A model generated the notes under the pieces. It was not told the origin of the DNA. It saw nothing but the letters and a program-made list of their open reading frames with translations, and searched no databases. Shown piece by piece: positions 1-64,000 of a stretch of DNA of 64,000 bases (the stretch's first letter is position 1; each line of letters opens with the position of its first letter). Source of the DNA: Bradyrhizobium sp. CIAT3101 (GTDB taxonomy: Bacteria; Pseudomonadota; Alphaproteobacteria; Rhizobiales; Xanthobacteraceae); NCBI RefSeq assembly GCF_029714945.1, contig NZ_CP121634.1, positions 5,601,001-5,665,000 of the forward strand, written 5' to 3'. The translations under genes and the position numbers were made by a program.

Positions 1-823
1 ACGTCATCGAGTGCGTATACATATAGTTGTTCGGTGCGAGCTGTGCCTCGATGTCGGGGATCGAGATGTAGCGGCCAAAGCGGAGCAGCAGGCCGTCGGC
101 AAGGTACGGGATGAAGACTTCGCCATAGGCCATCGGCATGTCGTAGCCGTAATTCTTGTTCTGCTGGAGCAACTGGTTGCTCCACAGGCCGTACGCCGTC
201 GTATAGCGATAATTCTCGCCATAGATGGGCGCGATACGGAAGCCCCAATCGACATGATCCTTCTGCACCGTATCAGGCAGGCGCTCGATGTAGACCACAG
301 CCTGATCGAGCTGCACCGTATTCGGATTGTAATCATACGCCGCAGGCGAGTTGCCGCCGCGAACGGTGTTGTTGCTGAGGTTTCCGCCGGCATTGATCCA
401 GCCATACACCTGGATGTGCGAATCGTTCATCGCCTGCCCGACCGAAGTATTGCCGAGCGCACTCATCAACGGGCTGTCGACCGAATTCGGACGCGTGACG
501 CCGATGCTGGTCGTACCGCCATAGGGCCATTCGCTGAACGGCATCGGCGGAATGCTCTGCGGCGTCGCCGGCCAGGCGTCGCGGCGCGATGCCGGCGCCT
601 TGGGATCGGAAGGCGCGGCGTCCTTGCCCCATTCGAGCCGGTAGTAGTTGATGAACCGGGTGAAGAAGTCGTTGCCGAGATAGGAGTCCAGGCAGCCGTA
701 ATTCTTGTACGGATCGCAGAACGTCTTGCCTGCCGGCGGAAGCGTGTCTCCCGCATTGGCGGCGCCGCCCATCCCCATCATCGCGACCAGCGATGCGCCT
801 GCCAGAAGATACTTTCTCATCAT
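1..823 (-). CDS. Outer-membrane beta-barrel porin-like protein, 5' part only
   Basis: Reading leftward from ATG at 823 gives 274 residues before the window ends, so the C-terminal part is missing. The first 24 residues are a clear Sec signal peptide (MMRKYLLAGAS... ending AANA before GDT). The mature part is rich in Tyr, Asn, Gly and aromatic residues in short alternating stretches (for example FFTRFINYYRLEW), as in beta-barrel proteins, and it resembles the Bradyrhizobium outer-membrane proteins related to the BBP2/OmpL family. The role would be diffusion of solutes across the outer membrane; the substrate cannot be told. A second ATG lies at 820. AT-rich DNA upstream (around 940-955) probably carries the promoter. 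Existence is firm; the family call is moderate because the barrel C-terminus is not visible. Confidence 0.75.
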   Translation of the reverse strand, partial: MMRKYLLAGASLVAMMGMGGAANAGDTLPPAGKTFCDPYKNYGCLDSYLGNDFFTRFINYYRLEWGKDAAPSDPKAPASRRDAWPATPQSIPPMPFSEWPYGGTTSIGVTRPNSVDSPLMSALGNTSVGQAMNDSHIQVYGWINAGGNLSNNTVRGGNSPAAYDYNPNTVQLDQAVVYIERLPDTVQKDHVDWGFRIAPIYGENYRYTTAYGLWSNQLLQQNKNYGYDMPMAYGEVFIPYLADGLLLRFGRYISIPDIEAQLAPNNYMYTHSMT

Positions 824-1262
824 GTTGCCCCAAGCTGTTGGTACCGACGCCTTCAAGGCGTTCTTCGGTTTGGTTAAGCTTGGCGTCATCCTTCGTGCGG
901 GGCGCAGAAAAAGGCGATACGGATTGCCGCGCGCGTTCGTTAAAATAAAATAGCGCAACGACGCGCTTCTCCGTCGTTTGCACGCATACTGATCAATTGC
1001 CCGCGCCGTTTGCTCAAGGCCTCAGCGAAATCATGAACATTTTGCGGACGAATGATGTCGCAGCGCAAACGTTTCCCTCGCGCTGTGTCATTTTCGACAT
1101 AGTCGTTCGAAGTGTCTGCTCGAATTGAGCGCAAATGCGATCGCGCGACCCGACGCGGCTATTTTTTTGCTACGCCGGTGGGCCGGATTGTTGATCGAAG
1201 ATTTATGGCCGGACTCGCTAGTCTTCTCGTACGGACTAGACTCTGCTTTGCGAGGTTCGACC
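824..1262. other. Intergenic region between divergent genes
   Basis: No convincing gene. It separates the minus-strand porin from the plus-strand unknown gene and should hold both promoters. An AT-rich run lies at about 940-952. An imperfect hairpin (GCAACGACG at 954-963 with CGTCGTTTGC at 972-981, one bulged T) is visible. A TTG-started reading frame from 1125 continues into the next gene, but its first 46 codons lack a ribosome-binding site. Confidence 0.5.
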
Positions 1263-1853
1263 ATGGAAGCCGTGACTCATGCTGCGGGCGTCGCAGGTGG
1301 TCCCTTGCGGGACGATACTGCAACTGATCTCTCGTTCCTGCCCGGGACGTTGATGGGGCAATGCCGCAGCCTGATCGAATCCTATCATGAGGTTCACGGC
1401 TTCGCGTCGCTGCCGAACATGCTCTGGCAGTTTCGCATGGGCCCCCTGATCGAGCGCCACAACGAGCTTCGGCAAGTGCTGCGCAAGGCCTCGACCACGC
1501 GTAGCGCCAAGAAAGCCAATGAAGGGTTTGTCCAGATCGCGAGCACGATTCTCGCGCTGGAAATCCTGGCGAGCAGCTTTGCCGGCTGGAACGCCATCTA
1601 TCCGGTCGCCGGCGAGAGCGCGCGCGACGTGCTCCGGCGCAACGCTCACGGATCGCACATGCCGCTGATGGACTTCTATCTCTATCCGCCGAAGCAGATC
1701 AGCGCAGCCGCCATTGCCACGCTCGCGCCTCCCGCCAGCCGATCGCATGACGAGCCTGGCCTTTATCACGCGTCGCGACCCGAGTTGTCGGGCGAGCGGC
1801 GCGCTCTTCAATATGCAAGCATGCTGCTCGACTCCGTAGATCTACGGAGCTGA
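1263..1853 (+). CDS. Hypothetical protein (196 aa)
   Basis: I do not recognise a family. ATG at 1263 is chosen because GAGG at 1252-1255 sits 7 bases upstream; a longer TTG start at 1125 is possible but unsupported. The protein is predicted soluble and mainly helical, with no signal peptide. A basic stretch (RKASTTRSAKKANEG) lies near residue 75 and is followed by a hydrophobic helix (IASTILALEILASSFAG). The gene stands alone between a divergent porin and the KdpD-like kinase. Nothing in the sequence points to a biochemical role. Codon use looks like that of the neighbours. Confidence 0.6.
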   Translation: MEAVTHAAGVAGGPLRDDTATDLSFLPGTLMGQCRSLIESYHEVHGFASLPNMLWQFRMGPLIERHNELRQVLRKASTTRSAKKANEGFVQIASTILALEILASSFAGWNAIYPVAGESARDVLRRNAHGSHMPLMDFYLYPPKQISAAAIATLAPPASRSHDEPGLYHASRPELSGERRALQYASMLLDSVDLRS

Positions 1854-2091
1854 ACGGCTATTACTTTTTTATTTCCGCCCGCATTCAACGACATAGATTT
1901 TCTACGCCAATTCGGCCCATCGTTGGCCTGCTGGGTAAGTTGACGACATCGCGGGGTGGATTTGCGCCCTGACGTGATCCGCTGCGGGGTGCCGACGGGC
2001 TCTCGCTGGGATCATTGATGTCCTTTCCTGAAGGCACGCACGTACTTTGATTGTAAATCTCCCACTTGGCCGCATGCCTTCAACGGCGAGC

Positions 2092-3675
2092 ATGCGGACG
2101 ACCAGACCTGGCGTTGAAGCCGGCCGCCTCATGGCGGCGGACGAGCATCAGCGGCCGCGCGCGCTTTGGCGCACCGTGTCGCCTCTTCTGCTGTCGGTGC
2201 TCGGCGTTGCCTTGTTCACGGCGCCCCTGCTCGCCTTCAGCCGGAACGTGGCCACCAGCCTGGTACCGATCGCTTATCTCATCCCCGTGATCTTCGCAGC
2301 GACCAGGTGGGGCATCTGGCCTGCCATGGTGGCATCGATCGCGGCCATGGCGGCCGCGGACTTCTTCTTCTTCGCCCCGCTCTACAGCTTTCGTGTCGAC
2401 GATCCGCAAGAGGCGGTTGATCTGCTGCTGTTCCTGATCGTATCGCTGGTCAGCAGCAATCTGGCATCCCGGCTGCGCCAGGAGACCGAACGGCTCCGTC
2501 GGAGCGAGAAGGACATGCAGGCGCTCTACGACTTCTCGCGCAGGCTCGCGTCCTGCTTTACCATCGCCGACCTGATCGCGGCCATTCAGCAGCATTTCGC
2601 GCTTGCCTTCGGTCATCCCGCCACCTTCTTCGTGACGACGTCCGATGGCCACATCGAGCCACCGGATTCACGCTTTGCGCCTCCGACGGTGCAATCGGGT
2701 GCTGCCGCCATGAACTCCGGTGTCGGACCGATGTCGCGGACCATCGTCGACGAGACCAGAAGCGAGCTCTGGCTGCTGCGTGCGATCTCCTCCGACGATA
2801 CCATTCACGGCGTCATCGCGGTCAATATCGGACAGGGCCCGCAACAGGCGATCGCGACTCGGACGCGCCGGATCGAGGCCATTCTCGATGAGACGGCCCT
2901 GACGCTGCAACGTCTGGACATCGGCAAGGCCATGGAGAGCGCGCGGCTGCACCTGCAGGGACAATTGCTGCGGGACGCCTTCCACGGCACGCTGTCTCAC
3001 GAACTCTGCTCGCCGCTCGCTGCGATCCAGGGATCGGCAAGCGTTCTGGATTCGATTCCCGCGATCCGCAGCGACGCCCGCATGCGCGCGCTGGTCGACG
3101 CGATCTCCGACGAGACCGCTCAGTTCGACGGCTATATCAGAAACCTTCTGAGCGCGACCCGCGTCACCGCAGGCGGGCTGAGCCCGCGCCTCGAATGGGC
3201 CGATCCGAGGGATATCGTGAATGGCGCAGCCAGACGGCGCGGACGCCGGCTCGGTGCGCACCGGATTGAAATCACCTTTGCCGATGATTTGCCGCTGCTC
3301 CATCTCGATTCCGGATTGATCGAGGAAGCCTGCGGCCAGATCCTCGAGAACGCCGCGAAATATTCGCCGTCCGGCTCGACCATATCCGTCGACGTCAGGT
3401 CGGAGCCGGACCGCCTGATCATCCGCGTCTCCGACCAGGGCGTCGGCATCACCCCGGACGAGCAGGGAAAGCTCGGGCGCCGGTCGTTTCGCGGGGCGCG
3501 ACACCAGGCCTCCGTGCCCGGCTCCGGCCTCGGCTTCTGGATCGCATCGACCTTTGTGCACGCCCATGGCGGAACGATCTCCGTTCAGAGCCGGGGACAG
3601 GGGCAAGGGACCGCCGTCACCATCGCCCTGCCCGCTGCCGCATCCTCTCCCGAAACGATGGCCTTCCATGAGTAA
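2092..3675 (+). CDS. KdpD-like sensor histidine kinase lacking the KdpD/Usp N-terminus
   Basis: The 527-residue protein starts with a DUF4118-type membrane block (about residues 25-125, three to four hydrophobic segments, including a run of four Phe after AAAD), then a GAF-like region (about 150-270), a HisKA dimerisation domain with the phospho-accepting His at about 303 (LSHELCSPLAAI), and a HATPase_c domain with N box (LENAAKYSPSG), G1 (VSDQGVGI) and G2 (GSGLGFW). Full KdpD proteins are near 900 residues; the potassium/c-di-AMP-sensing N-terminal half is absent here. Starts at 2074 (ATG), 2131 (ATG) and 2047 (TTG) are also in frame; 2092 follows GGCGAG. The stop overlaps the response-regulator start by 8 bases, so the two are translationally coupled. 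The signal is unknown. No kdpFABC genes are near; a metal-type efflux operon is. Confidence 0.85.
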   Translation: MRTTRPGVEAGRLMAADEHQRPRALWRTVSPLLLSVLGVALFTAPLLAFSRNVATSLVPIAYLIPVIFAATRWGIWPAMVASIAAMAAADFFFFAPLYSFRVDDPQEAVDLLLFLIVSLVSSNLASRLRQETERLRRSEKDMQALYDFSRRLASCFTIADLIAAIQQHFALAFGHPATFFVTTSDGHIEPPDSRFAPPTVQSGAAAMNSGVGPMSRTIVDETRSELWLLRAISSDDTIHGVIAVNIGQGPQQAIATRTRRIEAILDETALTLQRLDIGKAMESARLHLQGQLLRDAFHGTLSHELCSPLAAIQGSASVLDSIPAIRSDARMRALVDAISDETAQFDGYIRNLLSATRVTAGGLSPRLEWADPRDIVNGAARRRGRRLGAHRIEITFADDLPLLHLDSGLIEEACGQILENAAKYSPSGSTISVDVRSEPDRLIIRVSDQGVGITPDEQGKLGRRSFRGARHQASVPGSGLGFWIASTFVHAHGGTISVQSRGQGQGTAVTIALPAAASSPETMAFHE

Positions 3676-4393
3676 GCCGGCAAACGTGGTTCTCCTGATC
3701 GACGATGAGCCGAAGATCAGGCGCTTTCTCCGCGCCGGTTTCGAGCTCAACGGCTTTGTCGTGCTCGAGGCCGAGAACGCGACCGAAGCCCTGAAGATCG
3801 CGACGTTCAGCGCGCCGGACCTCATCGTTCTCGACCTGGCGCTGCCGGACCTTCACGGCGCCGAGGTGCTCGAACGGATCCGCGCCTGGTCGAACATCCC
3901 GATCATCATTCTCTCCGTCGCCGCGGGCGAAGACGACAAGGTGCGGCTGCTGCAGGCCGGCGCCGACGATTATGTCGTCAAGCCGTTCGGCATGGCCGAG
4001 CTGCTCGCACGCAGTGAAGCCGCGCTGCGGCGCTATTTCAAATCGGCGACGGAGAATCCGGTCGTCGTCGCCGGCCCGCTCTCGGTCGACCTCGTGACGC
4101 GCACGGTGTCGCTGAACCAGAGCCTGGTTCGCCTGACGCGGAAGGAATACCGGCTGCTGCACGTGCTCGCCATGCATGTCGGCCTCGTCGTCACCCACGA
4201 CCAGCTGCTCAAGGAGATCTGGAGCGGCAATCAGCGTGATAACATCCAGTACCTGCGCATTCTCGTGCGCAAGCTGCGCCAGAAGATCGAGAGCGACCCG
4301 AACCAGCCCCGCCTGTTGATCACGGAATCCGGCGTCGGTTACCGGCTTCAGAACCGGTTCGATCCCGTGCCCGTCGCCGATCGGGTCGGCTGA
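3668..4393 (+). CDS. KdpE-like OmpR-family response regulator
   Basis: This 241-residue protein has a receiver domain (residues 1-120) with acidic pocket D12-D13, phospho-acceptor D56 (LIVLDLALPD) and conserved Lys in VVKPF, followed by an OmpR/PhoB winged-helix domain (about 140-230) ending in the typical ITESGVGYRL. It should receive phosphate from the overlapping KdpD-like kinase and bind DNA. The ATG at 3668 lies inside the last codons of the kinase. The usual target of KdpE is kdpFABC, which is absent here, so regulation of the nearby small membrane gene and RND operon is a plausible alternative (inference). Confidence 0.88.
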   Translation: MSKPANVVLLIDDEPKIRRFLRAGFELNGFVVLEAENATEALKIATFSAPDLIVLDLALPDLHGAEVLERIRAWSNIPIIILSVAAGEDDKVRLLQAGADDYVVKPFGMAELLARSEAALRRYFKSATENPVVVAGPLSVDLVTRTVSLNQSLVRLTRKEYRLLHVLAMHVGLVVTHDQLLKEIWSGNQRDNIQYLRILVRKLRQKIESDPNQPRLLITESGVGYRLQNRFDPVPVADRVG

Positions 4394-4511
4394 TGCCGGC
4401 CCCTTCCCGGACACGCAGATCACCGATGCACGGCGCGGCGCCACGCCTGTAAAGAAATAATATATTTCACCGCGCAAACCGCCTACCTTGCACAACAAAG
4501 GGGCGGATGCG

Positions 4512-4634
4512 GTGGACTTCCTCGTTCAGAAATTCAGTATTTTCGGTTTCGAAGGCCAGTACTGGATGCTCGCCGGCGCCGTCGTTGTCGCCATTTTCGT
4601 CATCTTCGTCTGGCGGACGCGCGATCGGACCTGA
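4512..4634 (+). CDS. Small single-pass membrane protein (40 aa)
   Basis: A GTG at 4512 opens 40 codons ending TGA at 4632-4634. AAAGGGG at 4497-4503 lies about 8 bases upstream, a strong ribosome-binding site. The peptide starts MDFLVQKFSIFGFEGQYW, then has one hydrophobic helix of about 16 residues (MLAGAVVVAIFVIFVW) and a positively charged tail (RTRDRT). AT-rich DNA just before it (aaataatatatttc near 4455) looks like a promoter. It sits between the KdpE-like regulator and the efflux operon. It is not recognisable as KdpF. The coding pattern, start signal and helix-plus-basic-tail design support a real small protein; its function is unknown. Confidence 0.6.
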   Translation: MDFLVQKFSIFGFEGQYWMLAGAVVVAIFVIFVWRTRDRT

Positions 4635-5022
4635 CCGCTGCCGCGTCCGGGAACGCAAGAGGCCGACCACTTCAACGCGATGTGATCGGCCGCGGATCAA
4701 CGATCGATCCACGCCACCGCATGATGGCGGCGCAGGCAGCGGCGCTGTGCAGTCGACCGGCTTTTGTTCAATCGGGCATCGGCGCACGTCTGGCGCTATC
4801 ATTTCTGTATTTATATCCCCCGTTCCTTCTATCGAAACCAGATCAGCGGATCGCTAGTACTGTTTTGGGCCAACCACGGTGACGTCGCACTGTCAGGTGT
4901 ACGTCAGTTGGGCTTGCTAACAAGATTCCGTCCGCCGCGATCGCTTCACGCCGCGCGCATTGCGCAGTGGTCCAGCCGATCGAGAGCACGGACATCCGAA
5001 GCGGATCAAACGGGGCTCTGTG
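4635..5022. other. Leader region of the RND efflux operon
   Basis: No gene is seen in these 388 bases. A 10-bp hairpin with one G-T pair (4661-4670 with 4682-4691, GGCCGACCAC / GTGATCGGCC) follows the small membrane gene and may end its transcript, though no T-run follows. The rest should carry the promoter and operator of the efflux operon; a more AT-rich segment lies around 4800-4850. Confidence 0.4.
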
Positions 5023-6225
5023 ATGGCATTTCGCATCAAGCATGCGGGCATGACGGCGAGCATTGCGGCAATGGCCGCCATCGCCGGCGGCGCCTGGTTT
5101 TTGACGCACACCGGCGAATTGCGCTCCGCCAAGGCGGAGCAGCCGGCAGCCGCCAGCGACGTCGATATCGCGCAGCAGACCATCACCATGACCGACAAGC
5201 AGGCCGACGCGTTCAAGGTGCTCGCCGCCGAGCCGCGCGCCTTCCGCGTCGTCAAGCAGGCCGTCGGCTCGATCGACTTCAACCAGAACATGCTGGTGCA
5301 GGTGTTCACGCCAAATCCCGGCAAGATCGTCGACACCTTCTTCAACGTCGGGGACACCGTCGCCAAGGGCGCGACGCTGTTCACCATCGACAGCCCCGAT
5401 CTGCTGCAGGCTGAATCCACGCTGCTGGCCGCGGCCGGCGTGCTGGAGCTGCAGGGCCGCACGCTGACGCGCGTGAAGCAGCTCTTGAAGACCGGCGGCG
5501 GCGCGCAGAAGGACGTCGACCAGGCGATCTCCGACCAGCAGACGGCCGAAGGCAATTACAAGGCGGCGCGCGACGCCGTGCGCATCTTCGGCAAGACCGA
5601 CGAGGAGATCGATCGCATCGTCGCCGATCGCAAGGTCGATTCCATCCTGATCGTGCCGAGCCCGATCGCGGGCCAGATCGTCACGCGCAACGCCGCACCC
5701 GGTCTCTACGTCCAGCCCGGCAACGCGCCGGCGCCCTACTCGCTCGCCGATCTCTCGACGATGTGGATGGTCGCCAACGTCATCGAGACCGACGCGCCGT
5801 CCTACCGCATCGGCCAGTCCGTCGCCGTCAGTGTCCCCGCTTATCCCGGCGAGGTGTTTCGCGGCCACGTGACGACGCTCGGGCTGAACATCGATCCCAC
5901 CACGCACCGCCAATTGGTCCGCTCCGTGATCGACGATCCCGCCCACAAGCTGCGCGCCGGCATGCTGGCCGGCTTCTCGATCGAGACCGAGGGACCGAAA
6001 CAGTCCGTCGCCGTGCCTGCGGACGCCGTGGTGCGCGAGGGCGACGGCACCATGACGGTGTGGGTGACGCCCGATCGCCACCGCTTCGAACGGCGCAGCA
6101 TCACGGTCGGCATCGCGCAGGACGGCTGGTACCAGATCCTCGACGGGCTGAAGCCCGGCGAGCTGGTGGCTTCGAGCGGCGCGATCTTCCTCTCGAACAA
6201 GTTCGCCACCGCGGTCACGGGCTGA
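5023..6225 (+). CDS. czcB: RND efflux periplasmic adaptor, CzcB/HlyD family
   Basis: This 400-residue membrane-fusion protein links the inner-membrane pump to the outer-membrane channel. It has an N-terminal membrane anchor/signal (about residues 8-28), a biotinyl-lipoyl-like domain (IVDTFFNVGDTVAKGATLFTI), an alpha-helical hairpin (about 120-200) and beta-barrel domains in the second half (MTVWVTPDRHRFERRSITVG). ATG at 5023 follows CGGGG. The gene is first in the operon, with 46 bases before the pump gene. Metal-type adaptors of this subfamily share the IDSPDLLQAE pattern. The His-rich N-terminal extension found in some CzcB proteins is missing. Confidence 0.85.
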   Translation: MAFRIKHAGMTASIAAMAAIAGGAWFLTHTGELRSAKAEQPAAASDVDIAQQTITMTDKQADAFKVLAAEPRAFRVVKQAVGSIDFNQNMLVQVFTPNPGKIVDTFFNVGDTVAKGATLFTIDSPDLLQAESTLLAAAGVLELQGRTLTRVKQLLKTGGGAQKDVDQAISDQQTAEGNYKAARDAVRIFGKTDEEIDRIVADRKVDSILIVPSPIAGQIVTRNAAPGLYVQPGNAPAPYSLADLSTMWMVANVIETDAPSYRIGQSVAVSVPAYPGEVFRGHVTTLGLNIDPTTHRQLVRSVIDDPAHKLRAGMLAGFSIETEGPKQSVAVPADAVVREGDGTMTVWVTPDRHRFERRSITVGIAQDGWYQILDGLKPGELVASSGAIFLSNKFATAVTG

Positions 6226-6271
6226 TCGAGGCGTCGATCGCCCCGGCGCGCCGGTTCTGAGTCAAGAGATC

Positions 6272-9200
6272 GTGGTCAAAAGCATCCTCACCTTCGGCCT
6301 CACCCGCAGCGCGATCATCGTGCTCGGCCTCGTCGTGTTCTGCGCGGCGGGACTGGCCGCCTTCAGCAAGCTGAACATCGAGGCCTATCCCAATCCGGCG
6401 CCGGTCATCCTGGAGATCACGGCCCAGGCGCCGGGGCTCTCGGCGGAGGAGATGGAGAAGTACTACACCATCCCGATGGAGGTCGGGCTCTACCCGACGC
6501 CGGGCGTGGTCAATATCCGCTCGACCTCGTTCTACGGCCTGTCCTTCGTCCGCGTCACCTTCCGCTATGGCGTCGACTATTATTTCGCGCTGACCCAGGC
6601 CGCCAACAGCATCCAGCAGAACATCACGCTGCCGGGCAACCAGGTCCCGACCATCCAGCAGTCGAGCCTGGTCGGCGAGATCTACCGTTACCAGCTGGTC
6701 GGCCCGCCGAATTTCGGCCTCACCAACCTTCGCACGCTGCAGGACTATGTCGTCACCCGCCGCCTGATGACGCTGCCGGGCGTGGTGCAGATCAACTCGT
6801 GGGGCGGCACCACCAAGCAGTTCAACGTCGATGCCGACCTGCAAAAGCTCGAGGTCTACAACATCACGGTGCCGCAGCTCGTCACCGCGCTCGGCAACGC
6901 CAACGTCAATGTCGGCGGCCGCGAGATCGCGATCGGCCAGCAATCCGTCAACATCCGCGGCATCGGCCTGATCGATTCCGGCGGCGCCGACGACGTCACC
7001 AAGGGCTACAAGGTCACCGATATCGAGAACATCGTGCTGACCCAGTCGAACGGCCTGCCGATCCAGATCAAGGACGTCGCAAAGGTCTCCGTCGGCTTCG
7101 TGCCGCGGCTCGGCATCGCCGGCAAGGACAAGCAGGACGACATCGCCGCCGCCATCGTCGTCATGGGCCGCACCCAGCACACCAACGAGATCATCCCGAA
7201 GGTCGAGGAAGAGGTCGCCAAGATCAACAGCGACGGCACGCTGCCGCCGGGCGTGAAGGTCGTGCCCTATTACGATCGCTCCTCGCTGGTCGGCGTCACC
7301 ACCCACACGGTGCTGCACAACCTCGTGTTCGGCTGCCTCTTGGTGTTCATCATCCAGTGGGTGTTCCTCGGTGACCTCCGCAGCGCGCTGATCGTCTCCG
7401 CCAACATTCCCTTCGCGCTGTTCTTTGCCATCATCATCCTGGTGCTCCAGGGCGAGGACGCCAATCTGCTGTCGCTCGGCGCGGTCGATTTCGGCATCAT
7501 CGTCGATTCCGCCGTGATCATGATGGAGAACATCTTTCGAAACTTCCAGTCGAGCCCGGACAGTCGCGCGCGCGTCCTGCAAAATCTCGCCGAAGGCTAT
7601 TGGGGCGCCGATCCGACCGCCCACACCCACGGCCAGCCGACCATGGCGCGCTGGACCGAGCGGCTCAGGATGATCTTCGTCAGCGCCTTACAGGTCGACA
7701 AGGCGGTGTTCTTCACCGCCGCGATCACGGTGACCGCCTTCGTGCCGCTGTTCACGATGCAGGGCGTCGAGGGCCAGATCTTCGGACCGATGGCCCGCAC
7801 CTATGGCTATGCGCTCGCCGGCGCGCTTCTGGCGACCTTCACGGTGACCCCGGTGCTGGCGTCACTGCTGCTGCCGGAACACATCGAGGAGACCGAGACG
7901 GCGATCGTGCGATGCCTGCGCCGCGCCTACACGCCGGTGCTGCGCTGGGCGCTGGGCAGCGTGAAGCTCGCTCTGATCGCGGGCGGGATCTTCCTCGCGA
8001 TCTCGACGCTTGCGGCAAGCCGGCTCGGCAGCGAATTCCTGCCGGCGCTGGAGGAAGGCAATTTCTGGATCCGCGCCTCGATGCCGCCGACCATCTCGCT
8101 CGACGCCGGCACCGAGGCGACGCGGAAGATGCGCGACATCCTGCTCCGCCATCCCGAGATCATCACCGTGGTCTCGCAGCACGGCCGGCCCGACAACGGC
8201 AGCGACGCCTCGCCCTTCTCCAATGTCGAGCTGTTCGCGCCGATCAAGCCGTTCGACGAATGGCCGAAGGGCCTGACCAAGGAGAAGCTCACCGAGGCGC
8301 TGCAGAAGGAGTTCGACGAGGAATTGCCCGGCGTCACCTTCAACTTCTCCCAGTACATCCAGGACAACATCGAAGAAGCCCTGTCCGGCGTGAAGGGCGC
8401 CAATTCGGTCAAGGTGATCGGTCCGAACCTCGATGTGCTCGAGCAGACCGCGACCAAGATCATGGACGTCATGCGCGACGTCCGCGGCGTCGCCGATCTC
8501 GGCGTTTTCCATCTGGTGGGCCAGCCCAATCTCGACATCAAGATTATCAGAGAGAAAGCTGCCCGTTACGGCCTCAACACCGGCGACATCACCGCGGTGG
8601 TGCAGGCCGCGCTCGGCGGCACCATCGCCACCAACGTGCTGGAGGGCGACCGCTCCTTTGCGGTCGCGGTCCGGCTCGATCCAAAGTTCCGCCAGAGCAT
8701 CGACGCCGTGCGCGATCTCAAGGTCGCCTATTCGACGCCATCCGGAACCAACGCCTATATCCCCCTGAGCGAGCTCGCCGACATCACGCTCGACACCGGT
8801 GCGCTGTTCATCTACCGCGAGCGCAGCCAGCGCTACATTCCGATCAAGTTCAGCGTGCGCGGCCGCGATCTCGGCGGCACCGTGGCGGAGGCGCAAGCCC
8901 GCGTCGCGGACAAGGTCCAGCTTCCGCCGGGCTACCGCATCATCTGGTCCGGCGAGTTCGACAATCTGGAAGCCGCGAAGGCGCGGCTGATGGTCGTGGT
9001 GCCGGTGACGCTGCTGTTGATCTTCGTGCTGCTCTACAGCCTGTTCAATTCGGTGCGCGACAGCCTGCTGGCGCTCGCCGGCATTCCCTTCGCGGTCGGC
9101 GGCGGGCTGATCGCGCTCTATCTCGCGGGCCTCGATTTCAGCATCTCGGCTGCGATCGGCTTCATCTCGCTGTTCGGCGTCGCGGTGATGGACGGCATTC

Positions 9201-9523
9201 TCAACATTACCTATTTCCGCGAGCTGCGCGCCTCCGGCATGAGCATCGCGGAAGCCGTCTTCCACGGTGCCGAGCAGCGCATGCGGCCGATGCTGATGAC
9301 CGCGCTCTCCGCCGGCGTCGGCCTGTTCCCGGCGGCGCTGTCCCACGGCATCGGCAGCCAGGTGCAAAGGCCGCTGGCAACGGTTGTCGTCGGCGGCATG
9401 TTCATCGGTCCGTTGCTGCTGCTCGTGGTCGCGCCGGCGCTGCGCAAGGTCTTTCTGTCGCGCGAGAGAACGCCGGCACACGAGGACAGCGCGGCGGCCT
9501 CGCCGCCGGAAGTGGCCCATTAG
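6272..9523 (+). CDS. czcA: RND efflux pump, CzcA/HME-type heavy-metal or cation family
   Basis: At 1,083 residues this has the full RND length: TM1 near residues 10-30, a large periplasmic loop, TM2-6 around 340-540, TM7 near 565, a second loop, and TM8-12 from about 905 to the end. TM4 carries DFGIIVDSAVIMME, matching the HME-RND DFGxIVDGxVIxxE signature with both Asp and the Glu kept and Gly replaced by Ser. That pattern points to divalent metal or monovalent cation export driven by the proton gradient. Start is GTG at 6272 after AAGAG. It sits between adaptor and channel genes, one base from the latter. The metal cannot be named from sequence. Confidence 0.87.
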   Translation: MVKSILTFGLTRSAIIVLGLVVFCAAGLAAFSKLNIEAYPNPAPVILEITAQAPGLSAEEMEKYYTIPMEVGLYPTPGVVNIRSTSFYGLSFVRVTFRYGVDYYFALTQAANSIQQNITLPGNQVPTIQQSSLVGEIYRYQLVGPPNFGLTNLRTLQDYVVTRRLMTLPGVVQINSWGGTTKQFNVDADLQKLEVYNITVPQLVTALGNANVNVGGREIAIGQQSVNIRGIGLIDSGGADDVTKGYKVTDIENIVLTQSNGLPIQIKDVAKVSVGFVPRLGIAGKDKQDDIAAAIVVMGRTQHTNEIIPKVEEEVAKINSDGTLPPGVKVVPYYDRSSLVGVTTHTVLHNLVFGCLLVFIIQWVFLGDLRSALIVSANIPFALFFAIIILVLQGEDANLLSLGAVDFGIIVDSAVIMMENIFRNFQSSPDSRARVLQNLAEGYWGADPTAHTHGQPTMARWTERLRMIFVSALQVDKAVFFTAAITVTAFVPLFTMQGVEGQIFGPMARTYGYALAGALLATFTVTPVLASLLLPEHIEETETAIVRCLRRAYTPVLRWALGSVKLALIAGGIFLAISTLAASRLGSEFLPALEEGNFWIRASMPPTISLDAGTEATRKMRDILLRHPEIITVVSQHGRPDNGSDASPFSNVELFAPIKPFDEWPKGLTKEKLTEALQKEFDEELPGVTFNFSQYIQDNIEEALSGVKGANSVKVIGPNLDVLEQTATKIMDVMRDVRGVADLGVFHLVGQPNLDIKIIREKAARYGLNTGDITAVVQAALGGTIATNVLEGDRSFAVAVRLDPKFRQSIDAVRDLKVAYSTPSGTNAYIPLSELADITLDTGALFIYRERSQRYIPIKFSVRGRDLGGTVAEAQARVADKVQLPPGYRIIWSGEFDNLEAAKARLMVVVPVTLLLIFVLLYSLFNSVRDSLLALAGIPFAVGGGLIALYLAGLDFSISAAIGFISLFGVAVMDGILNITYFRELRASGMSIAEAVFHGAEQRMRPMLMTALSAGVGLFPAALSHGIGSQVQRPLATVVVGGMFIGPLLLLVVAPALRKVFLSRERTPAHEDSAAASPPEVAH

Positions 9524-9524
9524 G

Positions 9525-11087
9525 ATGCGTTGCGTGATGATCAGCCGAGCGGCTCGCAAATCACTTCTCGCCAGCGCCGCGAGCGTCGTGCTCGCCAGCT
9601 GCGCGGTGGGCCCGAACTTCGAGACGCCGCCGGCACCCGCCGTGTCCCGCTACACGCCGGAGCCGCTCGCCTCGCCCCGGGTCGATGCCGAGGGCCCGCG
9701 CGTGCCGCGGCAGCAATTCGTCAATGGCGCCGACATCCCGCCGCGCTGGTGGGCGGCGTTCCGGTCGCAGCCGCTGAACGAGCTGATCCGCCTGTCGGTC
9801 GAGCACAATCCGTCGCTGCAATCGGCGGAGGCCGCGATCCGCGTCGCCAATTTCAATGCGCTGGCGCAACGCGGCCTGTTCTTTCCGCAAATCGGCGTCA
9901 ACTACACGCCGTCCGACCAGCAGATCTCCAACATGGCGACGTCCAACCCGGTGGACTCGCCGCAGTCGCGCTACACGCTGCACACCGCACAGCTCAACAT
10001 CAGCTTCGTGCCCGATATCTGGGGCCAGAACATCCGCGCCGTCGAGAGCCTCGACGCCCAGACCGAGCAGGCGCAGTACCAGCTCGAGGCCGCCTACGTG
10101 ACGCTCACCGCCAACGTCGTCACCGCCGCCATCCAGGAGGCCTCGCTGCGCGGCCAGATCGCGGCGACCGAACGCATCGTCAAGATCGAGCGCGACATCC
10201 TCGGCATCCTCAAGACCCAGTTCGAGGCGGGCCAGGCCGCCCAGGTCGACGTGCTGACGCAGGAAACGGCGCTGGCGCAGGCCGAGCAGACCTTGCCGCC
10301 GCTGGAGAAGCAGCTCGCCGTGCAGCGCGACCTCCTCACCGCGCTCGCCGGGCAGTTCTCCGCCGACGAAGTATTGCAGAAATTCGATCTCCGCCACCTC
10401 ACCTTGCCGGCCAACCTGCCGGTGAGCCTGCCGAGCACGCTGGTTGCGCAACGGCCGGACGTGCGTGCGGCGGAAGCCAATCTGCATTCGGCAAGCGCCC
10501 AGGTCGGCGTTGCCATTGCGGCGCGGCTGCCTAACCTGACGCTGACGGGAAATCCCGGCACCAGCGCCTTCAAGGCGTCGCAGTTGTTCACGCAAGGCAC
10601 GCTGTTCTACACGGTGGCCGCGAGCGCGACGCAGCCGCTGTTCGACGGGCTCACGCTCTATCACAAGCAGAAGGCCGCGGAAGCAGCCCTCGACGAGGCC
10701 GAGGCGCAATATCGCCAGGCCGTGATCACGGCGCTGCAGAACGTCGCCGACGCGCTGCGTTCCCTGCAGGCCGACGCCCGTGCGGTGCAGGCGGCGATCA
10801 AGGCCGAGACCGCGGCGAAGGCGAGCCTCGACATCGTGCAGAAGCAGCTCGTGCTGGGACAGATCACCCAGGTCACGGTGCTGAACGCGCAGCAGGCCTA
10901 TTTCAACGCCGCCATCACCCGCGTCCAGGCGGAAGCCACCCGCCTGTCCGACACCGCCGCCCTGTTCATGGCGCTCGGCGGCAGCTGGCCGGCCGAGTGT
11001 AAAACACCCGTCTGGCGCGAATGTGTGTTTGCGGACAAGCCTGCTCCGGTCATGAAGGTCAGCGAGGCAACGTTGCCGTCACGGTGA
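9525..11087 (+). CDS. RND efflux outer-membrane lipoprotein, NodT/OprM family
   Basis: This 520-residue TolC-like channel has a lipoprotein signal: hydrophobic segment then lipobox LASC at about residue 26. It then shows the NodT hallmark opening CAVGPNF and two repeated OEP domains with long heptad helices (QYQLEAAYVTLTANVV; AQYRQAVITALQNVADALRSL). The NVADALRSLQ motif near residue 410 is typical. ATG at 9525 follows the pump stop by one base; a second ATG lies at 9537. It completes the tripartite pump together with the two upstream genes. A short C-terminal tail after WPAEC is not shared with classic members. Confidence 0.88.
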   Translation: MRCVMISRAARKSLLASAASVVLASCAVGPNFETPPAPAVSRYTPEPLASPRVDAEGPRVPRQQFVNGADIPPRWWAAFRSQPLNELIRLSVEHNPSLQSAEAAIRVANFNALAQRGLFFPQIGVNYTPSDQQISNMATSNPVDSPQSRYTLHTAQLNISFVPDIWGQNIRAVESLDAQTEQAQYQLEAAYVTLTANVVTAAIQEASLRGQIAATERIVKIERDILGILKTQFEAGQAAQVDVLTQETALAQAEQTLPPLEKQLAVQRDLLTALAGQFSADEVLQKFDLRHLTLPANLPVSLPSTLVAQRPDVRAAEANLHSASAQVGVAIAARLPNLTLTGNPGTSAFKASQLFTQGTLFYTVAASATQPLFDGLTLYHKQKAAEAALDEAEAQYRQAVITALQNVADALRSLQADARAVQAAIKAETAAKASLDIVQKQLVLGQITQVTVLNAQQAYFNAAITRVQAEATRLSDTAALFMALGGSWPAECKTPVWRECVFADKPAPVMKVSEATLPSR

Positions 11088-11108
11088 TGCGAGTAGCGGG
11101 CCAAGCCC

Positions 11109-11193
11109 GTAGGATGGGTAGAGCGAAGCGAAACCCATCGCTTGATCACCGCAAGGAAAAATGATGGGTTTCGCTGCGCTCTACCCATCCTAC
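11109..11193. repeat. Palindromic intergenic repeat, copy 1
   Basis: An 85-base inverted repeat begins GTAGGATGGGTAGAGC and ends with its complement GCTCTACCCATCCTAC, with a second pair (GCGAAACCCATC / GATGGGTTTCGC) inside. A second copy lies at 13338-13421. Translation of one strand gives the WVERSETH/GRAKRNPS peptides common in proteobacterial intergenic repeats. It lies just after the efflux operon and before the hydrolase gene, and could fold into a long stem that protects or ends the transcript. Confidence 0.9.
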
Positions 11194-11230
11194 ATCTGCC
11201 TCACAACGAGATCGACCGCGGGAACAACGC

Positions 11231-12220
11231 ATGCGCATCCGGAAGTTCACGCTCGCCTCCGCCCTTTGTCTAACGACAACATTGGCCCACGCAGCCGGCT
11301 TTCGATTCCTCACCGTGCCGGCCGAGGCCGGCTTTCCGCAGATCGAGGCGGCCGTGTGGTCGCCCTGCCGGGAGCCGGTCGGCGAAGTGAAACTCCGCAC
11401 GATGACCCTGCCCGCGACGCAGAACTGCGCGATATCGGGCGACAAGCTGCCGCTGATCGTGATCTCGCATGGCTATGGCGGAAGCTTCCCCGGTCATCAC
11501 GACACCGCGGAAGCGCTCGCGGACAACGGTTTCGTCGTTGTGGCGCTCAGTCATCCCGTCGATACCGGAGGCGGCGACATGAGCCGCGCGGACACGCTCG
11601 CCGCCTTCACGGAGCGTCCGGCCGACATCAAGCGCGTGATCGACTACATGCTCGACGCATGGCCTGATCATGCAAAGCTCGACCCCGGACATATCGGCTT
11701 CTTCGGCTTCTCGCGGGGCGGCTATACCGGCCTGGTCGTCGCCGGCGGCAATCCCGATCTGCGAAAGATGATCGCCTTGTGTCCGGAGAGTTCTCGAAAC
11801 CCCAGTTGTGCGGAGCTGCGCAAAGGCGAGATTCCGCCGCCGGCATTCACGCATGACCCGCGCGTCAGGGCCCTCGTCATTGCCGACCCCGCGTTCGGTC
11901 CGTTGTTCGCCCCTGGCGGCTTGAAGGACGTGAAAATCCCGATCCAGCTGTGGGCTTCGGCGCTGAGTGGAGAAGACAGAACGGGCGGCGAAGTCACGCT
12001 GGATTATGTCTCAACGATCATGCGCGATCTGCCGGTCAAGCCCGACTATCATCTCGTGGCGAATGCCGGTCACTACGCATTTCTTCCGCCCTGCACGCAG
12101 GAGCTGGCGCAGAAGCGTCCCAACATCTGCACCGACAGAGCCGGCTTCGACCGCCTCGGCTTCCACAACGCGTTCAACGCGGCGGCGCTGGCGTTCTTCC
12201 GGGAGCATCTGAAGGACTGA
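11231..12220 (+). CDS. Secreted alpha/beta hydrolase (dienelactone hydrolase-like)
   Basis: The 329-residue protein has a Sec signal peptide (MRIRKFTLASALCLTTTLAHA). The alpha/beta hydrolase core follows: an oxyanion region in VISHGYGG, the nucleophile elbow GFSRGG with catalytic Ser near residue 166, and a likely catalytic His in NAGHYAF. Several Cys residues (SPCREP, TQNCAIS, ALCPES, SCAEL, PPCTQ, NICTD) suggest periplasmic disulfides. It resembles Bradyrhizobium proteins annotated as predicted dienelactone hydrolases or PAF-acetylhydrolase-like enzymes. The substrate is unknown. It is convergent with the TSUP gene, 21 bases apart. Confidence 0.82.
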   Translation: MRIRKFTLASALCLTTTLAHAAGFRFLTVPAEAGFPQIEAAVWSPCREPVGEVKLRTMTLPATQNCAISGDKLPLIVISHGYGGSFPGHHDTAEALADNGFVVVALSHPVDTGGGDMSRADTLAAFTERPADIKRVIDYMLDAWPDHAKLDPGHIGFFGFSRGGYTGLVVAGGNPDLRKMIALCPESSRNPSCAELRKGEIPPPAFTHDPRVRALVIADPAFGPLFAPGGLKDVKIPIQLWASALSGEDRTGGEVTLDYVSTIMRDLPVKPDYHLVANAGHYAFLPPCTQELAQKRPNICTDRAGFDRLGFHNAFNAAALAFFREHLKD

Positions 12221-12241
12221 CGAACAATGCAAGCACGCAGC

Positions 12242-13000
12242 CTACGCCAGATAGCCTGACACGCCATCCCACAGCAGCTTCACCGCCGTGACGACCAGCA
12301 GGCTGTAGCAAGCGCGGAAAACCTGCTGCTGGTCGAGCCGTCCGTGCAGGCGCCAGCCGAGCCAGACGCCAGAGGGAATGGCGAGCAGACAAACCGCCAT
12401 CACGATCCATTCGTTGCCCGACGGGCGCGTCAGCAGCAGCCACGGCACCGCCTTGGTCGCATTGCCGACGGTGAAGAACAGGCTCGTCGTTCCCGCATAG
12501 ATCTCCTTGCTGAGGCCGAGCGGCAGCAGATACATCGCAAGTGGCGGTCCGCCGGAATGCGCGACCATCGTCGTGACACCGGAGCCGAGACCGGCTGCGA
12601 TCGCCTTCGGCGTCGAACGCGGACGTATGATCACCTTCGTGTCGCCAAAGAACCACAGGCCGACGAAGATCAAGGTCACGATCGCCATCACGATCGCGAC
12701 GGCACGGTGATCCAGCACGCGAAACAGCAGATAGCCGAGTCCGATGCCGATCACGAGCCCCGGCAACAGCAGCACGAGGTCGGGCTTCGACCAGGTCGAG
12801 GGCTTCCAGTAGCGCAGCGCGAACAAATCCATCGCGATGAACAGCGGCGCGAGCAGGCCTCCGGCTGTGACCGGGTCCATGACGAAGGACAGCAACGGAA
12901 TCCCGACGATGGAGAAGCCGCCGCCGAAGGCGCCCTTCATGAAGCAGATCAGGAATACGCCGGCGAAGGCGATGAGGATGGTGGCGGCCGTCAGATCCAT
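12242..13000 (-). CDS. Sulfite exporter TauE/SafE family (TSUP) membrane protein
   Basis: This 252-residue protein has about eight hydrophobic segments arranged in two related halves, each beginning with the TSUP pattern (KGAFGGGFSIVGIPLL in the first half; GSGVTTMVAHSGGPPLAMYLL in the second). TSUP proteins move sulfite, sulfonates or other small anions across the inner membrane. Start ATG at 13000. It is well away from the sulfur island on the right of the window, so a link to that pathway is not shown. A small unknown gene lies 33 bases upstream on the same strand. Confidence 0.85.
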   Translation of the reverse strand: MDLTAATILIAFAGVFLICFMKGAFGGGFSIVGIPLLSFVMDPVTAGGLLAPLFIAMDLFALRYWKPSTWSKPDLVLLLPGLVIGIGLGYLLFRVLDHRAVAIVMAIVTLIFVGLWFFGDTKVIIRPRSTPKAIAAGLGSGVTTMVAHSGGPPLAMYLLPLGLSKEIYAGTTSLFFTVGNATKAVPWLLLTRPSGNEWIVMAVCLLAIPSGVWLGWRLHGRLDQQQVFRACYSLLVVTAVKLLWDGVSGYLA

Positions 13001-13033
13001 GTTCGTCTCCGCGACCGCCAGGCAATCCGCCCT

Positions 13034-13153
13034 CTATGAAGTCTTGCGGCGCGACGTGTCCTCGCTTCGGAAAAACACGCGAGGCAGGGCTGACGGCACG
13101 CCAAACGTCAATCCGATGAAGGCGAGAAACAGGTCGAAATAGCTGAGGTGCAT
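13034..13153 (-). CDS. Possible small membrane protein (39 aa)
   Basis: ATG at 13153 opens 39 codons ending at 13034, 33 bases before the TSUP gene on the same strand. The peptide has a hydrophobic helix (YFDLFLAFIGLTFGV) and a basic tail with several Arg and Lys. No strong ribosome-binding site is seen. A longer frame to 13225 exists without support. It may be a leader peptide or a membrane partner of the TSUP protein; chance is possible. Confidence 0.35.
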   Translation of the reverse strand: MHLSYFDLFLAFIGLTFGVPSALPRVFFRSEDTSRRKTS

Positions 13154-13308
13154 GGTCGTGGGCTCTGCAGTTCCCGGGCAAAACCAGGTCAATTCACTGA
13201 TTGCCTGGAATATGCTCCGATCCATACCTCAGTACAATAATAACATTGATCTCGGAGCAATATCGTCGAGCCTGAACCTTGGCTGCTCGCAGACCCGATC
13301 TCAGTGTA

Positions 13309-13338
13309 ATCTCGAGCTGAATCCGGGGCGGTTGCTTG
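13309..13338 (+). repeat. Imperfect direct repeat, copy 1
   Basis: The sequence AATCTCGAGCTGAAT followed by CCGGGGCGGTTGCTTG recurs at 13948-13983 with one substitution and a 5-base insertion. The two copies flank the palindromic repeat and the cupin-like gene. Confidence 0.7.
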
Positions 13339-13421
13339 TAGGATGGGTAGAGCGAAGCGAAACCCATCGCTTTGGTCTCTGGAAGAGATGATGGGTTTCG
13401 CTAACGCTCTACCCATCCTAC
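13338..13421. repeat. Palindromic intergenic repeat, copy 2
   Basis: An 84-base inverted repeat with the same arms as the element at 11109-11193 (GTAGGATGGGTAGAGC ... CTCTACCCATCCTAC). The loop differs between copies (TTTGGTCTCTGGAAGA here), as expected for dispersed copies under stem constraint. Confidence 0.9.
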
Positions 13422-13554
13422 GAACTGCGATTGCGATCCTTTTCGAGGACGTCGGCTCGCTCTGGGATGACCGAGACAGGGATCAGGTCATGGCAGAAGC
13501 TCTTCGCAGCTATCGACGCAACCGCGTAACCTAGACGGAGCGATGGAGGCCGGG

Positions 13555-13944
13555 ATGAGGTGCCTGCGCATATATGCAACGCCTGACGGGGAATCCCATT
13601 TTGGAGAAGTCGATATCGCAATGACGATGAAGCCGGCGTTTCCCAACGAAGCGCCGTTTGAACTTTCGGCTTACTACCCAGCGTCACGCATCCGTTTCGC
13701 TCACATCCCCGCTGGGGTACGCGAAGCCGGCTTTCACACGCCGCCGGATCGACTCCTCGCCATATGGCTGGATGGCCAAGTGGAATTTGAAACGAGCGAT
13801 GGGCAGGTGAGATGCCTCCCGGCGGGAAAATTTGTTCTCGTCGAGGATACGCACGGGAGAGGACACATCTCGCGCCACCCCGAGGAAGGACAGAACGTTA
13901 TCACGGTCATATTGCCGAGCGGCCTTGGCACGCCGCTTGATTAA
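13555..13944 (+). CDS. Cupin-like hypothetical protein (129 aa)
   Basis: ATG at 13555 is preferred because GGAGG sits 5-6 bases upstream; the ATG at 13543 has its GGAG only 2 bases away. The 129-residue protein is a short beta-rich sequence resembling cupins: a first strand set (LRIYATPDGESHFG), a central GFHTPPDRLLAIWLDG, a Gly-rich turn before LPAGKFVLVEDTHG, and a second His pair (RGHISRH) that could bind a metal. It stands alone, flanked by an imperfect direct repeat at 13309 and 13948. No substrate can be inferred. Confidence 0.6.
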   Translation: MRCLRIYATPDGESHFGEVDIAMTMKPAFPNEAPFELSAYYPASRIRFAHIPAGVREAGFHTPPDRLLAIWLDGQVEFETSDGQVRCLPAGKFVLVEDTHGRGHISRHPEEGQNVITVILPSGLGTPLD

Positions 13945-13947
13945 TGC

Positions 13948-13983
13948 AATCCCGAGCTGAATTCGTTCCGGGGCGGTTGCTGG
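13948..13983 (+). repeat. Imperfect direct repeat, copy 2
   Basis: AATCCCGAGCTGAAT, a 5-base insertion, then CCGGGGCGGTTGCTGG; it matches 13309-13338 in the same orientation. It begins a few bases after the stop of the cupin-like gene. Confidence 0.7.
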
Positions 13984-14051
13984 TGGGGAGGCTCCTCCAC
14001 ACGTCAGCTATGATATGTTGTGCCGTTCTTCGTCGCAGGAGATAGACTGAC

Positions 14052-14870
14052 GTGTTCGACACCCGGAAACTGACGCCCGCACTCTCGGCGCCTGGGCGCG
14101 ACTTGCTGAGGCGAGAAATATATAAAGGACTGGCGGACAGAGCAGCCGGGTGCGTCAAAGACCTCGATGTTGGCGCCATCCTTGCCAAACAAAAGGGGCT
14201 ATTCCAGAAGCGCCCAATCTCCAATGTAAGGCAATTCGGAGTTGATGGTCGCAAGACGCTCTTCCTGCTGCTTCTCCTTTTCGCGATCCCCGCGGGCGAC
14301 TGCTCCGCGCAGACACCGCCGCCGCCAATCGACGACCATGCGCTCGAGCGCGTGCCGCCGACGGTCGTGAAGAGATTGGCGACCCGCTTTTCGCTAGGCG
14401 CATTCGCCGGCCGCTTCGAAGAGACGCGGCTCGACGCGGTCCGTAAAGCCGTGGGCGAAGGGACCATCCAACACCAGGGCGACGCTGGAGGTAGCATCTA
14501 TTGGCTGTGTTATCGGCGCGCGCAGCATCGATTGTGGGTCGTGTCCAGCGGAGAGCTCGGCGGCCCGGACCATCTCGTCACGGAGATCGTTGAAGAACTC
14601 ACCGAGAAAGACGCCGGGGCCTCGGCCGATTGCGCCATCATCCCGGAGAAGTTCGCGCCCGTCGTCTTCGACAGCAAGCTGCATTTGGGTATGTCGCGTC
14701 AGGAGGTCATCACGGCGTTGGGACCGCCGTCGAAGTCGGAAGCTGCTCAGATCGTGTATTCTCACGCGGGAAAGCCCGCAGACGGTTTCGATGAGACCGC
14801 TTGGCTCATTCTCGGATTTCGTGAGGACAAGCTCGTGTCCATGCGCGGCAGCAAGACCACGACGAATTGA
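14052..14870 (+). CDS. Hypothetical protein with internal hydrophobic segment
   Basis: GTG at 14052 opens 272 codons. A hydrophobic run (TLFLLLLLFAIPAG) at about residues 69-82, followed by CSAQ, looks like a signal or lipoprotein signal, yet it lies deep inside the frame. No in-frame ATG, GTG or TTG with a good ribosome-binding site occurs right before it. Either the first 65 residues form a cytoplasmic segment before a membrane anchor, or the true start is an unusual codon. The exported part (about 85-272) ends in a small module (LHLGMSRQEVITALGPPS) like the SmpA/OmlA-type repeats that often occur in envelope proteins. No specific function is recognised. Confidence 0.55.
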   Translation: MFDTRKLTPALSAPGRDLLRREIYKGLADRAAGCVKDLDVGAILAKQKGLFQKRPISNVRQFGVDGRKTLFLLLLLFAIPAGDCSAQTPPPPIDDHALERVPPTVVKRLATRFSLGAFAGRFEETRLDAVRKAVGEGTIQHQGDAGGSIYWLCYRRAQHRLWVVSSGELGGPDHLVTEIVEELTEKDAGASADCAIIPEKFAPVVFDSKLHLGMSRQEVITALGPPSKSEAAQIVYSHAGKPADGFDETAWLILGFREDKLVSMRGSKTTTN

Positions 14871-14944
14871 AGTGGCTGCGAGCCGCGTTCGCGCTTCGCG
14901 ACGAATGCGAGCGCATCACACCTCCGAGGTTATTGGTACACGGC

Positions 14945-15292
14945 CTAGGAACCGGCCCAGTGCTCGCGAAAGGCAGCTCCGAGTGCAACCCGCTGCTCGT
15001 TCGTTGCGCCCTGCTCCGCCTCGGCCCGATCCGTCGGCAGGTCCGTGTAAACGATCGGCTGAGCGAACTGGCTGGCCGTGAAGTCATATCGCCAGCCTTC
15101 GATCCGGTTGTAGAAATGATCGCCGGCCGGCAGCGGCGTTTTCAGCAGGTCACCGCCGAAGAGTTCATGAACGAGCAGCGCCGTGACGTTGCACTGCCCT
15201 GCCGCGGGATTATCCGCCGTCCATTGGCTCGCCGTCGACAACGACCATGCCTTGCGCATCGCGCTCTGAATCTCGTCGGCATCGAAGCCCAT
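14945..15292 (-). CDS. YunG-like protein
   Basis: ATG at 15292 is preceded by GGGAG at 5 bases and opens 115 codons ending at 14945. The sequence follows the YunG family pattern: an N-terminal helix with MRKAWS, the GQCNVTALLVHELFGG core containing a Cys near residue 34, HFYNRIEGWRYDFTASQF, and a final ATNEQRV block. The Cys, the His near 59 and the Asp near 70 suggest a papain-like fold (inference); the biochemical role of the family is unknown to me. It lies 71 bases downstream of the first TRAP binding protein on the same strand and is convergent with the preceding hypothetical gene. Confidence 0.7.
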   Translation of the reverse strand: MGFDADEIQSAMRKAWSLSTASQWTADNPAAGQCNVTALLVHELFGGDLLKTPLPAGDHFYNRIEGWRYDFTASQFAQPIVYTDLPTDRAEAEQGATNEQRVALGAAFREHWAGS

Positions 15293-15363
15293 TGTCACTC
15301 CCAACGATCGCTGCAGGCCCCGGAGCCTTCGCACCGGGACCTGCATTCGCCAGATGTTAGCGT

Positions 15364-16452
15364 TCAGCTCTGCGAGTGACGCGCCATGAAGATGTCGTAG
15401 CCGACCTCGCCGACCTGGAACCAGGCATAGCCGTCGTTGGAGAATTTGGTGAGGGACTCGTAGACCTTCTTGAAGTTGGGGTTGGTCGCCGAGACCTCGT
15501 CGTGCAGCTCTTTCGCGGCCTTGTGGCAGGCATCCATGATCGGCGGCGAGAAGGCGTGCAGCTTGGTGCCGTTGGCGAGCAGCTTCTTCAGCGCCAGCGG
15601 ATTGGCCTGGTCGTAGCGCGCCATCATGTAATTGTTGGCGTAATGCCCGGCCTGCGCGAGCACGCTCTGGTAATATTTCGGCAGCGCGTTCCATTTGTCG
15701 AGATTGACGAAGGCGAGCAGCATCGGGCCGCCCTCCCACCAGCCGGGATAGTAGTAGTGCGGCGCGATCTTGTAGAAGCCGAGCTTCTCGTCGTCATAGG
15801 GGCCGACCCATTCGGCGGCGTCGATGGTGCCCTTCTCCAGCGCCGGATAGATGTCGCCGCCGGCAAGCTGCTGCGGCACCGTACCGAGCTTTTGGAGCAC
15901 GCGGCCGGCAAAGCCGCCGATGCGGAATTTCATGCCCCTGAGATCATCCGGCGTGTTGACCTCTTTCCTGAACCAGCCGCCCATCTGGCAACCGGTATTG
16001 CCGGCGAGCAGCGAGACGACGTTGTAGCTCTTGTAGAACTCGTTGAGAATCTCGCGCCCGCCGCCCAGCATGTACCAGGCCTGGTTGATACGCATGTTCG
16101 GACCGAACGGCACCGACGAGCCGAAGGTGAAGGTCGGGTCCTTTCCGAAATAATAGTAGGACGCAGTGTGGCCGATCTCGCAGGTGGCGTTCTGCACGGC
16201 GTCCAGCACCTGCAGGCCCGGCACGATCTCACCGGCCGCAAAGATCTGGATCTGAAACTTGTTGTCGGTCGCCTCCGCGACCATCTTGCACATCATCTCG
16301 GCGCCGCCGAACAGCGTATCGAGCGATTTCGGCCAGCTCGTCGGCATGCGCCATTTGATCTCCGGCATCGACTGCGCGATCGCGGGAGAAGCGAGCGTGG
16401 CCGCGCCGGCCGCAGCCAGTCCTGTGACCTTGATGAAGTCTCGTCTCTTCAT
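15364..16452 (-). CDS. TRAP transporter solute-binding protein, DctP/TakP-like (copy 1)
   Basis: A 362-residue periplasmic binding protein with a Tat-type signal (MKRRDFIKVTG, cleavage after AIAQ). It carries the TakP-like signature block [20 protein letters not shown] followed by PYDDEKLGF, and FRIGGFAGRVLQKLG, which in the TakP family line a pocket for 2-oxo acids or similar carboxylates with a bound cation. TRAP transport needs DctQ and DctM membrane subunits; none is next to it. A closely similar second gene lies at 18473-19564. It may use membrane subunits encoded elsewhere. Methionine and cysteine are common here (15 Met, 4 Cys), in contrast to the sulfur island. Confidence 0.88.
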   Translation of the reverse strand: MKRRDFIKVTGLAAAGAATLASPAIAQSMPEIKWRMPTSWPKSLDTLFGGAEMMCKMVAEATDNKFQIQIFAAGEIVPGLQVLDAVQNATCEIGHTASYYYFGKDPTFTFGSSVPFGPNMRINQAWYMLGGGREILNEFYKSYNVVSLLAGNTGCQMGGWFRKEVNTPDDLRGMKFRIGGFAGRVLQKLGTVPQQLAGGDIYPALEKGTIDAAEWVGPYDDEKLGFYKIAPHYYYPGWWEGGPMLLAFVNLDKWNALPKYYQSVLAQAGHYANNYMMARYDQANPLALKKLLANGTKLHAFSPPIMDACHKAAKELHDEVSATNPNFKKVYESLTKFSNDGYAWFQVGEVGYDIFMARHSQS

Positions 16453-16602
16453 GATTTCCTGCCCTGATGAATGATGATTGTGAGCCTTCTTGCCGAGGCT
16501 TGGAGAGCAGCATGGCGCAAGGCCGGAGCGAATGCCATCGTGATCGCATCGCGGCGAGGAAAAAATTCCGGCCTGCTCGGGGCCGGCCGATTTGGTCTGG
16601 TG

Positions 16603-17601
16603 TCACTCGATGACGTCGTCGGCGCGGCCAAGAATTGACGGTGGGATCGTAAGGCCGAGCGCCTTTGCCGTCTTGAGATTCAATCTGAGCTCGAATTTGG
16701 TCGGCACCTGCACCGGAAGCTCTGCCGGTTTCGTGCCATGGAGAATGCGATCGACGTAGACGGCCGCCCCAGCAAAGAGATCCTCGTCTACGGGGCCATA
16801 CGAGAGCAGCCCGCCTTGCTCGGTCGGTAGCGTTCGATCTGAAACCGCGGGAACATGATGTTGCACCGAAAGCGATATGACCTTTGCACGATGAGCAAGC
16901 ATAAATCCATCCGATTGGACAACGAGTCCTCCGCTTGGCTCCTGTCCAAGCATCGCAATCGTTCTTTCGATGTCTCCCTCACTGCGAACGGGCGCTTTCA
17001 TCGCCTCGACGCCGACTGAGCGTGCGGCAGCTTCGAACGAAGGAAGGAAATATGATCCGCCCGAGGGGGCGGTATCTGGATTGAACATGATTGCGACCCG
17101 CATCACGCGAGGCGCGATCTCCTTGAGAAGCTCAAGCCATTTGCCGCCCATGGTCGGCTCCAGGTTGATGAAGCCCGTGATATTCGCGCCAGGACGGGAA
17201 AGGCTCGCGACGAACCCGGCACCTATCGGATCAGACACGATGACAAAGACGACCGGCAGCGTCCGCGTCTCTCGGAGGAGTGCAGCGGTTGCCGGGGTCG
17301 TGCATGTGACGATCAAGTCGGGTCCGAGTTCAACCAGCTCTTTCGCCTGGACCCGCATCCGATCCACATTTCCTGCAGCCCAGCGAACGTCGAGCCGGAT
17401 GTTGCTTTCTTCTCGCCAACCCAACTCGCGAAGCCGCTGCGTCAACCTGGAGAAAAGGAACTTTGATGAAGCATTGTTTTCATCCCAACCCAGGAGAATG
17501 CCGACGCGCCGCAAGCGCCCTGGCTGCGCGTGTCCGGTGCGCGACAGTGCAAGCGCAGTCGCCGAACCAACGAGGAGCGTAACGAACTCCCGGCGCCTCA
17601 C
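16603..17601 (-). CDS. ABC transporter substrate-binding protein, PF04392-like
   Basis: The protein (332 residues from GTG at 17601) opens with RRREFVTLLVGSATALALS, the signal typical of this family, which is greatly expanded in Bradyrhizobium. GAGGTG lies 8 bases before the GTG; an upstream ATG at 17646 has no such site. The two periplasmic-binding lobes are visible: RRVGILLGWDENN, LIVTCTTPATAALL, VVFVIVSDPIGAGFV, ANITGF, and a C-terminal KTAKALGLTIPPSIL. The substrate is unknown; no permease or ATPase is adjacent. It lies between two TRAP binding proteins and next to a GNAT gene, all on the minus strand. Confidence 0.82.
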   Translation of the reverse strand: MRRREFVTLLVGSATALALSRTGHAQPGRLRRVGILLGWDENNASSKFLFSRLTQRLRELGWREESNIRLDVRWAAGNVDRMRVQAKELVELGPDLIVTCTTPATAALLRETRTLPVVFVIVSDPIGAGFVASLSRPGANITGFINLEPTMGGKWLELLKEIAPRVMRVAIMFNPDTAPSGGSYFLPSFEAAARSVGVEAMKAPVRSEGDIERTIAMLGQEPSGGLVVQSDGFMLAHRAKVISLSVQHHVPAVSDRTLPTEQGGLLSYGPVDEDLFAGAAVYVDRILHGTKPAELPVQVPTKFELRLNLKTAKALGLTIPPSILGRADDVIE

Positions 17602-17741
17602 TCGATGGTCACCTCGCCGGCCAAGGCGAGCACCGCGAATGGTCATGGCAAACCCGACGGCCTGGGCGGTCCCTCTGACCGAAACGATAGCACAATCGCG
17701 ACGTGGCCGAAGACTGCTGCGGTGCGAGATTCCGATCCCGG

Positions 17742-18197
17742 CTATAGCGCCAGCTTGTAGCCGATGTGGCTGCCGACAAATCCCAGCCTTTCGTAGAAGC
17801 GATGTGCATCCGGGCGCGTCTTGTCGGTCGTCAGCTGGACGAGATCGCAGCCTCTGGCCTTGCATTCGCCGATGGCCCATTCGAACATCTGCTGCCCGGC
17901 ACCTGTTCCCCGATGGGCCGCAGCGATCCTCACCGCCTCGATCTGTCCGCGCCACGCACCTTTCCGGGCCAGCCCAGGGATGAAGGTCAATTGCAAGGTG
18001 CCGATCACCTCGTTGTTCAAGATCGCCACCGCCTGGAGCTGATTGGCATCGGCAAGGATGGCCTTGAACGCATCGACGTAGCACGGGTTTGTCGGCGAGC
18101 TGGAATCCTCCCGCTGCTGCCCCAGGACGTCGTCGGCCAGAAGCGCGACGATGGCCGGAAGATCGGCCCATTCGGCGCGACGAAAGCTGATGTTCAT
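17742..18197 (-). CDS. GNAT-family N-acetyltransferase
   Basis: This 151-residue protein has the GNAT fold: N-terminal FRRAEWADLPAIVALL, strand motif VIGTLQLTFIPGL, the acetyl-CoA pyrophosphate loop RIAAAHRGTGAGQQM (Q/R-x-x-G-x-G/A pattern), and C-terminal DAHRFYERLGFVGSHIGYK. It would transfer an acetyl group from acetyl-CoA to an amine. The acceptor is unknown. ATG at 18197. The gene is upstream of the PF04392 binding protein on the same strand, about 140 bases apart, so co-transcription is possible but not shown. Confidence 0.85.
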   Translation of the reverse strand: MNISFRRAEWADLPAIVALLADDVLGQQREDSSSPTNPCYVDAFKAILADANQLQAVAILNNEVIGTLQLTFIPGLARKGAWRGQIEAVRIAAAHRGTGAGQQMFEWAIGECKARGCDLVQLTTDKTRPDAHRFYERLGFVGSHIGYKLAL

Positions 18198-18410
18198 TGT
18201 TGATGAAAACTCCGCAGCGCCGCGCGCTAATTTCGGATTATTCGATCATCACCTTTTGCCACTGTTTTGCCCGACGGGTCAAGCGCAACTCCATCCGCTC
18301 GCAATGACGGTCGGGCAAGCCGTCGCGAACCGCGAGACGACGTCGTTCCCGGCGTCTACTGTGCATGGGGTTGTTTTGCGGATTTCCTGTTCGGCGCCCG
18401 ATGCGCCGCC

Positions 18411-18446
18411 AAAGAAAAAGCCCGGCCTCGCGAGCGAGGCCGGGCT
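18411..18446 (-). terminator. Intrinsic terminator of the second TRAP binding-protein gene
   Basis: Read on the minus strand, a 13-bp perfect stem (18434-18446 with 18419-18431) with a tiny loop is followed by TTTTTCTTT. It lies 27 bases after the stop of the 18473-19564 gene. Confidence 0.85.
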
Positions 18447-18472
18447 ATTCGGTCTGACAGTGTGCTCGAAGA

Positions 18473-20900
<2,428 letters not shown>

Positions 20901-20954
20901 AGCGCATCTCCTAGAAATTCAAGATGCCCCATTAGAGCGGAAACGGCCAAAAGG

Positions 20955-21392
20955 CTACTGCTTGCCGATATCGTCAGCCATCTCGGAAGGTGCTGCCCCC
21001 TGCTCCTGGGCCGCCTCGTAATTGAGCTCGATCATGACCCCGTTGGGGTCGTGGACGAAGATCTGCCAGAGGTCGCCGCCCGGCACCTGGCGGCTATCGA
21101 ATTTCATGCCCTTGGAGGCCAGGCGCTGCTTCATGCCGTCGAAGCCCCGGCTGACGAAGGCGACATGGTGGACCACGCCGGAATCCGGCTTTTGCGGCTC
21201 GGAGGTCGGGGAAATATCGACGAGGTGCACCACCGCCTTGCCCTCGCTGTACATCCAGGCCCCCGGGAAGGCGAAATTCGGCCGGGCGCCTTTTTCCAGG
21301 CCCAGCACGTCCTCGTAGAAGCGGACCGTCTCGGCCAGATTCCGGGTCCGGATGTTGAAATGATCGAGGACGCCAACGCTCACGCCGCCCAT
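20955..21392 (-). CDS. VOC-superfamily (glyoxalase/dioxygenase-like) protein
   Basis: The 145-residue protein has two beta-alpha-beta-beta-beta modules: LDHFNIRTRNLAETVRFYED in the first and VVHHVAFVSRGFDGMKQRL in the second, ending HDPNGVMIELNYE. Metal ligands are likely the His of LDHF, the His of VHHVAF and the Glu of IELNYE. The family includes glyoxalase I, extradiol dioxygenases and lyases; the reaction here cannot be assigned. GGGAG precedes ATG at 21392. It is divergent from the dehydrogenase gene at 21596 and upstream of mrp. Confidence 0.85.
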   Translation of the reverse strand: MGGVSVGVLDHFNIRTRNLAETVRFYEDVLGLEKGARPNFAFPGAWMYSEGKAVVHLVDISPTSEPQKPDSGVVHHVAFVSRGFDGMKQRLASKGMKFDSRQVPGGDLWQIFVHDPNGVMIELNYEAAQEQGAAPSEMADDIGKQ

Positions 21393-21595
21393 GCTTTTCG
21401 CTCCCTTGTTTTGAAGTCCTTGTTGAAGTCCTTAGTCCCTGCATCCTAGCACAGGAGGCCGCCAAACGAAGCCGTTGCCCTCCGGCCGCAACGGTTTATG
21501 GTGCGCCCGGTCCGCCCTGGCGCGGAACCTCAAGGACCCCCGGCTGGCGCCCCTCGCCCGGCTGCAACCGTAAAACTCAAGCTACGGACACACAC

Positions 21596-22468
21596 ATGGC
21601 TAAAGTCGCTTTCCTCGGTCTCGGCGTGATGGGCTTCCCCATGGCCGGACACCTCGTGAAAAAAGGGGGCCATGAGGTCACCGTCTACAACCGCACCGCC
21701 GCCAAGGCGAAGGAGTGGGCGGACAAGTTCGGCGGCAAGACCGCGGCGACCCCGAAGACCGCGGCCGAAGGCCAGGACTTCGTGATGTGCTGCGTCGGCA
21801 ACGACAACGACCTGCGCGCCGTCACGATCGGTGCCGACGGCGCCTTTGCCGGCATGAAGAAGGGCGCGACCTTCGTCGACCACACCACCGCTTCCGCCGA
21901 GGTTGCGCGCGAACTCGATGCGGCTGCGACCAAGGCCGGCTTCAAGTTCATCGACGCTCCCGTCTCCGGCGGTCAGGCCGGCGCGGAGAACGGCGTGCTG
22001 ACGGTGATGTGCGGCGGCGCGCAGGATGTTTATGCCGGCGCTGAGCCGATCATCACGGGCGCCTATGCGCGGATGTGCAAGCTGCTCGGGCCCGCCGGCT
22101 CCGGACAACTGACCAAGATGGTCAACCAGATCTGCATCGCCGGCCTCGTGCAGGGCCTCTCCGAGGGTATCCACTTCGCCAAGAAGAGTGGCCTCGACGT
22201 CGCCGCGGTGATCGAAACCATTTCCAAGGGCGCAGCGCAGTCCTGGCAGATGGAGAACCGCTACAAGACCATGAACGAGAACAAGTACGATTTCGGCTTC
22301 GCGGTCGAATGGATGCGCAAGGACCTCTCGATCGCGCTGGCTGAGGCCCGCCGCAACGGCGCCAATCTGCCTGTCACCGCGCTGGTCGACCAGTTCTACG
22401 CCGAGGTCGAGAAGATGGGCGGCAAGCGCTGGGATACGTCGAGCCTGCTGGCGCGCCTCAATCGCTGA
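21596..22468 (+). CDS. NAD(P)-dependent beta-hydroxyacid dehydrogenase (HIBADH/GarR family)
   Basis: A 290-residue member of the 3-hydroxyisobutyrate dehydrogenase family. The Rossmann nucleotide-binding motif FLGLGVMGFPMAGHL is at the N-terminus, the substrate-binding signature FIDAPVSGGQAGAENG lies near 120, and the catalytic Lys is in GSGQLTKMVNQ near 171. It would oxidise or reduce a short beta-hydroxy acid such as tartronate semialdehyde or 3-hydroxyisobutyrate; the exact substrate is not decided by sequence alone. The NhaD-type gene begins 13 bases after its stop. Confidence 0.9.
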   Translation: MAKVAFLGLGVMGFPMAGHLVKKGGHEVTVYNRTAAKAKEWADKFGGKTAATPKTAAEGQDFVMCCVGNDNDLRAVTIGADGAFAGMKKGATFVDHTTASAEVARELDAAATKAGFKFIDAPVSGGQAGAENGVLTVMCGGAQDVYAGAEPIITGAYARMCKLLGPAGSGQLTKMVNQICIAGLVQGLSEGIHFAKKSGLDVAAVIETISKGAAQSWQMENRYKTMNENKYDFGFAVEWMRKDLSIALAEARRNGANLPVTALVDQFYAEVEKMGGKRWDTSSLLARLNR

Positions 22469-22480
22469 CCTGATACTGCC

Positions 22481-23758
22481 TTGCTGACCGCGATCGCTGC
22501 CATCTTCGTCCTGACCTATGCGGCGATCGCGTTCGAGCACCCCCTCGGGATCAACAAGACCGCGACCGCGCTGGTCGGCGCGGGACTGCTCTGGACGATT
22601 TACGCGGTCACGATCAGCGATCACGCGCTGGTCAGCCATCAGCTCGACGAAGCCGTCGTCGCCACCGCGCAGATCGTGTTCTTCCTGATCGGCGCGATGA
22701 CCATCGTCGAGGTGATCGACGCCCATGACGGCTTCGAGGTCATCACCTCGCGCATCAATACCACGAGCCAGGTCACACTCATGTGGCTGGTCGGCTTCGT
22801 GGCGTTCTTCCTCAGCGCGATCCTGGACAATCTGACGACCACCATCGTCATGGTCTCGCTGATCCAGCGTCTCATTGCGAGGCGCGACGATCGCCTGCTG
22901 TTCGCCTCCCTCATCGTCATCGCCGCCAATGCCGGCGGCGCATGGACCGTGATCGGCGACGTCACCACGACCATGCTGTGGATCGGTGGACAGATCACGC
23001 CGTTGAACATCATGCGTGCGGTGTTCCTGCCCTCACTGGTCAATTTGCTGGTGCCGCTGGCTTTCATCAGCCTGTCGCTCAGGGGCAAGACCATCGCGGC
23101 GCCGCCGAGAGACAACGAATTGCTCGCCGTCGACCGGTTCGAGCGCAATCTGATGTTCTATCTCGGGCTCGGCGTGCTGATCGCGGTGCCGGCCTTCAAG
23201 ACGGTCACGCATCTGCCGCCCTTCATGGGCGTGCTGCTCGGCCTCGGCATCGTCTGGCTCGTCGGCGAGCTCGTTCATCGCGACAAGGACGAGCATGTGC
23301 GTCGTCCCCTCTCGCTCGCGCACGCGCTGACCCGGATCGACATGGGTTCGATCGTGTTCTTCGTCGGCATTCTGCTGGCGGTCGCCTGCCTCGAACATGC
23401 CGGCCTCCTGACGATGCTGGCCCGATGGCTGGAGACGACCATCGGCCGCCAGGACGTCATCGTCGTCGTGCTCGGCCTGCTCAGCGCCATCGTCGATAAC
23501 GTGCCGCTGGTCGCCGCGACCATGGGCATGTATGACCTCGGCCACTACCCGCCCGACAGCTTCCTCTGGGAGTTCATCGCCTATTGCGCCGGCACCGGCG
23601 GCTCGATCCTGATCATCGGCTCGGCCGCAGGCGTCGCCGCCATGGGGCTCGAGCGGATCGAGTTCCTCTGGTATGCCCGCCGCATCGCCGTGCCCGCGCT
23701 TGCGGGCTATCTGGCCGGCGCCGTGGTCTATGTCGCACAGCACGCGTGGCTGCACTGA
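22481..23758 (+). CDS. nhaD: NhaD-type sodium:proton antiporter
   Basis: The 425-residue membrane protein has about 11-12 hydrophobic segments. Ion-transporter superfamily motifs are present: FFLSAILDNLTTTIVMVSL in the first half and LSAIVDNVPLVAATMGM in the second, each with the Asp-Asn pair essential in NhaD. It would exchange Na+ or Li+ for H+ across the inner membrane. TTG at 22481 serves as start, 13 bases after the dehydrogenase gene, so the two may share a transcript. Confidence 0.88.
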   Translation: MLTAIAAIFVLTYAAIAFEHPLGINKTATALVGAGLLWTIYAVTISDHALVSHQLDEAVVATAQIVFFLIGAMTIVEVIDAHDGFEVITSRINTTSQVTLMWLVGFVAFFLSAILDNLTTTIVMVSLIQRLIARRDDRLLFASLIVIAANAGGAWTVIGDVTTTMLWIGGQITPLNIMRAVFLPSLVNLLVPLAFISLSLRGKTIAAPPRDNELLAVDRFERNLMFYLGLGVLIAVPAFKTVTHLPPFMGVLLGLGIVWLVGELVHRDKDEHVRRPLSLAHALTRIDMGSIVFFVGILLAVACLEHAGLLTMLARWLETTIGRQDVIVVVLGLLSAIVDNVPLVAATMGMYDLGHYPPDSFLWEFIAYCAGTGGSILIIGSAAGVAAMGLERIEFLWYARRIAVPALAGYLAGAVVYVAQHAWLH

Positions 23759-23779
23759 GCGGCGGCGGCCGGATCAAAA

Positions 23780-23795
23780 TTAACGCCCGGTTAAC
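23780..23795 (+). promoter_or_regulatory. Predicted CtrA-binding box
   Basis: The sequence TTAACGCCCGGTTAAC is an exact TTAA-N7-TTAAC match, the CtrA consensus of alphaproteobacteria. It lies 102 bases before the start of the histidine kinase gene at 23897. A near-copy with an 8-base spacer (TTAAGTCACCTCTTAA, 23812-23827) follows. Confidence 0.7.
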
Positions 23796-23896
23796 GTAAT
23801 TCTTTAGCTCCTTAAGTCACCTCTTAAGGATTTCTTGCCAGAGATAGACAATGCAGAAGTCCCGCGTCCGACGCGGGCAGGAATCGTTGTTGCTTG

Positions 23897-25492
<1,596 letters not shown>

Positions 25493-25536
25493 CGTCATGC
25501 TTGCAGACATGCCCGCCAATCCCCCACTATGTCCGG

Positions 25537-25740
25537 ATGACCAAAGAAACGCCGTGCGTCGCCGTCTGCATGATCGATCCCAAGACCAAGCTGTGCTTCG
25601 GCTGCGGCCGGACCTTGCCCGAGATCGCGCGCTGGCACGCCATGGAGAGTACCGAACGGCTCGCGCTGATGGCGCTGCTGCCCACGCGCATGGCGGAAGC
25701 CGGCTTGCAGCAGATCGCGGGATCGTCGAAACGGGCCTGA
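25537..25740 (+). CDS. DUF1289 family protein
   Basis: A 67-residue protein starting MTKETPCVAVCMID. Four Cys in two CxxxC/CxxC pairs (CVAVC and CFGCG) and the GRTLPEIARWHAM block are diagnostic of DUF1289 (YdhL-like), a small probable metal or Fe-S protein. ATG at 25537 is chosen over a frame-extended start at 25501. It lies 44 bases after the kinase gene and 28 bases before the aspartic protease gene, so the three may be co-transcribed. Confidence 0.85.
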   Translation: MTKETPCVAVCMIDPKTKLCFGCGRTLPEIARWHAMESTERLALMALLPTRMAEAGLQQIAGSSKRA

Positions 25741-25768
25741 CCGGCCAGCGCGCCATCGGAGGCGCGCG

Positions 25769-26323
25769 ATGACCCGCTTCCTGCTCGTTCTCATCATGCT
25801 CGCCGCCACGGCCGGCGCCGTGGTCGCCTATGGTGATCCCGACCAGATCGCACGCGCAAGCCACAAGGTCTCGCACATTTTTCGCGCGCAGACGGCCGCG
25901 CCCGCCCCCGCCGTGCAGATCCAGCGCGGCCAGGGCGGCGAGTTCGCACTGCGCGCCAAGATCAATGGCGTCGCAGCACCCATGGTGATCGATACCGGCG
26001 CCACCTCCGTGGTGCTGACCTGGGAAACCGCGAAGGCGATCGGGCTGCCGCTCGAGATGCTAGAATATGACGTCGACCTCGAAACCGCCGGCGGCCACAC
26101 CAAGGCGGCGCGACTCACGCTCGACCGGCTCGCCGTCGGCCATCTCGTCGAGAAATCCGTGCCGGCCCTCGTCGTGCCGCGCGGGCTGATGAAGACCAAC
26201 CTGCTCGGCATGAGCTTCCTCGATCGCCTGGAGAGCTGGGGCGTGCGGTCCGACACGCTGATGCTGACCGGCTACCCGGAGCTCCAGAGCAGCCACCGCC
26301 GTTCGCGCACGGCTGTCGACTAA
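25769..26323 (+). CDS. Membrane-anchored clan AA aspartic protease (TIGR02281-like)
   Basis: The 184-residue protein has an N-terminal membrane segment (FLLVLIMLAATAGAVVAYG) and one retropepsin-like domain with the catalytic motif VIDTGATSVVL near residue 72 and LLGMSFLDRL near 150. Members work as dimers in the periplasm. The natural substrate is unknown. Length is normal for the family. It follows the DUF1289 gene closely. Confidence 0.87.
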   Translation: MTRFLLVLIMLAATAGAVVAYGDPDQIARASHKVSHIFRAQTAAPAPAVQIQRGQGGEFALRAKINGVAAPMVIDTGATSVVLTWETAKAIGLPLEMLEYDVDLETAGGHTKAARLTLDRLAVGHLVEKSVPALVVPRGLMKTNLLGMSFLDRLESWGVRSDTLMLTGYPELQSSHRRSRTAVD

Positions 26324-26513
26324 GGGCGGCGCTCTCCGTCCGCGCACGGTCACTTCGGCAAATTGGTCATCCGTCCACCGAACGATCCCGGCTGTGGCAT
26401 TTCCGCCATTTACAAACCGTCCAGTCGGTTTATAAGAGACGCATTCCCGGATCGGGGTTGGACGAGCGCCGCTTCTCGCGTGACGGAGGCGGCCAAGTGG
26501 GAGATTGAGAGTG

Positions 26514-27176
26514 ATGACTGCCAGAGCCGCCTTACGTCGCGCAATGCGCGCCCTGCCCTTTGTCGCGGCGTTCGCCGCAAGCAGCGCGAGCGCGGCCGAT
26601 CTGTCGCCGCGTTACGCCGCATCGGCCTACACGGCGCCGCAGACTGTCTATTCCTGGACCGGTCTCTATGCCGGTCTCAATGCCGGCTACGCCGAGAGCG
26701 GCGACAACGCCTTCAACAATCTCGTCGGGGTGAGCGGCGGCAAGGTCAAGGGCGCGTTCGGCGGCGTGCAGATCGGCTACAACTACCAGCTCTCGCCGAT
26801 GTTCGTGGTCGGCATCGAGAACGATTTCGAAGGTGGAGACATCAAGAACCGCGACGCAATCAACAGCGACGCGGTCAGCCTGCCCTGGTACATGACCGGC
26901 CGCGCCCGTGCCGGCATCGCGACGATGGATTCACGGCTGCTGTTCTTCGGGACCGCAGGTCTTGCCACCGGCGAATTGAAGGACGGCCCGATCAACAAGA
27001 TGAAGATGGGCTGGACCGCGGGCGGCGGCGTGGAATGGGCGTTCCTGCCAAAATGGTCGGCCAAGGCCGAGTATCTCTACACCGAATTCAAGCATAACGA
27101 CCTGCCGGACTGGAACGCTGCGAAATTCCACAGCTTCCGCGTCGGCGTGAACTATCATTTCGACCTGTTCCGCTGA
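26514..27176 (+). CDS. Omp25/Omp31-like outer-membrane porin family protein
   Basis: The 220-residue protein has a signal peptide (cleavage after ASA near residue 28), then ADLSPRY and the family hallmark WTGLYAGLNAGYA. Eight alternating beta strands follow, ending in a terminal Phe-rich strand (FRVGVNYHFDLFR) as needed for barrel insertion. These proteins are abundant structural barrels in rhizobia. ATG at 26514 is used; a GTG at 26511 and TTG at 26507 region are adjacent. An intrinsic terminator follows at 27190-27215. Confidence 0.9.
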   Translation: MTARAALRRAMRALPFVAAFAASSASAADLSPRYAASAYTAPQTVYSWTGLYAGLNAGYAESGDNAFNNLVGVSGGKVKGAFGGVQIGYNYQLSPMFVVGIENDFEGGDIKNRDAINSDAVSLPWYMTGRARAGIATMDSRLLFFGTAGLATGELKDGPINKMKMGWTAGGGVEWAFLPKWSAKAEYLYTEFKHNDLPDWNAAKFHSFRVGVNYHFDLFR

Positions 27177-27189
27177 GCGTGATCAAGAG

Positions 27190-27215
27190 AGAGCCGGATT
27201 CTGCGATCCGGCTCT
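27190..27215. terminator. Intrinsic terminator between porin and dusA (convergent)
   Basis: A 10-bp stem (AGAGCCGGAT 27190-27199 with ATCCGGCTCT 27206-27215) with a 6-base loop is followed by TTCTC on the plus strand. It lies between convergent genes and could serve both. Confidence 0.8.
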
Positions 27216-27224
27216 TTCTCGCGG

Positions 27225-28217
27225 CTAGGCAGCTTCCGCCGGCGCGCGTGCACCAACACGCGCGATCGCATCACGCAAGACGTCGACGCCGGCGCCTGGC
27301 TTCACGCCGTGCTCAGCGAGATGGCGGCGGAAGGCACGCGCACCGGGCACGGCGTGGAACGCACCGACGAAGTGGCGCGTCATAGCATGCAGCCGCGTGC
27401 CGCGCGCGAGCTGCACCTCGATATAGGGGATCATCGCCTCGAACGCGTCCTGCATGGTTGCGTGCGGCGCCGCCTCACCGAACATCTCGGGATCGACCGA
27501 GAGTAGCCGCCACGGCTCCTGATAGGCGGCGCGGCCGAGCATCACACCATCGACATGCGCGAGATGCGCCTTCGCTTCCTCGATGCTCAGAATGCCGCCA
27601 TTGATGATGACAGGCACATTCGGCATTGCGCGCTTGAGCCGATAGACGCGGTCGTAATCGAGCGGCGGGATGTCGCGATTCTCCTTCGGCGACAGACCGT
27701 TCAGCCAAGCCTTCCGGGCGTGCACGATCAGCGCGTCGCAGCCTGCAGCGACCACCGCGCGCGCCAACGTATCGAGCGCGACTTCGGGATCCTGGTCGTC
27801 GATGCCAATGCGGCATTTCACCGTGACGGGAATTGAGACTGCGTGCTTCATCGCCGCGACACACCGCCCGACGAGCTCCGGCTCCGCCATCAGACAGGCG
27901 CCGAAGCGTCCATCCTTCACGCGATCGGATGGGCAGCCGACATTGAGATTGATCTCGTCATAGCCAAACCCCTCGCCGATCCGCGCGGCCTCAGCGAGAT
28001 CGCACGGATCCGAGCCGCCAAGCTGTAGCGCCACCGGATGCTCGGTCGCGTCGAAGCCGAGCAGCCGCTCGCGGTCGCCATGAATGATGGCGCCGGTGGT
28101 CAACATCTCCGTATAGAGCAACCCCCGCCGTGTCAGATGTCGGTGGAACACCCGGCAATGCCGGTCGGTCCAATCCATCATCGGGGCACAAGAAAATTTC
28201 CAGCGTAAGTTGTTCAT
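27225..28217 (-). CDS. dusA: tRNA-dihydrouridine synthase A
   Basis: At 330 residues this is a standard DusA. It reduces uridine 20/20a in the D-loop of tRNA with FMN and NADPH. FMN-binding start CAPMMDWTDRH, catalytic Cys in NLNVGCPSDRV near residue 95, GRFGACLM, IHARKAWLNGLSPKENR and NGGILS are all present. ATG at 28217. It is convergent with the porin gene across a shared terminator, and its upstream region contains an inverted repeat at 28240-28268. Confidence 0.95.
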   Translation of the reverse strand: MNNLRWKFSCAPMMDWTDRHCRVFHRHLTRRGLLYTEMLTTGAIIHGDRERLLGFDATEHPVALQLGGSDPCDLAEAARIGEGFGYDEINLNVGCPSDRVKDGRFGACLMAEPELVGRCVAAMKHAVSIPVTVKCRIGIDDQDPEVALDTLARAVVAAGCDALIVHARKAWLNGLSPKENRDIPPLDYDRVYRLKRAMPNVPVIINGGILSIEEAKAHLAHVDGVMLGRAAYQEPWRLLSVDPEMFGEAAPHATMQDAFEAMIPYIEVQLARGTRLHAMTRHFVGAFHAVPGARAFRRHLAEHGVKPGAGVDVLRDAIARVGARAPAEAA

Positions 28218-28239
28218 ATTGCTAAGTTATTTTAGTCGC

Positions 28240-28268
28240 AGTCAGTCCTATATGTTATTGGACCGACT
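28240..28268. promoter_or_regulatory. Inverted repeat upstream of dusA
   Basis: AGTCAGTCC, an 11-base AT-rich spacer, then GGACCGACT: a 9-bp inverted repeat with one mismatch, 23 bases before the dusA start. A second inverted repeat (GTGCACACG 28362-28370 / CGTGTGCAC 28388-28396) lies further upstream in the same AT-rich gap. They are candidate operators or transcript hairpins. Confidence 0.35.
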
Positions 28269-28505
28269 GAGAAATTCAGCTCGCCCACGTTTCCGCAGCC
28301 TGGCCCTTCTAGGCTCATTTGGGCCTTGATTGGAAGCGGAAACCGCGAATTCGGATTCTCGGTGCACACGTCGCGCACACGAAAAGCCGTGTGCACGCGC
28401 GGCATGCATTACTTGTATATGAAATACAATAAAATCTAAAGCTGCATTGGAGTGGCGTTATACTCAGTTTGCAGATCGAGTATAAATTACGCGACCGCGG
28501 CTAGG

Positions 28506-29489
28506 TCAGCGCGCCCACGGCGGAACCGCTTCGTCTCCCCGTGCATTTGCGACCGCGAGCAGGATGTCGGCCAGCGCTCTCGGCTGTGAAATGAACGGCG
28601 AGTGCCCGCTGTCAATATCGTAAACCTTGGTCGGATTTCTAAACGCGAATGCGTCCGCCTCACGAATGAACCTGTTTTGCAACGCCACAGGCAAGGCATT
28701 GTCTTTTGACGTCCTGACATAGCTGCGCGGCACGCTTCCCCAATTGGCAAGCGTTCGATGCGTCAAAGCTGCGAAAGGCTGGATCGGATCATCCGGCGTA
28801 AGCAGATTGGACCCCGACCGGAAATCGGCTAGTTCAACATCATTGTAGAGGGCGAGTTTGAGAGCAGCGACATATGTAGGATCGGCGCTACGCATATCGA
28901 TCCGCACGCATCCGGTCTTGGAGGGATCACCCAGCAACAACGGACCAAAAGCGGACCCGGCATTTTCCGGAGCACCGAGGTAGCTCAGTGCCGAGGTACC
29001 GTCGCTCGGCATGAATGCCGCCAGGTAGACGACATGGTGGATCTCTTTTGCGTGCTGTTCGACGACCGCGGTGGTCGTCACCCCACCCATGCTATGGCCG
29101 ACCAGAATGATAGGTCCCCATCCTGCCTTGCGGGCGTATTCGATGCTGCCGCCGACGGTCGCGACATATTGGTCGAGCGTGATCCCGGCGAGGGGAGACG
29201 CTTCGGTCGAAAACCTCGAGAGATCGATCGGCCGCTGAAAATAGCTGCTTGGGAATCGCGCGCTCAATCCATGGCCCGGCAGGTCCGGCGCGATGACCGC
29301 GTGCCCTGCCGCGCTGAGCAGTGGCGCAAGACGCTCCCAATGGCCGGACGAGTGCCAGGAGCCGTGGACGAGGATAAAAGTCTTGCCCTTCGTGGCCTGC
29401 ACATTCACCTCCACCGCTCCGGCGGAGGGCGACAAGACGAGCGCAGGTGCGATCGCGCCCGCAGCAAGCAGATTTCGACGATTAAGCAA
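28506..29489 (-). CDS. Exported alpha/beta hydrolase
   Basis: The start is TTG at 29489, 5 bases after AGGAGG (29500-29495); GTG at 29492 is in frame but too close. The product (327 residues) opens with a twin-Arg signal (LLNRRNLLAAGAIAPALVLS). The hydrolase core follows: oxyanion HGSWHSSGHW, LPGHGLSA, nucleophile elbow VGHSMGG, and a final SGHSPF with the catalytic His. It resembles methylketone synthase/salicylate-esterase-like hydrolases, so an ester substrate is likely. It is the last gene of a block with TetR, MFS and amidase genes on the same strand, though a 270-base gap separates it from tetR. Confidence 0.8.
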   Translation of the reverse strand: MLNRRNLLAAGAIAPALVLSPSAGAVEVNVQATKGKTFILVHGSWHSSGHWERLAPLLSAAGHAVIAPDLPGHGLSARFPSSYFQRPIDLSRFSTEASPLAGITLDQYVATVGGSIEYARKAGWGPIILVGHSMGGVTTTAVVEQHAKEIHHVVYLAAFMPSDGTSALSYLGAPENAGSAFGPLLLGDPSKTGCVRIDMRSADPTYVAALKLALYNDVELADFRSGSNLLTPDDPIQPFAALTHRTLANWGSVPRSYVRTSKDNALPVALQNRFIREADAFAFRNPTKVYDIDSGHSPFISQPRALADILLAVANARGDEAVPPWAR

Positions 29490-29759
29490 CACGCCCTCCT
29501 GTTCTGGGTCGCAATAGACTCTGGGTCCTGGATACGGTCGCGTTTCATCGGTGAAGATGCAGCTTCCCTCGGACGTCACCGTAGTTCGCTGCGCACGCGG
29601 AAAAAGACGGCGGTAGACAATTCAGTCTTCGTGAAACGTGAAGAATTGGCCAGACCGCATGCATGGAGCGAAACGCTGTCCGCGTTGGGAGCGCTGCAGC
29701 CGGCCGGCGATGGGTGATCGTGGTGGAAACGGGCGCCGAGACGCCGGATGACTCGGAAG

Positions 29760-30392
29760 TCAGGCGGAGCCGGACCCGATCCGCCTATCGCTTCCTGGTG
29801 ATCCCTGAAGATACAGCGCCCGGAGTGCAAGGTCGACGGTGCGCTCCAGATCGGCCAACCTCGCTATCCGTCCGGTAACCCGCAGTCCCTGGCCGAAACT
29901 GTAAAGGAACAGCGCTGCATCAGCCGGATCGATCTCCGGCGAGATCTCGCCGATCGCCTGCCCGTGCTCGACAGCAGCCCGAAGCATATCGGTGATCTGC
30001 TTCATGCCGGCGCGGATCTGCGCCGTCAGGTCCTTGTCCTCCCGCCTCAGCTCGATCGTGGTGTTGGTGACGAGACAGCCCCGCGGGCCGGATGCGGTCG
30101 CGGAAACGTAGGAATAGTGCAGTAGCGCATCACGCAGGCCCGCGTATGGGCTATCCGCGTGCTGCAATTTGTCCCGGAAGCGTTGACCGGCTTCATCGAT
30201 GTAGGCCTTCAGCGCCGCCGTGAACAATTGATGCTTGTCACCATAGGTCGCGTACAGGCTGTTACGATGGACGCCGGTTGCCTCGACGATGTCGGCAATC
30301 GATGTCGCATGATAGCCGTTGTCCCAGAACGTTCTGGTGACGGTCGCGAGCACTGTCGCTTCATCAAATTGCCGGGGGCGTCCTGTCGTCAC
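29760..30392 (-). CDS. TetR/AcrR family transcriptional regulator
   Basis: A 210-residue repressor from GTG at 30392, starting TTGRPRQFDEATVL. The HTH lies at about 28-50 (TSIADIVEATGVHRNSLYATYGDK) and is followed by the ligand-binding domain with a C-terminal tetR_C pattern (PRGCLVTNTTIEL). The gene starts 16 bases after the MFS stop, so it belongs to the amidase-MFS-tetR transcript. It likely controls that operon or the hydrolase downstream. Confidence 0.88.
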   Translation of the reverse strand: MTTGRPRQFDEATVLATVTRTFWDNGYHATSIADIVEATGVHRNSLYATYGDKHQLFTAALKAYIDEAGQRFRDKLQHADSPYAGLRDALLHYSYVSATASGPRGCLVTNTTIELRREDKDLTAQIRAGMKQITDMLRAAVEHGQAIGEISPEIDPADAALFLYSFGQGLRVTGRIARLADLERTVDLALRALYLQGSPGSDRRIGSGSA

Positions 30393-30408
30393 GGTCTCGC
30401 TCCAGATC

Positions 30409-32073
30409 CTAGTCCGCAATGTCGATATGACTGGTCTCCGGCAGGAAGAAAAGCCCAACCAGAAAGGTAGAGGCTGCAAATGCGACAGGGTACCAGAGAC
30501 CAAAATACATGCTGCCCGATTCCGCGTTCATTGCGAACATGGTCGCCGGCAGCAGACCGCCGATCCAGCCCGTTCCGATCTGGTAAGGCAGCGAGATGCC
30601 GGTGTAACGGATATTGGTCGGAAACAATTCGACGATCCCCGCTGCCGCAGGTCCTTGGGCCATTTGTGCCAGAAGAACGAGCGCCAGCAGCAGACCCACG
30701 ACCTGCAGCGCGCGCGGTGCGAGCAAGTCCGTAATTCCACTCAGCTGCAGCGTGTCGCCGTCGCCGGCTGCGGGATAGCCGGCCTGCCTGACGTGTTCGG
30801 CAATCCGCGTCGCGAAATCGGGACCCGCTGCGATGCTCGCGCCATTGATGTTGACGAAAGACGGCGTTCCCGCCGACTCCCGCACATTGCGATAGCTGAC
30901 CGACGCGCGCGATAGCGTCGCCTTGGCGATATCGCAGGAGCTGGTGAACTTCGCGGTGCCGGCCGGATTGAACTGGAATGCGCAGGTGGCCGGATCGGCG
31001 TGAACCTCGACAACCACGTTGGCCTGGGCATGGTAGAGCGTCGGATTGGCGCGCTCGGCAAGTGCGTCGAAGATCGTGAAATAGCCGAGCGCGGCAATCG
31101 CGCATCCCGTCAGGATGATCGGCTTACGGCCAATGTGGTCGGACAGCCACGCAAAGAACACGCAGCCCGCCGATCCCAGGATCATGGCGGTCGCGAACAG
31201 CAGGTTCGCCGAGTAGGCGTCCACCTTCAATGTCGAGGTGAGGAAAACCAGCGTGTAGAATGTACCGGTATAGCCGAGCACCGCGGTTGCGGTCGTCATG
31301 CCGAACAATGCAATCAGCGCCACGCGGATGTTCTTCCAGCGGCCGAGCGCTTCGCGCACCGGCGCACGCGACTGGCGACCCTCGGACTTCATCTTCAGAA
31401 AGGCCGGGCTCTCGTTGAGACGGAGGCGGATCCAGAGTGATAACCCAAGGAGAAGCAGGGACGCGAGGAACGGAATCCGCCACCCCCAGGCCTTGAACTG
31501 AGTGTCATCGAGCACGCTCTGCGTGATCAGAATGACGGCAAGCGACAGCAGCAGGCTGAATGCGATCGAGGCTGGAATCCATCCGGTATAGAAGCCGCGG
31601 CGTCCGGGCGGCGCGTGCTCGGCGACGTAAATCGCGGCACCGCCAAACTCGCCGCTGATCGCAAGCCCCTGCAGGATCCGCAGGCTCACCAGAATGATGG
31701 GCGCGGCGATTCCGATCTGGTCTGAGGTCGGCAACAGGCCCACGATCAGGGTCGAGCTACCCATGATCGCGATGGTCGTCAGGAAGATGTATTTGCGGCC
31801 GATCAGGTCGCCGAACCGGCCGAACACCAAGGCGCCAAAGGGGCGGACCAGGAAGCCGAGGGCGAAGGTCAGCAGCGCAAAGATGTTCCGGGTCGCCTCA
31901 TCGAACGGGCTGAAAAATTTTGCGCCGATCGTGGTCGCCAGAGCGCCGTAGAGGAAGAAATCGTACCACTCGAAGATAGTGCCGACGCTGGAGGCGAGAA
32001 TGACCCGCCTCTCCTCTCTGGTCATGGTTGCCGTCTGCACATGCGGCTCTGCCACTTCAATGGTCATCATCAA
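30409..32073 (-). CDS. MFS transporter, metabolite:H+ symporter type, with large loop insertion
   Basis: A 554-residue member of the MHS (ShiA/ProP/KgtP) group, against roughly 430-450 for typical members. The N-terminal signature FEWYDFFLYG, GRFGDLIGRKYIF, and the second-half copy WLSDHIGRKPIIL are present. About 110 extra residues (341-450) with two Cys (364 and 380) sit between the middle and late helices, most likely as a folded external loop. Substrate is probably an organic acid. Its ATG at 32073 overlaps the amidase 3' end by 17 bases, so it probably imports the amidase product or substrate. Confidence 0.87.
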   Translation of the reverse strand: MMMTIEVAEPHVQTATMTREERRVILASSVGTIFEWYDFFLYGALATTIGAKFFSPFDEATRNIFALLTFALGFLVRPFGALVFGRFGDLIGRKYIFLTTIAIMGSSTLIVGLLPTSDQIGIAAPIILVSLRILQGLAISGEFGGAAIYVAEHAPPGRRGFYTGWIPASIAFSLLLSLAVILITQSVLDDTQFKAWGWRIPFLASLLLLGLSLWIRLRLNESPAFLKMKSEGRQSRAPVREALGRWKNIRVALIALFGMTTATAVLGYTGTFYTLVFLTSTLKVDAYSANLLFATAMILGSAGCVFFAWLSDHIGRKPIILTGCAIAALGYFTIFDALAERANPTLYHAQANVVVEVHADPATCAFQFNPAGTAKFTSSCDIAKATLSRASVSYRNVRESAGTPSFVNINGASIAAGPDFATRIAEHVRQAGYPAAGDGDTLQLSGITDLLAPRALQVVGLLLALVLLAQMAQGPAAAGIVELFPTNIRYTGISLPYQIGTGWIGGLLPATMFAMNAESGSMYFGLWYPVAFAASTFLVGLFFLPETSHIDIAD

Positions 32074-33574
32074 TCCCTTTCACATGCGGTGGAGCGGCAA
32101 TGGGTGTTACAGACACGGCACAATGGCCAAGCTGAGGGCAAGGCGACGGTCCCAGGACGGAGCTCAATTCCAGACCGAGCTGAAGCAGCGCGTCGTCGTG
32201 GCCGGGCGGAGCTTCGAAAGATATGCCATTTGGCAGGCGCGCCTCATTGAGGCCTGCAGGCAGTACAAGGGCTGGACCGCCCACGAGGCTCAGCGGAGCG
32301 ACATTGCGGCCATAGGCGATGTACGCCCGCACCATCTGGCCATTGATCTCTGCATCGGGCGCCGGCGAGACGCGCTTTGCCCCTTGGAACGGCGCAGGCA
32401 TCAGCAGAACCGGATGCATCAGCGCGTCCAGACGATGGGCGGCGAAGTGGCGGCGGTAGAGGGTTATCAGCTGCTGCCGCCGCGCGAGAGCATTCGAATA
32501 ATCGGCAAGCAGAGCAGAACGATCGCCCGTCCCGAGATGCAGGTCCTCGCCAAGCCGGGCGGTCAGCGCCGCCATCGTGACTGACGGAGCGTGTTCCGCG
32601 AGATAGAGCGCCAGCATCTCGGGGGCTTCGTGGGCGATGATGGAGGCCACCGTCCCCGGAACAAGATCGTGCAATTCGGGAATATCGGTGCGTACGATCT
32701 TCACGCCCGCAGCCGACAGGCGCTGCACAGCATCGGTGAAGATGCGCTCTAACTCACGATCGAGGTTGGCAAGATAATAGTCAGGCGCGACGCCGACACG
32801 CAGGCTGTGCGACAAGCCTAGCGCGACCGGCTGCGCGCTTGCAGTGACGTGCAACACATCATCGAGCAGCTTGATGTCCGCGACGCTACGCGCGAAAAGT
32901 CCCACGGTATCGAGCGTACGCGCGAGCGGCATCACGCCGTCCAGGGGGTAACGACCAAGCGACGGGCGATAACCGACGATCCCACAAAGGGCAGCGGGAA
33001 TTCGGATCGAGCCGTTGGTATCCGTGCCAAGCGCCGCGGGCGCCATCCGCGCGGCAACCGCGGCGGCGCTGCCGCTGCTGCTGCCACCGGCGATACGATC
33101 TGGCGCATGCGGGTTGCGCACGCGGCCGAAATGGGGATTGTCGCCCGTCCATCCCATCGACAATTCGTGCAGTCCGGTCTTGCCCAGCACGATGGCGCCC
33201 GCGCGACGCAATCGATCGACGACCATGGCGTCACTACCGGGTCGATGGCGCCGCAGCGCCGCAGTGCCTCCACTGGTGGGCAGTCCCGTGGTGTTGATGT
33301 TGTCCTTGATCGCTATCGGCACCCCGTGCAGCAGGCCAAGCGGCAGACCGCGCGCGCGGTGGCGGTCGGCAGCACGGGCCTGTTCGAGAACCATCTCCGC
33401 TTCGATCGATATGAACGCGTTGAGCTGCGCACCCCCGTCGCAGGCCTCGAGCAGGGCTTCCGCGTAAGCGAGGCTCGTCACCTCGCCCTCGCGGATCAGC
33501 TGCCCGGCCTGCGCCAGCGAAAGCTCCGCGAGCTGAGCCGCGCGCTCGGACGGAAGGACGGCAGTCCTCGGCAT
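32057..33574 (-). CDS. Amidase signature family enzyme
   Basis: The 505-residue protein (ATG 33574) has the Ser-cisSer-Lys triad: K90 in VPIAIKDN, S165 in AGGSSSGS and S189 in GTDTNGSIRIP, where the usual second Gly of TGGSIR is Asn. It hydrolyses an amide, perhaps indoleacetamide- or allophanate-like; the substrate is undecided. In-frame ATG at 33592 is an alternative. It is first in a coupled run amidase-MFS-tetR. The N-terminal 20 residues are helical with no signal, so the enzyme is cytoplasmic. Confidence 0.87.
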   Translation of the reverse strand: MPRTAVLPSERAAQLAELSLAQAGQLIREGEVTSLAYAEALLEACDGGAQLNAFISIEAEMVLEQARAADRHRARGLPLGLLHGVPIAIKDNINTTGLPTSGGTAALRRHRPGSDAMVVDRLRRAGAIVLGKTGLHELSMGWTGDNPHFGRVRNPHAPDRIAGGSSSGSAAAVAARMAPAALGTDTNGSIRIPAALCGIVGYRPSLGRYPLDGVMPLARTLDTVGLFARSVADIKLLDDVLHVTASAQPVALGLSHSLRVGVAPDYYLANLDRELERIFTDAVQRLSAAGVKIVRTDIPELHDLVPGTVASIIAHEAPEMLALYLAEHAPSVTMAALTARLGEDLHLGTGDRSALLADYSNALARRQQLITLYRRHFAAHRLDALMHPVLLMPAPFQGAKRVSPAPDAEINGQMVRAYIAYGRNVAPLSLVGGPALVLPAGLNEARLPNGISFEAPPGHDDALLQLGLELSSVLGPSPCPQLGHCAVSVTPIAAPPHVKGIDDDH

Positions 33575-33593
33575 AGTTACCGACCCCAACATC

Positions 33594-33965
33594 TCAGCGC
33601 CAGACTGCGGCTCCACTGGCATCCGTGCCGGCATAGCGAGGCTCGCCACCGGATCCGTCAGCGGACGTTTCCAGTCCCGCAATCGCGATCGCGCGCGCCG
33701 GCTTGCCGGCGGTGCCGGCGAGTCGTTTGCGCTTGAGCGTCTGGTTCGGCTCCGAGTGGTAGTAGCGCTCGATCGCTTCCACATCCGGAAACTCGACGAT
33801 GACAAGCCGCTTTGGGTGCCAATCACCCTCGATCGGCCGGTAGTCGTTTCCGCGGACCAGGAAACGGCCACCTGCGGCAACGACATGCTGCGTCACCTCC
33901 CGCTCGTATTCGTCCAGGCTCGGGCCGTTCTCAACGTCAAGCTCGATCACGAAATAGGCTGGCAT
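33594..33965 (-). CDS. DUF1330 family protein
   Basis: This 123-residue dimeric alpha-beta barrel-like protein starts MPAYFVIELDVENG and shows the DUF1330 core: YEREVTQHVVAAGGRFLVRG, PKRLVIVEFPDVEAIERYYHS. A C-terminal tail of about 30 residues after the core (SADGSGGEPRYAG) is longer than usual. The family has no settled function; it often accompanies degradative genes. It lies 19 bases upstream of the amidase and downstream of the FAD oxidoreductase, all on the minus strand. Confidence 0.85.
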   Translation of the reverse strand: MPAYFVIELDVENGPSLDEYEREVTQHVVAAGGRFLVRGNDYRPIEGDWHPKRLVIVEFPDVEAIERYYHSEPNQTLKRKRLAGTAGKPARAIAIAGLETSADGSGGEPRYAGTDASGAAVWR

Positions 33966-34032
33966 GTATTGCTCCTTCAGGCTTGCGTTTAGGAACGATC
34001 ATTCCTAAACTGATGCAAATGGCGGTCGATTG

Positions 34033-35352
34033 TCAATGTCGGCTCTGTTCAAGGGCATTCCGCCGGCACGGGGCCGGGTCGGCACGGGCCAAATTGTCCG
34101 CCACGATCGCCTGCACGGCGGCTGGATCGACGGCATGGAGGTCACCCTGCCCGAGCTTTGCGGCGGCGGCCGCTGCCGCCCCCATCGCCATGCACGGACC
34201 GATGACGCGGATGGCAGCTAGTGCGAACGGCTCCGCGTCGACGCAGCGGCCGGCAGCGATGAGATTGCGCAGGTCAGCGGCGACCATGCAGGACAAAGGG
34301 ATCCAGGTGAGATGGCCTGCCGGAAATTCTTCCCAATAGACCCCCTCCTCACTGCCGTGGAACTCGATCGGCCAGGCACTGCGTGCGATCGCATCGTCGG
34401 GCCGAACCCCCTCGCGAACATCAGCCGTTCGCAGCGTGCGTCGGCCGACCACCCCGCGCGTCTGGCGGACGCCAGGCTGGCCAACGCTGCGGACGCGCGC
34501 CTTGCTGAAGGCTGCGGGAAATTCTTCCGCGAGGAAGCGAAGCGCCCGGTCGATATCGCCACGGGCATCAAGCCCGCGTGCCGTCATCGCCACCGCGTTG
34601 AGCGGCGTTTGGTAATGGTTGAGATTGACGAGGCAGATGTCACGACCCGGAAAGGCGAAGACAAAACCATCCTTGCGGCGAAGACCGTAGCCCTCTGCCC
34701 GTTCGGACAGTCTCGCGATGATCTCCGCGCGCGGCGGAACCGGCTGCCCGACGCCCTCGATGGCGAACATGCTGGTGCCATACACCGGAACATCGGCCAC
34801 CTGGAGCCGCGCGCCTGCAAGCCCAGCCACGACGGCATCGCCGCTGGCATCAATGAACGTCTGCGCCGCGACCTCCACCGCACCATATCGCGTGTGAGCC
34901 AGCAGTCGCTCGATCCGATCGACACTGCGAGAGACCGACTGAATGACGGCACCAAGAATGACGTCGACGCCAGCTTTGCGAAGCGACTGAGCGTAGACGG
35001 CCGCCAGTTCGGTTTCATCGTAGAGAGCAACGAGGCTGTTCCGCCCGGGGCGGTGCGCCAAGGCGTTACGATGCTGCAACTCGCACAGCATGTCATCAGC
35101 GAAGCCATAGGTGAGTTGATAGGGAGCAGATCCGGTCGAATAGAAGCCGCAAAAGGTTCCGATCAAACCGTTCACGGACTGACCGCCGATCTCTGGCAGA
35201 GCATCGAGCAGGCAGACATGCAAGCCCAGGCGGCTGGCCTCGATCGCAGCCGAGACACCGGCGGCTCCCGCGCCGACGACACAAACATCGGCACTGACGG
35301 CGCGCGCTTGCGGCGGCTCCGCAACAAGCTCGATCCTGCGAGGCTCAATCAT
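34033..35352 (-). CDS. FAD-dependent oxidoreductase (PF12831-like)
   Basis: A 439-residue flavoprotein from ATG 35352 (TTG 35361 also in frame). The Rossmann motif VCVVGAGAAGVSAAIEASRLG lies near residue 24, then LPEIGGQSVNG, FIDASGDAVVAGLAG and the C-terminal LIAAGRCVDAE, as in the FAD_oxidored group that includes putative fumarate-reductase-like and succinate-like dehydrogenases. Its substrate is unknown. It is divergent from a LysR gene, with an inverted repeat between them, and heads a block continuing to DUF1330, amidase and MFS. It has many Cys, unlike the proteins of the sulfur island. Confidence 0.83.
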   Translation of the reverse strand: MIEPRRIELVAEPPQARAVSADVCVVGAGAAGVSAAIEASRLGLHVCLLDALPEIGGQSVNGLIGTFCGFYSTGSAPYQLTYGFADDMLCELQHRNALAHRPGRNSLVALYDETELAAVYAQSLRKAGVDVILGAVIQSVSRSVDRIERLLAHTRYGAVEVAAQTFIDASGDAVVAGLAGARLQVADVPVYGTSMFAIEGVGQPVPPRAEIIARLSERAEGYGLRRKDGFVFAFPGRDICLVNLNHYQTPLNAVAMTARGLDARGDIDRALRFLAEEFPAAFSKARVRSVGQPGVRQTRGVVGRRTLRTADVREGVRPDDAIARSAWPIEFHGSEEGVYWEEFPAGHLTWIPLSCMVAADLRNLIAAGRCVDAEPFALAAIRVIGPCMAMGAAAAAAAKLGQGDLHAVDPAAVQAIVADNLARADPAPCRRNALEQSRH

Positions 35353-35399
35353 GTCGGACAAGTCTTCCTCTCAGCGGCGCAAGGCCTGCTTGCCGCGCC

Positions 35400-35423
35400 A
35401 TTTCACGGCGGAGCTAATGAAAT
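35400..35423. promoter_or_regulatory. Inverted repeat between FAD oxidoreductase and lysR genes
   Basis: ATTTCA, 12 bases, then TGAAAT: a perfect 6-bp inverted repeat containing the T-N11-A pattern typical of LysR-type operators. It lies 48 bases from the oxidoreductase start and 57 bases from the LysR start, as expected for divergent autoregulation. Confidence 0.5.
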
Positions 35424-35479
35424 CTTCGAGGCCCGATAAAGCGGGGATCAGGCAACTCAGTATTCGCGGAGCGTGAAAA

Positions 35480-36385
35480 ATGGATTCGATTGCAACGATA
35501 CGAGCTTTCGTCACCGTCGCGACCACCGGGAGCTTTACCGAGGCAGCTCGCCTGCTCGACCTCGTGCCCTCGGTCGTGACAAAACGGGTCATGCAGCTCG
35601 AGCACATGCTGGGTGTGTCGCTCCTGCATCGAACCACCCGCAAAGTGATCCTCAGTCCAGCGGGCGAACACCACCTGCCCCGGTTCACGACCGCGCTTGC
35701 GGCACATGACGAGGCCATTGCCAGCGCCAGGAGAGGCGTCGAGCGTCTCTCCGGCCCCCTCGTCGTCAAAGTGCCCGCGACACTTGGGCATCTTCGGCTA
35801 AACGACGTGATCTATGATTTTGCGAGAGTGCATCCCGATGTGAACATCGAGCTGCTTTCAGTCGATGGTCCCATGAATCCCGCAGCGGAAGGAATCGACA
35901 TCGCGATCACCGCGTTCCCGGACAGCTTCAGCGGCGTTGCAGACGAATTCCTCTGGCCTATACGGCGTGGTCTCTATGCGAGTCCGCGGTACCTGGCTGG
36001 CAGGCCCGAACTGCGTCATCCTGCCCAACTCGCCGAGCATCAATGCCTAGCCTATCGACCAGCCGGATCCACATGGACATTTCGGGACAAGACCGGCCTC
36101 ATCAGCATCGACGTCAAACCGCGCTTGTGCAGCAATGACATGACGCTTCTGCTTCAGGCGGCCCGGAACGACATGGGAATCGCTCTTCTCAGCGACTATG
36201 TCGCCGCATCAGCCGCCGGACATGGCGAACTTGTCAACGTCCTCGGAGGCTTCGTGATTCCGGATCTTTGGATCAAAGCGTTGATACCGCGCGATCGACT
36301 GGACCGACCACGGACGGCTGCGCTGCTCAAGCACATCAAACGGAACTTTCGGATCGACGCCCAGTCCAATCCAATTGATAGCTGA
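35480..36385 (+). CDS. LysR-family transcriptional regulator
   Basis: A 301-residue LysR protein. The N-terminal winged HTH is complete (FVTVATTGSFTEAARLLDL, SVVTKRVMQLEHMLG, LLHRTTRKVILSPAG); the effector domain follows from residue 90. It belongs to the AaeR/DmlR-like subgroup often placed next to a divergently transcribed oxidoreductase. It probably controls the FAD-oxidoreductase block through the site at 35400-35423. Confidence 0.92.
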   Translation: MDSIATIRAFVTVATTGSFTEAARLLDLVPSVVTKRVMQLEHMLGVSLLHRTTRKVILSPAGEHHLPRFTTALAAHDEAIASARRGVERLSGPLVVKVPATLGHLRLNDVIYDFARVHPDVNIELLSVDGPMNPAAEGIDIAITAFPDSFSGVADEFLWPIRRGLYASPRYLAGRPELRHPAQLAEHQCLAYRPAGSTWTFRDKTGLISIDVKPRLCSNDMTLLLQAARNDMGIALLSDYVAASAAGHGELVNVLGGFVIPDLWIKALIPRDRLDRPRTAALLKHIKRNFRIDAQSNPIDS

Positions 36386-36705
36386 TCCCGCTGGATGTGC
36401 CGCATGTCAGCATGAATGCTGTTCTCCGTTGCCAGACGTTGCAGAATGGCTTTCCTCCGCGGATGACGGCGAACGAGAACGAGCTTTCGGGATTCGGCGC
36501 GCGGGCAACGCCAAGCCATATCCAATATAACGGATATTTCTCCGCTATGGCGCGTGAGCCGGACCACTGGCCACGCAGCACATCCATTTTGTTGGATGAA
36601 AGCGAAGAGTTAAAACATTTTACGATTCACATAAACAGCAGAATACTTTATCTCCAAGCCCAGCGCAAATGAGTGCTTCCTGCTTCCAGCCTTTGGAGAA
36701 CGACG
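36386..36705. other. Leader region of the Met-rich gene
   Basis: These 320 bases contain no convincing gene; open frames on both strands lack start signals. A 6-bp inverted repeat (ATATCC, 8 bases, GGATAT; 36518-36537) lies 170 bases before the Met-rich gene. The last 110 bases are AT-rich (aaaacattttacgattc near 36612) and probably hold the promoter. Confidence 0.45.
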
Positions 36706-37017
36706 ATGAACACCGCGATGCAGATGATGCCGATGCCGATGATGATGGGCGGCATGATGAACCCCGCAATGACGAGCGGCATGATGCCGATGATGAACAT
36801 GATGGGCATGGGTATGCCGATGATGATGCCCTGCCAGATGAAGTACACCATGACGCCGACAGGCATGACCTGCGAGATGATGCCGATGGACCCGGCCATG
36901 AAGGACATGTTCATGAAGTGCTGCGAGAGCATGATGAGCATGATGCAGATGGGCATGCCCATGATGATGTGCTGCGGCGGCATGATGATGATGTGCATGC
37001 CGACGAAGGCCGCCTGA
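36706..37017 (+). CDS. Extremely methionine-rich, cysteine-containing small protein (103 aa)
   Basis: ATG at 36706 follows GGAG at 8 bases. The product starts MNTAMQMMPMPMMMGG. By count it has 45 Met in 103 residues and seven Cys, including two CC pairs (KCCES and MMCCGG). There is no signal peptide or folded domain I recognise. MxxM, MMM and CC patterns are those used by proteins that bind Cu(I) or Ag(I), so metal sequestration is the leading idea (inference). A strong terminator follows immediately, and a separate XRE-cupin regulator is convergent. An upstream in-frame start at 36673 lacks a ribosome-binding site. Confidence 0.7.
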   Translation: MNTAMQMMPMPMMMGGMMNPAMTSGMMPMMNMMGMGMPMMMPCQMKYTMTPTGMTCEMMPMDPAMKDMFMKCCESMMSMMQMGMPMMMCCGGMMMMCMPTKAA

Positions 37018-37042
37018 TCGCCCCACCAGGGAACGATCGACG

Positions 37043-37075
37043 AAGGGCTGGCCTCGCGCCGGCCCTTTTTGTTTT
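37043..37075 (+). terminator. Intrinsic terminator of the Met-rich gene
   Basis: A 10-bp GC-rich stem (37043-37052 with 37058-37067, one G-T pair) and a 5-base loop are followed by TTTTTGTTTT. It ends the plus-strand transcript before the convergent regulator gene. Confidence 0.88.
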
Positions 37076-37698
37076 CATGCCGGCGTCTCGGCGTATGTCA
37101 TCACGAGGTAGAGAACCGCTTCGTCAGCCACCAGATTCTTGTAGACATGCGGCACGTCGGCCTCGAACAGGACAGCGTCGCCTTCGGTCAGCGTCTGCGG
37201 CTTGTCCGACCCGGCCGTGATCTCGACCACGCCTTTGGCAACGAAGAGATTCTCGCGCGTACCGGGCGCATGCGGCTCCGCCGCCTCGCGATGTAGCGGG
37301 CCAATCCTCAGCTCGTAGAATTCCACTGGATGATCGCCGTCGAAGGGAAACAGCGCGCGCGAGGTAAATTGTCCCTGGCTGGACGTCAGCAATTTCGCAT
37401 CGCTGCGGCGCAGAACCTTTGGACCGCGAGACACTTCGCTCTGGAGCAGATTGGCAAAAGGTACATGAAGCGCGCTCGCGACCTTCCACAAGAGCGCGAT
37501 GGTAGGAACGCTTTTTCCCGTCTCGATCTGCCCGAGCATGGCGCGGCTCACCCCGGATTGCTTGGCGAGGCGCTCGAGCGAATGACCGCGGCTGGTCCGC
37601 AGCCGACGCAAATTGCGTCCGAGGACGGCAGGCAGGTCGAGATCACTGGGGGATGATGCGTTCGTGTCCGGCGACGAAGCGACGTTTCCGCCGCTCAT
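37075..37698 (-). CDS. XRE-family regulator with C-terminal cupin domain
   Basis: The 207-residue protein from ATG 37698 has an HTH_3 domain (about 28-80: LRRLRTSRGHSLERLAKQSG, SRAMLGQIETGKSVP) and a cupin_2 domain (about 125-205: YELRIGPLHREAAEPHAPG, LFEADVPHVYKN). This architecture is that of small-molecule-responsive repressors such as PuuR-type proteins. The ATG overlaps the stop of the upstream 73-codon gene in an ATGA, showing coupling. A possible operator lies upstream of that gene (37943-37956). Confidence 0.9.
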   Translation of the reverse strand: MSGGNVASSPDTNASSPSDLDLPAVLGRNLRRLRTSRGHSLERLAKQSGVSRAMLGQIETGKSVPTIALLWKVASALHVPFANLLQSEVSRGPKVLRRSDAKLLTSSQGQFTSRALFPFDGDHPVEFYELRIGPLHREAAEPHAPGTRENLFVAKGVVEITAGSDKPQTLTEGDAVLFEADVPHVYKNLVADEAVLYLVMTYAETPA

Positions 37699-37916
37699 GA
37701 AGCATCCCACCGCACCGGCGACATGGCCGGGACCGGCATCGGCACCCATACCCAGGCCGGCCAGAACCAGCCGAGCGGCATGGGAGCGCCCGTTGTGAAC
37801 GGGCCCGTGCTGACGCCTGGCGTCGGTGCGGCCGAAGCGGCGGATTTCTGCCTGCTCCGTTCCGACCGATAGGCCGCCAGATCAATAATCCGCGCTGAAC
37901 TCGTAGCCTCTGTCAC
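37695..37916 (-). CDS. Small Trp/Pro-rich protein (73 aa)
   Basis: The frame begins ATG 37916 (MTEATSSARIIDLAAYRSER), a motif of short regulatory-looking N-termini in rhizobia, followed by an Ala/Pro linker and a Trp/Pro-rich tail (LGWFWPAWVWVPMPVPAMSP). Its TGA overlaps the ATG of the XRE-cupin gene, which supports real translation. The tail may sit at a membrane surface. No family is recognised. It could be a partner or leader of the regulator. Confidence 0.6.
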   Translation of the reverse strand: MTEATSSARIIDLAAYRSERSRQKSAASAAPTPGVSTGPFTTGAPMPLGWFWPAWVWVPMPVPAMSPVRWDAS

Positions 37917-37942
37917 CTTTGTTGATCCGCCTAAGATTGCAA

Positions 37943-37956
37943 TAGGTGATATCCTA
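37943..37956. promoter_or_regulatory. Candidate operator upstream of the XRE operon
   Basis: TAGG, six bases, CCTA forms a short inverted repeat around GATATC, 27 bases before the start at 37916, within an AT-rich promoter-like stretch. Autoregulation by the XRE protein is a guess. Confidence 0.3.
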
Positions 37957-38135
37957 GTTGCATTGCTTCATCCGGCAAGCCGTCGCCCAACAAAACAATG
38001 CGGAGCCTGTAAAGCTCGGCTACGTAGCAAAGGTTTCTCAGATTTGAACATCCATCAGTTGATCACTGCCGTGCGCAGACCGGCGGCGAGGCGAGCTGCG
38101 TTCCTCGCTCATGGTCTTGAAGCGACGAGCAATGG

Positions 38136-38957
38136 CTATAGCAACACCTTCTGGTCGAGGTAAGGCTTGCCGCCTCGCGATTGTTGCAACCGCCCGCCGC
38201 GCGGCTCGATGACAGGCAGCTCAGCCAAGGCATTTGCGACGTGATACATGGTCGGCAGATCACTCCAGGCCGCGCGATGGAAACGCACGGTACCGTACCC
38301 GAGCTGTCGCGCTTCAATGGTGTTGTCGGGATCCTCTGCCGGCGTCAGGGTCACTTGGCAGAGCTCATGCTCGCCCCAGGCGCCCGTTCGCGGCACATAT
38401 TTCAACATCAACGTTCCATCGGATGGGCCTGCCGCCTGAGCAACAGGCGCAGGGCGCAGATCGGCGACGGAGAGTTCGAGAAAGCGAAAGCCCATCCATC
38501 CGGCGGTGCAGACCTGGACGCCCTCGCTTTGCCGTGGAGCGTCGACCTCGGCATAGAGCTTGGGATGTCCGATCTCGTCCCGTCCCGTGATGATGGGATC
38601 GGCGAGGCTCTCCCAGACCACAGCCAGGAAACGGCCCGCCGCATGGTCCCGCGCGCCGTTGAAGCGCGCGGGCCAGCTGACGTGGATCATCGTGTAGCCG
38701 CGGCCGGCAAGCCAATCGATCTCCGTCATGTAGTGAAATTCCACGGTGACGACGGGATCGCCGAGCAGCGAAAAACCCTCCGGCAAGTGACGCTGCAACA
38801 TCACTTCGTCGGTGAGAAAGCTCGCTGCAACCGAGAGCCGGCGCGGACTCCTCGTTCGATCCCCGGCAACGCCGTCGGGCATTTGTCGGGGTCCGGGTGC
38901 CGGCCCGAAATGGGTCGGCATCCGGTAGATCCGTCCGGGTTCGAACCGATAGCTCAT
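38136..38957 (-). CDS. Acetoacetate decarboxylase-family protein
   Basis: A 273-residue protein with the ADC fold: FLTDEVMLQRHLPEGF, VEFHYMTEIDWLAGRGYTM, and the likely Schiff-base Lys at 133 in EIGHPKLYAEV. ADC enzymes decarboxylate beta-keto acids, but many relatives do aldol or dehydration chemistry, so the reaction is open. Its ATG overlaps the stop of the DUF4865 gene (ATGA), so the pair is coupled. It is divergent from, and probably controlled by, the LysR gene at 39645. Confidence 0.83.
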   Translation of the reverse strand: MSYRFEPGRIYRMPTHFGPAPGPRQMPDGVAGDRTRSPRRLSVAASFLTDEVMLQRHLPEGFSLLGDPVVTVEFHYMTEIDWLAGRGYTMIHVSWPARFNGARDHAAGRFLAVVWESLADPIITGRDEIGHPKLYAEVDAPRQSEGVQVCTAGWMGFRFLELSVADLRPAPVAQAAGPSDGTLMLKYVPRTGAWGEHELCQVTLTPAEDPDNTIEARQLGYGTVRFHRAAWSDLPTMYHVANALAELPVIEPRGGRLQQSRGGKPYLDQKVLL

Positions 38958-39535
38958 CGAGAGCCCGCCGACGGCAATGAGTCCAGCAGCGGCCTCGCCA
39001 GATGCAGAACCTCGTAGGCGGCCGCATCGCTCTCTCTGGTGGGCTCTTGCTCGGACACTAGGATGCGGGTGAACGTCCAGGTCTGCGGATCGACCCCGAT
39101 GATCGCGGCCACCGTTCCCTGCTGCTCAGCCACCTCGCGATTGCGCGCGATCTCGGAAGCGAAAGCCGCGGTCAGATCGGCATCAAGCGGGATACTCAGC
39201 TCCTGCTTGGTGATGAAACGGGCGTCGTCGGCCCTGCCGCGTCGCGCGTCCAGCGCGAAGCGCGTTTGAATGTCTGCCCGACCGAAGCTATCGGTGACGA
39301 CCTTGTACCGACCGCTCACCAGAAAATTGCGGAAGGCTTCATCGGTTCGCCAGAGATAGAGCGATGAGTAGCTGCTTGCGATCGCGCCGAAGCGGCCGCG
39401 CTCGCGCAGCAGGAAGCCCTTGAAGTGCAGTTCGGGAACGTCGTTCCATAATGCACCTCGCTCCTTGGCGCGGCTGCGGATGAGACCGATGTCGTAGTCG
39501 GCAGGAAGGCGGTGGATGTAGTGAGCGATGGTCAT
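38954..39535 (-). CDS. DUF4865 family protein
   Basis: The 193-residue protein starts MTIAHYIHRLPADYDIGLIR and has the DUF4865 pattern: RSRAKERGALWNDVPELHFKG and SSLYLWRTDEAFRNFLVSG, with a monooxygenase-like ABM ferredoxin fold in the first half. The function is not known. It is first in a two-gene operon with the ADC-like gene. ATG at 39535 lies 109 bases from the divergent LysR start. Confidence 0.78.
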   Translation of the reverse strand: MTIAHYIHRLPADYDIGLIRSRAKERGALWNDVPELHFKGFLLRERGRFGAIASSYSSLYLWRTDEAFRNFLVSGRYKVVTDSFGRADIQTRFALDARRGRADDARFITKQELSIPLDADLTAAFASEIARNREVAEQQGTVAAIIGVDPQTWTFTRILVSEQEPTRESDAAAYEVLHLARPLLDSLPSAGSR

Positions 39536-39587
39536 CTGGCGCGTCTCTTCGTTGAATTAGCCCGAACAAACAGATAGCCGGCGGTTG

Positions 39588-39619
39588 ATCATTTAAAAAC
39601 GATATGAAATGATGTTTCA
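39588..39619. promoter_or_regulatory. LysR-type operator candidates between DUF4865 and lysR
   Basis: Two overlapping inverted repeats lie here: ATCATTT, 12 bases, AAATGAT (39588-39613, perfect) and TGAAA, 5 bases, TTTCA (39605-39619, perfect). Both are AT-rich and located where divergent promoters are expected. Confidence 0.55.
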
Positions 39620-39644
39620 GTGATTGATATTTGGAATGATTGGG

Positions 39645-40502
39645 ATGAAGACGCTGGATATCGAGGCGGTGCAGGCTTTCGTGCTGACTGCCGACCTGAA
39701 GAGCTTCACCCGCGCCGCCGAAGCGATGGACACGACGCAGTCGGCGATCAGCCTGAAGATCAAGCGGCTCGAGGATGAACTCGGGCGAAGGCTGCTGGAT
39801 CGCACGCCGCGGCTGGTGCGCCTGTCGGCGGATGGCGACGCCTTCCTTGCGCCGGCGCGGACGCTGCTCGCCGCGCATCATGGCGCACTCGGCAGCTTCG
39901 GCCTGGAGCGGCGGCGTCTCGTCGTGGGCATCAGCCACCACATCGTCGGCGCAGAGCTGCCGGTCCTGCTGCGGCGAATGAAGAGCGCCGAGCCGGGCCT
40001 CGTGCTCGAGATCCGCGTATCGACCTCCCGCCAGGTACTCGACGAGTTCGACCGCGCGGCGATCGATGCTGCGATCGTGCTACGCCACGACAATCGGCGA
40101 CGGGGCGGCGAAGTACTCCTGAAGGAGACCTTCGGGTGGATGGCTTCTGCGGACTTCGAGCATCATGATGGAGAAGCGCTGCGGATCGCCACGCAGGCCG
40201 ATCCCTGCAGCGTGCGCAGCATGGCCGTCGACGCACTCAACAAGGCCGGAATCGCCTGGACCGAAGTCTTCGTTGGTGGCGGCGTCGCTACCATCGGCGC
40301 GGCGATCTCGGCGGGCCTGGCGGTTGCGGCTCTGGGGCGGCGCGTCGCTCCTGTCGACACGATCGACGTTGGCGCCCAATTGCGCTTGCCGCCGCTCCCG
40401 CCACGGGATGTGGTGATGCATGCAAGTCCCGGGGACCAGCAGAGCAAGCATTCATTGAAAACACTGGCGGCTGCGATTCGGGCCACTGCAGCCAAGCACT
40501 AA
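39645..40502 (+). CDS. LysR-family transcriptional regulator
   Basis: From ATG 39645 (MKTLDIEAVQAFVLTADLK) this is a 285-residue LysR protein with the HTH at about 15-60 (SFTRAAEAMDTTQSAISLKIKRLEDELG) and a shorter effector-binding domain. Starts at 39636 (ATG) and 39624 (TTG) are in frame. It is divergent from the DUF4865/ADC-like pair and convergent with the Dpp-type ATPase gene (41 bases apart). Confidence 0.9.
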   Translation: MKTLDIEAVQAFVLTADLKSFTRAAEAMDTTQSAISLKIKRLEDELGRRLLDRTPRLVRLSADGDAFLAPARTLLAAHHGALGSFGLERRRLVVGISHHIVGAELPVLLRRMKSAEPGLVLEIRVSTSRQVLDEFDRAAIDAAIVLRHDNRRRGGEVLLKETFGWMASADFEHHDGEALRIATQADPCSVRSMAVDALNKAGIAWTEVFVGGGVATIGAAISAGLAVAALGRRVAPVDTIDVGAQLRLPPLPPRDVVMHASPGDQQSKHSLKTLAAAIRATAAKH

Positions 40503-40542
40503 TTTCCATCCGCTGCTGCTTGCGGCGCAGCCAAAGTCCGGC

Positions 40543-42252
40543 TTAAGCCACGCTCAGACCGCGCTGGATATCCGGCACTGACGCCAGCAGGCTCCGGGTG
40601 TAGGCGTGCTGCGGTTGCCCGAGCACAGCCTCGGCGGCGCCCTGCTCGACGATCCGGCCCTGCTGGAAGACCAGCACGCGGTCGCACAGGTGCTCGATGA
40701 CGCCGAGGTCATGCGAGATGAAGAGCAACGCCGTCCCAAGGCGCGATTGGAGTTCGGCCAGAAGATCGAGCACCTGAGCCTGGATGCAGATGTCGAGCGC
40801 CGAGACCGGCTCGTCGCACACGATGATGGCAGGCTCGGCCGCCAGCGCGCGCGCGATCGAGACACGCTGTCGCTGACCACCGGATAGTGACCGCGGCAGG
40901 CGGTGGACATGATCGGCACTCAGGCCGACCAGTTCCAGCAACGACACGATCCGGTCCAGGCGCGCGATGCGGCTGTCGGAGCCTGGAAGATTTTCAGCAA
41001 TGATGTCGCTGACACGGTAGCGCGGATCGAAACTGCTGAGTGCGTCCTGCGGGATATATTGGAGCTTGCGACGCAGCCGGCGGCGGGTCCCTTCCGCGAC
41101 CGACGACCAGGGCTGTCCGAGCAAGCGAACCTCGCCCTCATCGGGAGGCAGCAGACCGAGCACGATCTTGGCGCAGGTCGATTTTCCGGAGCCGGACTCA
41201 CCGACGATACCGACGACCTCACCTGCCCGAACATCAAAGCTGATGTCCTGCAAGACCACGGATCTCGCCCGCCCGACGGCCTTCGGCGCGACGAAGCTCT
41301 TGGCAATGGCTTTCACCTCGAGCACGACCGCGCCTGCGGCTTGACGCTGCGGCAGAGGCTCTCGCACGATGGCGATCGCGGCCGCGTCGGCGGCACTGAG
41401 ATCGAACCTGGCCGAGGCGAGCCTCGAGCCGCGCGACTGCCCGGACGGAACCGCCGCAATCAACTGCCGCGTGTAGGGGTGGCGTGGATGGGTGAGCACG
41501 TCGCGGGTCGGTCCGCTGTCGACCACCCTCCCGTCACGCATCACGATCACGCGGTCCGCAATGCCGGCGACCACGGCGAGATCGTGGCTGATCAGCAGGA
41601 GGCCCGCTCCCTCACGGATCCGCTCGGCCAAGACCTGAAGAACCTGGGCCTGGACGGTGACGTCGAGCGATGTCGTCGGCTCGTCCGCGATGATCAGGTC
41701 GGGGCCGGCCGCGATGGCCGAAGCGATGAGCGCGCGCTGGCGCAGTCCACCCGACAATTGATGCGCATATTGCAGAGCGCGGTCGGCTGGATTGGGAATG
41801 CCGACCTTGCCGAGCGTATCCAGCGTCAGGTCACGGATGGCGCCCGGATCGGTCAGGATGCGGTGGCTCGAGATCACCTCCGCGACCTCCTGGCCGATCG
41901 TCCGCAGAGGATCGAGCGAGATCAGGGCATCCTGCATGACGAGGCCCGTCACCGTCCCGCGCAGCTTGCGCCAATCGGCTTCGCTGAAGCTGCGCGCATC
42001 GCGCCCCTTGATCTCGAACCGGTTCGCGCTGGTCTTCGCACCCTCGCCGGCCAGGTTCAATAAGCTGCGCGCTGTGATGCTCTTGCCCGAGCCGGACTCG
42101 CCGACCAGCGCCACGCATTCGCCGGGCCTGATCGTGAGGTCGAAATCGGTCACGATGGGCTTGCCACCATTGGCGCCTGCAAAGCCAAGGCTCAGTCCCA
42201 GCACCTCGACGATCGGTGCCACGCGATCCTTCTGCAAAGCTGTGCTGCTCAT
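40543..42252 (-). CDS. Dpp/Opp-type ABC transporter, fused double ATPase
   Basis: The 569-residue protein joins two nucleotide-binding domains (DppD-like then DppF-like). Domain 1 has GESGSGKS near 51, Q-loop MQDA, signature LSGG and [12 protein letters not shown]; domain 2 has GESGSGKS near 355, [15 protein letters not shown] and [12 protein letters not shown]. Each ends with the oligopeptide-type tail ([24 protein letters not shown]). It powers import by the two permeases encoded directly upstream, with ATG overlap (42252/42249). The ligand is set by the binding protein at 44081-45697. Confidence 0.92.
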
Positions 42253-43163
42253 GCGAGCCGCCCTTCAAATCTCTGTTGCAGATGATTGCCGATGACGCTG
42301 AAGGCGATCACCGTCGCGGTGATGGCAAGGCCAGGGAACACTCCGGGCCACCAGGCGACACGCAGCACATCCCGGCTTTCCGCCAGCATGACGCCCCATT
42401 CCGGGGTCGGCGGCTGCGGGCCGAGCCCGAGAAAGCTCAACCCCGATACGATCAGGATCGTAGAGCCGATATAGACGGTGGCGATGATCGGAATGGCGAC
42501 GAGGACGTTGGGCAGGACGTGCCGGATAAACACTTGCCAGCGGCCCAAGCCATAGATCGCGGCCTGCGTCACATAATCGGCATCGCGGATCAACTGAGTC
42601 TGGGCTCGCACCACGCGACCGAATTTTGGGATGCCGGCGATGCCCACCGCGATGGCGATGTTGAGCATGCCCTGCCCCAGGAAGGTCACGATCAGCATGG
42701 CGAGCAGCACACCGGGAAACGACGACAGCATGTCGAACAGGCGCGACACCGCTTCGTCCAGAATGCGGTTGCGTTGCCCCGCGATGATACCGAGGACAAT
42801 GCCTGCGCCGAGCCCAACGGCGACACCGCCGAACCCGATCAGGAGTGAGTACCGCGTCCCGAACACAGTCCGCGCAAAGACGTCGCGGCCTAGCCGGTCG
42901 GTTCCGAACAGATGCGCCCAGCCCGGCGGCTTCAGGCCCTCGCTGAAATCACCGACGAGCGGATCGAAGTGCGTAAACAGGGAGGGAGCAATCGACGCCG
43001 CGACCAGGAATGCGACGAAGACGCCGGACAGCGCGAGCCCAGGCGGCAACCGCCGACGCACGCCTATCGCGGCCGCAACGGGGGACGTTTCGAGACCAAT
43101 GAGATCTTCCGGCGCCGCGAGAGGCACGGCCGTGTCAAAGGCGCGATGGGACGGCGCGGTCAT
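42249..43163 (-). CDS. Dpp/Opp-type ABC permease (DppC-like)
   Basis: A 304-residue inner-membrane permease with an N-terminal OppC_N segment (RRLPPGLALSGVFVAFLVAAS), GTDRLGRDVFARTVFG and five to six membrane helices. The EAA-type loop is QAAIYGLGRWQVFIRHVLPNVL. Its stop overlaps the ATPase start, and its start overlaps the DppB-like stop (43163/43160), so all three are coupled. Confidence 0.92.
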   Translation of the reverse strand: MTAPSHRAFDTAVPLAAPEDLIGLETSPVAAAIGVRRRLPPGLALSGVFVAFLVAASIAPSLFTHFDPLVGDFSEGLKPPGWAHLFGTDRLGRDVFARTVFGTRYSLLIGFGGVAVGLGAGIVLGIIAGQRNRILDEAVSRLFDMLSSFPGVLLAMLIVTFLGQGMLNIAIAVGIAGIPKFGRVVRAQTQLIRDADYVTQAAIYGLGRWQVFIRHVLPNVLVAIPIIATVYIGSTILIVSGLSFLGLGPQPPTPEWGVMLAESRDVLRVAWWPGVFPGLAITATVIAFSVIGNHLQQRFEGRLA

Positions 43164-44077
43164 TGGGCCCTCAATCTCGGATCGATCAGCACATAGAGGA
43201 TGTCGAGCAACGTGGACGCGGCAACGTGGATGAAGGCCGCAAGCAGCACGACGGTGAGGACAACGGGCACGTCGTGGGTGAGGACCGCACCGAGTGTCAC
43301 CGTGCCAAGGCCTGGCCGGCCGAACACCTTCTCGGTGATGACGGCACCGCCGAGCAGGCCACCGATCAGCCAGCCTCCCAGCGTCACCGCCGGTAAGAGA
43401 GCGTGCCGCAGCACGTGCCGCCAGCGGATGACGAACTCGCCGACGCCACGTGACCGCACCGTCGTCACGAAGGGCTGATCGAGCGTTTTCTCCATGGCTT
43501 CACGCAGCACCTGCGTCAGCAGGCCTGCGGTCGGCAACGCCAGCGTGATCGCCGGCAGGACAAGGGACTCCCATCCCTCAGCGCCCGATACGGGGAACCA
43601 GCGCAGATTGAACGAGAACGCCATCAGCAGGAGAATGCCGAGCCAGAACACCGGGGTCGAGGCGAATACCAGCTCGACGAACGACGCCAGCTCACGCGAA
43701 AACCGCCCTCGCCCCGCTGTCAGCAGCGCGACGAGTCCGGCAATCATTATCGCCAGCACGCCGGCGGTGAGCGCGAGCTCGATCGTCGGCAGCAGTTGCG
43801 ATCCCACCACCTCGATCACCGGCTGGCGCAGCACATAGGATGTGCCGAAGTCACCGCGAAGAATCCGGGACAAAAAAGCGAAGTATTGTACCGGCAGGCT
43901 TTGATCGAGCCCCCACTCCGCCGCGATCGCCTCACGCAGGCCGGGATATTCGACGTCGCCTGCGAGGATATCCTGAATGCGGCCGGGCAAGGCGTGCAAC
44001 GCCAAAAACGTGGCTGTCACGCTTGCCCAAGCCACCACCAGGCTGGTCAACAGCCTGGAGATGATGCGGGACCACAT
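43160..44077 (-). CDS. Dpp/Opp-type ABC permease (DppB-like)
   Basis: The 305-residue permease starts MWSRIISRLLTSLVVAW and has the DppB N-terminal pattern including ALPGRIQDIL, GLDQSLPVQYFAFLSRILRGDFGTS split over helix 1 and the loop, then six helices. The EAA loop is RSRGVGEFVIRWRHVLRHALLP. It is 3 bases downstream of the binding-protein gene. Confidence 0.92.
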   Translation of the reverse strand: MWSRIISRLLTSLVVAWASVTATFLALHALPGRIQDILAGDVEYPGLREAIAAEWGLDQSLPVQYFAFLSRILRGDFGTSYVLRQPVIEVVGSQLLPTIELALTAGVLAIMIAGLVALLTAGRGRFSRELASFVELVFASTPVFWLGILLLMAFSFNLRWFPVSGAEGWESLVLPAITLALPTAGLLTQVLREAMEKTLDQPFVTTVRSRGVGEFVIRWRHVLRHALLPAVTLGGWLIGGLLGGAVITEKVFGRPGLGTVTLGAVLTHDVPVVLTVVLLAAFIHVAASTLLDILYVLIDPRLRAQ

Positions 44078-44080
44078 GGG

Positions 44081-45697
44081 CTACTTCTTCGCGATCCAGA
44101 AGTCATAGGCGCTGGACGGCGAGTCGAGGCCTGCCTCGAACCCCAGGCCGTTGACGTTGCTCTTCGCCGCCAGGAACCAGCTCGGCGCGAACAGCGGCAC
44201 GATGAAGGCCTGGTCGACGCCACGCTTCTGGATCGCATCGGTCAGCTGCCGCTTGCGGACAGGATCAGTGGTTCGCAGGGACTCGTCAATCTGGCCGGTG
44301 ATCTCCTGATCGGGATTGGGAATGTTGGAGTAAAGAAAGCCCTTCGATCCCAGCATGTCCCAGAGCTCGCGCGCGGGATCCGACGGATTGTCAGTGTTGG
44401 GATAGATCGCCCAGGTCCCGTTGGCGTTGTTCTTGGCGTATTCGCCCGCGGTGATGAGACGCAGGTTGAGATCGAGACCGACGTTCTTGCGCAGCGCCGC
44501 CTGGATGCCCTGGATCAGGATGTCGCGATTGTCGCGCACATAGGGTTGGGGATAGCCGACCTCGATCGAAAGGCGCTTGCCGTCCTTGGTGCGGAAGCCT
44601 TCGGAATCGCGACTGGTCCAGCCAGCCTCATCCAGCAACTTGTTGGCGCCCGCGACGTCGTTGCCCCAGGAGCCGACCAGCGCCTTGTTATAGGCCGGAT
44701 TGGCCGGGCCGATAATCGACCAGGCGCGTGGCACGGTACCGAGATAGACCTGCTTGACGATCGGTTCCAGATCGAAGCCGTCACGGAGCGCGCGGCGCAC
44801 GCGAACGTCATCCGCCGGTGGCCTGGTGTAGTTGATATTGAAGGTGAAGGACGTGCTGGCGCCGGACGGGCCGGTCAGCAGCTTGAAGCCCGGCTGCTCC
44901 GCGAACAAGGGCGCGTCGGTCGGCTGCACGCCCTCGATCAGATCGACCTGGCCTGAGGTCAGCGCACCGGTACGAACGGCGTATTCCGGGAGGAAGCGGA
45001 AGGTCACGCGGTCCAGATAAGCCGGACCGCCATGCGCGGCATTGCCCGGCGCCCAATTATACGCCGCGTTGCGCGCGAACACCGCGGACTGACCGCGCGT
45101 ATAGCTCTCGAACACGAACGGTCCGGTGCCGGCCAGTGCGCGCCCGCCTCCGCAGAGATCGCCCTTCGCCAGCGATTTCGGCGAGATCAAACCAAGCTTC
45201 ACGTTCGAGGTCGATTCAAGGAAGCTCGAGTCCAGGGTCGACAGCACGAGTTTGACCACAAAGGACGAGACCACCTCGGCGTGATCGTAGGCCTGGAGCA
45301 GCGATACCGCAGTGACGGCGTTCTCCGGCTTCTTGACGAAATCGTAATTAGCCTTGACTGCGGCGGCGTCGAATTTCTCGCCGTCGTGGAAGACGACATC
45401 TTCCCTGAGCCTGTAGGTGTATTCCTTGCCGTCGGCCGAGATCGACCACTCGGTCGCAAGCCAAGGCGCAAAGGTTCCGTCCGCCTTCTTGGCAATCAGC
45501 GAGTCAATGTAGTTACGGGACACGAAGAACGCGGCCTGCTGCGAAGAGTAATGCGGATCAAAGCACGCGGGCTCGGTCGTCACCCCCCATCGCAGCGCGC
45601 CGCCGGAGACCGGCTTGTCCTCGGCGCCTGCCGCATTCGTCGCAAGCAGGGCGATCGCCACGCCGCTCATGAGCAAATTATTCTTCTTCATCCGCAT
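44081..45697 (-). CDS. Dpp/Opp-type (SBP family 5) substrate-binding protein
   Basis: The product (538 residues from ATG 45697; ATG at 45691 and 45706 are alternatives) has a signal peptide ending near AAGA. Family-5 motifs are visible: ALRWGVTTEPACFDPHY, YTYRLREDVVFHDGEKFDAAAVKANYDF, AGTGPFVFESYTRG and VRRALRDGFDLEPIV. The mature protein has one Met and two Cys by count, poor in sulfur like the proteins to its right. Ligands of this family include peptides, nickel, opines and other small molecules; a sulfur compound is suggested by context only. Confidence 0.9.
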   Translation of the reverse strand: MRMKKNNLLMSGVAIALLATNAAGAEDKPVSGGALRWGVTTEPACFDPHYSSQQAAFFVSRNYIDSLIAKKADGTFAPWLATEWSISADGKEYTYRLREDVVFHDGEKFDAAAVKANYDFVKKPENAVTAVSLLQAYDHAEVVSSFVVKLVLSTLDSSFLESTSNVKLGLISPKSLAKGDLCGGGRALAGTGPFVFESYTRGQSAVFARNAAYNWAPGNAAHGGPAYLDRVTFRFLPEYAVRTGALTSGQVDLIEGVQPTDAPLFAEQPGFKLLTGPSGASTSFTFNINYTRPPADDVRVRRALRDGFDLEPIVKQVYLGTVPRAWSIIGPANPAYNKALVGSWGNDVAGANKLLDEAGWTSRDSEGFRTKDGKRLSIEVGYPQPYVRDNRDILIQGIQAALRKNVGLDLNLRLITAGEYAKNNANGTWAIYPNTDNPSDPARELWDMLGSKGFLYSNIPNPDQEITGQIDESLRTTDPVRKRQLTDAIQKRGVDQAFIVPLFAPSWFLAAKSNVNGLGFEAGLDSPSSAYDFWIAKK

Positions 45698-46138
45698 CAC
45701 CAACATTCGTTTCTGCTGCCGCCGGCGCGATCGACGCATGGAACGTTCCCAAACGAGAGGCGACGATCGCTTACGCTTCAATTCGATCTGCACGAGGCGT
45801 TATCTCTTGTGCATCGCGATGTAATTCTCCGTTGCGCGCAAACGCAACACGCAAACCGCCGCATTGATTGCCACGGATGAAGTTTGAAAAATAATTCGCG
45901 AACGCACGCCGACCATGGATGAAATCGGTGACGGCGAATGCCGATCAGACAATTCGATGCTGTGCTGGCGGCGATCGTGTCAGGCAGGATCTTCCGCGGG
46001 AGGTGCATCAGTGCAGCCTCCCACTCAGTTCATCGACGCCAACTCAGAGGCTTCGGAAATAGCTTCGGAAGCAGCAGATAAGCGGAAAACGGATGCTCCT
46101 GCTGCTACGGCATGTCCGGCTATTAATCGGGCCTCTCC
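45698..46138. other. Intergenic region upstream of the Dpp-type operon
   Basis: No gene is supported in these 441 bases between two minus-strand genes. A 6-bp inverted repeat (GTTGCG, 6 bases, CGCAAC; 45831-45848) and an AT-rich run at about 45885-45900 probably mark the operon promoter. The monooxygenase-like gene ends just beyond. Confidence 0.45.
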
Positions 46139-47578
46139 CTATTCAGCCGCGACTGTGTTTGGCGAACGCCAGACAGCCGACGCATAGAATGCGGGATCGA
46201 AATCATCAGCGATGGAAGCGTTGATCCGGGCCTCGTGTGCTCCGAGATCGTCCAGGAACAGATCCTTGCTGATGCGTGCAACGACGCCTGGAATGTCACG
46301 CTTGAAGCTCGGCACGTCGCCAATCGGCAGGCCGAAGCTGACAAACGCGGCCGGGTTGAACACGTGGATGTTGCGGAGATAAGGCGCACGGCCGGGCTCC
46401 TTCTCCAGGAACTCGTGGCCGGCACCGAGATAGGGATACGCTCCAAAACTATCGTCGGCCTGATCTGCCGGCGGCGCGAAGCGGTCGCGCCACAGCAGGA
46501 TCTCTCGCGCGAACTCGGCAAGCTCCGCCCGCCTGGCGAGATCGACCCGGTAGCCAGTGCCGGCGATGACGAAATCGAACGCGATATCGCCCTTTGTCGT
46601 TGTCGCCAGCAGCCGGCGTCCGAACGGCTTGGCCGACGTCCATGAGGATCCCAGATGAAGATTGAAGTTGGGAAAGCGGACGGCGCGCGCAACCGCGTCC
46701 GGCGGCGCGGTCGAGCCGGCGCGACGGAAGCGGATGGCCTGGTGCCAGCGGACAGCATCCGGCAGCGAGGCATAATTGTCATAGGCGCCGGGATACCCGC
46801 GCGTCCGGATGACCGGCTCCGATGCAAGCCGCTCGCGACGTGCGAACAGATGCACCTCCCTTGCTCCCGCCTCGAGCGCCACCGCCGCAACATCGAATGC
46901 GGACGCGGCGCTGCCGATCACCGCGATGGATTTATCGCGCAGCTTTTCGAAGTCGATCGCCTCGAGCGTATGCGCATAAAGCTCCCGCGGCAGATTTTGC
47001 GACAGGACGTCGGGGATGACCGGGCCACCATTGCTGGGAAAGCCGCTGGCGAGAATGACCTTACGTGCGGTTTCCGTCGCCGGCTTGCCGTCGATCTCGA
47101 TATGCAACCGCAAATGCTCTCCGACCGGCTCGATGCGCAACAGGCGCGTGCGATAGCGCACCTCGATACCCAGCGTCTTGCGGTACCAGTCGAGGTAGGC
47201 CGCCCACTCGACCCGAGGAATGCGGTCGATCGCTTCATAGGCAGCCGCCCCCCGATGCGCTTCATACCAGGCCTGGAAGCTCAGCCCCGGCAAGCCCAGC
47301 TCAGGACCCGCGAGCTCCTTCGGAGTCCGCAGCTTATGCATGCGCGCGTTGGTCAACCAGGGGCCGGACGAAGCAGCGTCGGCCGCGGCATCGATCACCG
47401 TGACCCGTCCGATACCCGCCCTGCGCAATGCGAAAGCGAACGTGCTCCCGGACTGTCCACCGCCGATGATGGCGACGTTATGATCGACGCCATCGCGATC
47501 GGGCACCCAGTTTTGCGGATCAGCCCCGATCAGGCGTAGCGTCTCACGAGCGGTCGCGTCGACATCGGATTGAAGCAT
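46139..47578 (-). CDS. FAD/NAD(P)-binding protein, flavin-monooxygenase-like
   Basis: The 479-residue protein (ATG 47578, AGGTG 6 bases upstream) has an FAD Rossmann site NVAIIGGGQSGSTFAFALRRAG near residue 34 and a second dinucleotide site SIAVIGSAASAFDVAAVALEAG near 210, with the ATG-type motif VIAGTGYRVD near 335. This two-Rossmann layout is that of group-B flavin monooxygenases and lysine N-hydroxylase-like enzymes, but the FMO fingerprint FxGxxxHxxxY/F is not evident. It has two Met and no Cys by count. That sulfur-poor make-up and its position between two uptake systems suggest oxidation of an organosulfur compound (inference). Confidence 0.83.
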   Translation of the reverse strand: MLQSDVDATARETLRLIGADPQNWVPDRDGVDHNVAIIGGGQSGSTFAFALRRAGIGRVTVIDAAADAASSGPWLTNARMHKLRTPKELAGPELGLPGLSFQAWYEAHRGAAAYEAIDRIPRVEWAAYLDWYRKTLGIEVRYRTRLLRIEPVGEHLRLHIEIDGKPATETARKVILASGFPSNGGPVIPDVLSQNLPRELYAHTLEAIDFEKLRDKSIAVIGSAASAFDVAAVALEAGAREVHLFARRERLASEPVIRTRGYPGAYDNYASLPDAVRWHQAIRFRRAGSTAPPDAVARAVRFPNFNLHLGSSWTSAKPFGRRLLATTTKGDIAFDFVIAGTGYRVDLARRAELAEFAREILLWRDRFAPPADQADDSFGAYPYLGAGHEFLEKEPGRAPYLRNIHVFNPAAFVSFGLPIGDVPSFKRDIPGVVARISKDLFLDDLGAHEARINASIADDFDPAFYASAVWRSPNTVAAE

Positions 47579-47930
47579 ATTGCACCTGGATTTGAGGACG
47601 TCAGATGCGGTCAAATCCTAGAAGCCAACGACATTCCGTCAATGAAATGGAATTGGCTTTGTTTTCCGGCGTGCACAACGAATTCATCGTAACGTCTCGG
47701 CTCGCAGAAAGATTTGCACCAGCGGCGCGAGACGCTCCGTAACGACGCGATCCGCATGCCTATTGCGGGCGAGAACCTTACCCGCGCCGTCGTCCATGTT
47801 CCGACGGATCGCCGTTAGATTCATGCTGGCCTCGCTCCAAACAACGTAAATTCATTTCATCGACATCGCCATCGCCTACGACTTACAGTTCGCCTCTACC
47901 GAGCCGCTTTGTTGGAGCTCCAGGAAACAC
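47579..47930. other. Divergent intergenic region in the sulfur island
   Basis: These 352 bases separate the divergent monooxygenase-like and methyltransferase genes; no gene is seen inside. A perfect ATTCC, 11 bases, GGAAT repeat lies at 47633-47653, 55 bases before the monooxygenase start. An AT-rich stretch at 47650-47690 may hold its promoter. The methyltransferase has GGA about 8 bases before its ATG. Confidence 0.5.
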
Positions 47931-48755
47931 ATGTCGTCGTCCGGCCTCATTAGCCTCGAACGGGATACGCCCGAGCTTGCGCGCACCTACGATCAAGCTG
48001 GCATTCTGCAATTTCACCACGGCAAGTTCCTGATCGGCCCACTCGCCGTGAAATCCGGCGAACGTGTGCTCGACATCGGTGCCGGCACCGGCCGGCTCAC
48101 CGAATTCGTCGCCAGCCTGGTTGGCCCCACCGGCAGGGTGATCGGCATCGATCCTCTTGAAAACCGGATCGCCATCGCACGGTTGCGCGAAACTGCGACG
48201 CTGAGCTTCGGTGTCGGCCGCGCCGAGGATTTGGCAAAGTTTGCCCCCTCGGAATTCGACGTCGTCTACCTCAACAGCGTGTTCCACTGGATCGCGGACA
48301 AGCCGCAGGCGCTGCGCGAGATCCGCCGCGTGCTCAAGCCCGGCGGTAGGCTCGGCCTCAACATTCAGGACCCGTCGAAACCGCATCAATCGCGTGTCTT
48401 GCTGCGTGAGGCGATCGAGCTCGCGGGATTCGTAGAACGGAATGGCGAGGCACATCGTGTCCTGGGCGCGACCGACGAACAGCTCAAGGCGCTTTTCACC
48501 GAAGCCGGCTTCATCGACCATCGTAGCGACCTGCGCTCGCTCGTTGACCTCCATATTGACGTCGATTCCATACTCGGATGGTCTGAAGCCAGCGCATTCG
48601 GAAACTTCCTCGAGGGCTTCTCGCCGGCCGAGCGGGAAGCGATCCGGCAAAGCTTTGCAGGGCTCGTGGAAGCGAAGCGGACGCCGGACGGATTGCGCCT
48701 TGAGCGATATCTGCGCTTCGCCTTCGCCCAGAAACCCGCAGGTTCGGCTCCATAA
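47931..48755 (+). CDS. SAM-dependent methyltransferase (class I)
   Basis: The 274-residue protein has the class-I motifs: motif I RVLDIGAGTGRLTEF near 45, acidic residue in VIGIDP near 70, and motif post-II DVVYLNSVFHWI, then RRVLKPGGRLGL. It looks like the Methyltransf_11/arsM-like group, but the paired Cys of arsenite methyltransferases are absent; in fact there is no Cys and no Met after the start. A small-molecule acceptor is likely. It is convergent with the Ssu-type permease gene. The sulfur-free sequence argues it is expressed when sulfur is scarce. Confidence 0.83.
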   Translation: MSSSGLISLERDTPELARTYDQAGILQFHHGKFLIGPLAVKSGERVLDIGAGTGRLTEFVASLVGPTGRVIGIDPLENRIAIARLRETATLSFGVGRAEDLAKFAPSEFDVVYLNSVFHWIADKPQALREIRRVLKPGGRLGLNIQDPSKPHQSRVLLREAIELAGFVERNGEAHRVLGATDEQLKALFTEAGFIDHRSDLRSLVDLHIDVDSILGWSEASAFGNFLEGFSPAEREAIRQSFAGLVEAKRTPDGLRLERYLRFAFAQKPAGSAP

Positions 48756-48789
48756 AGCCTATAGCATCGCGGGTCGGAGATGGCGCATT

Positions 48790-49557
48790 CTAGCTGGTGC
48801 GCCAGGGTATGAGCCTGCGCTCCAGCCAGCTTGCACCGCGGTCGATGAGAAAGCCGATCGACCCCACGACCAGGATCCCGAGCATGACGAGGTCCATGTC
48901 GAAGCGCTCACGGCCCGCGATGATGAGCCCGCCGATGCCGGGGCCTGCCGCCATGAAATATTCGGCGCCGATTGTCGCAAGCCAGGCGTAGATCAGCGCC
49001 AGGTGAAGGCCGGTTAGAAGCGACGGCAGCGCGGCCGGCAGGTAGACATAGACGATGAACTGAAGCCGGTCGAAGCGGAACACTTCGCCGACCTCGACCA
49101 GCTTCGAAGAGGTCGCGCGCACGCCTTCGACCAGGTTGAGAATGACCGGGATGGACGCCGCGAGCGCGATAAAGACGATCTTGGCGATCTCGTCGAAGCC
49201 GAACCAGAGCGAGATCAGGGGAATCCACGCCAGCAGCGCGATCTGCTTCAGTCCGTTGAACCATGTCGTGAAGATGCGGTCCGCGATGCGCGACAGGCCG
49301 AGCAGAAGCCCGACCAGGACACCAATGCCCGATCCCAGCGCGAATCCGAGAAGGTCACGCCGCAGGCTCGCAGCAAGCGCCTCGACCAGTTCGCCGCTCT
49401 TCAACTCTTCCCAGAAGCTGACGCCGACATGCTCCAGCGGCGGCAGGAACTGGCGGTTCACGAGGCCCGAATGGCTTGCGACCTCCCACAGAAGCAGCAG
49501 CCCAAGCGGAAGGACCAGCCCGCGGCCTGCGGTGCGAAGCGCAGTGCTATCTGACAC
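48790..49557 (-). CDS. ssuC: Ssu/Tau-type ABC permease, second subunit
   Basis: The 255-residue permease starts GTG 49557, inside the last codons of the upstream permease gene (11-base overlap). It has six membrane helices and the BPD_transp_1 EAA loop (EVGEVFRFDRLQFIVYVYLPAALPSLL). SsuC, TauC and nitrate permeases share this form. It is the last gene of the monooxygenase-binding protein-ATPase-permease-permease run. Having two different permease genes suggests a heterodimer rather than the usual homodimer. Confidence 0.9.
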   Translation of the reverse strand: MSDSTALRTAGRGLVLPLGLLLLWEVASHSGLVNRQFLPPLEHVGVSFWEELKSGELVEALAASLRRDLLGFALGSGIGVLVGLLLGLSRIADRIFTTWFNGLKQIALLAWIPLISLWFGFDEIAKIVFIALAASIPVILNLVEGVRATSSKLVEVGEVFRFDRLQFIVYVYLPAALPSLLTGLHLALIYAWLATIGAEYFMAAGPGIGGLIIAGRERFDMDLVMLGILVVGSIGFLIDRGASWLERRLIPWRTS

Positions 49558-50407
49558 GGTCGATCCGCCAACGCTGCAGCCGGGCTTCGACCACCGCCAG
49601 CGCCTTGTCGCTGACAAAGCCGATGATGCCGATGACGATCATGGCGACCAGTACCGTGTCGAGCCAGAACATCTGGCGGCCCCAGACCAGGAGGTAGCCG
49701 AGCCCCTCGGAGGAGGCCAATAGCTCGACGCTGACCAGCGCGATCCAGGCATGGGTCAAGCCGTAGCGCAGGCCCGTGAAGATCGGCGGCACGGCACCGG
49801 GAAGCACGACATGACGCAGCATCTGCAAGGGCGTGAAGCGGAAGGTCTCGCCGACTTCCACGAATGCCTTCGGCACGTTGGCGATGCCGGCGCTGGTGTT
49901 CATAACGACGGGCACGAAAGCGGCCTTGGCGATCACCACGATCTTGAGCCCCTCGCCGATGCCGAGCAGCAGCATTGCCAGAGGAATCCAGGCGAGCGCC
50001 GGCACCTGGGCGATCGCCGTGAAGAGCGGACGCACATAATCGTCCACCCGGCGTGACAGCCCCATCGCGGAGCCGATCACCAGACCACCAACCGCCCCGA
50101 TCGCGAAGCCGTAAGCAACACGGCGCAAGCTATAGCCAGCATGCTGGGCGAGCTCGCCGCTGGCGACCATGTCGCGCAGCGTATGAAGGACGTCGCCAGG
50201 CCGCGGCAGGATTTGCTCCGGCAGCCAGCCGCGATCGGCGCCAATGATCCAAACCGGCAAAGCCACGGCGGGCAGAACCAGCAGCCAGGCGAACGAGGCC
50301 AGATAGCGGAGCACAGCCTGTCTCGCACCGTCAGGAACAACGCGCGCGAAGCCGAAGAGCCAGGAAGCGCGCGGTGCGGACGACGACCGGATGACTGCGT
50401 CGCTCAT
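49547..50407 (-). CDS. ssuC: Ssu/Tau-type ABC permease, first subunit
   Basis: A 286-residue permease with a longer N-terminus, six helices and EAA loop EVGETFRFTPLQMLRHVVLPGAVPPIF. ATG 50407 overlaps the ATPase stop (ATGA). It is similar to but clearly distinct from the following permease; the two share VGExFRFxxLQ in the cytoplasmic loop. Confidence 0.92.
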   Translation of the reverse strand: MSDAVIRSSSAPRASWLFGFARVVPDGARQAVLRYLASFAWLLVLPAVALPVWIIGADRGWLPEQILPRPGDVLHTLRDMVASGELAQHAGYSLRRVAYGFAIGAVGGLVIGSAMGLSRRVDDYVRPLFTAIAQVPALAWIPLAMLLLGIGEGLKIVVIAKAAFVPVVMNTSAGIANVPKAFVEVGETFRFTPLQMLRHVVLPGAVPPIFTGLRYGLTHAWIALVSVELLASSEGLGYLLVWGRQMFWLDTVLVAMIVIGIIGFVSDKALAVVEARLQRWRIDRVR

Positions 50408-51249
50408 GCGCTTGCTCCGGCCAGCAGGTCGTGCGCAACGGAACCACCATCGCCGTCGCCCAGAGCCCGCAGGATATCATTGCGGATACGAACGAGGTCG
50501 TCATTGCTCCGGGACCGCGGCCGCGGCGCGGTCACGTCGAAAATGCGGGCCACGCGGCCCGGACGCGGCGCGAGCACGATGACGCGATCGCCGAGCAGAA
50601 CGGCTTCATCGACATCATGGGTCACGAGGATCATGCTGATCTTCTCATGCGCCCAGATGCGCTGAAGCTCGATCTGGAGCCGTGCACGCGTCAATGCGTC
50701 AAGCGCACCAAAGGGCTCGTCGAGCAGCAGGAGCCGGGGACGGTTGACGAGACCGCGGGCGATCGCCGCGCGCTGCGCCATGCCGCCGGACAACTGATGC
50801 GGATAGGCTTCCGCGAAGCCATCGAGACCGACCAGCGAAATGTGCGCAGCGACCGAGTCCTTCTTGGCGCGTTCGCTGAGCGGCGCATTCTTGAGGCCGA
50901 GCGCGATGTTCTGCCTGACCGTGGCCCAGGGAAACAGCCTCGGCTCCTGGAACACGATGCCGCGATCCAGGCTGGTGCCCGCGATCGGTTCGCCGTCCTG
51001 GCTGATGCTGCCCCTGAAATCGCGGTCCAGTCCGGCGATCAGCCGCAGCAAAGTCGACTTTCCGCATCCGCTCGGCCCGAGCAGGACGACGAATTCGCCG
51101 CCGGCGACGTCGAGCGATACATCCCTCAGGGCGTCGAACGCCTCGCCGTTGACGACGAAGGACCGCGAAACGTTGCGGACCTCGAGGTGTCCGCCGCTCC
51201 GGTCTGCCTCAACCGCCGGCGCCGCTTCTGATTGCGCCACGGACATCAT
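50404..51249 (-). CDS. ssuB: Ssu/Tau-type ABC transporter ATPase
   Basis: The 281-residue ATPase has Walker A GPSGCGKS near 57, Q-loop FQEPRLFPW, signature LSGGM, Walker B LLLLDEPFGALD and switch His in VTHD. These, with the typical RRIW-type region (ELQRIWAHEKISMILVTHD), place it with sulfonate/taurine/nitrate importers. Its start overlaps the binding-protein stop (51249/51246). It energises both permeases encoded downstream. Confidence 0.93.
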   Translation of the reverse strand: MMSVAQSEAAPAVEADRSGGHLEVRNVSRSFVVNGEAFDALRDVSLDVAGGEFVVLLGPSGCGKSTLLRLIAGLDRDFRGSISQDGEPIAGTSLDRGIVFQEPRLFPWATVRQNIALGLKNAPLSERAKKDSVAAHISLVGLDGFAEAYPHQLSGGMAQRAAIARGLVNRPRLLLLDEPFGALDALTRARLQIELQRIWAHEKISMILVTHDVDEAVLLGDRVIVLAPRPGRVARIFDVTAPRPRSRSNDDLVRIRNDILRALGDGDGGSVAHDLLAGASA

Positions 51250-52331
51250 TGCCCTACTGCCAGCGGTTTCCCGTTCGCGTCATATTCGTTCCAGTACCCC
51301 TCGAGACCCTGCTGCTTGAGGGCGGTGTTGAGGAACGACCGGTCGAACCATCCGTCGATGTCGACGTCACGGCGCAGCAGGCCGAACTCCTTTGCCTGCT
51401 TTGCCTGGAAGCGATAGCTCTCGATAATTGAGGCGTCGATGATCGGCGAGTTGCGGTACTTCAGTTTCTGATTGGAGAAATCGAAGCGATAGCCAGAGAC
51501 CGGAAAGCCCGTGCGGGCCGAGATCTCGAAGAAGGCCTCCCGATTGGCTTCCTCCGACGACCAGCGCGCGGCGCGCACGATCGCCGATACGATCTTCTGG
51601 GTGACGTCCGGATGCGCCTTGATGAACGCGTCCTGCCCGATCAGCGTGGAGTGGCGCTCATAGGCCGGATTGTCGCCCTTGGTGGTGTAGACGATCTCAG
51701 CGATGTTCTTCTCGGCGAGGCTCGCCAGGGGAAAATTGCCAAAAGCAGCGTCGATATCCCTGGATGTCAGCGCCGCGTTGGTGGTCGCCGTGTCCATGTT
51801 GATGACCTGCACGTCGCGCTCCTGCAGGCCATTGCCGGCGAGCACCTTTACGGCCGCCAGATGGTTGTTGGTCCCCCGGAAGATCGAGACCTTCTTGCCG
51901 CGCAAATCCGCGACCTTGCGGATCGGCGAACCTGAGGGTACGGCCAGATAGATCGGCGCGTGGGCCCCGGATGCCATCAGGATTCTGGTCTTGAGGCCGT
52001 TGGCGCGACCAATGATCTCCGGCAGATCGCCCTGGATGGCGAAATCGAGCTGGTTGTTGGCAAAGGCCTCGTTGACCGCAGGCCCTGCCCCCTTGAAAAA
52101 GTACCACTCGACCTTCACGTCCGGCCGGTCGCTAAGCTCCTTGTCGAGATAGTGCTCGGAATGCGCGACGCCGGCGGAGGAGCCGCCCGAGAATTGCCTG
52201 TTGTCCGCACCGACCGACGCAAAGCCGATCCGCACCGTGATGGTATCGGCCGCCACGCCTGGCGACGCTGCCCCGACCGAGACGAGTATTGCGGCCAACA
52301 CGGACCGCAAGAGAGCGCGTTTTCCGATCAT
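51246..52331 (-). CDS. Ssu-type ABC substrate-binding protein
   Basis: From ATG 52331 (AAGGAAC upstream) the 361-residue protein has a signal peptide (cleavage near GVAA, residue 28) and the NMT1/SsuA fold: IRIGFASVGADNRQ-like start, FAIQGDLPEIIGRANG, PSGSPIRKVADLRGKKVSI, AAFGNFPLASL. SsuA-type proteins bind aliphatic sulfonates or taurine. It has three Met and no Cys by count. It is encoded between a luciferase-like monooxygenase and the ATPase, which is the arrangement for import followed by desulfonation. Confidence 0.88.
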   Translation of the reverse strand: MIGKRALLRSVLAAILVSVGAASPGVAADTITVRIGFASVGADNRQFSGGSSAGVAHSEHYLDKELSDRPDVKVEWYFFKGAGPAVNEAFANNQLDFAIQGDLPEIIGRANGLKTRILMASGAHAPIYLAVPSGSPIRKVADLRGKKVSIFRGTNNHLAAVKVLAGNGLQERDVQVINMDTATTNAALTSRDIDAAFGNFPLASLAEKNIAEIVYTTKGDNPAYERHSTLIGQDAFIKAHPDVTQKIVSAIVRAARWSSEEANREAFFEISARTGFPVSGYRFDFSNQKLKYRNSPIIDASIIESYRFQAKQAKEFGLLRRDVDIDGWFDRSFLNTALKQQGLEGYWNEYDANGKPLAVGQ

Positions 52332-52356
52332 GATGTCGTTCCTTCGCGTGTTCCAG

Positions 52357-53709
52357 CTATTCGGCCGCCACCGCGGTGTGGCGGTGCGCCGGTTGCGGCC
52401 TGCGCAGGCCGAGATGATCTCGTAAGGTCGTGCCCTCGTACTCATCGCGGAACAGGCTGCGGCGGCGCAGCTCGGGAACGACCAGCCTGATGAAATCGGT
52501 CAGGCCGCCCGGCAGCGTGGGCGCCATGATGTTAAAACCGTCGGCGCCGTAGTTCTGGAAGCGCTCTTCAAGCTGGTCGGCGATCTGCGTGGGCGTGCCC
52601 ACCAACTGCCAATGGCCGCGTGCGCCGGCGATCCTCAGATAGAGATCGCGCACCGTCAGTCCTTCCCGGCGCGCCAGCTCGAGCAGAAGCACCTGACGAC
52701 TCTTGCCGCCTTCGGTTTCCTTCAAGACCGGTATGGGACCATTCGGATCGGCATCGACGATCTCGGGGGCGCCAAGGAAGCCCGCGAGCAAATCGAGACC
52801 GACCTGGGGCAGGATCAGCGACTGCAACTCATCGAACTTTTCCTTTGCCTCGCTTTCGCTCTCCGCGACCACGGGAAAGATGCCGGGCAGGATCTTCAGA
52901 TCGTCCTGGTCGCGGCCATATTTCGACAGCCGCCCCTTCACGTCCGAATAGAACGAGACCGCGTCTTCAAGCGTCTGCTGCGCGGTGAAGATCACCTCCG
53001 CCGTTCGTGCCGCGAGTTCCTTGCCCGGCCCGCTCGAGCCCGCCTGCACCAACACGGGACGCCCCTGTGGCGAGGGCGGGATGTTCAGGGGGCCGCGCAC
53101 CCTGAAGTGGCGGCCCTGGTGGTTGAGAAGATGAAGCTTATCCGGATCATAATAGCGGCCGCTTTCCCGATCGCGCGGGAACGCATCGTCCTCCCAGCTG
53201 TCCCACAGGCCGAGCACCACGTCGGCGAACTCGTCCGCACGTGCGTAACGCTCAGCGTGGGGGCTGAGACCTTCGTGATTGAAGTTCAGCGCCGCGGAGG
53301 CCTCGGTCGAGGTGACCAGATTCCAGCCAGCGCGACCGCCACTCAGGCGGTCGAGAGAGGCGAACTGCCGCGCGACGTTGAACGGTTCGTTGAAGCTGGT
53401 CGAGACGGTCGCGACCAGTCCGATCCTGGACGTGACCGCAGCAAGCGCCGACAGCAGCGTCAGCGGCTCGAACGGGTAGACACCGCTATGCGCCTTGCGA
53501 CTGGACGCCTCAATGCGATCGATGCGGACGCCAACCATGTCTGCGAGGAAGATGGCATCGAACTTGGCTTCCTCCGCGATCCGCGCGAACTGAACGAAAT
53601 CCGCCAGCGATTGGCTGTCGGAGGCTTGCGGTGAGCGCCACGCGGCGAGATGGTGACCGGTGAACAGCAGGAAGGCGCCGAGGGACAATTTTTCCTTGCG
53701 ACGTGACAT
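52357..53709 (-). CDS. LLM-class flavin-dependent monooxygenase, NtaA/DmoA/DszA-like
   Basis: The 450-residue enzyme starts MSRRKEKLSLGAFL. Luciferase-like features: GHHLAAWRSP, AKFDAIFLADMVGV, LDRLSGGRAGWNLVTS (FMN site), NHQGRHFRVRGPLN, PVLVQAGSSGPGKELAAR and the final DGFNIMAPTLPGG. Relatives use FMNH2 and O2 to cleave C-N or C-S bonds. It is first in the ssu-type operon, 25 bases before the binding protein, so it likely desulfurises the imported compound. Three Met and no Cys by count. A separate flavin reductase is required but not in view. Confidence 0.9.
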   Translation of the reverse strand: MSRRKEKLSLGAFLLFTGHHLAAWRSPQASDSQSLADFVQFARIAEEAKFDAIFLADMVGVRIDRIEASSRKAHSGVYPFEPLTLLSALAAVTSRIGLVATVSTSFNEPFNVARQFASLDRLSGGRAGWNLVTSTEASAALNFNHEGLSPHAERYARADEFADVVLGLWDSWEDDAFPRDRESGRYYDPDKLHLLNHQGRHFRVRGPLNIPPSPQGRPVLVQAGSSGPGKELAARTAEVIFTAQQTLEDAVSFYSDVKGRLSKYGRDQDDLKILPGIFPVVAESESEAKEKFDELQSLILPQVGLDLLAGFLGAPEIVDADPNGPIPVLKETEGGKSRQVLLLELARREGLTVRDLYLRIAGARGHWQLVGTPTQIADQLEERFQNYGADGFNIMAPTLPGGLTDFIRLVVPELRRRSLFRDEYEGTTLRDHLGLRRPQPAHRHTAVAAE

Positions 53710-53872
53710 GCAATGCTTCTCCGGTCACCAATGCTGGCTGACGCTGTTCGCGCCGCAATATGACGATTGCCCGTCGTTTCGCGCAATCTCACAGATTTCC
53801 AATCTTGCGGCACTCAACGCTACGTCTCTTCTTCGCAAGCGGCCCGGCACGGAAGATTGTGATTTTCGCAAC

Positions 53873-55462
53873 TCAAGCGGATGGATCGATCCAGAGTTCC
53901 GCGAAGCTTCCGTTGAGCCCCTCGCCGCCCGGCGCGAAGTTGCGAACCTTCTTGTTGGCAATGATCACGCCACCCGCGGCGACGAGATCGACCGAAGCCA
54001 CCTCTTCGTGAATGGTCGACTGGAACTTCGACCAGATCTCCCGCCGCTTCTCGACATTCGGCTCGATCGCCGCATCTTCCAGCAGGCGATCGACCTCTTC
54101 GTTGCTGTAATGCGCCGCATTCGAGAACGGCAGTCCGATCCGGAAGTTTTTCGACCAGTAGGCACGCTGGATACCGAGGCTCGGATCGAAGGTATTCGAG
54201 AGGCTCTCGGCCGTCAGGTCGAATGCCCGATCGCGGTAGACGATGTTCAGATAGGTCGCGAGATCGTATCGCTGGATCTCGATATCGAGGCCGATCTGGC
54301 GCAGTGAATTGCGCAGGAAGTCTGAAAGGCTCGGAGGCAGGAACGGATTCTGGGTCAACCTCAGCTTGGCCCTGATGCCACCCGCGCCGCGTTTGATGCC
54401 GGCCTCGTCAAGCAATTGCTCCGCTGCCTTCGGGTCAAACGGCCATGCCTGGATCTTAGGATCATAAAATTTCGGCAGAGCCGTGCTGACTGGCGACGGC
54501 GACGCCAGCGCGTAGCCGAAGAACACAACATTCACCAACGCCTTCAAATCGATTGCATGAGCGACCGCCTTGCGCACGCGGCGATCACGCAACAGCTGCG
54601 TGTCAAAGTTAAAGAAAAGCTGCTGCTGCGGGCCGGAATAGCCATAGGTCGCCGTGTCGACCACAAAGCGCTTGTCGGTCTTGAACCGCTCGATGTCGCC
54701 ATAAGGCACCGGCGTGGCCCCAATATCGACCTCTCCCGCCTCGAGAGCGGCCGCCCGTGCAGCTGGATCCAGGATGACCTTCAGCACGAGACGGTCAACA
54801 TAGGGCTTGGGCGCGTCCCAATAATTGGGATTGCGCACGAACAGGAGATGGCTTCCCGGAACCCATTCGCGAAGGATGAACGGCCCGGTTCCGATGGTCT
54901 GTTCCAGCTTCGGCTGCTCGTCCGGCTTCAGCGCCGTGTAGACATGCTTGGGCACGATCGGAGATTCGGCGCCAGCCAGCGCCGTGATGAGGAATGGCGC
55001 CGGCTTTGACAGGACTATGATGGCGGTCAGCGGATCAGGCGTCTCGATCGCCTCGACATTCGCGAACGTGATACGCCCGCGCGGATGCGCGATCTTCAAC
55101 CGCTCAATTGAAAACGCGACGTCTGCCGAAGTGAATTCCTTTCCGTCGGACCATTTCACGCTAGGTCTCAGCCGAAATGTGTAGCGCTTTCCATCCTCGC
55201 TGATCGTCCATGAGGTCGCGAGGACCGGCTTCGGATTGAGGTCGTAATCATAAGCCAGCAGCCCCTCGTTGATCTTGGTCCCGATCGTCTGCCCCGTTCC
55301 TGACGACGTGTTGATCGCGATGATTGCCGATGGATCCGGATAATAGACCCAATTCAGCGTACCGCCCGTAACCGGATTGGTCGCACCTCTTGCGGACGAC
55401 AGCAGCGCGGTGGCGCCAGTGGCAAGCAATCCAGCATTGAACGTCCGGCGATCGAGCCCCAT
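53873..55462 (-). CDS. Dpp/Opp-type substrate-binding protein without internal Met or Cys
   Basis: From ATG 55462 (GGAG 7 bases upstream) the 529-residue protein has a twin-Arg-like signal (MGLDRRTFNAGLLATGATAL) and all family-5 landmarks: TLNWVYYPDPSA, YTFRLRPSVKWSDGKEFTSADV, GTGPFILREWVPGSH and VRKAVAHAIDLKALV. I count no methionine after the start and no cysteine. It has no permease of its own; a paralogue is divergently encoded at 55709, and a Dpp-type importer begins at 61359. Ligand is unknown, likely an organosulfur compound. Confidence 0.9.
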   Translation of the reverse strand: MGLDRRTFNAGLLATGATALLSSARGATNPVTGGTLNWVYYPDPSAIIAINTSSGTGQTIGTKINEGLLAYDYDLNPKPVLATSWTISEDGKRYTFRLRPSVKWSDGKEFTSADVAFSIERLKIAHPRGRITFANVEAIETPDPLTAIIVLSKPAPFLITALAGAESPIVPKHVYTALKPDEQPKLEQTIGTGPFILREWVPGSHLLFVRNPNYWDAPKPYVDRLVLKVILDPAARAAALEAGEVDIGATPVPYGDIERFKTDKRFVVDTATYGYSGPQQQLFFNFDTQLLRDRRVRKAVAHAIDLKALVNVVFFGYALASPSPVSTALPKFYDPKIQAWPFDPKAAEQLLDEAGIKRGAGGIRAKLRLTQNPFLPPSLSDFLRNSLRQIGLDIEIQRYDLATYLNIVYRDRAFDLTAESLSNTFDPSLGIQRAYWSKNFRIGLPFSNAAHYSNEEVDRLLEDAAIEPNVEKRREIWSKFQSTIHEEVASVDLVAAGGVIIANKKVRNFAPGGEGLNGSFAELWIDPSA

Positions 55463-55708
55463 CACGCTTCTCCGTCTTTGCGCCTCACGAACAACAGGTC
55501 TCACCTGTTGCTTGTCGCCTCCATGTTAGGCACGTGCGCGGAGAATTTGCTTTTGTTGTTTCAAGCGCCAACGCGCGCTGGTTCACGCGAGCCGATGCGG
55601 GTGCAGCAGCAAAATTTTCATTACGCGATCCGGCACGTCGCGGGATTGATTGTCCGATCCTTCGGTGAATTATTGTCTCGATGACACACGCGAACGCGGG
55701 CGATCAGC

Positions 55709-57313
55709 ATGAATAAATTCTCGCGCAGGCAAATTGCCAAGGCGTTGTTGGCCTCCGGCGTTGCCGCCGGTAGTATCGCGCCCCGACGATTGTTTGCAGC
55801 CGAAGAGCCGAGGCGCGGCGGAACGCTGAACGCCGTGATTCAGCCCGAACCTCCGATTCTCGTGAGTCTGACACACACCGCCGGGCCGACCACGCGCGTC
55901 AGCGCGAAAGTCACCGAAGGGCTCGTGACGTTCGACCTCGACTTCAATCCGCGACCTCAGCTCGCGACGGCCTGGCAAATCAGCGAAGACGGGCTGCACT
56001 ACCGATTCGAGCTGCGGCGCGGCGTGAAATGGCACGACGGCAAGGACTTCACCTCGGCGGACGTCGCCCACTCTATCGAGCTGCTGAAGCAGCATCATCC
56101 GCGCGGACGCGGCACGCTTTCATCGGTGCGGGAGGTCCTCACCCCCGACCCGCATGTTGCGGAGATCGTGCTCGACAAGCCGGCGCCGTACCTGCTCGCG
56201 GCGCTCACCGCCTCGGAATCGCCGATCGTTCCACGCCACGTCTACGAAGGCTCCGATCCCCTCGCCAATCCCAACGGCCGCGCACCGATCGGAACCGGCC
56301 CCTTCGTGTTCAAGGAGTGGAAGCAGGGCAGCCATATCCTGCTCGAGCGCAATCCGAACTATTGGGATCCGGGCAAACCGTATCTCGACCGCATCGTCAT
56401 TCGCTTCATCGCCGACGCAAATGCCCGCGCCGTGGCGCTCGAGACCGGAGAAATTCACTACGCGCCCGACACGCCGGTGCCTCTCGGCCAGATCGAGACA
56501 CTCAAGGCCAATCCGAACCTCGTGATCGAAACGCGCGGTTACGACTATCAGCCGATCGTCTACCGGCTCGAGTTCAATCTCGCCAATCCCTATTTCGCCA
56601 AGCCGGAGGTGCGCCGGGCCGTCGCCCATGCCATCGACCGCGACGCGATCGGCCGCGTCGTGTTCTATGGCTGGAGCGAGAATGCGCCGGCTGCCATCAG
56701 CCCCGCTCTGAAGCAATTCTACAACCCGGACATTCCCCGGCACGACTTCGACCCGAAGAAGGCCGAAGCCCTGCTTGACGCGGCGGGCCTCCCCCGCGGC
56801 GCCGACGGCACCCGCTTCAAGGTCTTCCACGACTACATGCCCTACAGCGAGACCTATCAGCAACTGGGTGCTTATACGCGCCAGGCGCTCGCCAATATCG
56901 GCATTGGCGTCACGCTGCGCGCCCAGGACGTACCGACCTGGTTCAAGCGCACCTACACCAACCGCGATTTCGACTTCATGAGCAATGGCATGAGTCACTC
57001 CTTCGATCCGACAGTCGGAGTCCAGCGGCTCTATTGGTCGAAGAACTTCAAGCCCGGCGTGCCGTTCTCGAACGGCTCGGGCTACAGCAATCCGGAGGTC
57101 GACCGGTTGCTCGAAGCGGCCGCTGTCGAGAGCGATCCGGCCAAGCGACGCGAATTGTTTCGAGCCTTCCAGGTCATCATCGCCACCGACCTGCCCGACA
57201 TCAACCTGGTGACGGGCGCGAACCTGACGATCGCCAACCGCAAGCTGCGGAACCACACCGTAACGATCGACGGCCCGTCCGCGAACTTCGCCGACGTCTG
57301 GCTGCAGGCCTGA
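55709..57313 (+). CDS. Dpp/Opp-type substrate-binding protein (paralogue)
   Basis: The 534-residue family-5 binding protein has a signal peptide with RR (MNKFSRRQIAKALLASG). It aligns along its length with the 53873 protein: GGTLNAVIQPEPPILVS, YRFELRRGVKWHDGKDFTSADV, PRGRGTLSSV, IGTGPFVFKEWKQGSH. It has four Met and no Cys by count. It is the first gene of an operon with the SfnC-like and monooxygenase genes (22 bases and 21 bases apart), which links its ligand to sulfur-compound oxidation. Confidence 0.9.
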   Translation: MNKFSRRQIAKALLASGVAAGSIAPRRLFAAEEPRRGGTLNAVIQPEPPILVSLTHTAGPTTRVSAKVTEGLVTFDLDFNPRPQLATAWQISEDGLHYRFELRRGVKWHDGKDFTSADVAHSIELLKQHHPRGRGTLSSVREVLTPDPHVAEIVLDKPAPYLLAALTASESPIVPRHVYEGSDPLANPNGRAPIGTGPFVFKEWKQGSHILLERNPNYWDPGKPYLDRIVIRFIADANARAVALETGEIHYAPDTPVPLGQIETLKANPNLVIETRGYDYQPIVYRLEFNLANPYFAKPEVRRAVAHAIDRDAIGRVVFYGWSENAPAAISPALKQFYNPDIPRHDFDPKKAEALLDAAGLPRGADGTRFKVFHDYMPYSETYQQLGAYTRQALANIGIGVTLRAQDVPTWFKRTYTNRDFDFMSNGMSHSFDPTVGVQRLYWSKNFKPGVPFSNGSGYSNPEVDRLLEAAAVESDPAKRRELFRAFQVIIATDLPDINLVTGANLTIANRKLRNHTVTIDGPSANFADVWLQA

Positions 57314-57335
57314 TCATCATACAGGACATCGCCGC

Positions 57336-58517
57336 ATGAGCTTCGATCTCGACACGTCAAACCCACACTTCGCGAAGGCCGTGGACCTGCGCGAGATTTT
57401 TGCCCGGGATGCAGCGGAACGCGACCGCGCCGGTGGAAAGCCGGTCGAGCAACTGGCGCAGCTCAAGGCGAGCGGGTTGCTCAATCTCCTGATCCCGCAG
57501 GAATTCGGCGGCTTCGGCGAGCGCTGGTCGACCGCGTACAAGATCGTCCGCGAATTCGCCAAGGTGGATGGCGCGCTCGGTCACCTCTACGGCTATCATT
57601 TCGGCTCCCAACATGCCGCGCATCTACGCGGAACGACCGAACAGGCCGCGGACATCTTCCGGCGATCGGCCGCCGGCAATTGGTTCTGGGGCAACACCGC
57701 CAACAGCTTCTCCAAGAGCCTATTCGGCCGCAGGGATGGCGAGGGCTTCATTCTCGACGGCTATCGTCCCTTCACATCCGGATCGCACATTGCCGACTAT
57801 CTCCAGGTCGCGTGGGAGGATCACGAGACCAATGCCCGCAGCTTCGCCGCCATTCCGGCGAGCCGCGACGGCATCCATGTCGAGAACGACTGGGACGGAT
57901 TCGGGCAGCGGCAGACCGGAAGCGGCCGGGTGAGCTACAAGGGCGTGCGCGTCCATCGCGGCGAAGTGCTTGAGTATCAGCCGGATGGCGGCCGTCCCTA
58001 CCAGACCATCACACCCTTCCTGCGGCAATCCACCCTACTCAATGTCTTCATCGGCAGCGCGCAAGGCGCACTGATCACCGCCCGCGACTACACCCGCGAC
58101 AAGTCCCGTCCGTGGATCCATTCCGACGTCGACCAGCATACCGACGACCCCTGGATCAAACGGGTCTATGGCGAGTTCTATACGCGCGTGAAAGCCGCGA
58201 CGCTGCTGGCGGATGAAGCCGCCGCAGCACTTGACTGGGTGTGGTCACGCGGACGCGACCTGACGGCACAGGAGCGCGGCGAAGCTTCCGTGGTGATCGC
58301 GGGCGCCAATGTTCACGCCGGCGAGGTCGCACTGGATGTCACCAGCCGCATCTTCGAGGTCATGGGGGCGCGCTCGGCCACGATTGCCAACGGCTACGAT
58401 CGCTTCTGGCGTAATGTGCGTATCCACACCCTGCACAATCCGGCCGAATACAAGACGCGCAACGTCGGGAGCTGGTTTCTCACCGGCGCTCATCCCGCCC
58501 CTTCCGCGTTCCAATAA
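57336..58517 (+). CDS. Acyl-CoA dehydrogenase-like flavin monooxygenase, SfnC/DszC type
   Basis: The 393-residue protein has the acyl-CoA dehydrogenase fold: helical N-terminal domain (LKASGLLNLLIPQEFGGFG), middle beta domain (FTSGSHIADYLQVA; FGQRQTGSGRVSYKGVRV) and C-terminal helices (RIFEVMGARSATIANGYDRFWRNVRIHTLHNP). The catalytic Glu of true dehydrogenases is not evident, and the RNVRIHTLHNP ending is that of DszC/SfnC monooxygenases. SfnC-type proteins act in sulfone/sulfide use in Pseudomonas. Two Met and no Cys by count. It likely oxidises sulfur or an adjacent carbon using FMNH2 and O2. Confidence 0.87.
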   Translation: MSFDLDTSNPHFAKAVDLREIFARDAAERDRAGGKPVEQLAQLKASGLLNLLIPQEFGGFGERWSTAYKIVREFAKVDGALGHLYGYHFGSQHAAHLRGTTEQAADIFRRSAAGNWFWGNTANSFSKSLFGRRDGEGFILDGYRPFTSGSHIADYLQVAWEDHETNARSFAAIPASRDGIHVENDWDGFGQRQTGSGRVSYKGVRVHRGEVLEYQPDGGRPYQTITPFLRQSTLLNVFIGSAQGALITARDYTRDKSRPWIHSDVDQHTDDPWIKRVYGEFYTRVKAATLLADEAAAALDWVWSRGRDLTAQERGEASVVIAGANVHAGEVALDVTSRIFEVMGARSATIANGYDRFWRNVRIHTLHNPAEYKTRNVGSWFLTGAHPAPSAFQ

Positions 58518-58538
58518 TCGATTTACGAAAGTTTCGTC

Positions 58539-59939
58539 GTGTCCAAGATCATCCAGGTCAACGGGTTTGCCATCTTCAGCCCGGTCCATCTCTCTCCCGG
58601 GCTGTGGCGCCATCCGGACGACCGCTCGCTCGACTTCTCCACGCTCGATTACTGGACCGACGTTGCCAAGATCCTCGAAGCTGGCAAGTTTGACTCCATC
58701 TTCATCGCCGACGGCATCGGCATCCACGACGTCTATGCCGGAACGGCGGATGCGGCACTCAGCACCGGCGCACAGATCCCGAAGCTCGATCCCATGCTGC
58801 TGGTCTCGGCCATGGCGCATGTCACGGAGCATCTGGGCCTCGGCATCACGGCACCCGTGTCGTACGAGCCGCCTTTCACGTTGGCCCGCCGCTTCTCGAC
58901 GCTTGATCACTTGACCAAGGGCCGCGTCGCCTGGAACATCGTCACCGGCTATTCCAACGCGGCATCGCGAGCCGTCGGCCGCGACAGCATCATGGCGCAC
59001 GATCCGCGCTACGATCTCGCCGATGAATTCCTCGATGCCGTCTATGCGCTCTGGGAAGGCAGCTGGGACGATGAGGCTGTCATCGTCGACCCGATCCGCG
59101 GGGTCATTGCCGATCCGTCGCGCATTCGAAGGGTCCATCACCACGGTACGCACTTCAAGATCGATGCCGTCCACCTCGTTCATCCCTCGCCGCAGCGGAC
59201 ACCGTTCCTGTTTCAGGCGGGCGCGTCCAACCGCGGCAAGGATTTTGCGGCAAGGCATGCCGAGGCCGTGTTCCTGGGTGAGCATTCGAAGACGCCGACC
59301 GCCAGGAACGTCGCCGAGACGAGGGCTCGCGCACGCGCGTTCGGCCGCGACGGCCGAGACATCCGCTTCTACTCCCTGATCACCGTCATCGTGGGAGAGA
59401 CCAGAGCCGAAGCAGACGCGAAGTACCGGGACTATCAGCGCTACATCGATCCCAAGGGATCCCTCGCCCTGTTGTCCGGCTGGACGGGCATCGATCTGTC
59501 TCGCTACAGCCTCGATGATCCGTTCCCGACCGTCAAAAAGGACAATTCGGTCACCTCGATGATCGACTCCTTCTCGCGCGCGGAGCGCCCGTGGACGATC
59601 CGTGAGATCATCGAGCACAATGGCATCGGCGGGCGTGGGCCCGTCATCGTCGGTTCGCCCGCTGAGATCGCCGATGAGCTGCAGTCCTGGATCGCCGAGA
59701 CCGATATAGACGGCTTCAATCTCAGCTACGCGGTGACACCCGGCGGCTATCAGGATTTCGCCGAGCTCGTCGTGCCCGAATTGCAGCGGCGTGGCGTTTA
59801 CAAGACTGAGTACGCGCCGGGTACGCTGCGCGAGAAGATCTTCGGGTCCGGACAGGCACGTCTGCCGTCATCGCATCCTGCGGCGCGCTTCCGGGATCAA
59901 GTTGCCGCCAATCCGCAACCCGAAACCACGTCGGCCTAG
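58539..59939 (+). CDS. LLM-class flavin-dependent monooxygenase, DmoA/DszA/SnaA-like
   Basis: The 466-residue enzyme from GTG 58539 shows the NtaA/SnaA/DszA pattern: FDSIFIADGIGIHDVY, RRFSTLDHLTKGRVAWNIVTG, DPIRGVIADPSRIRRVHH, PFLFQAGASNRGKDFAARHAEAVF and GFNLSYAVTPGGYQDF. Dimethyl-sulfide and dibenzothiophene-sulfone monooxygenases belong here. It is the third gene after the binding protein and the SfnC-like gene. Five Met and no Cys by count. Substrate is an unproven organosulfur compound. Confidence 0.9.
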   Translation: MSKIIQVNGFAIFSPVHLSPGLWRHPDDRSLDFSTLDYWTDVAKILEAGKFDSIFIADGIGIHDVYAGTADAALSTGAQIPKLDPMLLVSAMAHVTEHLGLGITAPVSYEPPFTLARRFSTLDHLTKGRVAWNIVTGYSNAASRAVGRDSIMAHDPRYDLADEFLDAVYALWEGSWDDEAVIVDPIRGVIADPSRIRRVHHHGTHFKIDAVHLVHPSPQRTPFLFQAGASNRGKDFAARHAEAVFLGEHSKTPTARNVAETRARARAFGRDGRDIRFYSLITVIVGETRAEADAKYRDYQRYIDPKGSLALLSGWTGIDLSRYSLDDPFPTVKKDNSVTSMIDSFSRAERPWTIREIIEHNGIGGRGPVIVGSPAEIADELQSWIAETDIDGFNLSYAVTPGGYQDFAELVVPELQRRGVYKTEYAPGTLREKIFGSGQARLPSSHPAARFRDQVAANPQPETTSA

Positions 59940-59956
59940 ATCCCATGCGCCTGCGC

Positions 59957-61159
59957 TCACCCGACCTCGAGCTTCGGCACCGCGTGCCGCAATCCGGCCT
60001 GCTCCATCAGCGGCAGCACGCGCCGGCCGAAGAAATCGAGGTCGGGCTTGAAGTCGAAGAAGCTGAGCTGAAGCCCGTCGATCCCCGCCTTCTTCAGCTC
60101 CACGAATTGCTCCACCACCTGCTCGGGCGTGCCGATCACCTCGATGTTGCCGCCGATCGCCCGCCGTTTGGGCGCATCGCGGCCGACGCGGCCCTTCCAG
60201 GCGTGCGCGTCACTGGCAAAGTTCTGCATGCTGGCGACCGGATCGAGATGCTCGACGATGGCATCGTGGTATTGCCAGGTCTCACGCTCGCTCTCGCGGC
60301 AGATGACCATGGGGTTCAGCAAAGTACGGACCTCGCGGCCGACATCGAGCGCCGATTGCTTGACGCGCTGGGCATGCGCCGGCAGCACCTCGATCGCGCT
60401 CTCGAACGACGAGCCGGCCGGGCTCGTAATGAACACGATGTCGGAATAGCGGCCGGCGAATGCGATGCCGGCATCCGATCCGGTCGCGTTGACCAGGATC
60501 GGCCGGCCAAATCGCGGCTTGGGCGTCACGAAGGCGTTGCTGAGGCGCCAGGGCGATTGGCCGGAGAACGAGAAGTTCTCCTCGTCGCTCCACAGCCGCT
60601 GAATCACCTCCAGGAATTCGGCGGCAAGCTCGTAGCGCCGATCATGCTCGATCTGATTCCAGCCGAAGGCTTCGTGCTCGACGGCGCGGTGACCGGTCAC
60701 GACATTGATGCCCCAGCGACCTCCCGAGATGTGGTCCAGCGTCGCGCCGTATTTGGCGAGGTGCAGCGGATGGATCGGACCATAGAGGACATGGATGGTC
60801 GAGATCAGCATGATCCGCGACGTCACAGCAGCCAGCGACGCCGTCGTGACGAAAGAATCGAGCGCCTGTCCGGTAAACACGCCGCCATAGCCGCCCTTCG
60901 GCAGCCATTGCGACAGTGCGAACACGAGATCGAAGCCGAACGCTTCGGCCGCGAGCGTCAGATCGCGGTTGTAGTCGAACGTCCAGGTCGTCGATCGCGG
61001 CAAGGTCGAGGCGCTCCAGCCGCCCGCCTGGATCGGCAGAAACAAGCCGAGCAGCAAGGGCTGCTTGAGCGACTTGGCGAGAGGACTTTCGGGAAACTGC
61101 GCCGGGCTCGGAAACACGGGCCAACCAACAATTTCACCCGGCTTGTGCACTATCGTCAT
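59957..61159 (-). CDS. LLM-class flavin-dependent monooxygenase, SfnG/SsuD-like
   Basis: From ATG 61159 the 400-residue protein has TWTFDYNRDLTLAAEAFGFD, DHISGGRWGINVVTGHRAVE, EHDRRYELAAEFLEVIQRLW and RPILVNATGSDAGIAFAGRYSD, as in FMNH2-dependent dimethylsulfone (SfnG) and alkanesulfonate monooxygenases. A 35-residue N-terminal extension precedes the barrel. It has five Met and one Cys by count. It is convergent with the DmoA-like gene (17 bases apart) and divergent from the Dpp-type importer, sharing a regulatory gap. Confidence 0.88.
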   Translation of the reverse strand: MTIVHKPGEIVGWPVFPSPAQFPESPLAKSLKQPLLLGLFLPIQAGGWSASTLPRSTTWTFDYNRDLTLAAEAFGFDLVFALSQWLPKGGYGGVFTGQALDSFVTTASLAAVTSRIMLISTIHVLYGPIHPLHLAKYGATLDHISGGRWGINVVTGHRAVEHEAFGWNQIEHDRRYELAAEFLEVIQRLWSDEENFSFSGQSPWRLSNAFVTPKPRFGRPILVNATGSDAGIAFAGRYSDIVFITSPAGSSFESAIEVLPAHAQRVKQSALDVGREVRTLLNPMVICRESERETWQYHDAIVEHLDPVASMQNFASDAHAWKGRVGRDAPKRRAIGGNIEVIGTPEQVVEQFVELKKAGIDGLQLSFFDFKPDLDFFGRRVLPLMEQAGLRHAVPKLEVG

Positions 61160-61210
61160 GATCGTACCCGCCTTGCTGACGCGTGGCATTCGCCACACAT
61201 CGGTGGCGTC

Positions 61211-61265
61211 GATGCAATCTCACGCGCGTGCATCGAGGTTGATGTTGACTTTCGCTGTTGTCAAC
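61211..61265. promoter_or_regulatory. Two inverted repeats between SfnG-like and Dpp-type genes
   Basis: GATGCA, 12 bases, TGCATC (61211-61234) and GTTGAC, 10 bases, GTCAAC (61244-61265) are both perfect. They lie in the 199-base gap between divergent genes, so they are good candidates for a shared operator. Confidence 0.5.
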
Positions 61266-61358
61266 CAAGCCGCGGGCGCCGTGGTGCTTTGTCCGCTCAC
61301 GCACGCAGCATCGCGCTGAAAAGCATCTTGCCGACGAACTTCGGAAGTTAGAAAAATC

Positions 61359-62345
61359 ATGTCGACCATGCAGCGCATCGCAAAGACTTTACGTCGTACG
61401 CTATGGCAAGAGATCCCGACCGTGATCGGAATCATCATCATCAATTTTTTTCTGCTGCAACTCGCGCCTGGTGATGCCGCTGACGTTCTGGCGGGCGAGT
61501 CCGGGTCCGCCACGATGGAGACAGTGGCAGCCTTGCGATCGCGCTTCGGCCTCGACCAACCGGTCCTCGTGCAGCTTGTCGCCTATCTGGACAATCTCGC
61601 CCATTTCAGCCTCGGCAATTCGCCGCGCTATAATCTGCCCGTCGCCGACATCATCGGCCAGCGGTTGCCCGGCACAGTTGCCTTGATGACCACCGCTCTC
61701 GTGATCGCGCTCGCCGGCGGCATCGCCCTCGGCATCGTGATGGCGACCTTCGCCGGACGCTGGCCGGATCGGGTGATCTCGATCATCGTCACCCTGTTCT
61801 ATTCGATCCCCGGCTTCTGGATCGGGCTGATGCTGATCCTGCTGTTCTCGGTCAAGCTGGGATGGCTGCCGAGCGGCGGCTCCACGACGATCGGCGCGAC
61901 AAGTACCGGTTTCGCGGCCGTGCTGGATCGGGCGCGCTACATGGTGCTTCCAGCATTGTCGCTCGCGCTGTTCTACATCGCGATCTATTCACGACTGGCA
62001 CGCGCGGCAATGCTCGAAGCGCAGTCCCAGGACTACGTTCGCACGGCCGCGGCAAAGGGATTGTCGCCGCTCGCCATCACGGTGCGCCATGTCCTGCGCA
62101 ACGCGCTGCTGCCGGTCACGACGGTTGCCGGCATGCATTTCGGAGGCCTGCTCGGCGGCGCCGTGGTGGTCGAGACCGTCTACAGCTGGCCAGGCCTCGG
62201 CCGGCTCGCCTTCGAGGCGGTGATGAGCCGCGATTTCAGCGTGCTGCTTGGAATTCTCCTCCTGTCCTCCCTGCTCGTGATCATCGCCAATATGACGGTC
62301 GATCTCGTGCAGGCTTGGCTCGACCCTCGCATCGAGGCCCGTTGA
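61359..62345 (+). CDS. Dpp/Opp-type ABC permease (DppB-like)
   Basis: A 328-residue permease with the DppB N-terminus (TVIGIIIINFFLLQLAPGD), FGLDQPVLVQLVAYLDNL, six helices and EAA loop AAAKGLSPLAITVRHVLRNALLPV. ATG 61359. It starts an importer operon with DppC- and DppD-like genes. No binding protein is in this operon; the two orphan family-5 binding proteins at 53873 and 55709 are the likely suppliers. Confidence 0.93.
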   Translation: MSTMQRIAKTLRRTLWQEIPTVIGIIIINFFLLQLAPGDAADVLAGESGSATMETVAALRSRFGLDQPVLVQLVAYLDNLAHFSLGNSPRYNLPVADIIGQRLPGTVALMTTALVIALAGGIALGIVMATFAGRWPDRVISIIVTLFYSIPGFWIGLMLILLFSVKLGWLPSGGSTTIGATSTGFAAVLDRARYMVLPALSLALFYIAIYSRLARAAMLEAQSQDYVRTAAAKGLSPLAITVRHVLRNALLPVTTVAGMHFGGLLGGAVVVETVYSWPGLGRLAFEAVMSRDFSVLLGILLLSSLLVIIANMTVDLVQAWLDPRIEAR

Positions 62346-62347
62346 TC

Positions 62348-63325
62348 ATGACCGACACCGCACTCCAGTCCGCCGCATCGACCGTGCGAAACACGACTGA
62401 CAAGCCTGCGCCCGCGACAGAGAATGTCGAGTGGCCGAACATCCATGCGCCGGACACGCATGTCGTTGCCGACGATGCAGACCGCGCGCGACCGCATTTG
62501 CTCCGCCGCCTAACACGCAATCCGTCGGTCATCGCCGGTGGCCTACTGCTGCTGGCGATCGTCGTCGCGGCAGCGCTGGCTCCCGTACTTTATCCCGGCG
62601 ATCCCCTCGGAATGGTGGCGCGCCCGCTGCTCTGGCCTGGACAGGATCTCGAATTTCCTCTCGGAACCGATTCACTTGGCCGTGACGTCGCGGCAGGCTT
62701 GATGCACGGCGCACGCGTATCGCTGCTGATCGGATTTGTCGCCACCACAATCGGCCTCACGGTCGGCATCCTCATCGGCGCCACGGCCGGATATCGCGGC
62801 GGCCGCATCGACGACCTTCTCGTCCGCGTGATCGAATTGTTCCAGACGGTGCCAAGCTTCATCCTGCTCGTCGTCCTGGTCGCAATTGCACAGCCGTCCA
62901 TCGTGACGGTGACCTGGGCGATCGGGCTCGTCACTTGGCCGACGATCGCCCGGCTGGTCCGCGCCGAATTCAGGGTACTGCGCGAGAAGGAATTCGTGAT
63001 GGCCGCGCGGAGCCTCGGCTTTGGCCACACGCGGATCGTTTTTCGCGAAATTCTGCCCAACGCCCTACCCGCGATCATCGTCACCGCCTCGGTGATGGTG
63101 GCCTCCGCGATCCTGATGGAAGCGGCGCTGTCGTTCCTCGGTCTCGGCGACCCCAATGTCGTGAGTTGGGGCAGCATGATCGGTTCGGGACGTGAGTTGA
63201 TCAGGACGGCCTGGTATCTCACGGCACTCCCCGGCGTCGTCATCGTCCTCACCGTGCTGTCGCTCAACCTGATCGGCGACGGCCTGACTGATGTGCTCAA
63301 TCCTCGTTTCAGCCGGGAGCGTTGA
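62348..63325 (+). CDS. Dpp/Opp-type ABC permease (DppC-like)
   Basis: The 325-residue permease from ATG 62348 begins 2 bases after the DppB-like stop. A long polar N-terminus (about 60 residues, Thr/Asp-rich) precedes [15 protein letters not shown], then [16 protein letters not shown], six helices and EAA loop [24 protein letters not shown]. It pairs with the DppB-like permease. Confidence 0.93.
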
Positions 63326-63326
63326 C

Positions 63327-64000
63327 GTGACGACCCTTCTCGACGTCCAGGACCTCACGATAGGTTTTCCGAGCGCCACGCCCGTGCGAAACCTGAGCTT
63401 CAATGTTGCGCCAGGTGAGACCCTTGCCGTCGTTGGCGAGTCCGGCTCAGGCAAGTCGCTGACCGCGCTGGCGCTGATGCAGCTGCTGCCCAAGACCGCG
63501 CGTATCACATCTGGCCACGTCCGACTCGGCGGAGAGGACCTCCTATCGCTCTCCGAGATCGAGATGCGCTGCCGGCGCGGCCGCGACATTGCGATGATCT
63601 TCCAGGAGCCGATGACCTCGCTCAATCCCGTGCTGACGATCGGGCGGCAGATCACCGAGGTGCTCTATCTGCATCGCGGGCTGACCAGGGCGCAGGCGCA
63701 GCGCGAGGCGGCAGCGCTGCTCGATCTCGTCAGGATTCCGAATCCGGAGCGCTGCCTCGAGGATTATCCGCACCGCCTCTCGGGCGGGATGCGTCAGCGC
63801 GTCATGATCGCCATTGCGGTCGCGTGCCGGCCCAAGGTCCTGATCGCCGACGAGCCGACCACGGCGCTCGACGTGACCATCCAGGCGCAAGTGCTCGAAT
63901 TGCTCGACAGGCTGCGGCGAGAACTCTCATTGTCCCTCCTGCTCATCACCCACGATCTCGGCCTCGTCGGCCAATGGGCCGATCGCGTCATCGTCATGTA
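63327..64000 (+). CDS. Dpp/Opp-type ABC ATPase (DppD-like), 5' part
   Basis: GTG 63327, with GGGAGC about 7 bases upstream, opens at least 224 codons that run off the right edge. Walker A GESGSGKS near residue 38, Q-loop [11 protein letters not shown], signature LSGGMRQR, Walker [13 protein letters not shown] and [11 protein letters not shown] are complete. Whether it is a single or double ATPase (as at 40543) cannot be told because the gene is cut. Confidence 0.92.

Follow-up and report, generated by a model that had tools for sequence, protein, structure and literature searches.

Why should neighbouring genes of a Bradyrhizobium-like bacterium encode soluble proteins almost devoid of Met and Cys, and can this composition indicate what the genes are for? 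The question is raised by a DNA stretch of 64,000 nucleotides (the window), which has a GC content of 63% and in which no tRNA and, at gathering score, no known RNA element was found. Sulfur sparing is an old idea, followed mostly through single proteins or through expression.

The initial annotation had counted 26 Met, starts included, in 3,886 residues of nine soluble proteins. With starts re-called, the nine contain 18 non-start Met and one Cys in 3,871 residues, confirming the scarcity with differences that lie within start-codon choice. Counts also agree for the two genes offered there for comparison, one TakP-like (15364-16452; 14+1 Met, 4 Cys, 362 aa) and one of HIBADH type (21596-22468; 11+1 Met, 5 Cys, 290 aa). 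Gene calling relied on a codon-based caller of our own, in which the codons for Met and Cys were neutral for most counts but not for those of 15364-16452, 21596-22468 and 44081-45706. As background, 16 evenly spaced 20-kb stretches were sampled (320 kb of the same 9.37 Mb genome, rather than the whole; L034, L041 and L048 yielded only 3-4 genes each). Soluble genes in this sample have 2.04% Met and 0.71% Cys (n=137), all called genes 2.10% and 0.76% (n=225), and genes of at least 200 residues a median Met+Cys of 2.74% with a 5% quantile of 0.97% (n=174). The outlier comparison proposed with the initial annotation, performed on this sampled genome, returned no equally low set among 20,000 random nine-gene sets; Met+Cys of the nine lies well below that of their own proteome as sampled, as expected of sulfur-sparing sulfate-starvation proteins.

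The depletion of the island proteins is specific and persistent. Among the 20 residues compared, Met and Cys have the two lowest nine-gene to background ratios (0.23 and 0.04), the next lowest being 0.81. In-frame ATG amounts to 0.46% in the nine genes versus 2.03% in the background, while next-frame ATG is not depleted (2.07% versus 1.70%). Eight of the nine are low individually, at binomial P values of 4.8e-3 to 4e-7; 59957-61189 is only mildly so (6/409, P 0.066). Isolated low genes exist elsewhere, since 2 of the 174 background genes lack Met and Cys altogether. When ten of the fifteen background genes with the lowest contents were scanned, nine had no evident sulfur role; one, L036:6703-7656, is NMT1/SsuA-like and looks sulfur-related. 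The distinguishing feature of the island is a run of adjacent low genes, rather than single ones.

The run includes an FAD/NAD(P) monooxygenase-like protein (FMO; 46139..47578, minus strand; Pfam Pyr_redox_2 and Lys_Orn_oxgnase; after the start 1 Met and no Cys in 479 aa), for which a profile search gave a weak match to ornithine monooxygenase and a single-sequence search among solved structures gave none, and a SAM-dependent methyltransferase-like protein (47931..48755, plus strand; Methyltransf_11; 274 aa, free of Met and Cys beyond the start). These are followed on the minus strand by an ABC permease (48790..49557; BPD_transp_1; 3 Met in 255 aa), an SsuC-like permease (49547..50407; 7 Met in 286 aa; SaoP and SsuC score best among NCBIfam models, without reaching their cut-offs), an ATPase termed SsuB-like from its neighbours (50404..51249; ABC_tran; 3 Met and 1 Cys in 281 aa) and an SsuA-like binding protein (51246..52256; NMT1; 2 Met in 336 aa) just short of the aliphatic sulfonate model TIGR01728 (158.4 vs 163.5 bits). 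The same strand encodes an LLM flavin monooxygenase (LLM1; 52357..53709; 2 Met in 450 aa), matched over residues 5-440 by MoxC/YtnJ (1yw1, 6ask), and the family-5 solute-binding protein SBP5a (53873..55462; 529 aa, free of Met and Cys beyond the start). On the plus strand lie SBP5b (55709..57313; 3 Met in 534 aa), an MsuC/DszC-like monooxygenase of acyl-CoA-dehydrogenase fold, assigned from Pfam, NCBIfam and PDB (57336..58517; 1 Met in 393 aa), and a second LLM monooxygenase (58539..59939; 4 Met in 466 aa). Both LLM proteins pass the NtaA/DmoA model TIGR03860 (564.7 and 533.4 bits, cut-off 279.7). The third, SfnG/RutA-like, is on the minus strand (59957..61189; 5 Met and 1 Cys in 410 aa); it scores below the SfnG dimethylsulfone monooxygenase cut-off (TIGR04021, 192.5 vs 382.95 bits) and matches the dimethylsulfone monooxygenase structure 8t0u. 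Similarly, 57336-58517 scores below DszC (NF043015, 321.9 vs 850 bits) and SfnB (TIGR04022, 265.7 vs 430.9 bits), and matches the structures of methanesulfinate monooxygenase (6u76) and DszC.

Low genes extend left of the block first noted, to about 40.5 kb, where the minus strand encodes the binding protein SBP5c (44081..45706; 4 non-start Met and 2 Cys in 541 aa), two permeases (43160..44077, 3 Met in 305 aa; 42249..43163, 4 Met in 304 aa; both BPD_transp_1) and the double ATPase of a dipeptide-type ABC importer (40543..42252; ABC_tran in two stretches, oligo_HPY; 7 Met+Cys in 569 aa). SBP5a, SBP5b and SBP5c pass PF00496 (SBP_bac_5, cut-off 32.4 bits) with 286.9, 311.9 and 242.6 bits. At the left border, a LysR-type protein (39645..40502, plus strand; HTH_1, LysR_substrate; 6 Met+Cys in 285 aa, not low) is a candidate regulator. 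To the right, low genes are interspersed with ordinary ones to about 5.688 Mb, and around 5.90-5.925 Mb there is a second sulfur cluster. The block up to 64000 is not uniform, because three plus-strand transporter genes are not clearly depleted: the permease "dppB" (61422..62345; BPD_transp_1; 9 Met in 307 aa, not low), the oligopeptide-type permease "dppC" (62348..63325; BPD_transp_1, OppC_N; 6 Met in 325 aa) and the first part of an ATPase gene that exits the window (63327..63998; ABC_tran; not low), with 2.94%, 1.85% and 4.48% Met+Cys. The gene after it (L030:273-1256) is dipeptide/oligopeptide-ATPase-like. Immediately beyond the window, a sugar-type ABC importer that has two binding proteins (L030:14338-19007) carries the low mark, as does the FMO-methyltransferase pair inside it.

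Taken as a sequence-based reading, the region is very probably a sulfur-scavenging island whose soluble proteins have been stripped of Met and Cys under sulfur economy. Judging from their families, the importers would catch organic sulfur compounds, and the reduced-flavin monooxygenases (LLM and DszC/MsuC-like) would oxidise these and split the carbon-sulfur bond. Known physiology suggests that such genes are abundantly expressed when sulfur is short; every spared Met or Cys would therefore count, and selection would strip the abundant soluble parts, i.e. binding proteins and oxygenases, and mostly spare low-copy permeases. Two importers, however, look low in their permeases too (40.5-45.7 kb and L142:6739-11946, the family scan of the latter covering its binding protein), a pattern not expected from abundance alone. 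Also, NtaA-type LLMs and family-5 binding proteins serve non-sulfur substrates as well, and the SfnG, DszC, SfnB and SsuA models all score below cut-off. Further points against this reading are the mild depletion of 59957-61189 and the nine scanned low background genes with no evident sulfur role.

Paralogues and relatives place the depletion within families. Counted from the lowest, the window LLMs rank 4th, 6th and 12th among the 27 read; one SBP5 protein, at 0.00% Met+Cys, ties for lowest with the neighbour L061 and with L065 (near 5.887 Mb), the others being 4th and 5th of 30 read. Contents of up to 4.67% occur in other LLM proteins of the genome and of up to 4.14% in other SBP5 proteins. 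Both trees mix low with ordinary paralogues, the label switching on starred branches at least four times for LLM and at least three for SBP5, with label cut-offs (1.0% and 1.4%) picked after the values were seen. For the LLM set, L012 and L018 were dropped (no gene read), L017 (fused frame) was kept off the tree and L022 was trimmed; 1 of 31 matches was omitted from the SBP5 set. The count of Met replacements is small; in the low LLM rows Met is still the commonest residue at those columns (14). Related loci (31 callable of 34, three not callable) contain 360 largely non-membrane genes with at least 200 residues, of which 177 fall under 1% Met+Cys, compared with 10/149 in the background by the same rule. 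Against the sulfur reading, 8/56 genes in distant loci are under 1% too (6 callable and 16 not of 22, L114 of the other 23 being left out). All 21 SBP5a relatives read are under 1%, as are none of the dppB (0/15) and dppC (0/22) relatives and 4/18 of the SfnG-like family, whose figures are raised because starts are overlong in L080-L082 and L094.

Neutral simulations with genome frequencies, started from sulfur-poor roots, gave consistently higher expectations than the contents seen in relatives: 0.96% expected versus 0.10% for the methyltransferase, 1.03% versus 0.28% for FMO, 1.11% versus 0.05% for SBP5a, 1.68% versus 0.38% for SBP5b and 1.76% versus 0.47% for LLM1. No simulation (0/200) was equally low in any of six sets, five for window proteins and one for a neighbour; the dppB and dppC relatives, simulated as controls from ordinary roots with membrane-gene frequencies, are within neutral expectation. 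Simulations used LG, gamma shape 1.0 and a FastTree tree with midpoint root, the window or neighbour protein being the root sequence and the relatives non-independent. Database copies of our own two proteins were omitted, the window protein being inserted as row and root, and one too-gappy row was lost from each of SBP5a, SBP5b and LLM1. These results indicate that the depletion of these five window proteins and one neighbour is kept by selection, beyond descent; the LLM and SBP5 trees agree.

They bear directly on the alternative that the island handles non-sulfur compounds (the chelators NTA/EDTA, or nitrogen compounds) and inherited its low content from sulfur-scavenging ancestors. The NtaA/DmoA and SBP5 families do have non-sulfur members, but neutral drift from a sulfur-poor root would restore about 0.9 to 1.8% Met+Cys, a recovery that none of the six sets of relatives displays; with ordinary-content paralogues in the same families and Ssu-, MsuC/DszC- and SfnG-like neighbours, this alternative appears improbable. 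Slightly less credit still is given to the idea that Met and Cys are avoided as oxidation-prone, flavin monooxygenases leaking peroxide or meeting sulfite, and that sulfur economy is not the cause. Several island proteins are indeed oxygenase-like, yet the binding proteins, the methyltransferase and the sugar-type binding protein are equally low or lower, and other LLM proteins of the genome reach 4.67%, these fitting the expectation of undepleted oxygenases of non-sulfur pathways only if so assigned. Base composition, codon bias or membership in a special protein class (secreted, periplasmic) is a very remote explanation: the 63% GC and the presence of importer binding proteins could suggest it, but strong lowness is confined to Met and Cys, Ile and Trp codons are not low, next-frame ATG is undepleted, enzymes are equally low, and the genome has other SBP5 proteins with up to 4.14% Met+Cys. 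Oxidation avoidance, composition bias and descent alone were each weighed and ranked low.

Under the sulfur-scavenging reading, the FMO-methyltransferase pair (46139-48755) would belong to the same sulfur response, as judged from its composition and its neighbours in other genomes. Among the best relatives listed, 119/120 for FMO and 115/120 for the methyltransferase (79 with none) are under 1% Met+Cys; of three sets with 1037, 1754 and 2451 relatives, the 120 best listed in each were examined, own copies being counted in the first two. At E 1e-100 the pair is present in five other genomes of 40 searched, in all five adjoining TauD, SsuA-like, LLM, flavin-reductase and acyl-CoA-dehydrogenase-type (SfnB-like) relatives, in a sulfur cluster different from that of the window. 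A tentative extension, quite possible though falling somewhat short of probable, is that near-absence of Met and Cys can be read as a mark assigning to sulfur scavenging even genes for which no sulfur role is known, that the pair performs an undescribed SAM-using organosulfur step despite sulfur shortage, and that L030:14338-19007 imports organosulfur, perhaps a thio- or sulfo-sugar.

A shared operator was sought by k-mer and dyad counts, by alignment of the SBP5a/SBP5b promoter from six genomes and with a home-made EM motif finder, one run of which mostly caught coding sequence at gene starts. The divergent region between SBP5a and SBP5b (55463..55708) has conserved blocks in six Bradyrhizobium-type genomes and is a putative operator site. 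A common operator upstream of the transcription units was not established by the k-mer and dyad counts or the EM finder, which in own-genome regions scored 63.9 at width 14 (dinucleotide shuffles 56.7-64.9) and 79.7 at width 18 (74.5-76.6). Upstream of SBP5a in 19 genomes, that of the window included, an AT-rich motif near AGAAAAACATTCTT is modestly above shuffles (60.3 vs 45.0-53.0 at width 14, 72.4 vs 51.8-53.6 at width 16 and 82.8 vs 63.2-70.8 at width 20), a comparison that favours the real set because the shuffles received 60 random starts versus 150. At score 6, a motif model trained without Bradyrhizobium hit 6 of 17,554 positions in low-gene regions and 9 of 67,188 in the background, and window regions never rose above 4.5. 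The putative AGAAAAACATTCTT-like element is at most a lead. None of the LysR regulators reached an equivalog cut-off among the 25 NCBIfam models listed. Of the original proposal, the part that stands is that organosulfur-type genes are under specific, lasting selection against Met and Cys, as counts, relatives and simulations indicate; a single response covering the entire block, read from its composition, is not supported as put forward, given the transporter genes at 61.4-64 kb, the motif searches that established no common operator, and the location of the FMO-methyltransferase pair in a different sulfur cluster in five other genomes.

Here sulfur sparing can be read from DNA alone, across some twenty genes of one region that are not all adjacent; paralogues, permeases from the same block and neutral simulations served as controls. 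Should the mark prove reliable, looking for runs of Met/Cys-free genes would offer a cheap route to new organosulfur pathways of bacteria from soil and roots.

Among known systems, YtnJ/MoxC are the nearest solved relatives of LLM1; YtnJ we take to be CmoJ, and the surroundings of LLM1 presumably differ from the Bacillus YtnJ/CmoJ operon. CmoJ has a role in an S-alkylcysteine salvage pathway, according to the accessible part of the source (PMC10863075). For Candidatus Pelagibacter ubique under sulfur limitation, a table gives the sulfur amino acid percentage of responding genes, and the portion of the article available to us describes no comparable island (PMC5069961). Compared with the sulfone/sulfide pathway of Pseudomonas and Acinetobacter (SfnG-MsuC-MsuD/SsuD, Dms1-3), as presented in the available portion of its description, the window enzymes fall short of the cut-offs for SfnG, SfnB and DszC, and no flavin-reductase family match occurs among genes scanned from 39.6 to 64 kb, one being present in the second sulfur cluster (PMC13352529). 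The sulfur-sparing principle itself is already known: in the sections available to us, proteomics of Rhodococcus qingshengii IGTS8 on dibenzothiophene revealed a sulfur-sparing response in which SfnG, TauD, DszA, DszB, DszC and MetY have few or no Cys and Met, and richer proteins are un- or slightly induced (PMC8557817). The island resembles that system, as far as these sections go, in having sulfur-acquisition enzymes of the same kinds that are poor in Met and Cys; it differs in being known from sequence, whereas induction in IGTS8 was seen by proteomics, and it adds importers, a methyltransferase and an FAD oxygenase, together with a test of selection against simulation (PMC8557817).

The nine soluble proteins of the island are a methyltransferase (47931-48755), an FAD oxygenase (46139-47578), an SsuA-like protein (51246-52256), three LLM-family flavin monooxygenases (LLM1, 52357-53709; LLM2, 58539-59939; LLM3, 59957-61189), two family-5 binding proteins (SBP5a, 53873-55462; SBP5b, 55709-57313) and a DszC/MsuC-like protein (57336-58517). 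On recount they hold 18 Met besides the starts and 1 Cys in 3,871 residues, bearing out the low content reported by the initial annotation, whose counts for two ordinary comparison genes also agree. The background was sampled from the host genome (a single contig of 9,368,452 bases, with the window at G000:C1:5601001-5665000) as 225 genes in 16 evenly spaced 20-kb stretches, with 2.10% Met and 0.76% Cys. Relative to the 137 soluble background genes of at least 200 residues, Met and Cys reach 0.23 and 0.04 of their expected shares in the nine proteins; the next lowest residue is Thr (0.81), while Phe and Trp are each enriched 1.46 times. None of 20,000 random nine-gene sets drawn from the background was as low as the block (lowest set 0.92% vs 0.49% Met+Cys). 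In-frame ATG amounts to 0.46% in the block vs 2.03% in the background, and next-frame ATG to 2.07% vs 1.70%, indicating that the depletion sits in the reading frame. The depletion of Met and Cys observed in these proteins is thus confirmed. Isolated low genes also occur outside the block: both residues are absent from 2 of 174 background genes, and among ten scanned of the fifteen lowest, one appears sulfur-related and nine have no evident sulfur role. Therefore, a single low gene proves little, and it is a run of such genes that carries the evidence.

The run does not coincide with the uniform block 46139-64000 originally proposed. Low genes do continue to 61.2 kb, but they already start near 40543, where they encode a complete importer of dipeptide type (0.75 to 1.32% Met+Cys; 1.11% for its binding protein when the longer start is used), and the permeases and first ATPase at 61422-63998 are not clearly low. 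To the right of the window low genes reappear, interspersed with ordinary ones, up to about 5.688 Mb. They encode an SfnB-like protein of acyl-CoA-dehydrogenase type (1 Met+Cys in 409 aa), an alpha/beta hydrolase (0 in 333; 8723-9724 of L030, the adjoining stretch), a TauA-like binding protein (1 in 327), a family-5 binding protein (0 in 536), an NtaA-type LLM protein (4 in 459) and a sugar-type ABC importer with two binding proteins (L030:14338-19007, G000:C1:5679338-5684007; 2 in 345, 0 in 344, permease 5 in 320, ATPase 3 in 500). The ordinary genes among them include an ATPase (9 in 327), an AsnC-type regulator (8 in 169) and another gene (8 in 282). By the left border, the reading frame called at 38954-39535 (193 aa) has no Met or Cys. 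At the opposite extreme, a hydrophobic one of 116 aa (36648-36998) has 14 Met and 2 Cys; it could be a false call or else a small membrane protein.

A second cluster at 5.901-5.925 Mb (stretches L032 and L033, G000:C1:5901418-5924746) also has many low genes among ordinary ones. These encode two MetQ/NlpA-type binding proteins (1 Met+Cys in 260 and 0 in 265), an O-acetylhomoserine sulfhydrylase-type (MetY-type) enzyme above the subfamily cut-off (0 in 439), a LysR regulator (L032:6353-7207; 2 in 284), a flavin reductase (3 in 190), an SsuA-like protein (0 in 352) and a TauD protein (1 in 317).

Of the 31 family-5 binding proteins matched in the genome, 30 were read and extend from 0.00 to 4.14% Met+Cys, with those of the window at 0.00% (tied lowest with two others, including one in the neighbouring stretch L061), 0.62% (4th) and 0.75% (5th). 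The LLM proteins (27 read of 29) extend from 0.27 to 4.67%, those of the window ranking 4th, 6th and 12th lowest (0.45, 0.86 and 1.30%). Using low/ordinary cut-offs chosen after the values were seen, the low label requires 7 changes on the tree of 26 LLM proteins (at least 4 on starred branches; shuffled labels average 8.9, with 67-71 of 500 shuffles as few as observed) and 4 on that of 30 family-5 proteins (at least 3 on starred branches; mean 6.4, with 4-7 of 500 as few). The label is therefore partly clustered, yet a single origin is insufficient. Elsewhere in the genome, L003 (8.43 Mb) and L004 (8.84 Mb), about 400 kb apart, carry two very similar LLM genes with 1 Met and 0 Cys each, and L142:15456-17205 encodes a 2-hydroxyacid dehydrogenase (0 Met+Cys in 316 aa) and a class II aldolase (2 in 260) without evident sulfur role.

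To see whether selection continues to act, drift was evaluated by 200 neutral simulations per protein along the trees of its relatives, rooted in the own protein and using the residue frequencies of the own genome. None of the 200 was as low as observed for the methyltransferase (0.10% observed vs 0.96% simulated Met+Cys), the FAD oxygenase (0.28% vs 1.03%) or one binding protein of the sugar-type importer (0.10% vs 0.86%), nor for SBP5a (0.05 vs 1.11), SBP5b (0.38 vs 1.68) or LLM1 (0.47 vs 1.76); plain LG frequencies gave the same outcome for the first three. The permeases fall within the simulations, both for dppB (61422-62345; 3.83 vs 3.09, 188 of 200 as low or lower) and for dppC (62348-63325; 2.25 vs 2.88, 20 of 200). 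Among the best 120 relatives listed for each, 115 of the methyltransferase, 119 of the FAD oxygenase and 119 of the sugar-type binding protein are below 1% Met+Cys, and 79, 0 and 76, respectively, lack both residues. In 31 callable of 34 related loci, mostly from named genomes, 177 of 360 genes that are largely non-membrane and at least 200 residues long fall below 1%, about one of them per locus being due to the choice of the loci through a low protein; by the same rule 10 of 149 do so in the own-genome background and 8 of 56 in more distant loci (6 callable of 22). The related loci come from Bradyrhizobium, Rhizobium, Mesorhizobium, Chelatococcus, Ancylobacter, Variovorax, Pseudomonas and others. 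Relatives below 1% number 21/21 for SBP5a, 28/31 for SBP5b, 15/17 for LLM1, 6/6 for the DszC-like and 4/18 for the SfnG-like protein, and 0/15 and 0/22 for dppB and dppC. Sulfur economy is thus a well supported reading of the depletion, as judged from sequence comparison.

The nearest named relatives of one window protein are from Bradyrhizobium (85 to 93% identity). A close SBP5a occurs in only 2 of 24 genomes of the genus (93 and 88%), so that the island is patchy within it. The FAD oxygenase and methyltransferase genes (46139-48755) are divergently transcribed; at E 1e-100 or better the oxygenase was found in 6 of 41 genomes searched, all of the same genus and including the own. The five other genomes carry the pair flanked by TauD and LLM genes, in a cluster that also has relatives of the SsuA-, SsuB-, SsuC-like, flavin-reductase and SfnB-like genes. 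This is the counterpart of the own second cluster, with protein identities of 71 to 98%. The own cluster lacks the pair, which in this genome is found in the window at a distance of about 272 kb. At the site that the pair occupies in those genomes, the own gap L033:2061-2541 retains about 205 bases matching the oxygenase-TauD spacer in three of the five, plus 43 to 72 bases matching the oxygenase-methyltransferase spacer in four. The TauD-side spacer is matched, in three genomes, by about 170 bases after the window oxygenase as well. Identity of the window pair to the other copies is 69 to 84%, lower than for the remaining cluster genes and distinctly so in three genomes, suggesting that the pair may derive from a distant source rather than from a simple move within the genome. 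Whichever its origin, the pair is found alongside sulfur genes in both places.

Both LLM1 and LLM2 score above the cut-off of the NtaA/DmoA subfamily. The closest solved structure for LLM1 is MoxC/YtnJ, with further matches to DszA and dimethyl-sulfide monooxygenase. For the acyl-CoA-dehydrogenase-like protein (57336-58517) the closest are methanesulfinate monooxygenase and DszC, and for LLM3 they are dimethylsulfone monooxygenase and RutA. Despite these nearest structures, the latter two proteins do not reach equivalog cut-offs, and because of this, thioether or sulfinate oxidation with C-S cleavage by reduced flavin is only the presumed chemistry of the island. A search for a common operator of the block established none, and no known RNA element was found at gathering score. 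That the whole block forms one starvation response, as first proposed, stays an inference, and a single regulon is putative.

Earlier studies of the subject in yeast, E. coli and cyanobacteria are reportedly those of Baudouin-Cornu, Fauchon, Mazel and Marliere. Titles and abstracts of the open-licence literature searched mention no such island in Bradyrhizobium and no oxygenase-methyltransferase pair. Dimethyl sulfide monooxygenase genes of Acinetobacter are induced about 400 to 3,800 times (PMC13352529). In Rhodococcus IGTS8, Cys and Met were counted in the proteins made under sulfur shortage, and DszA, DszB, DszC, SfnG, TauD and MetY were described as poor in both (PMC8557817).
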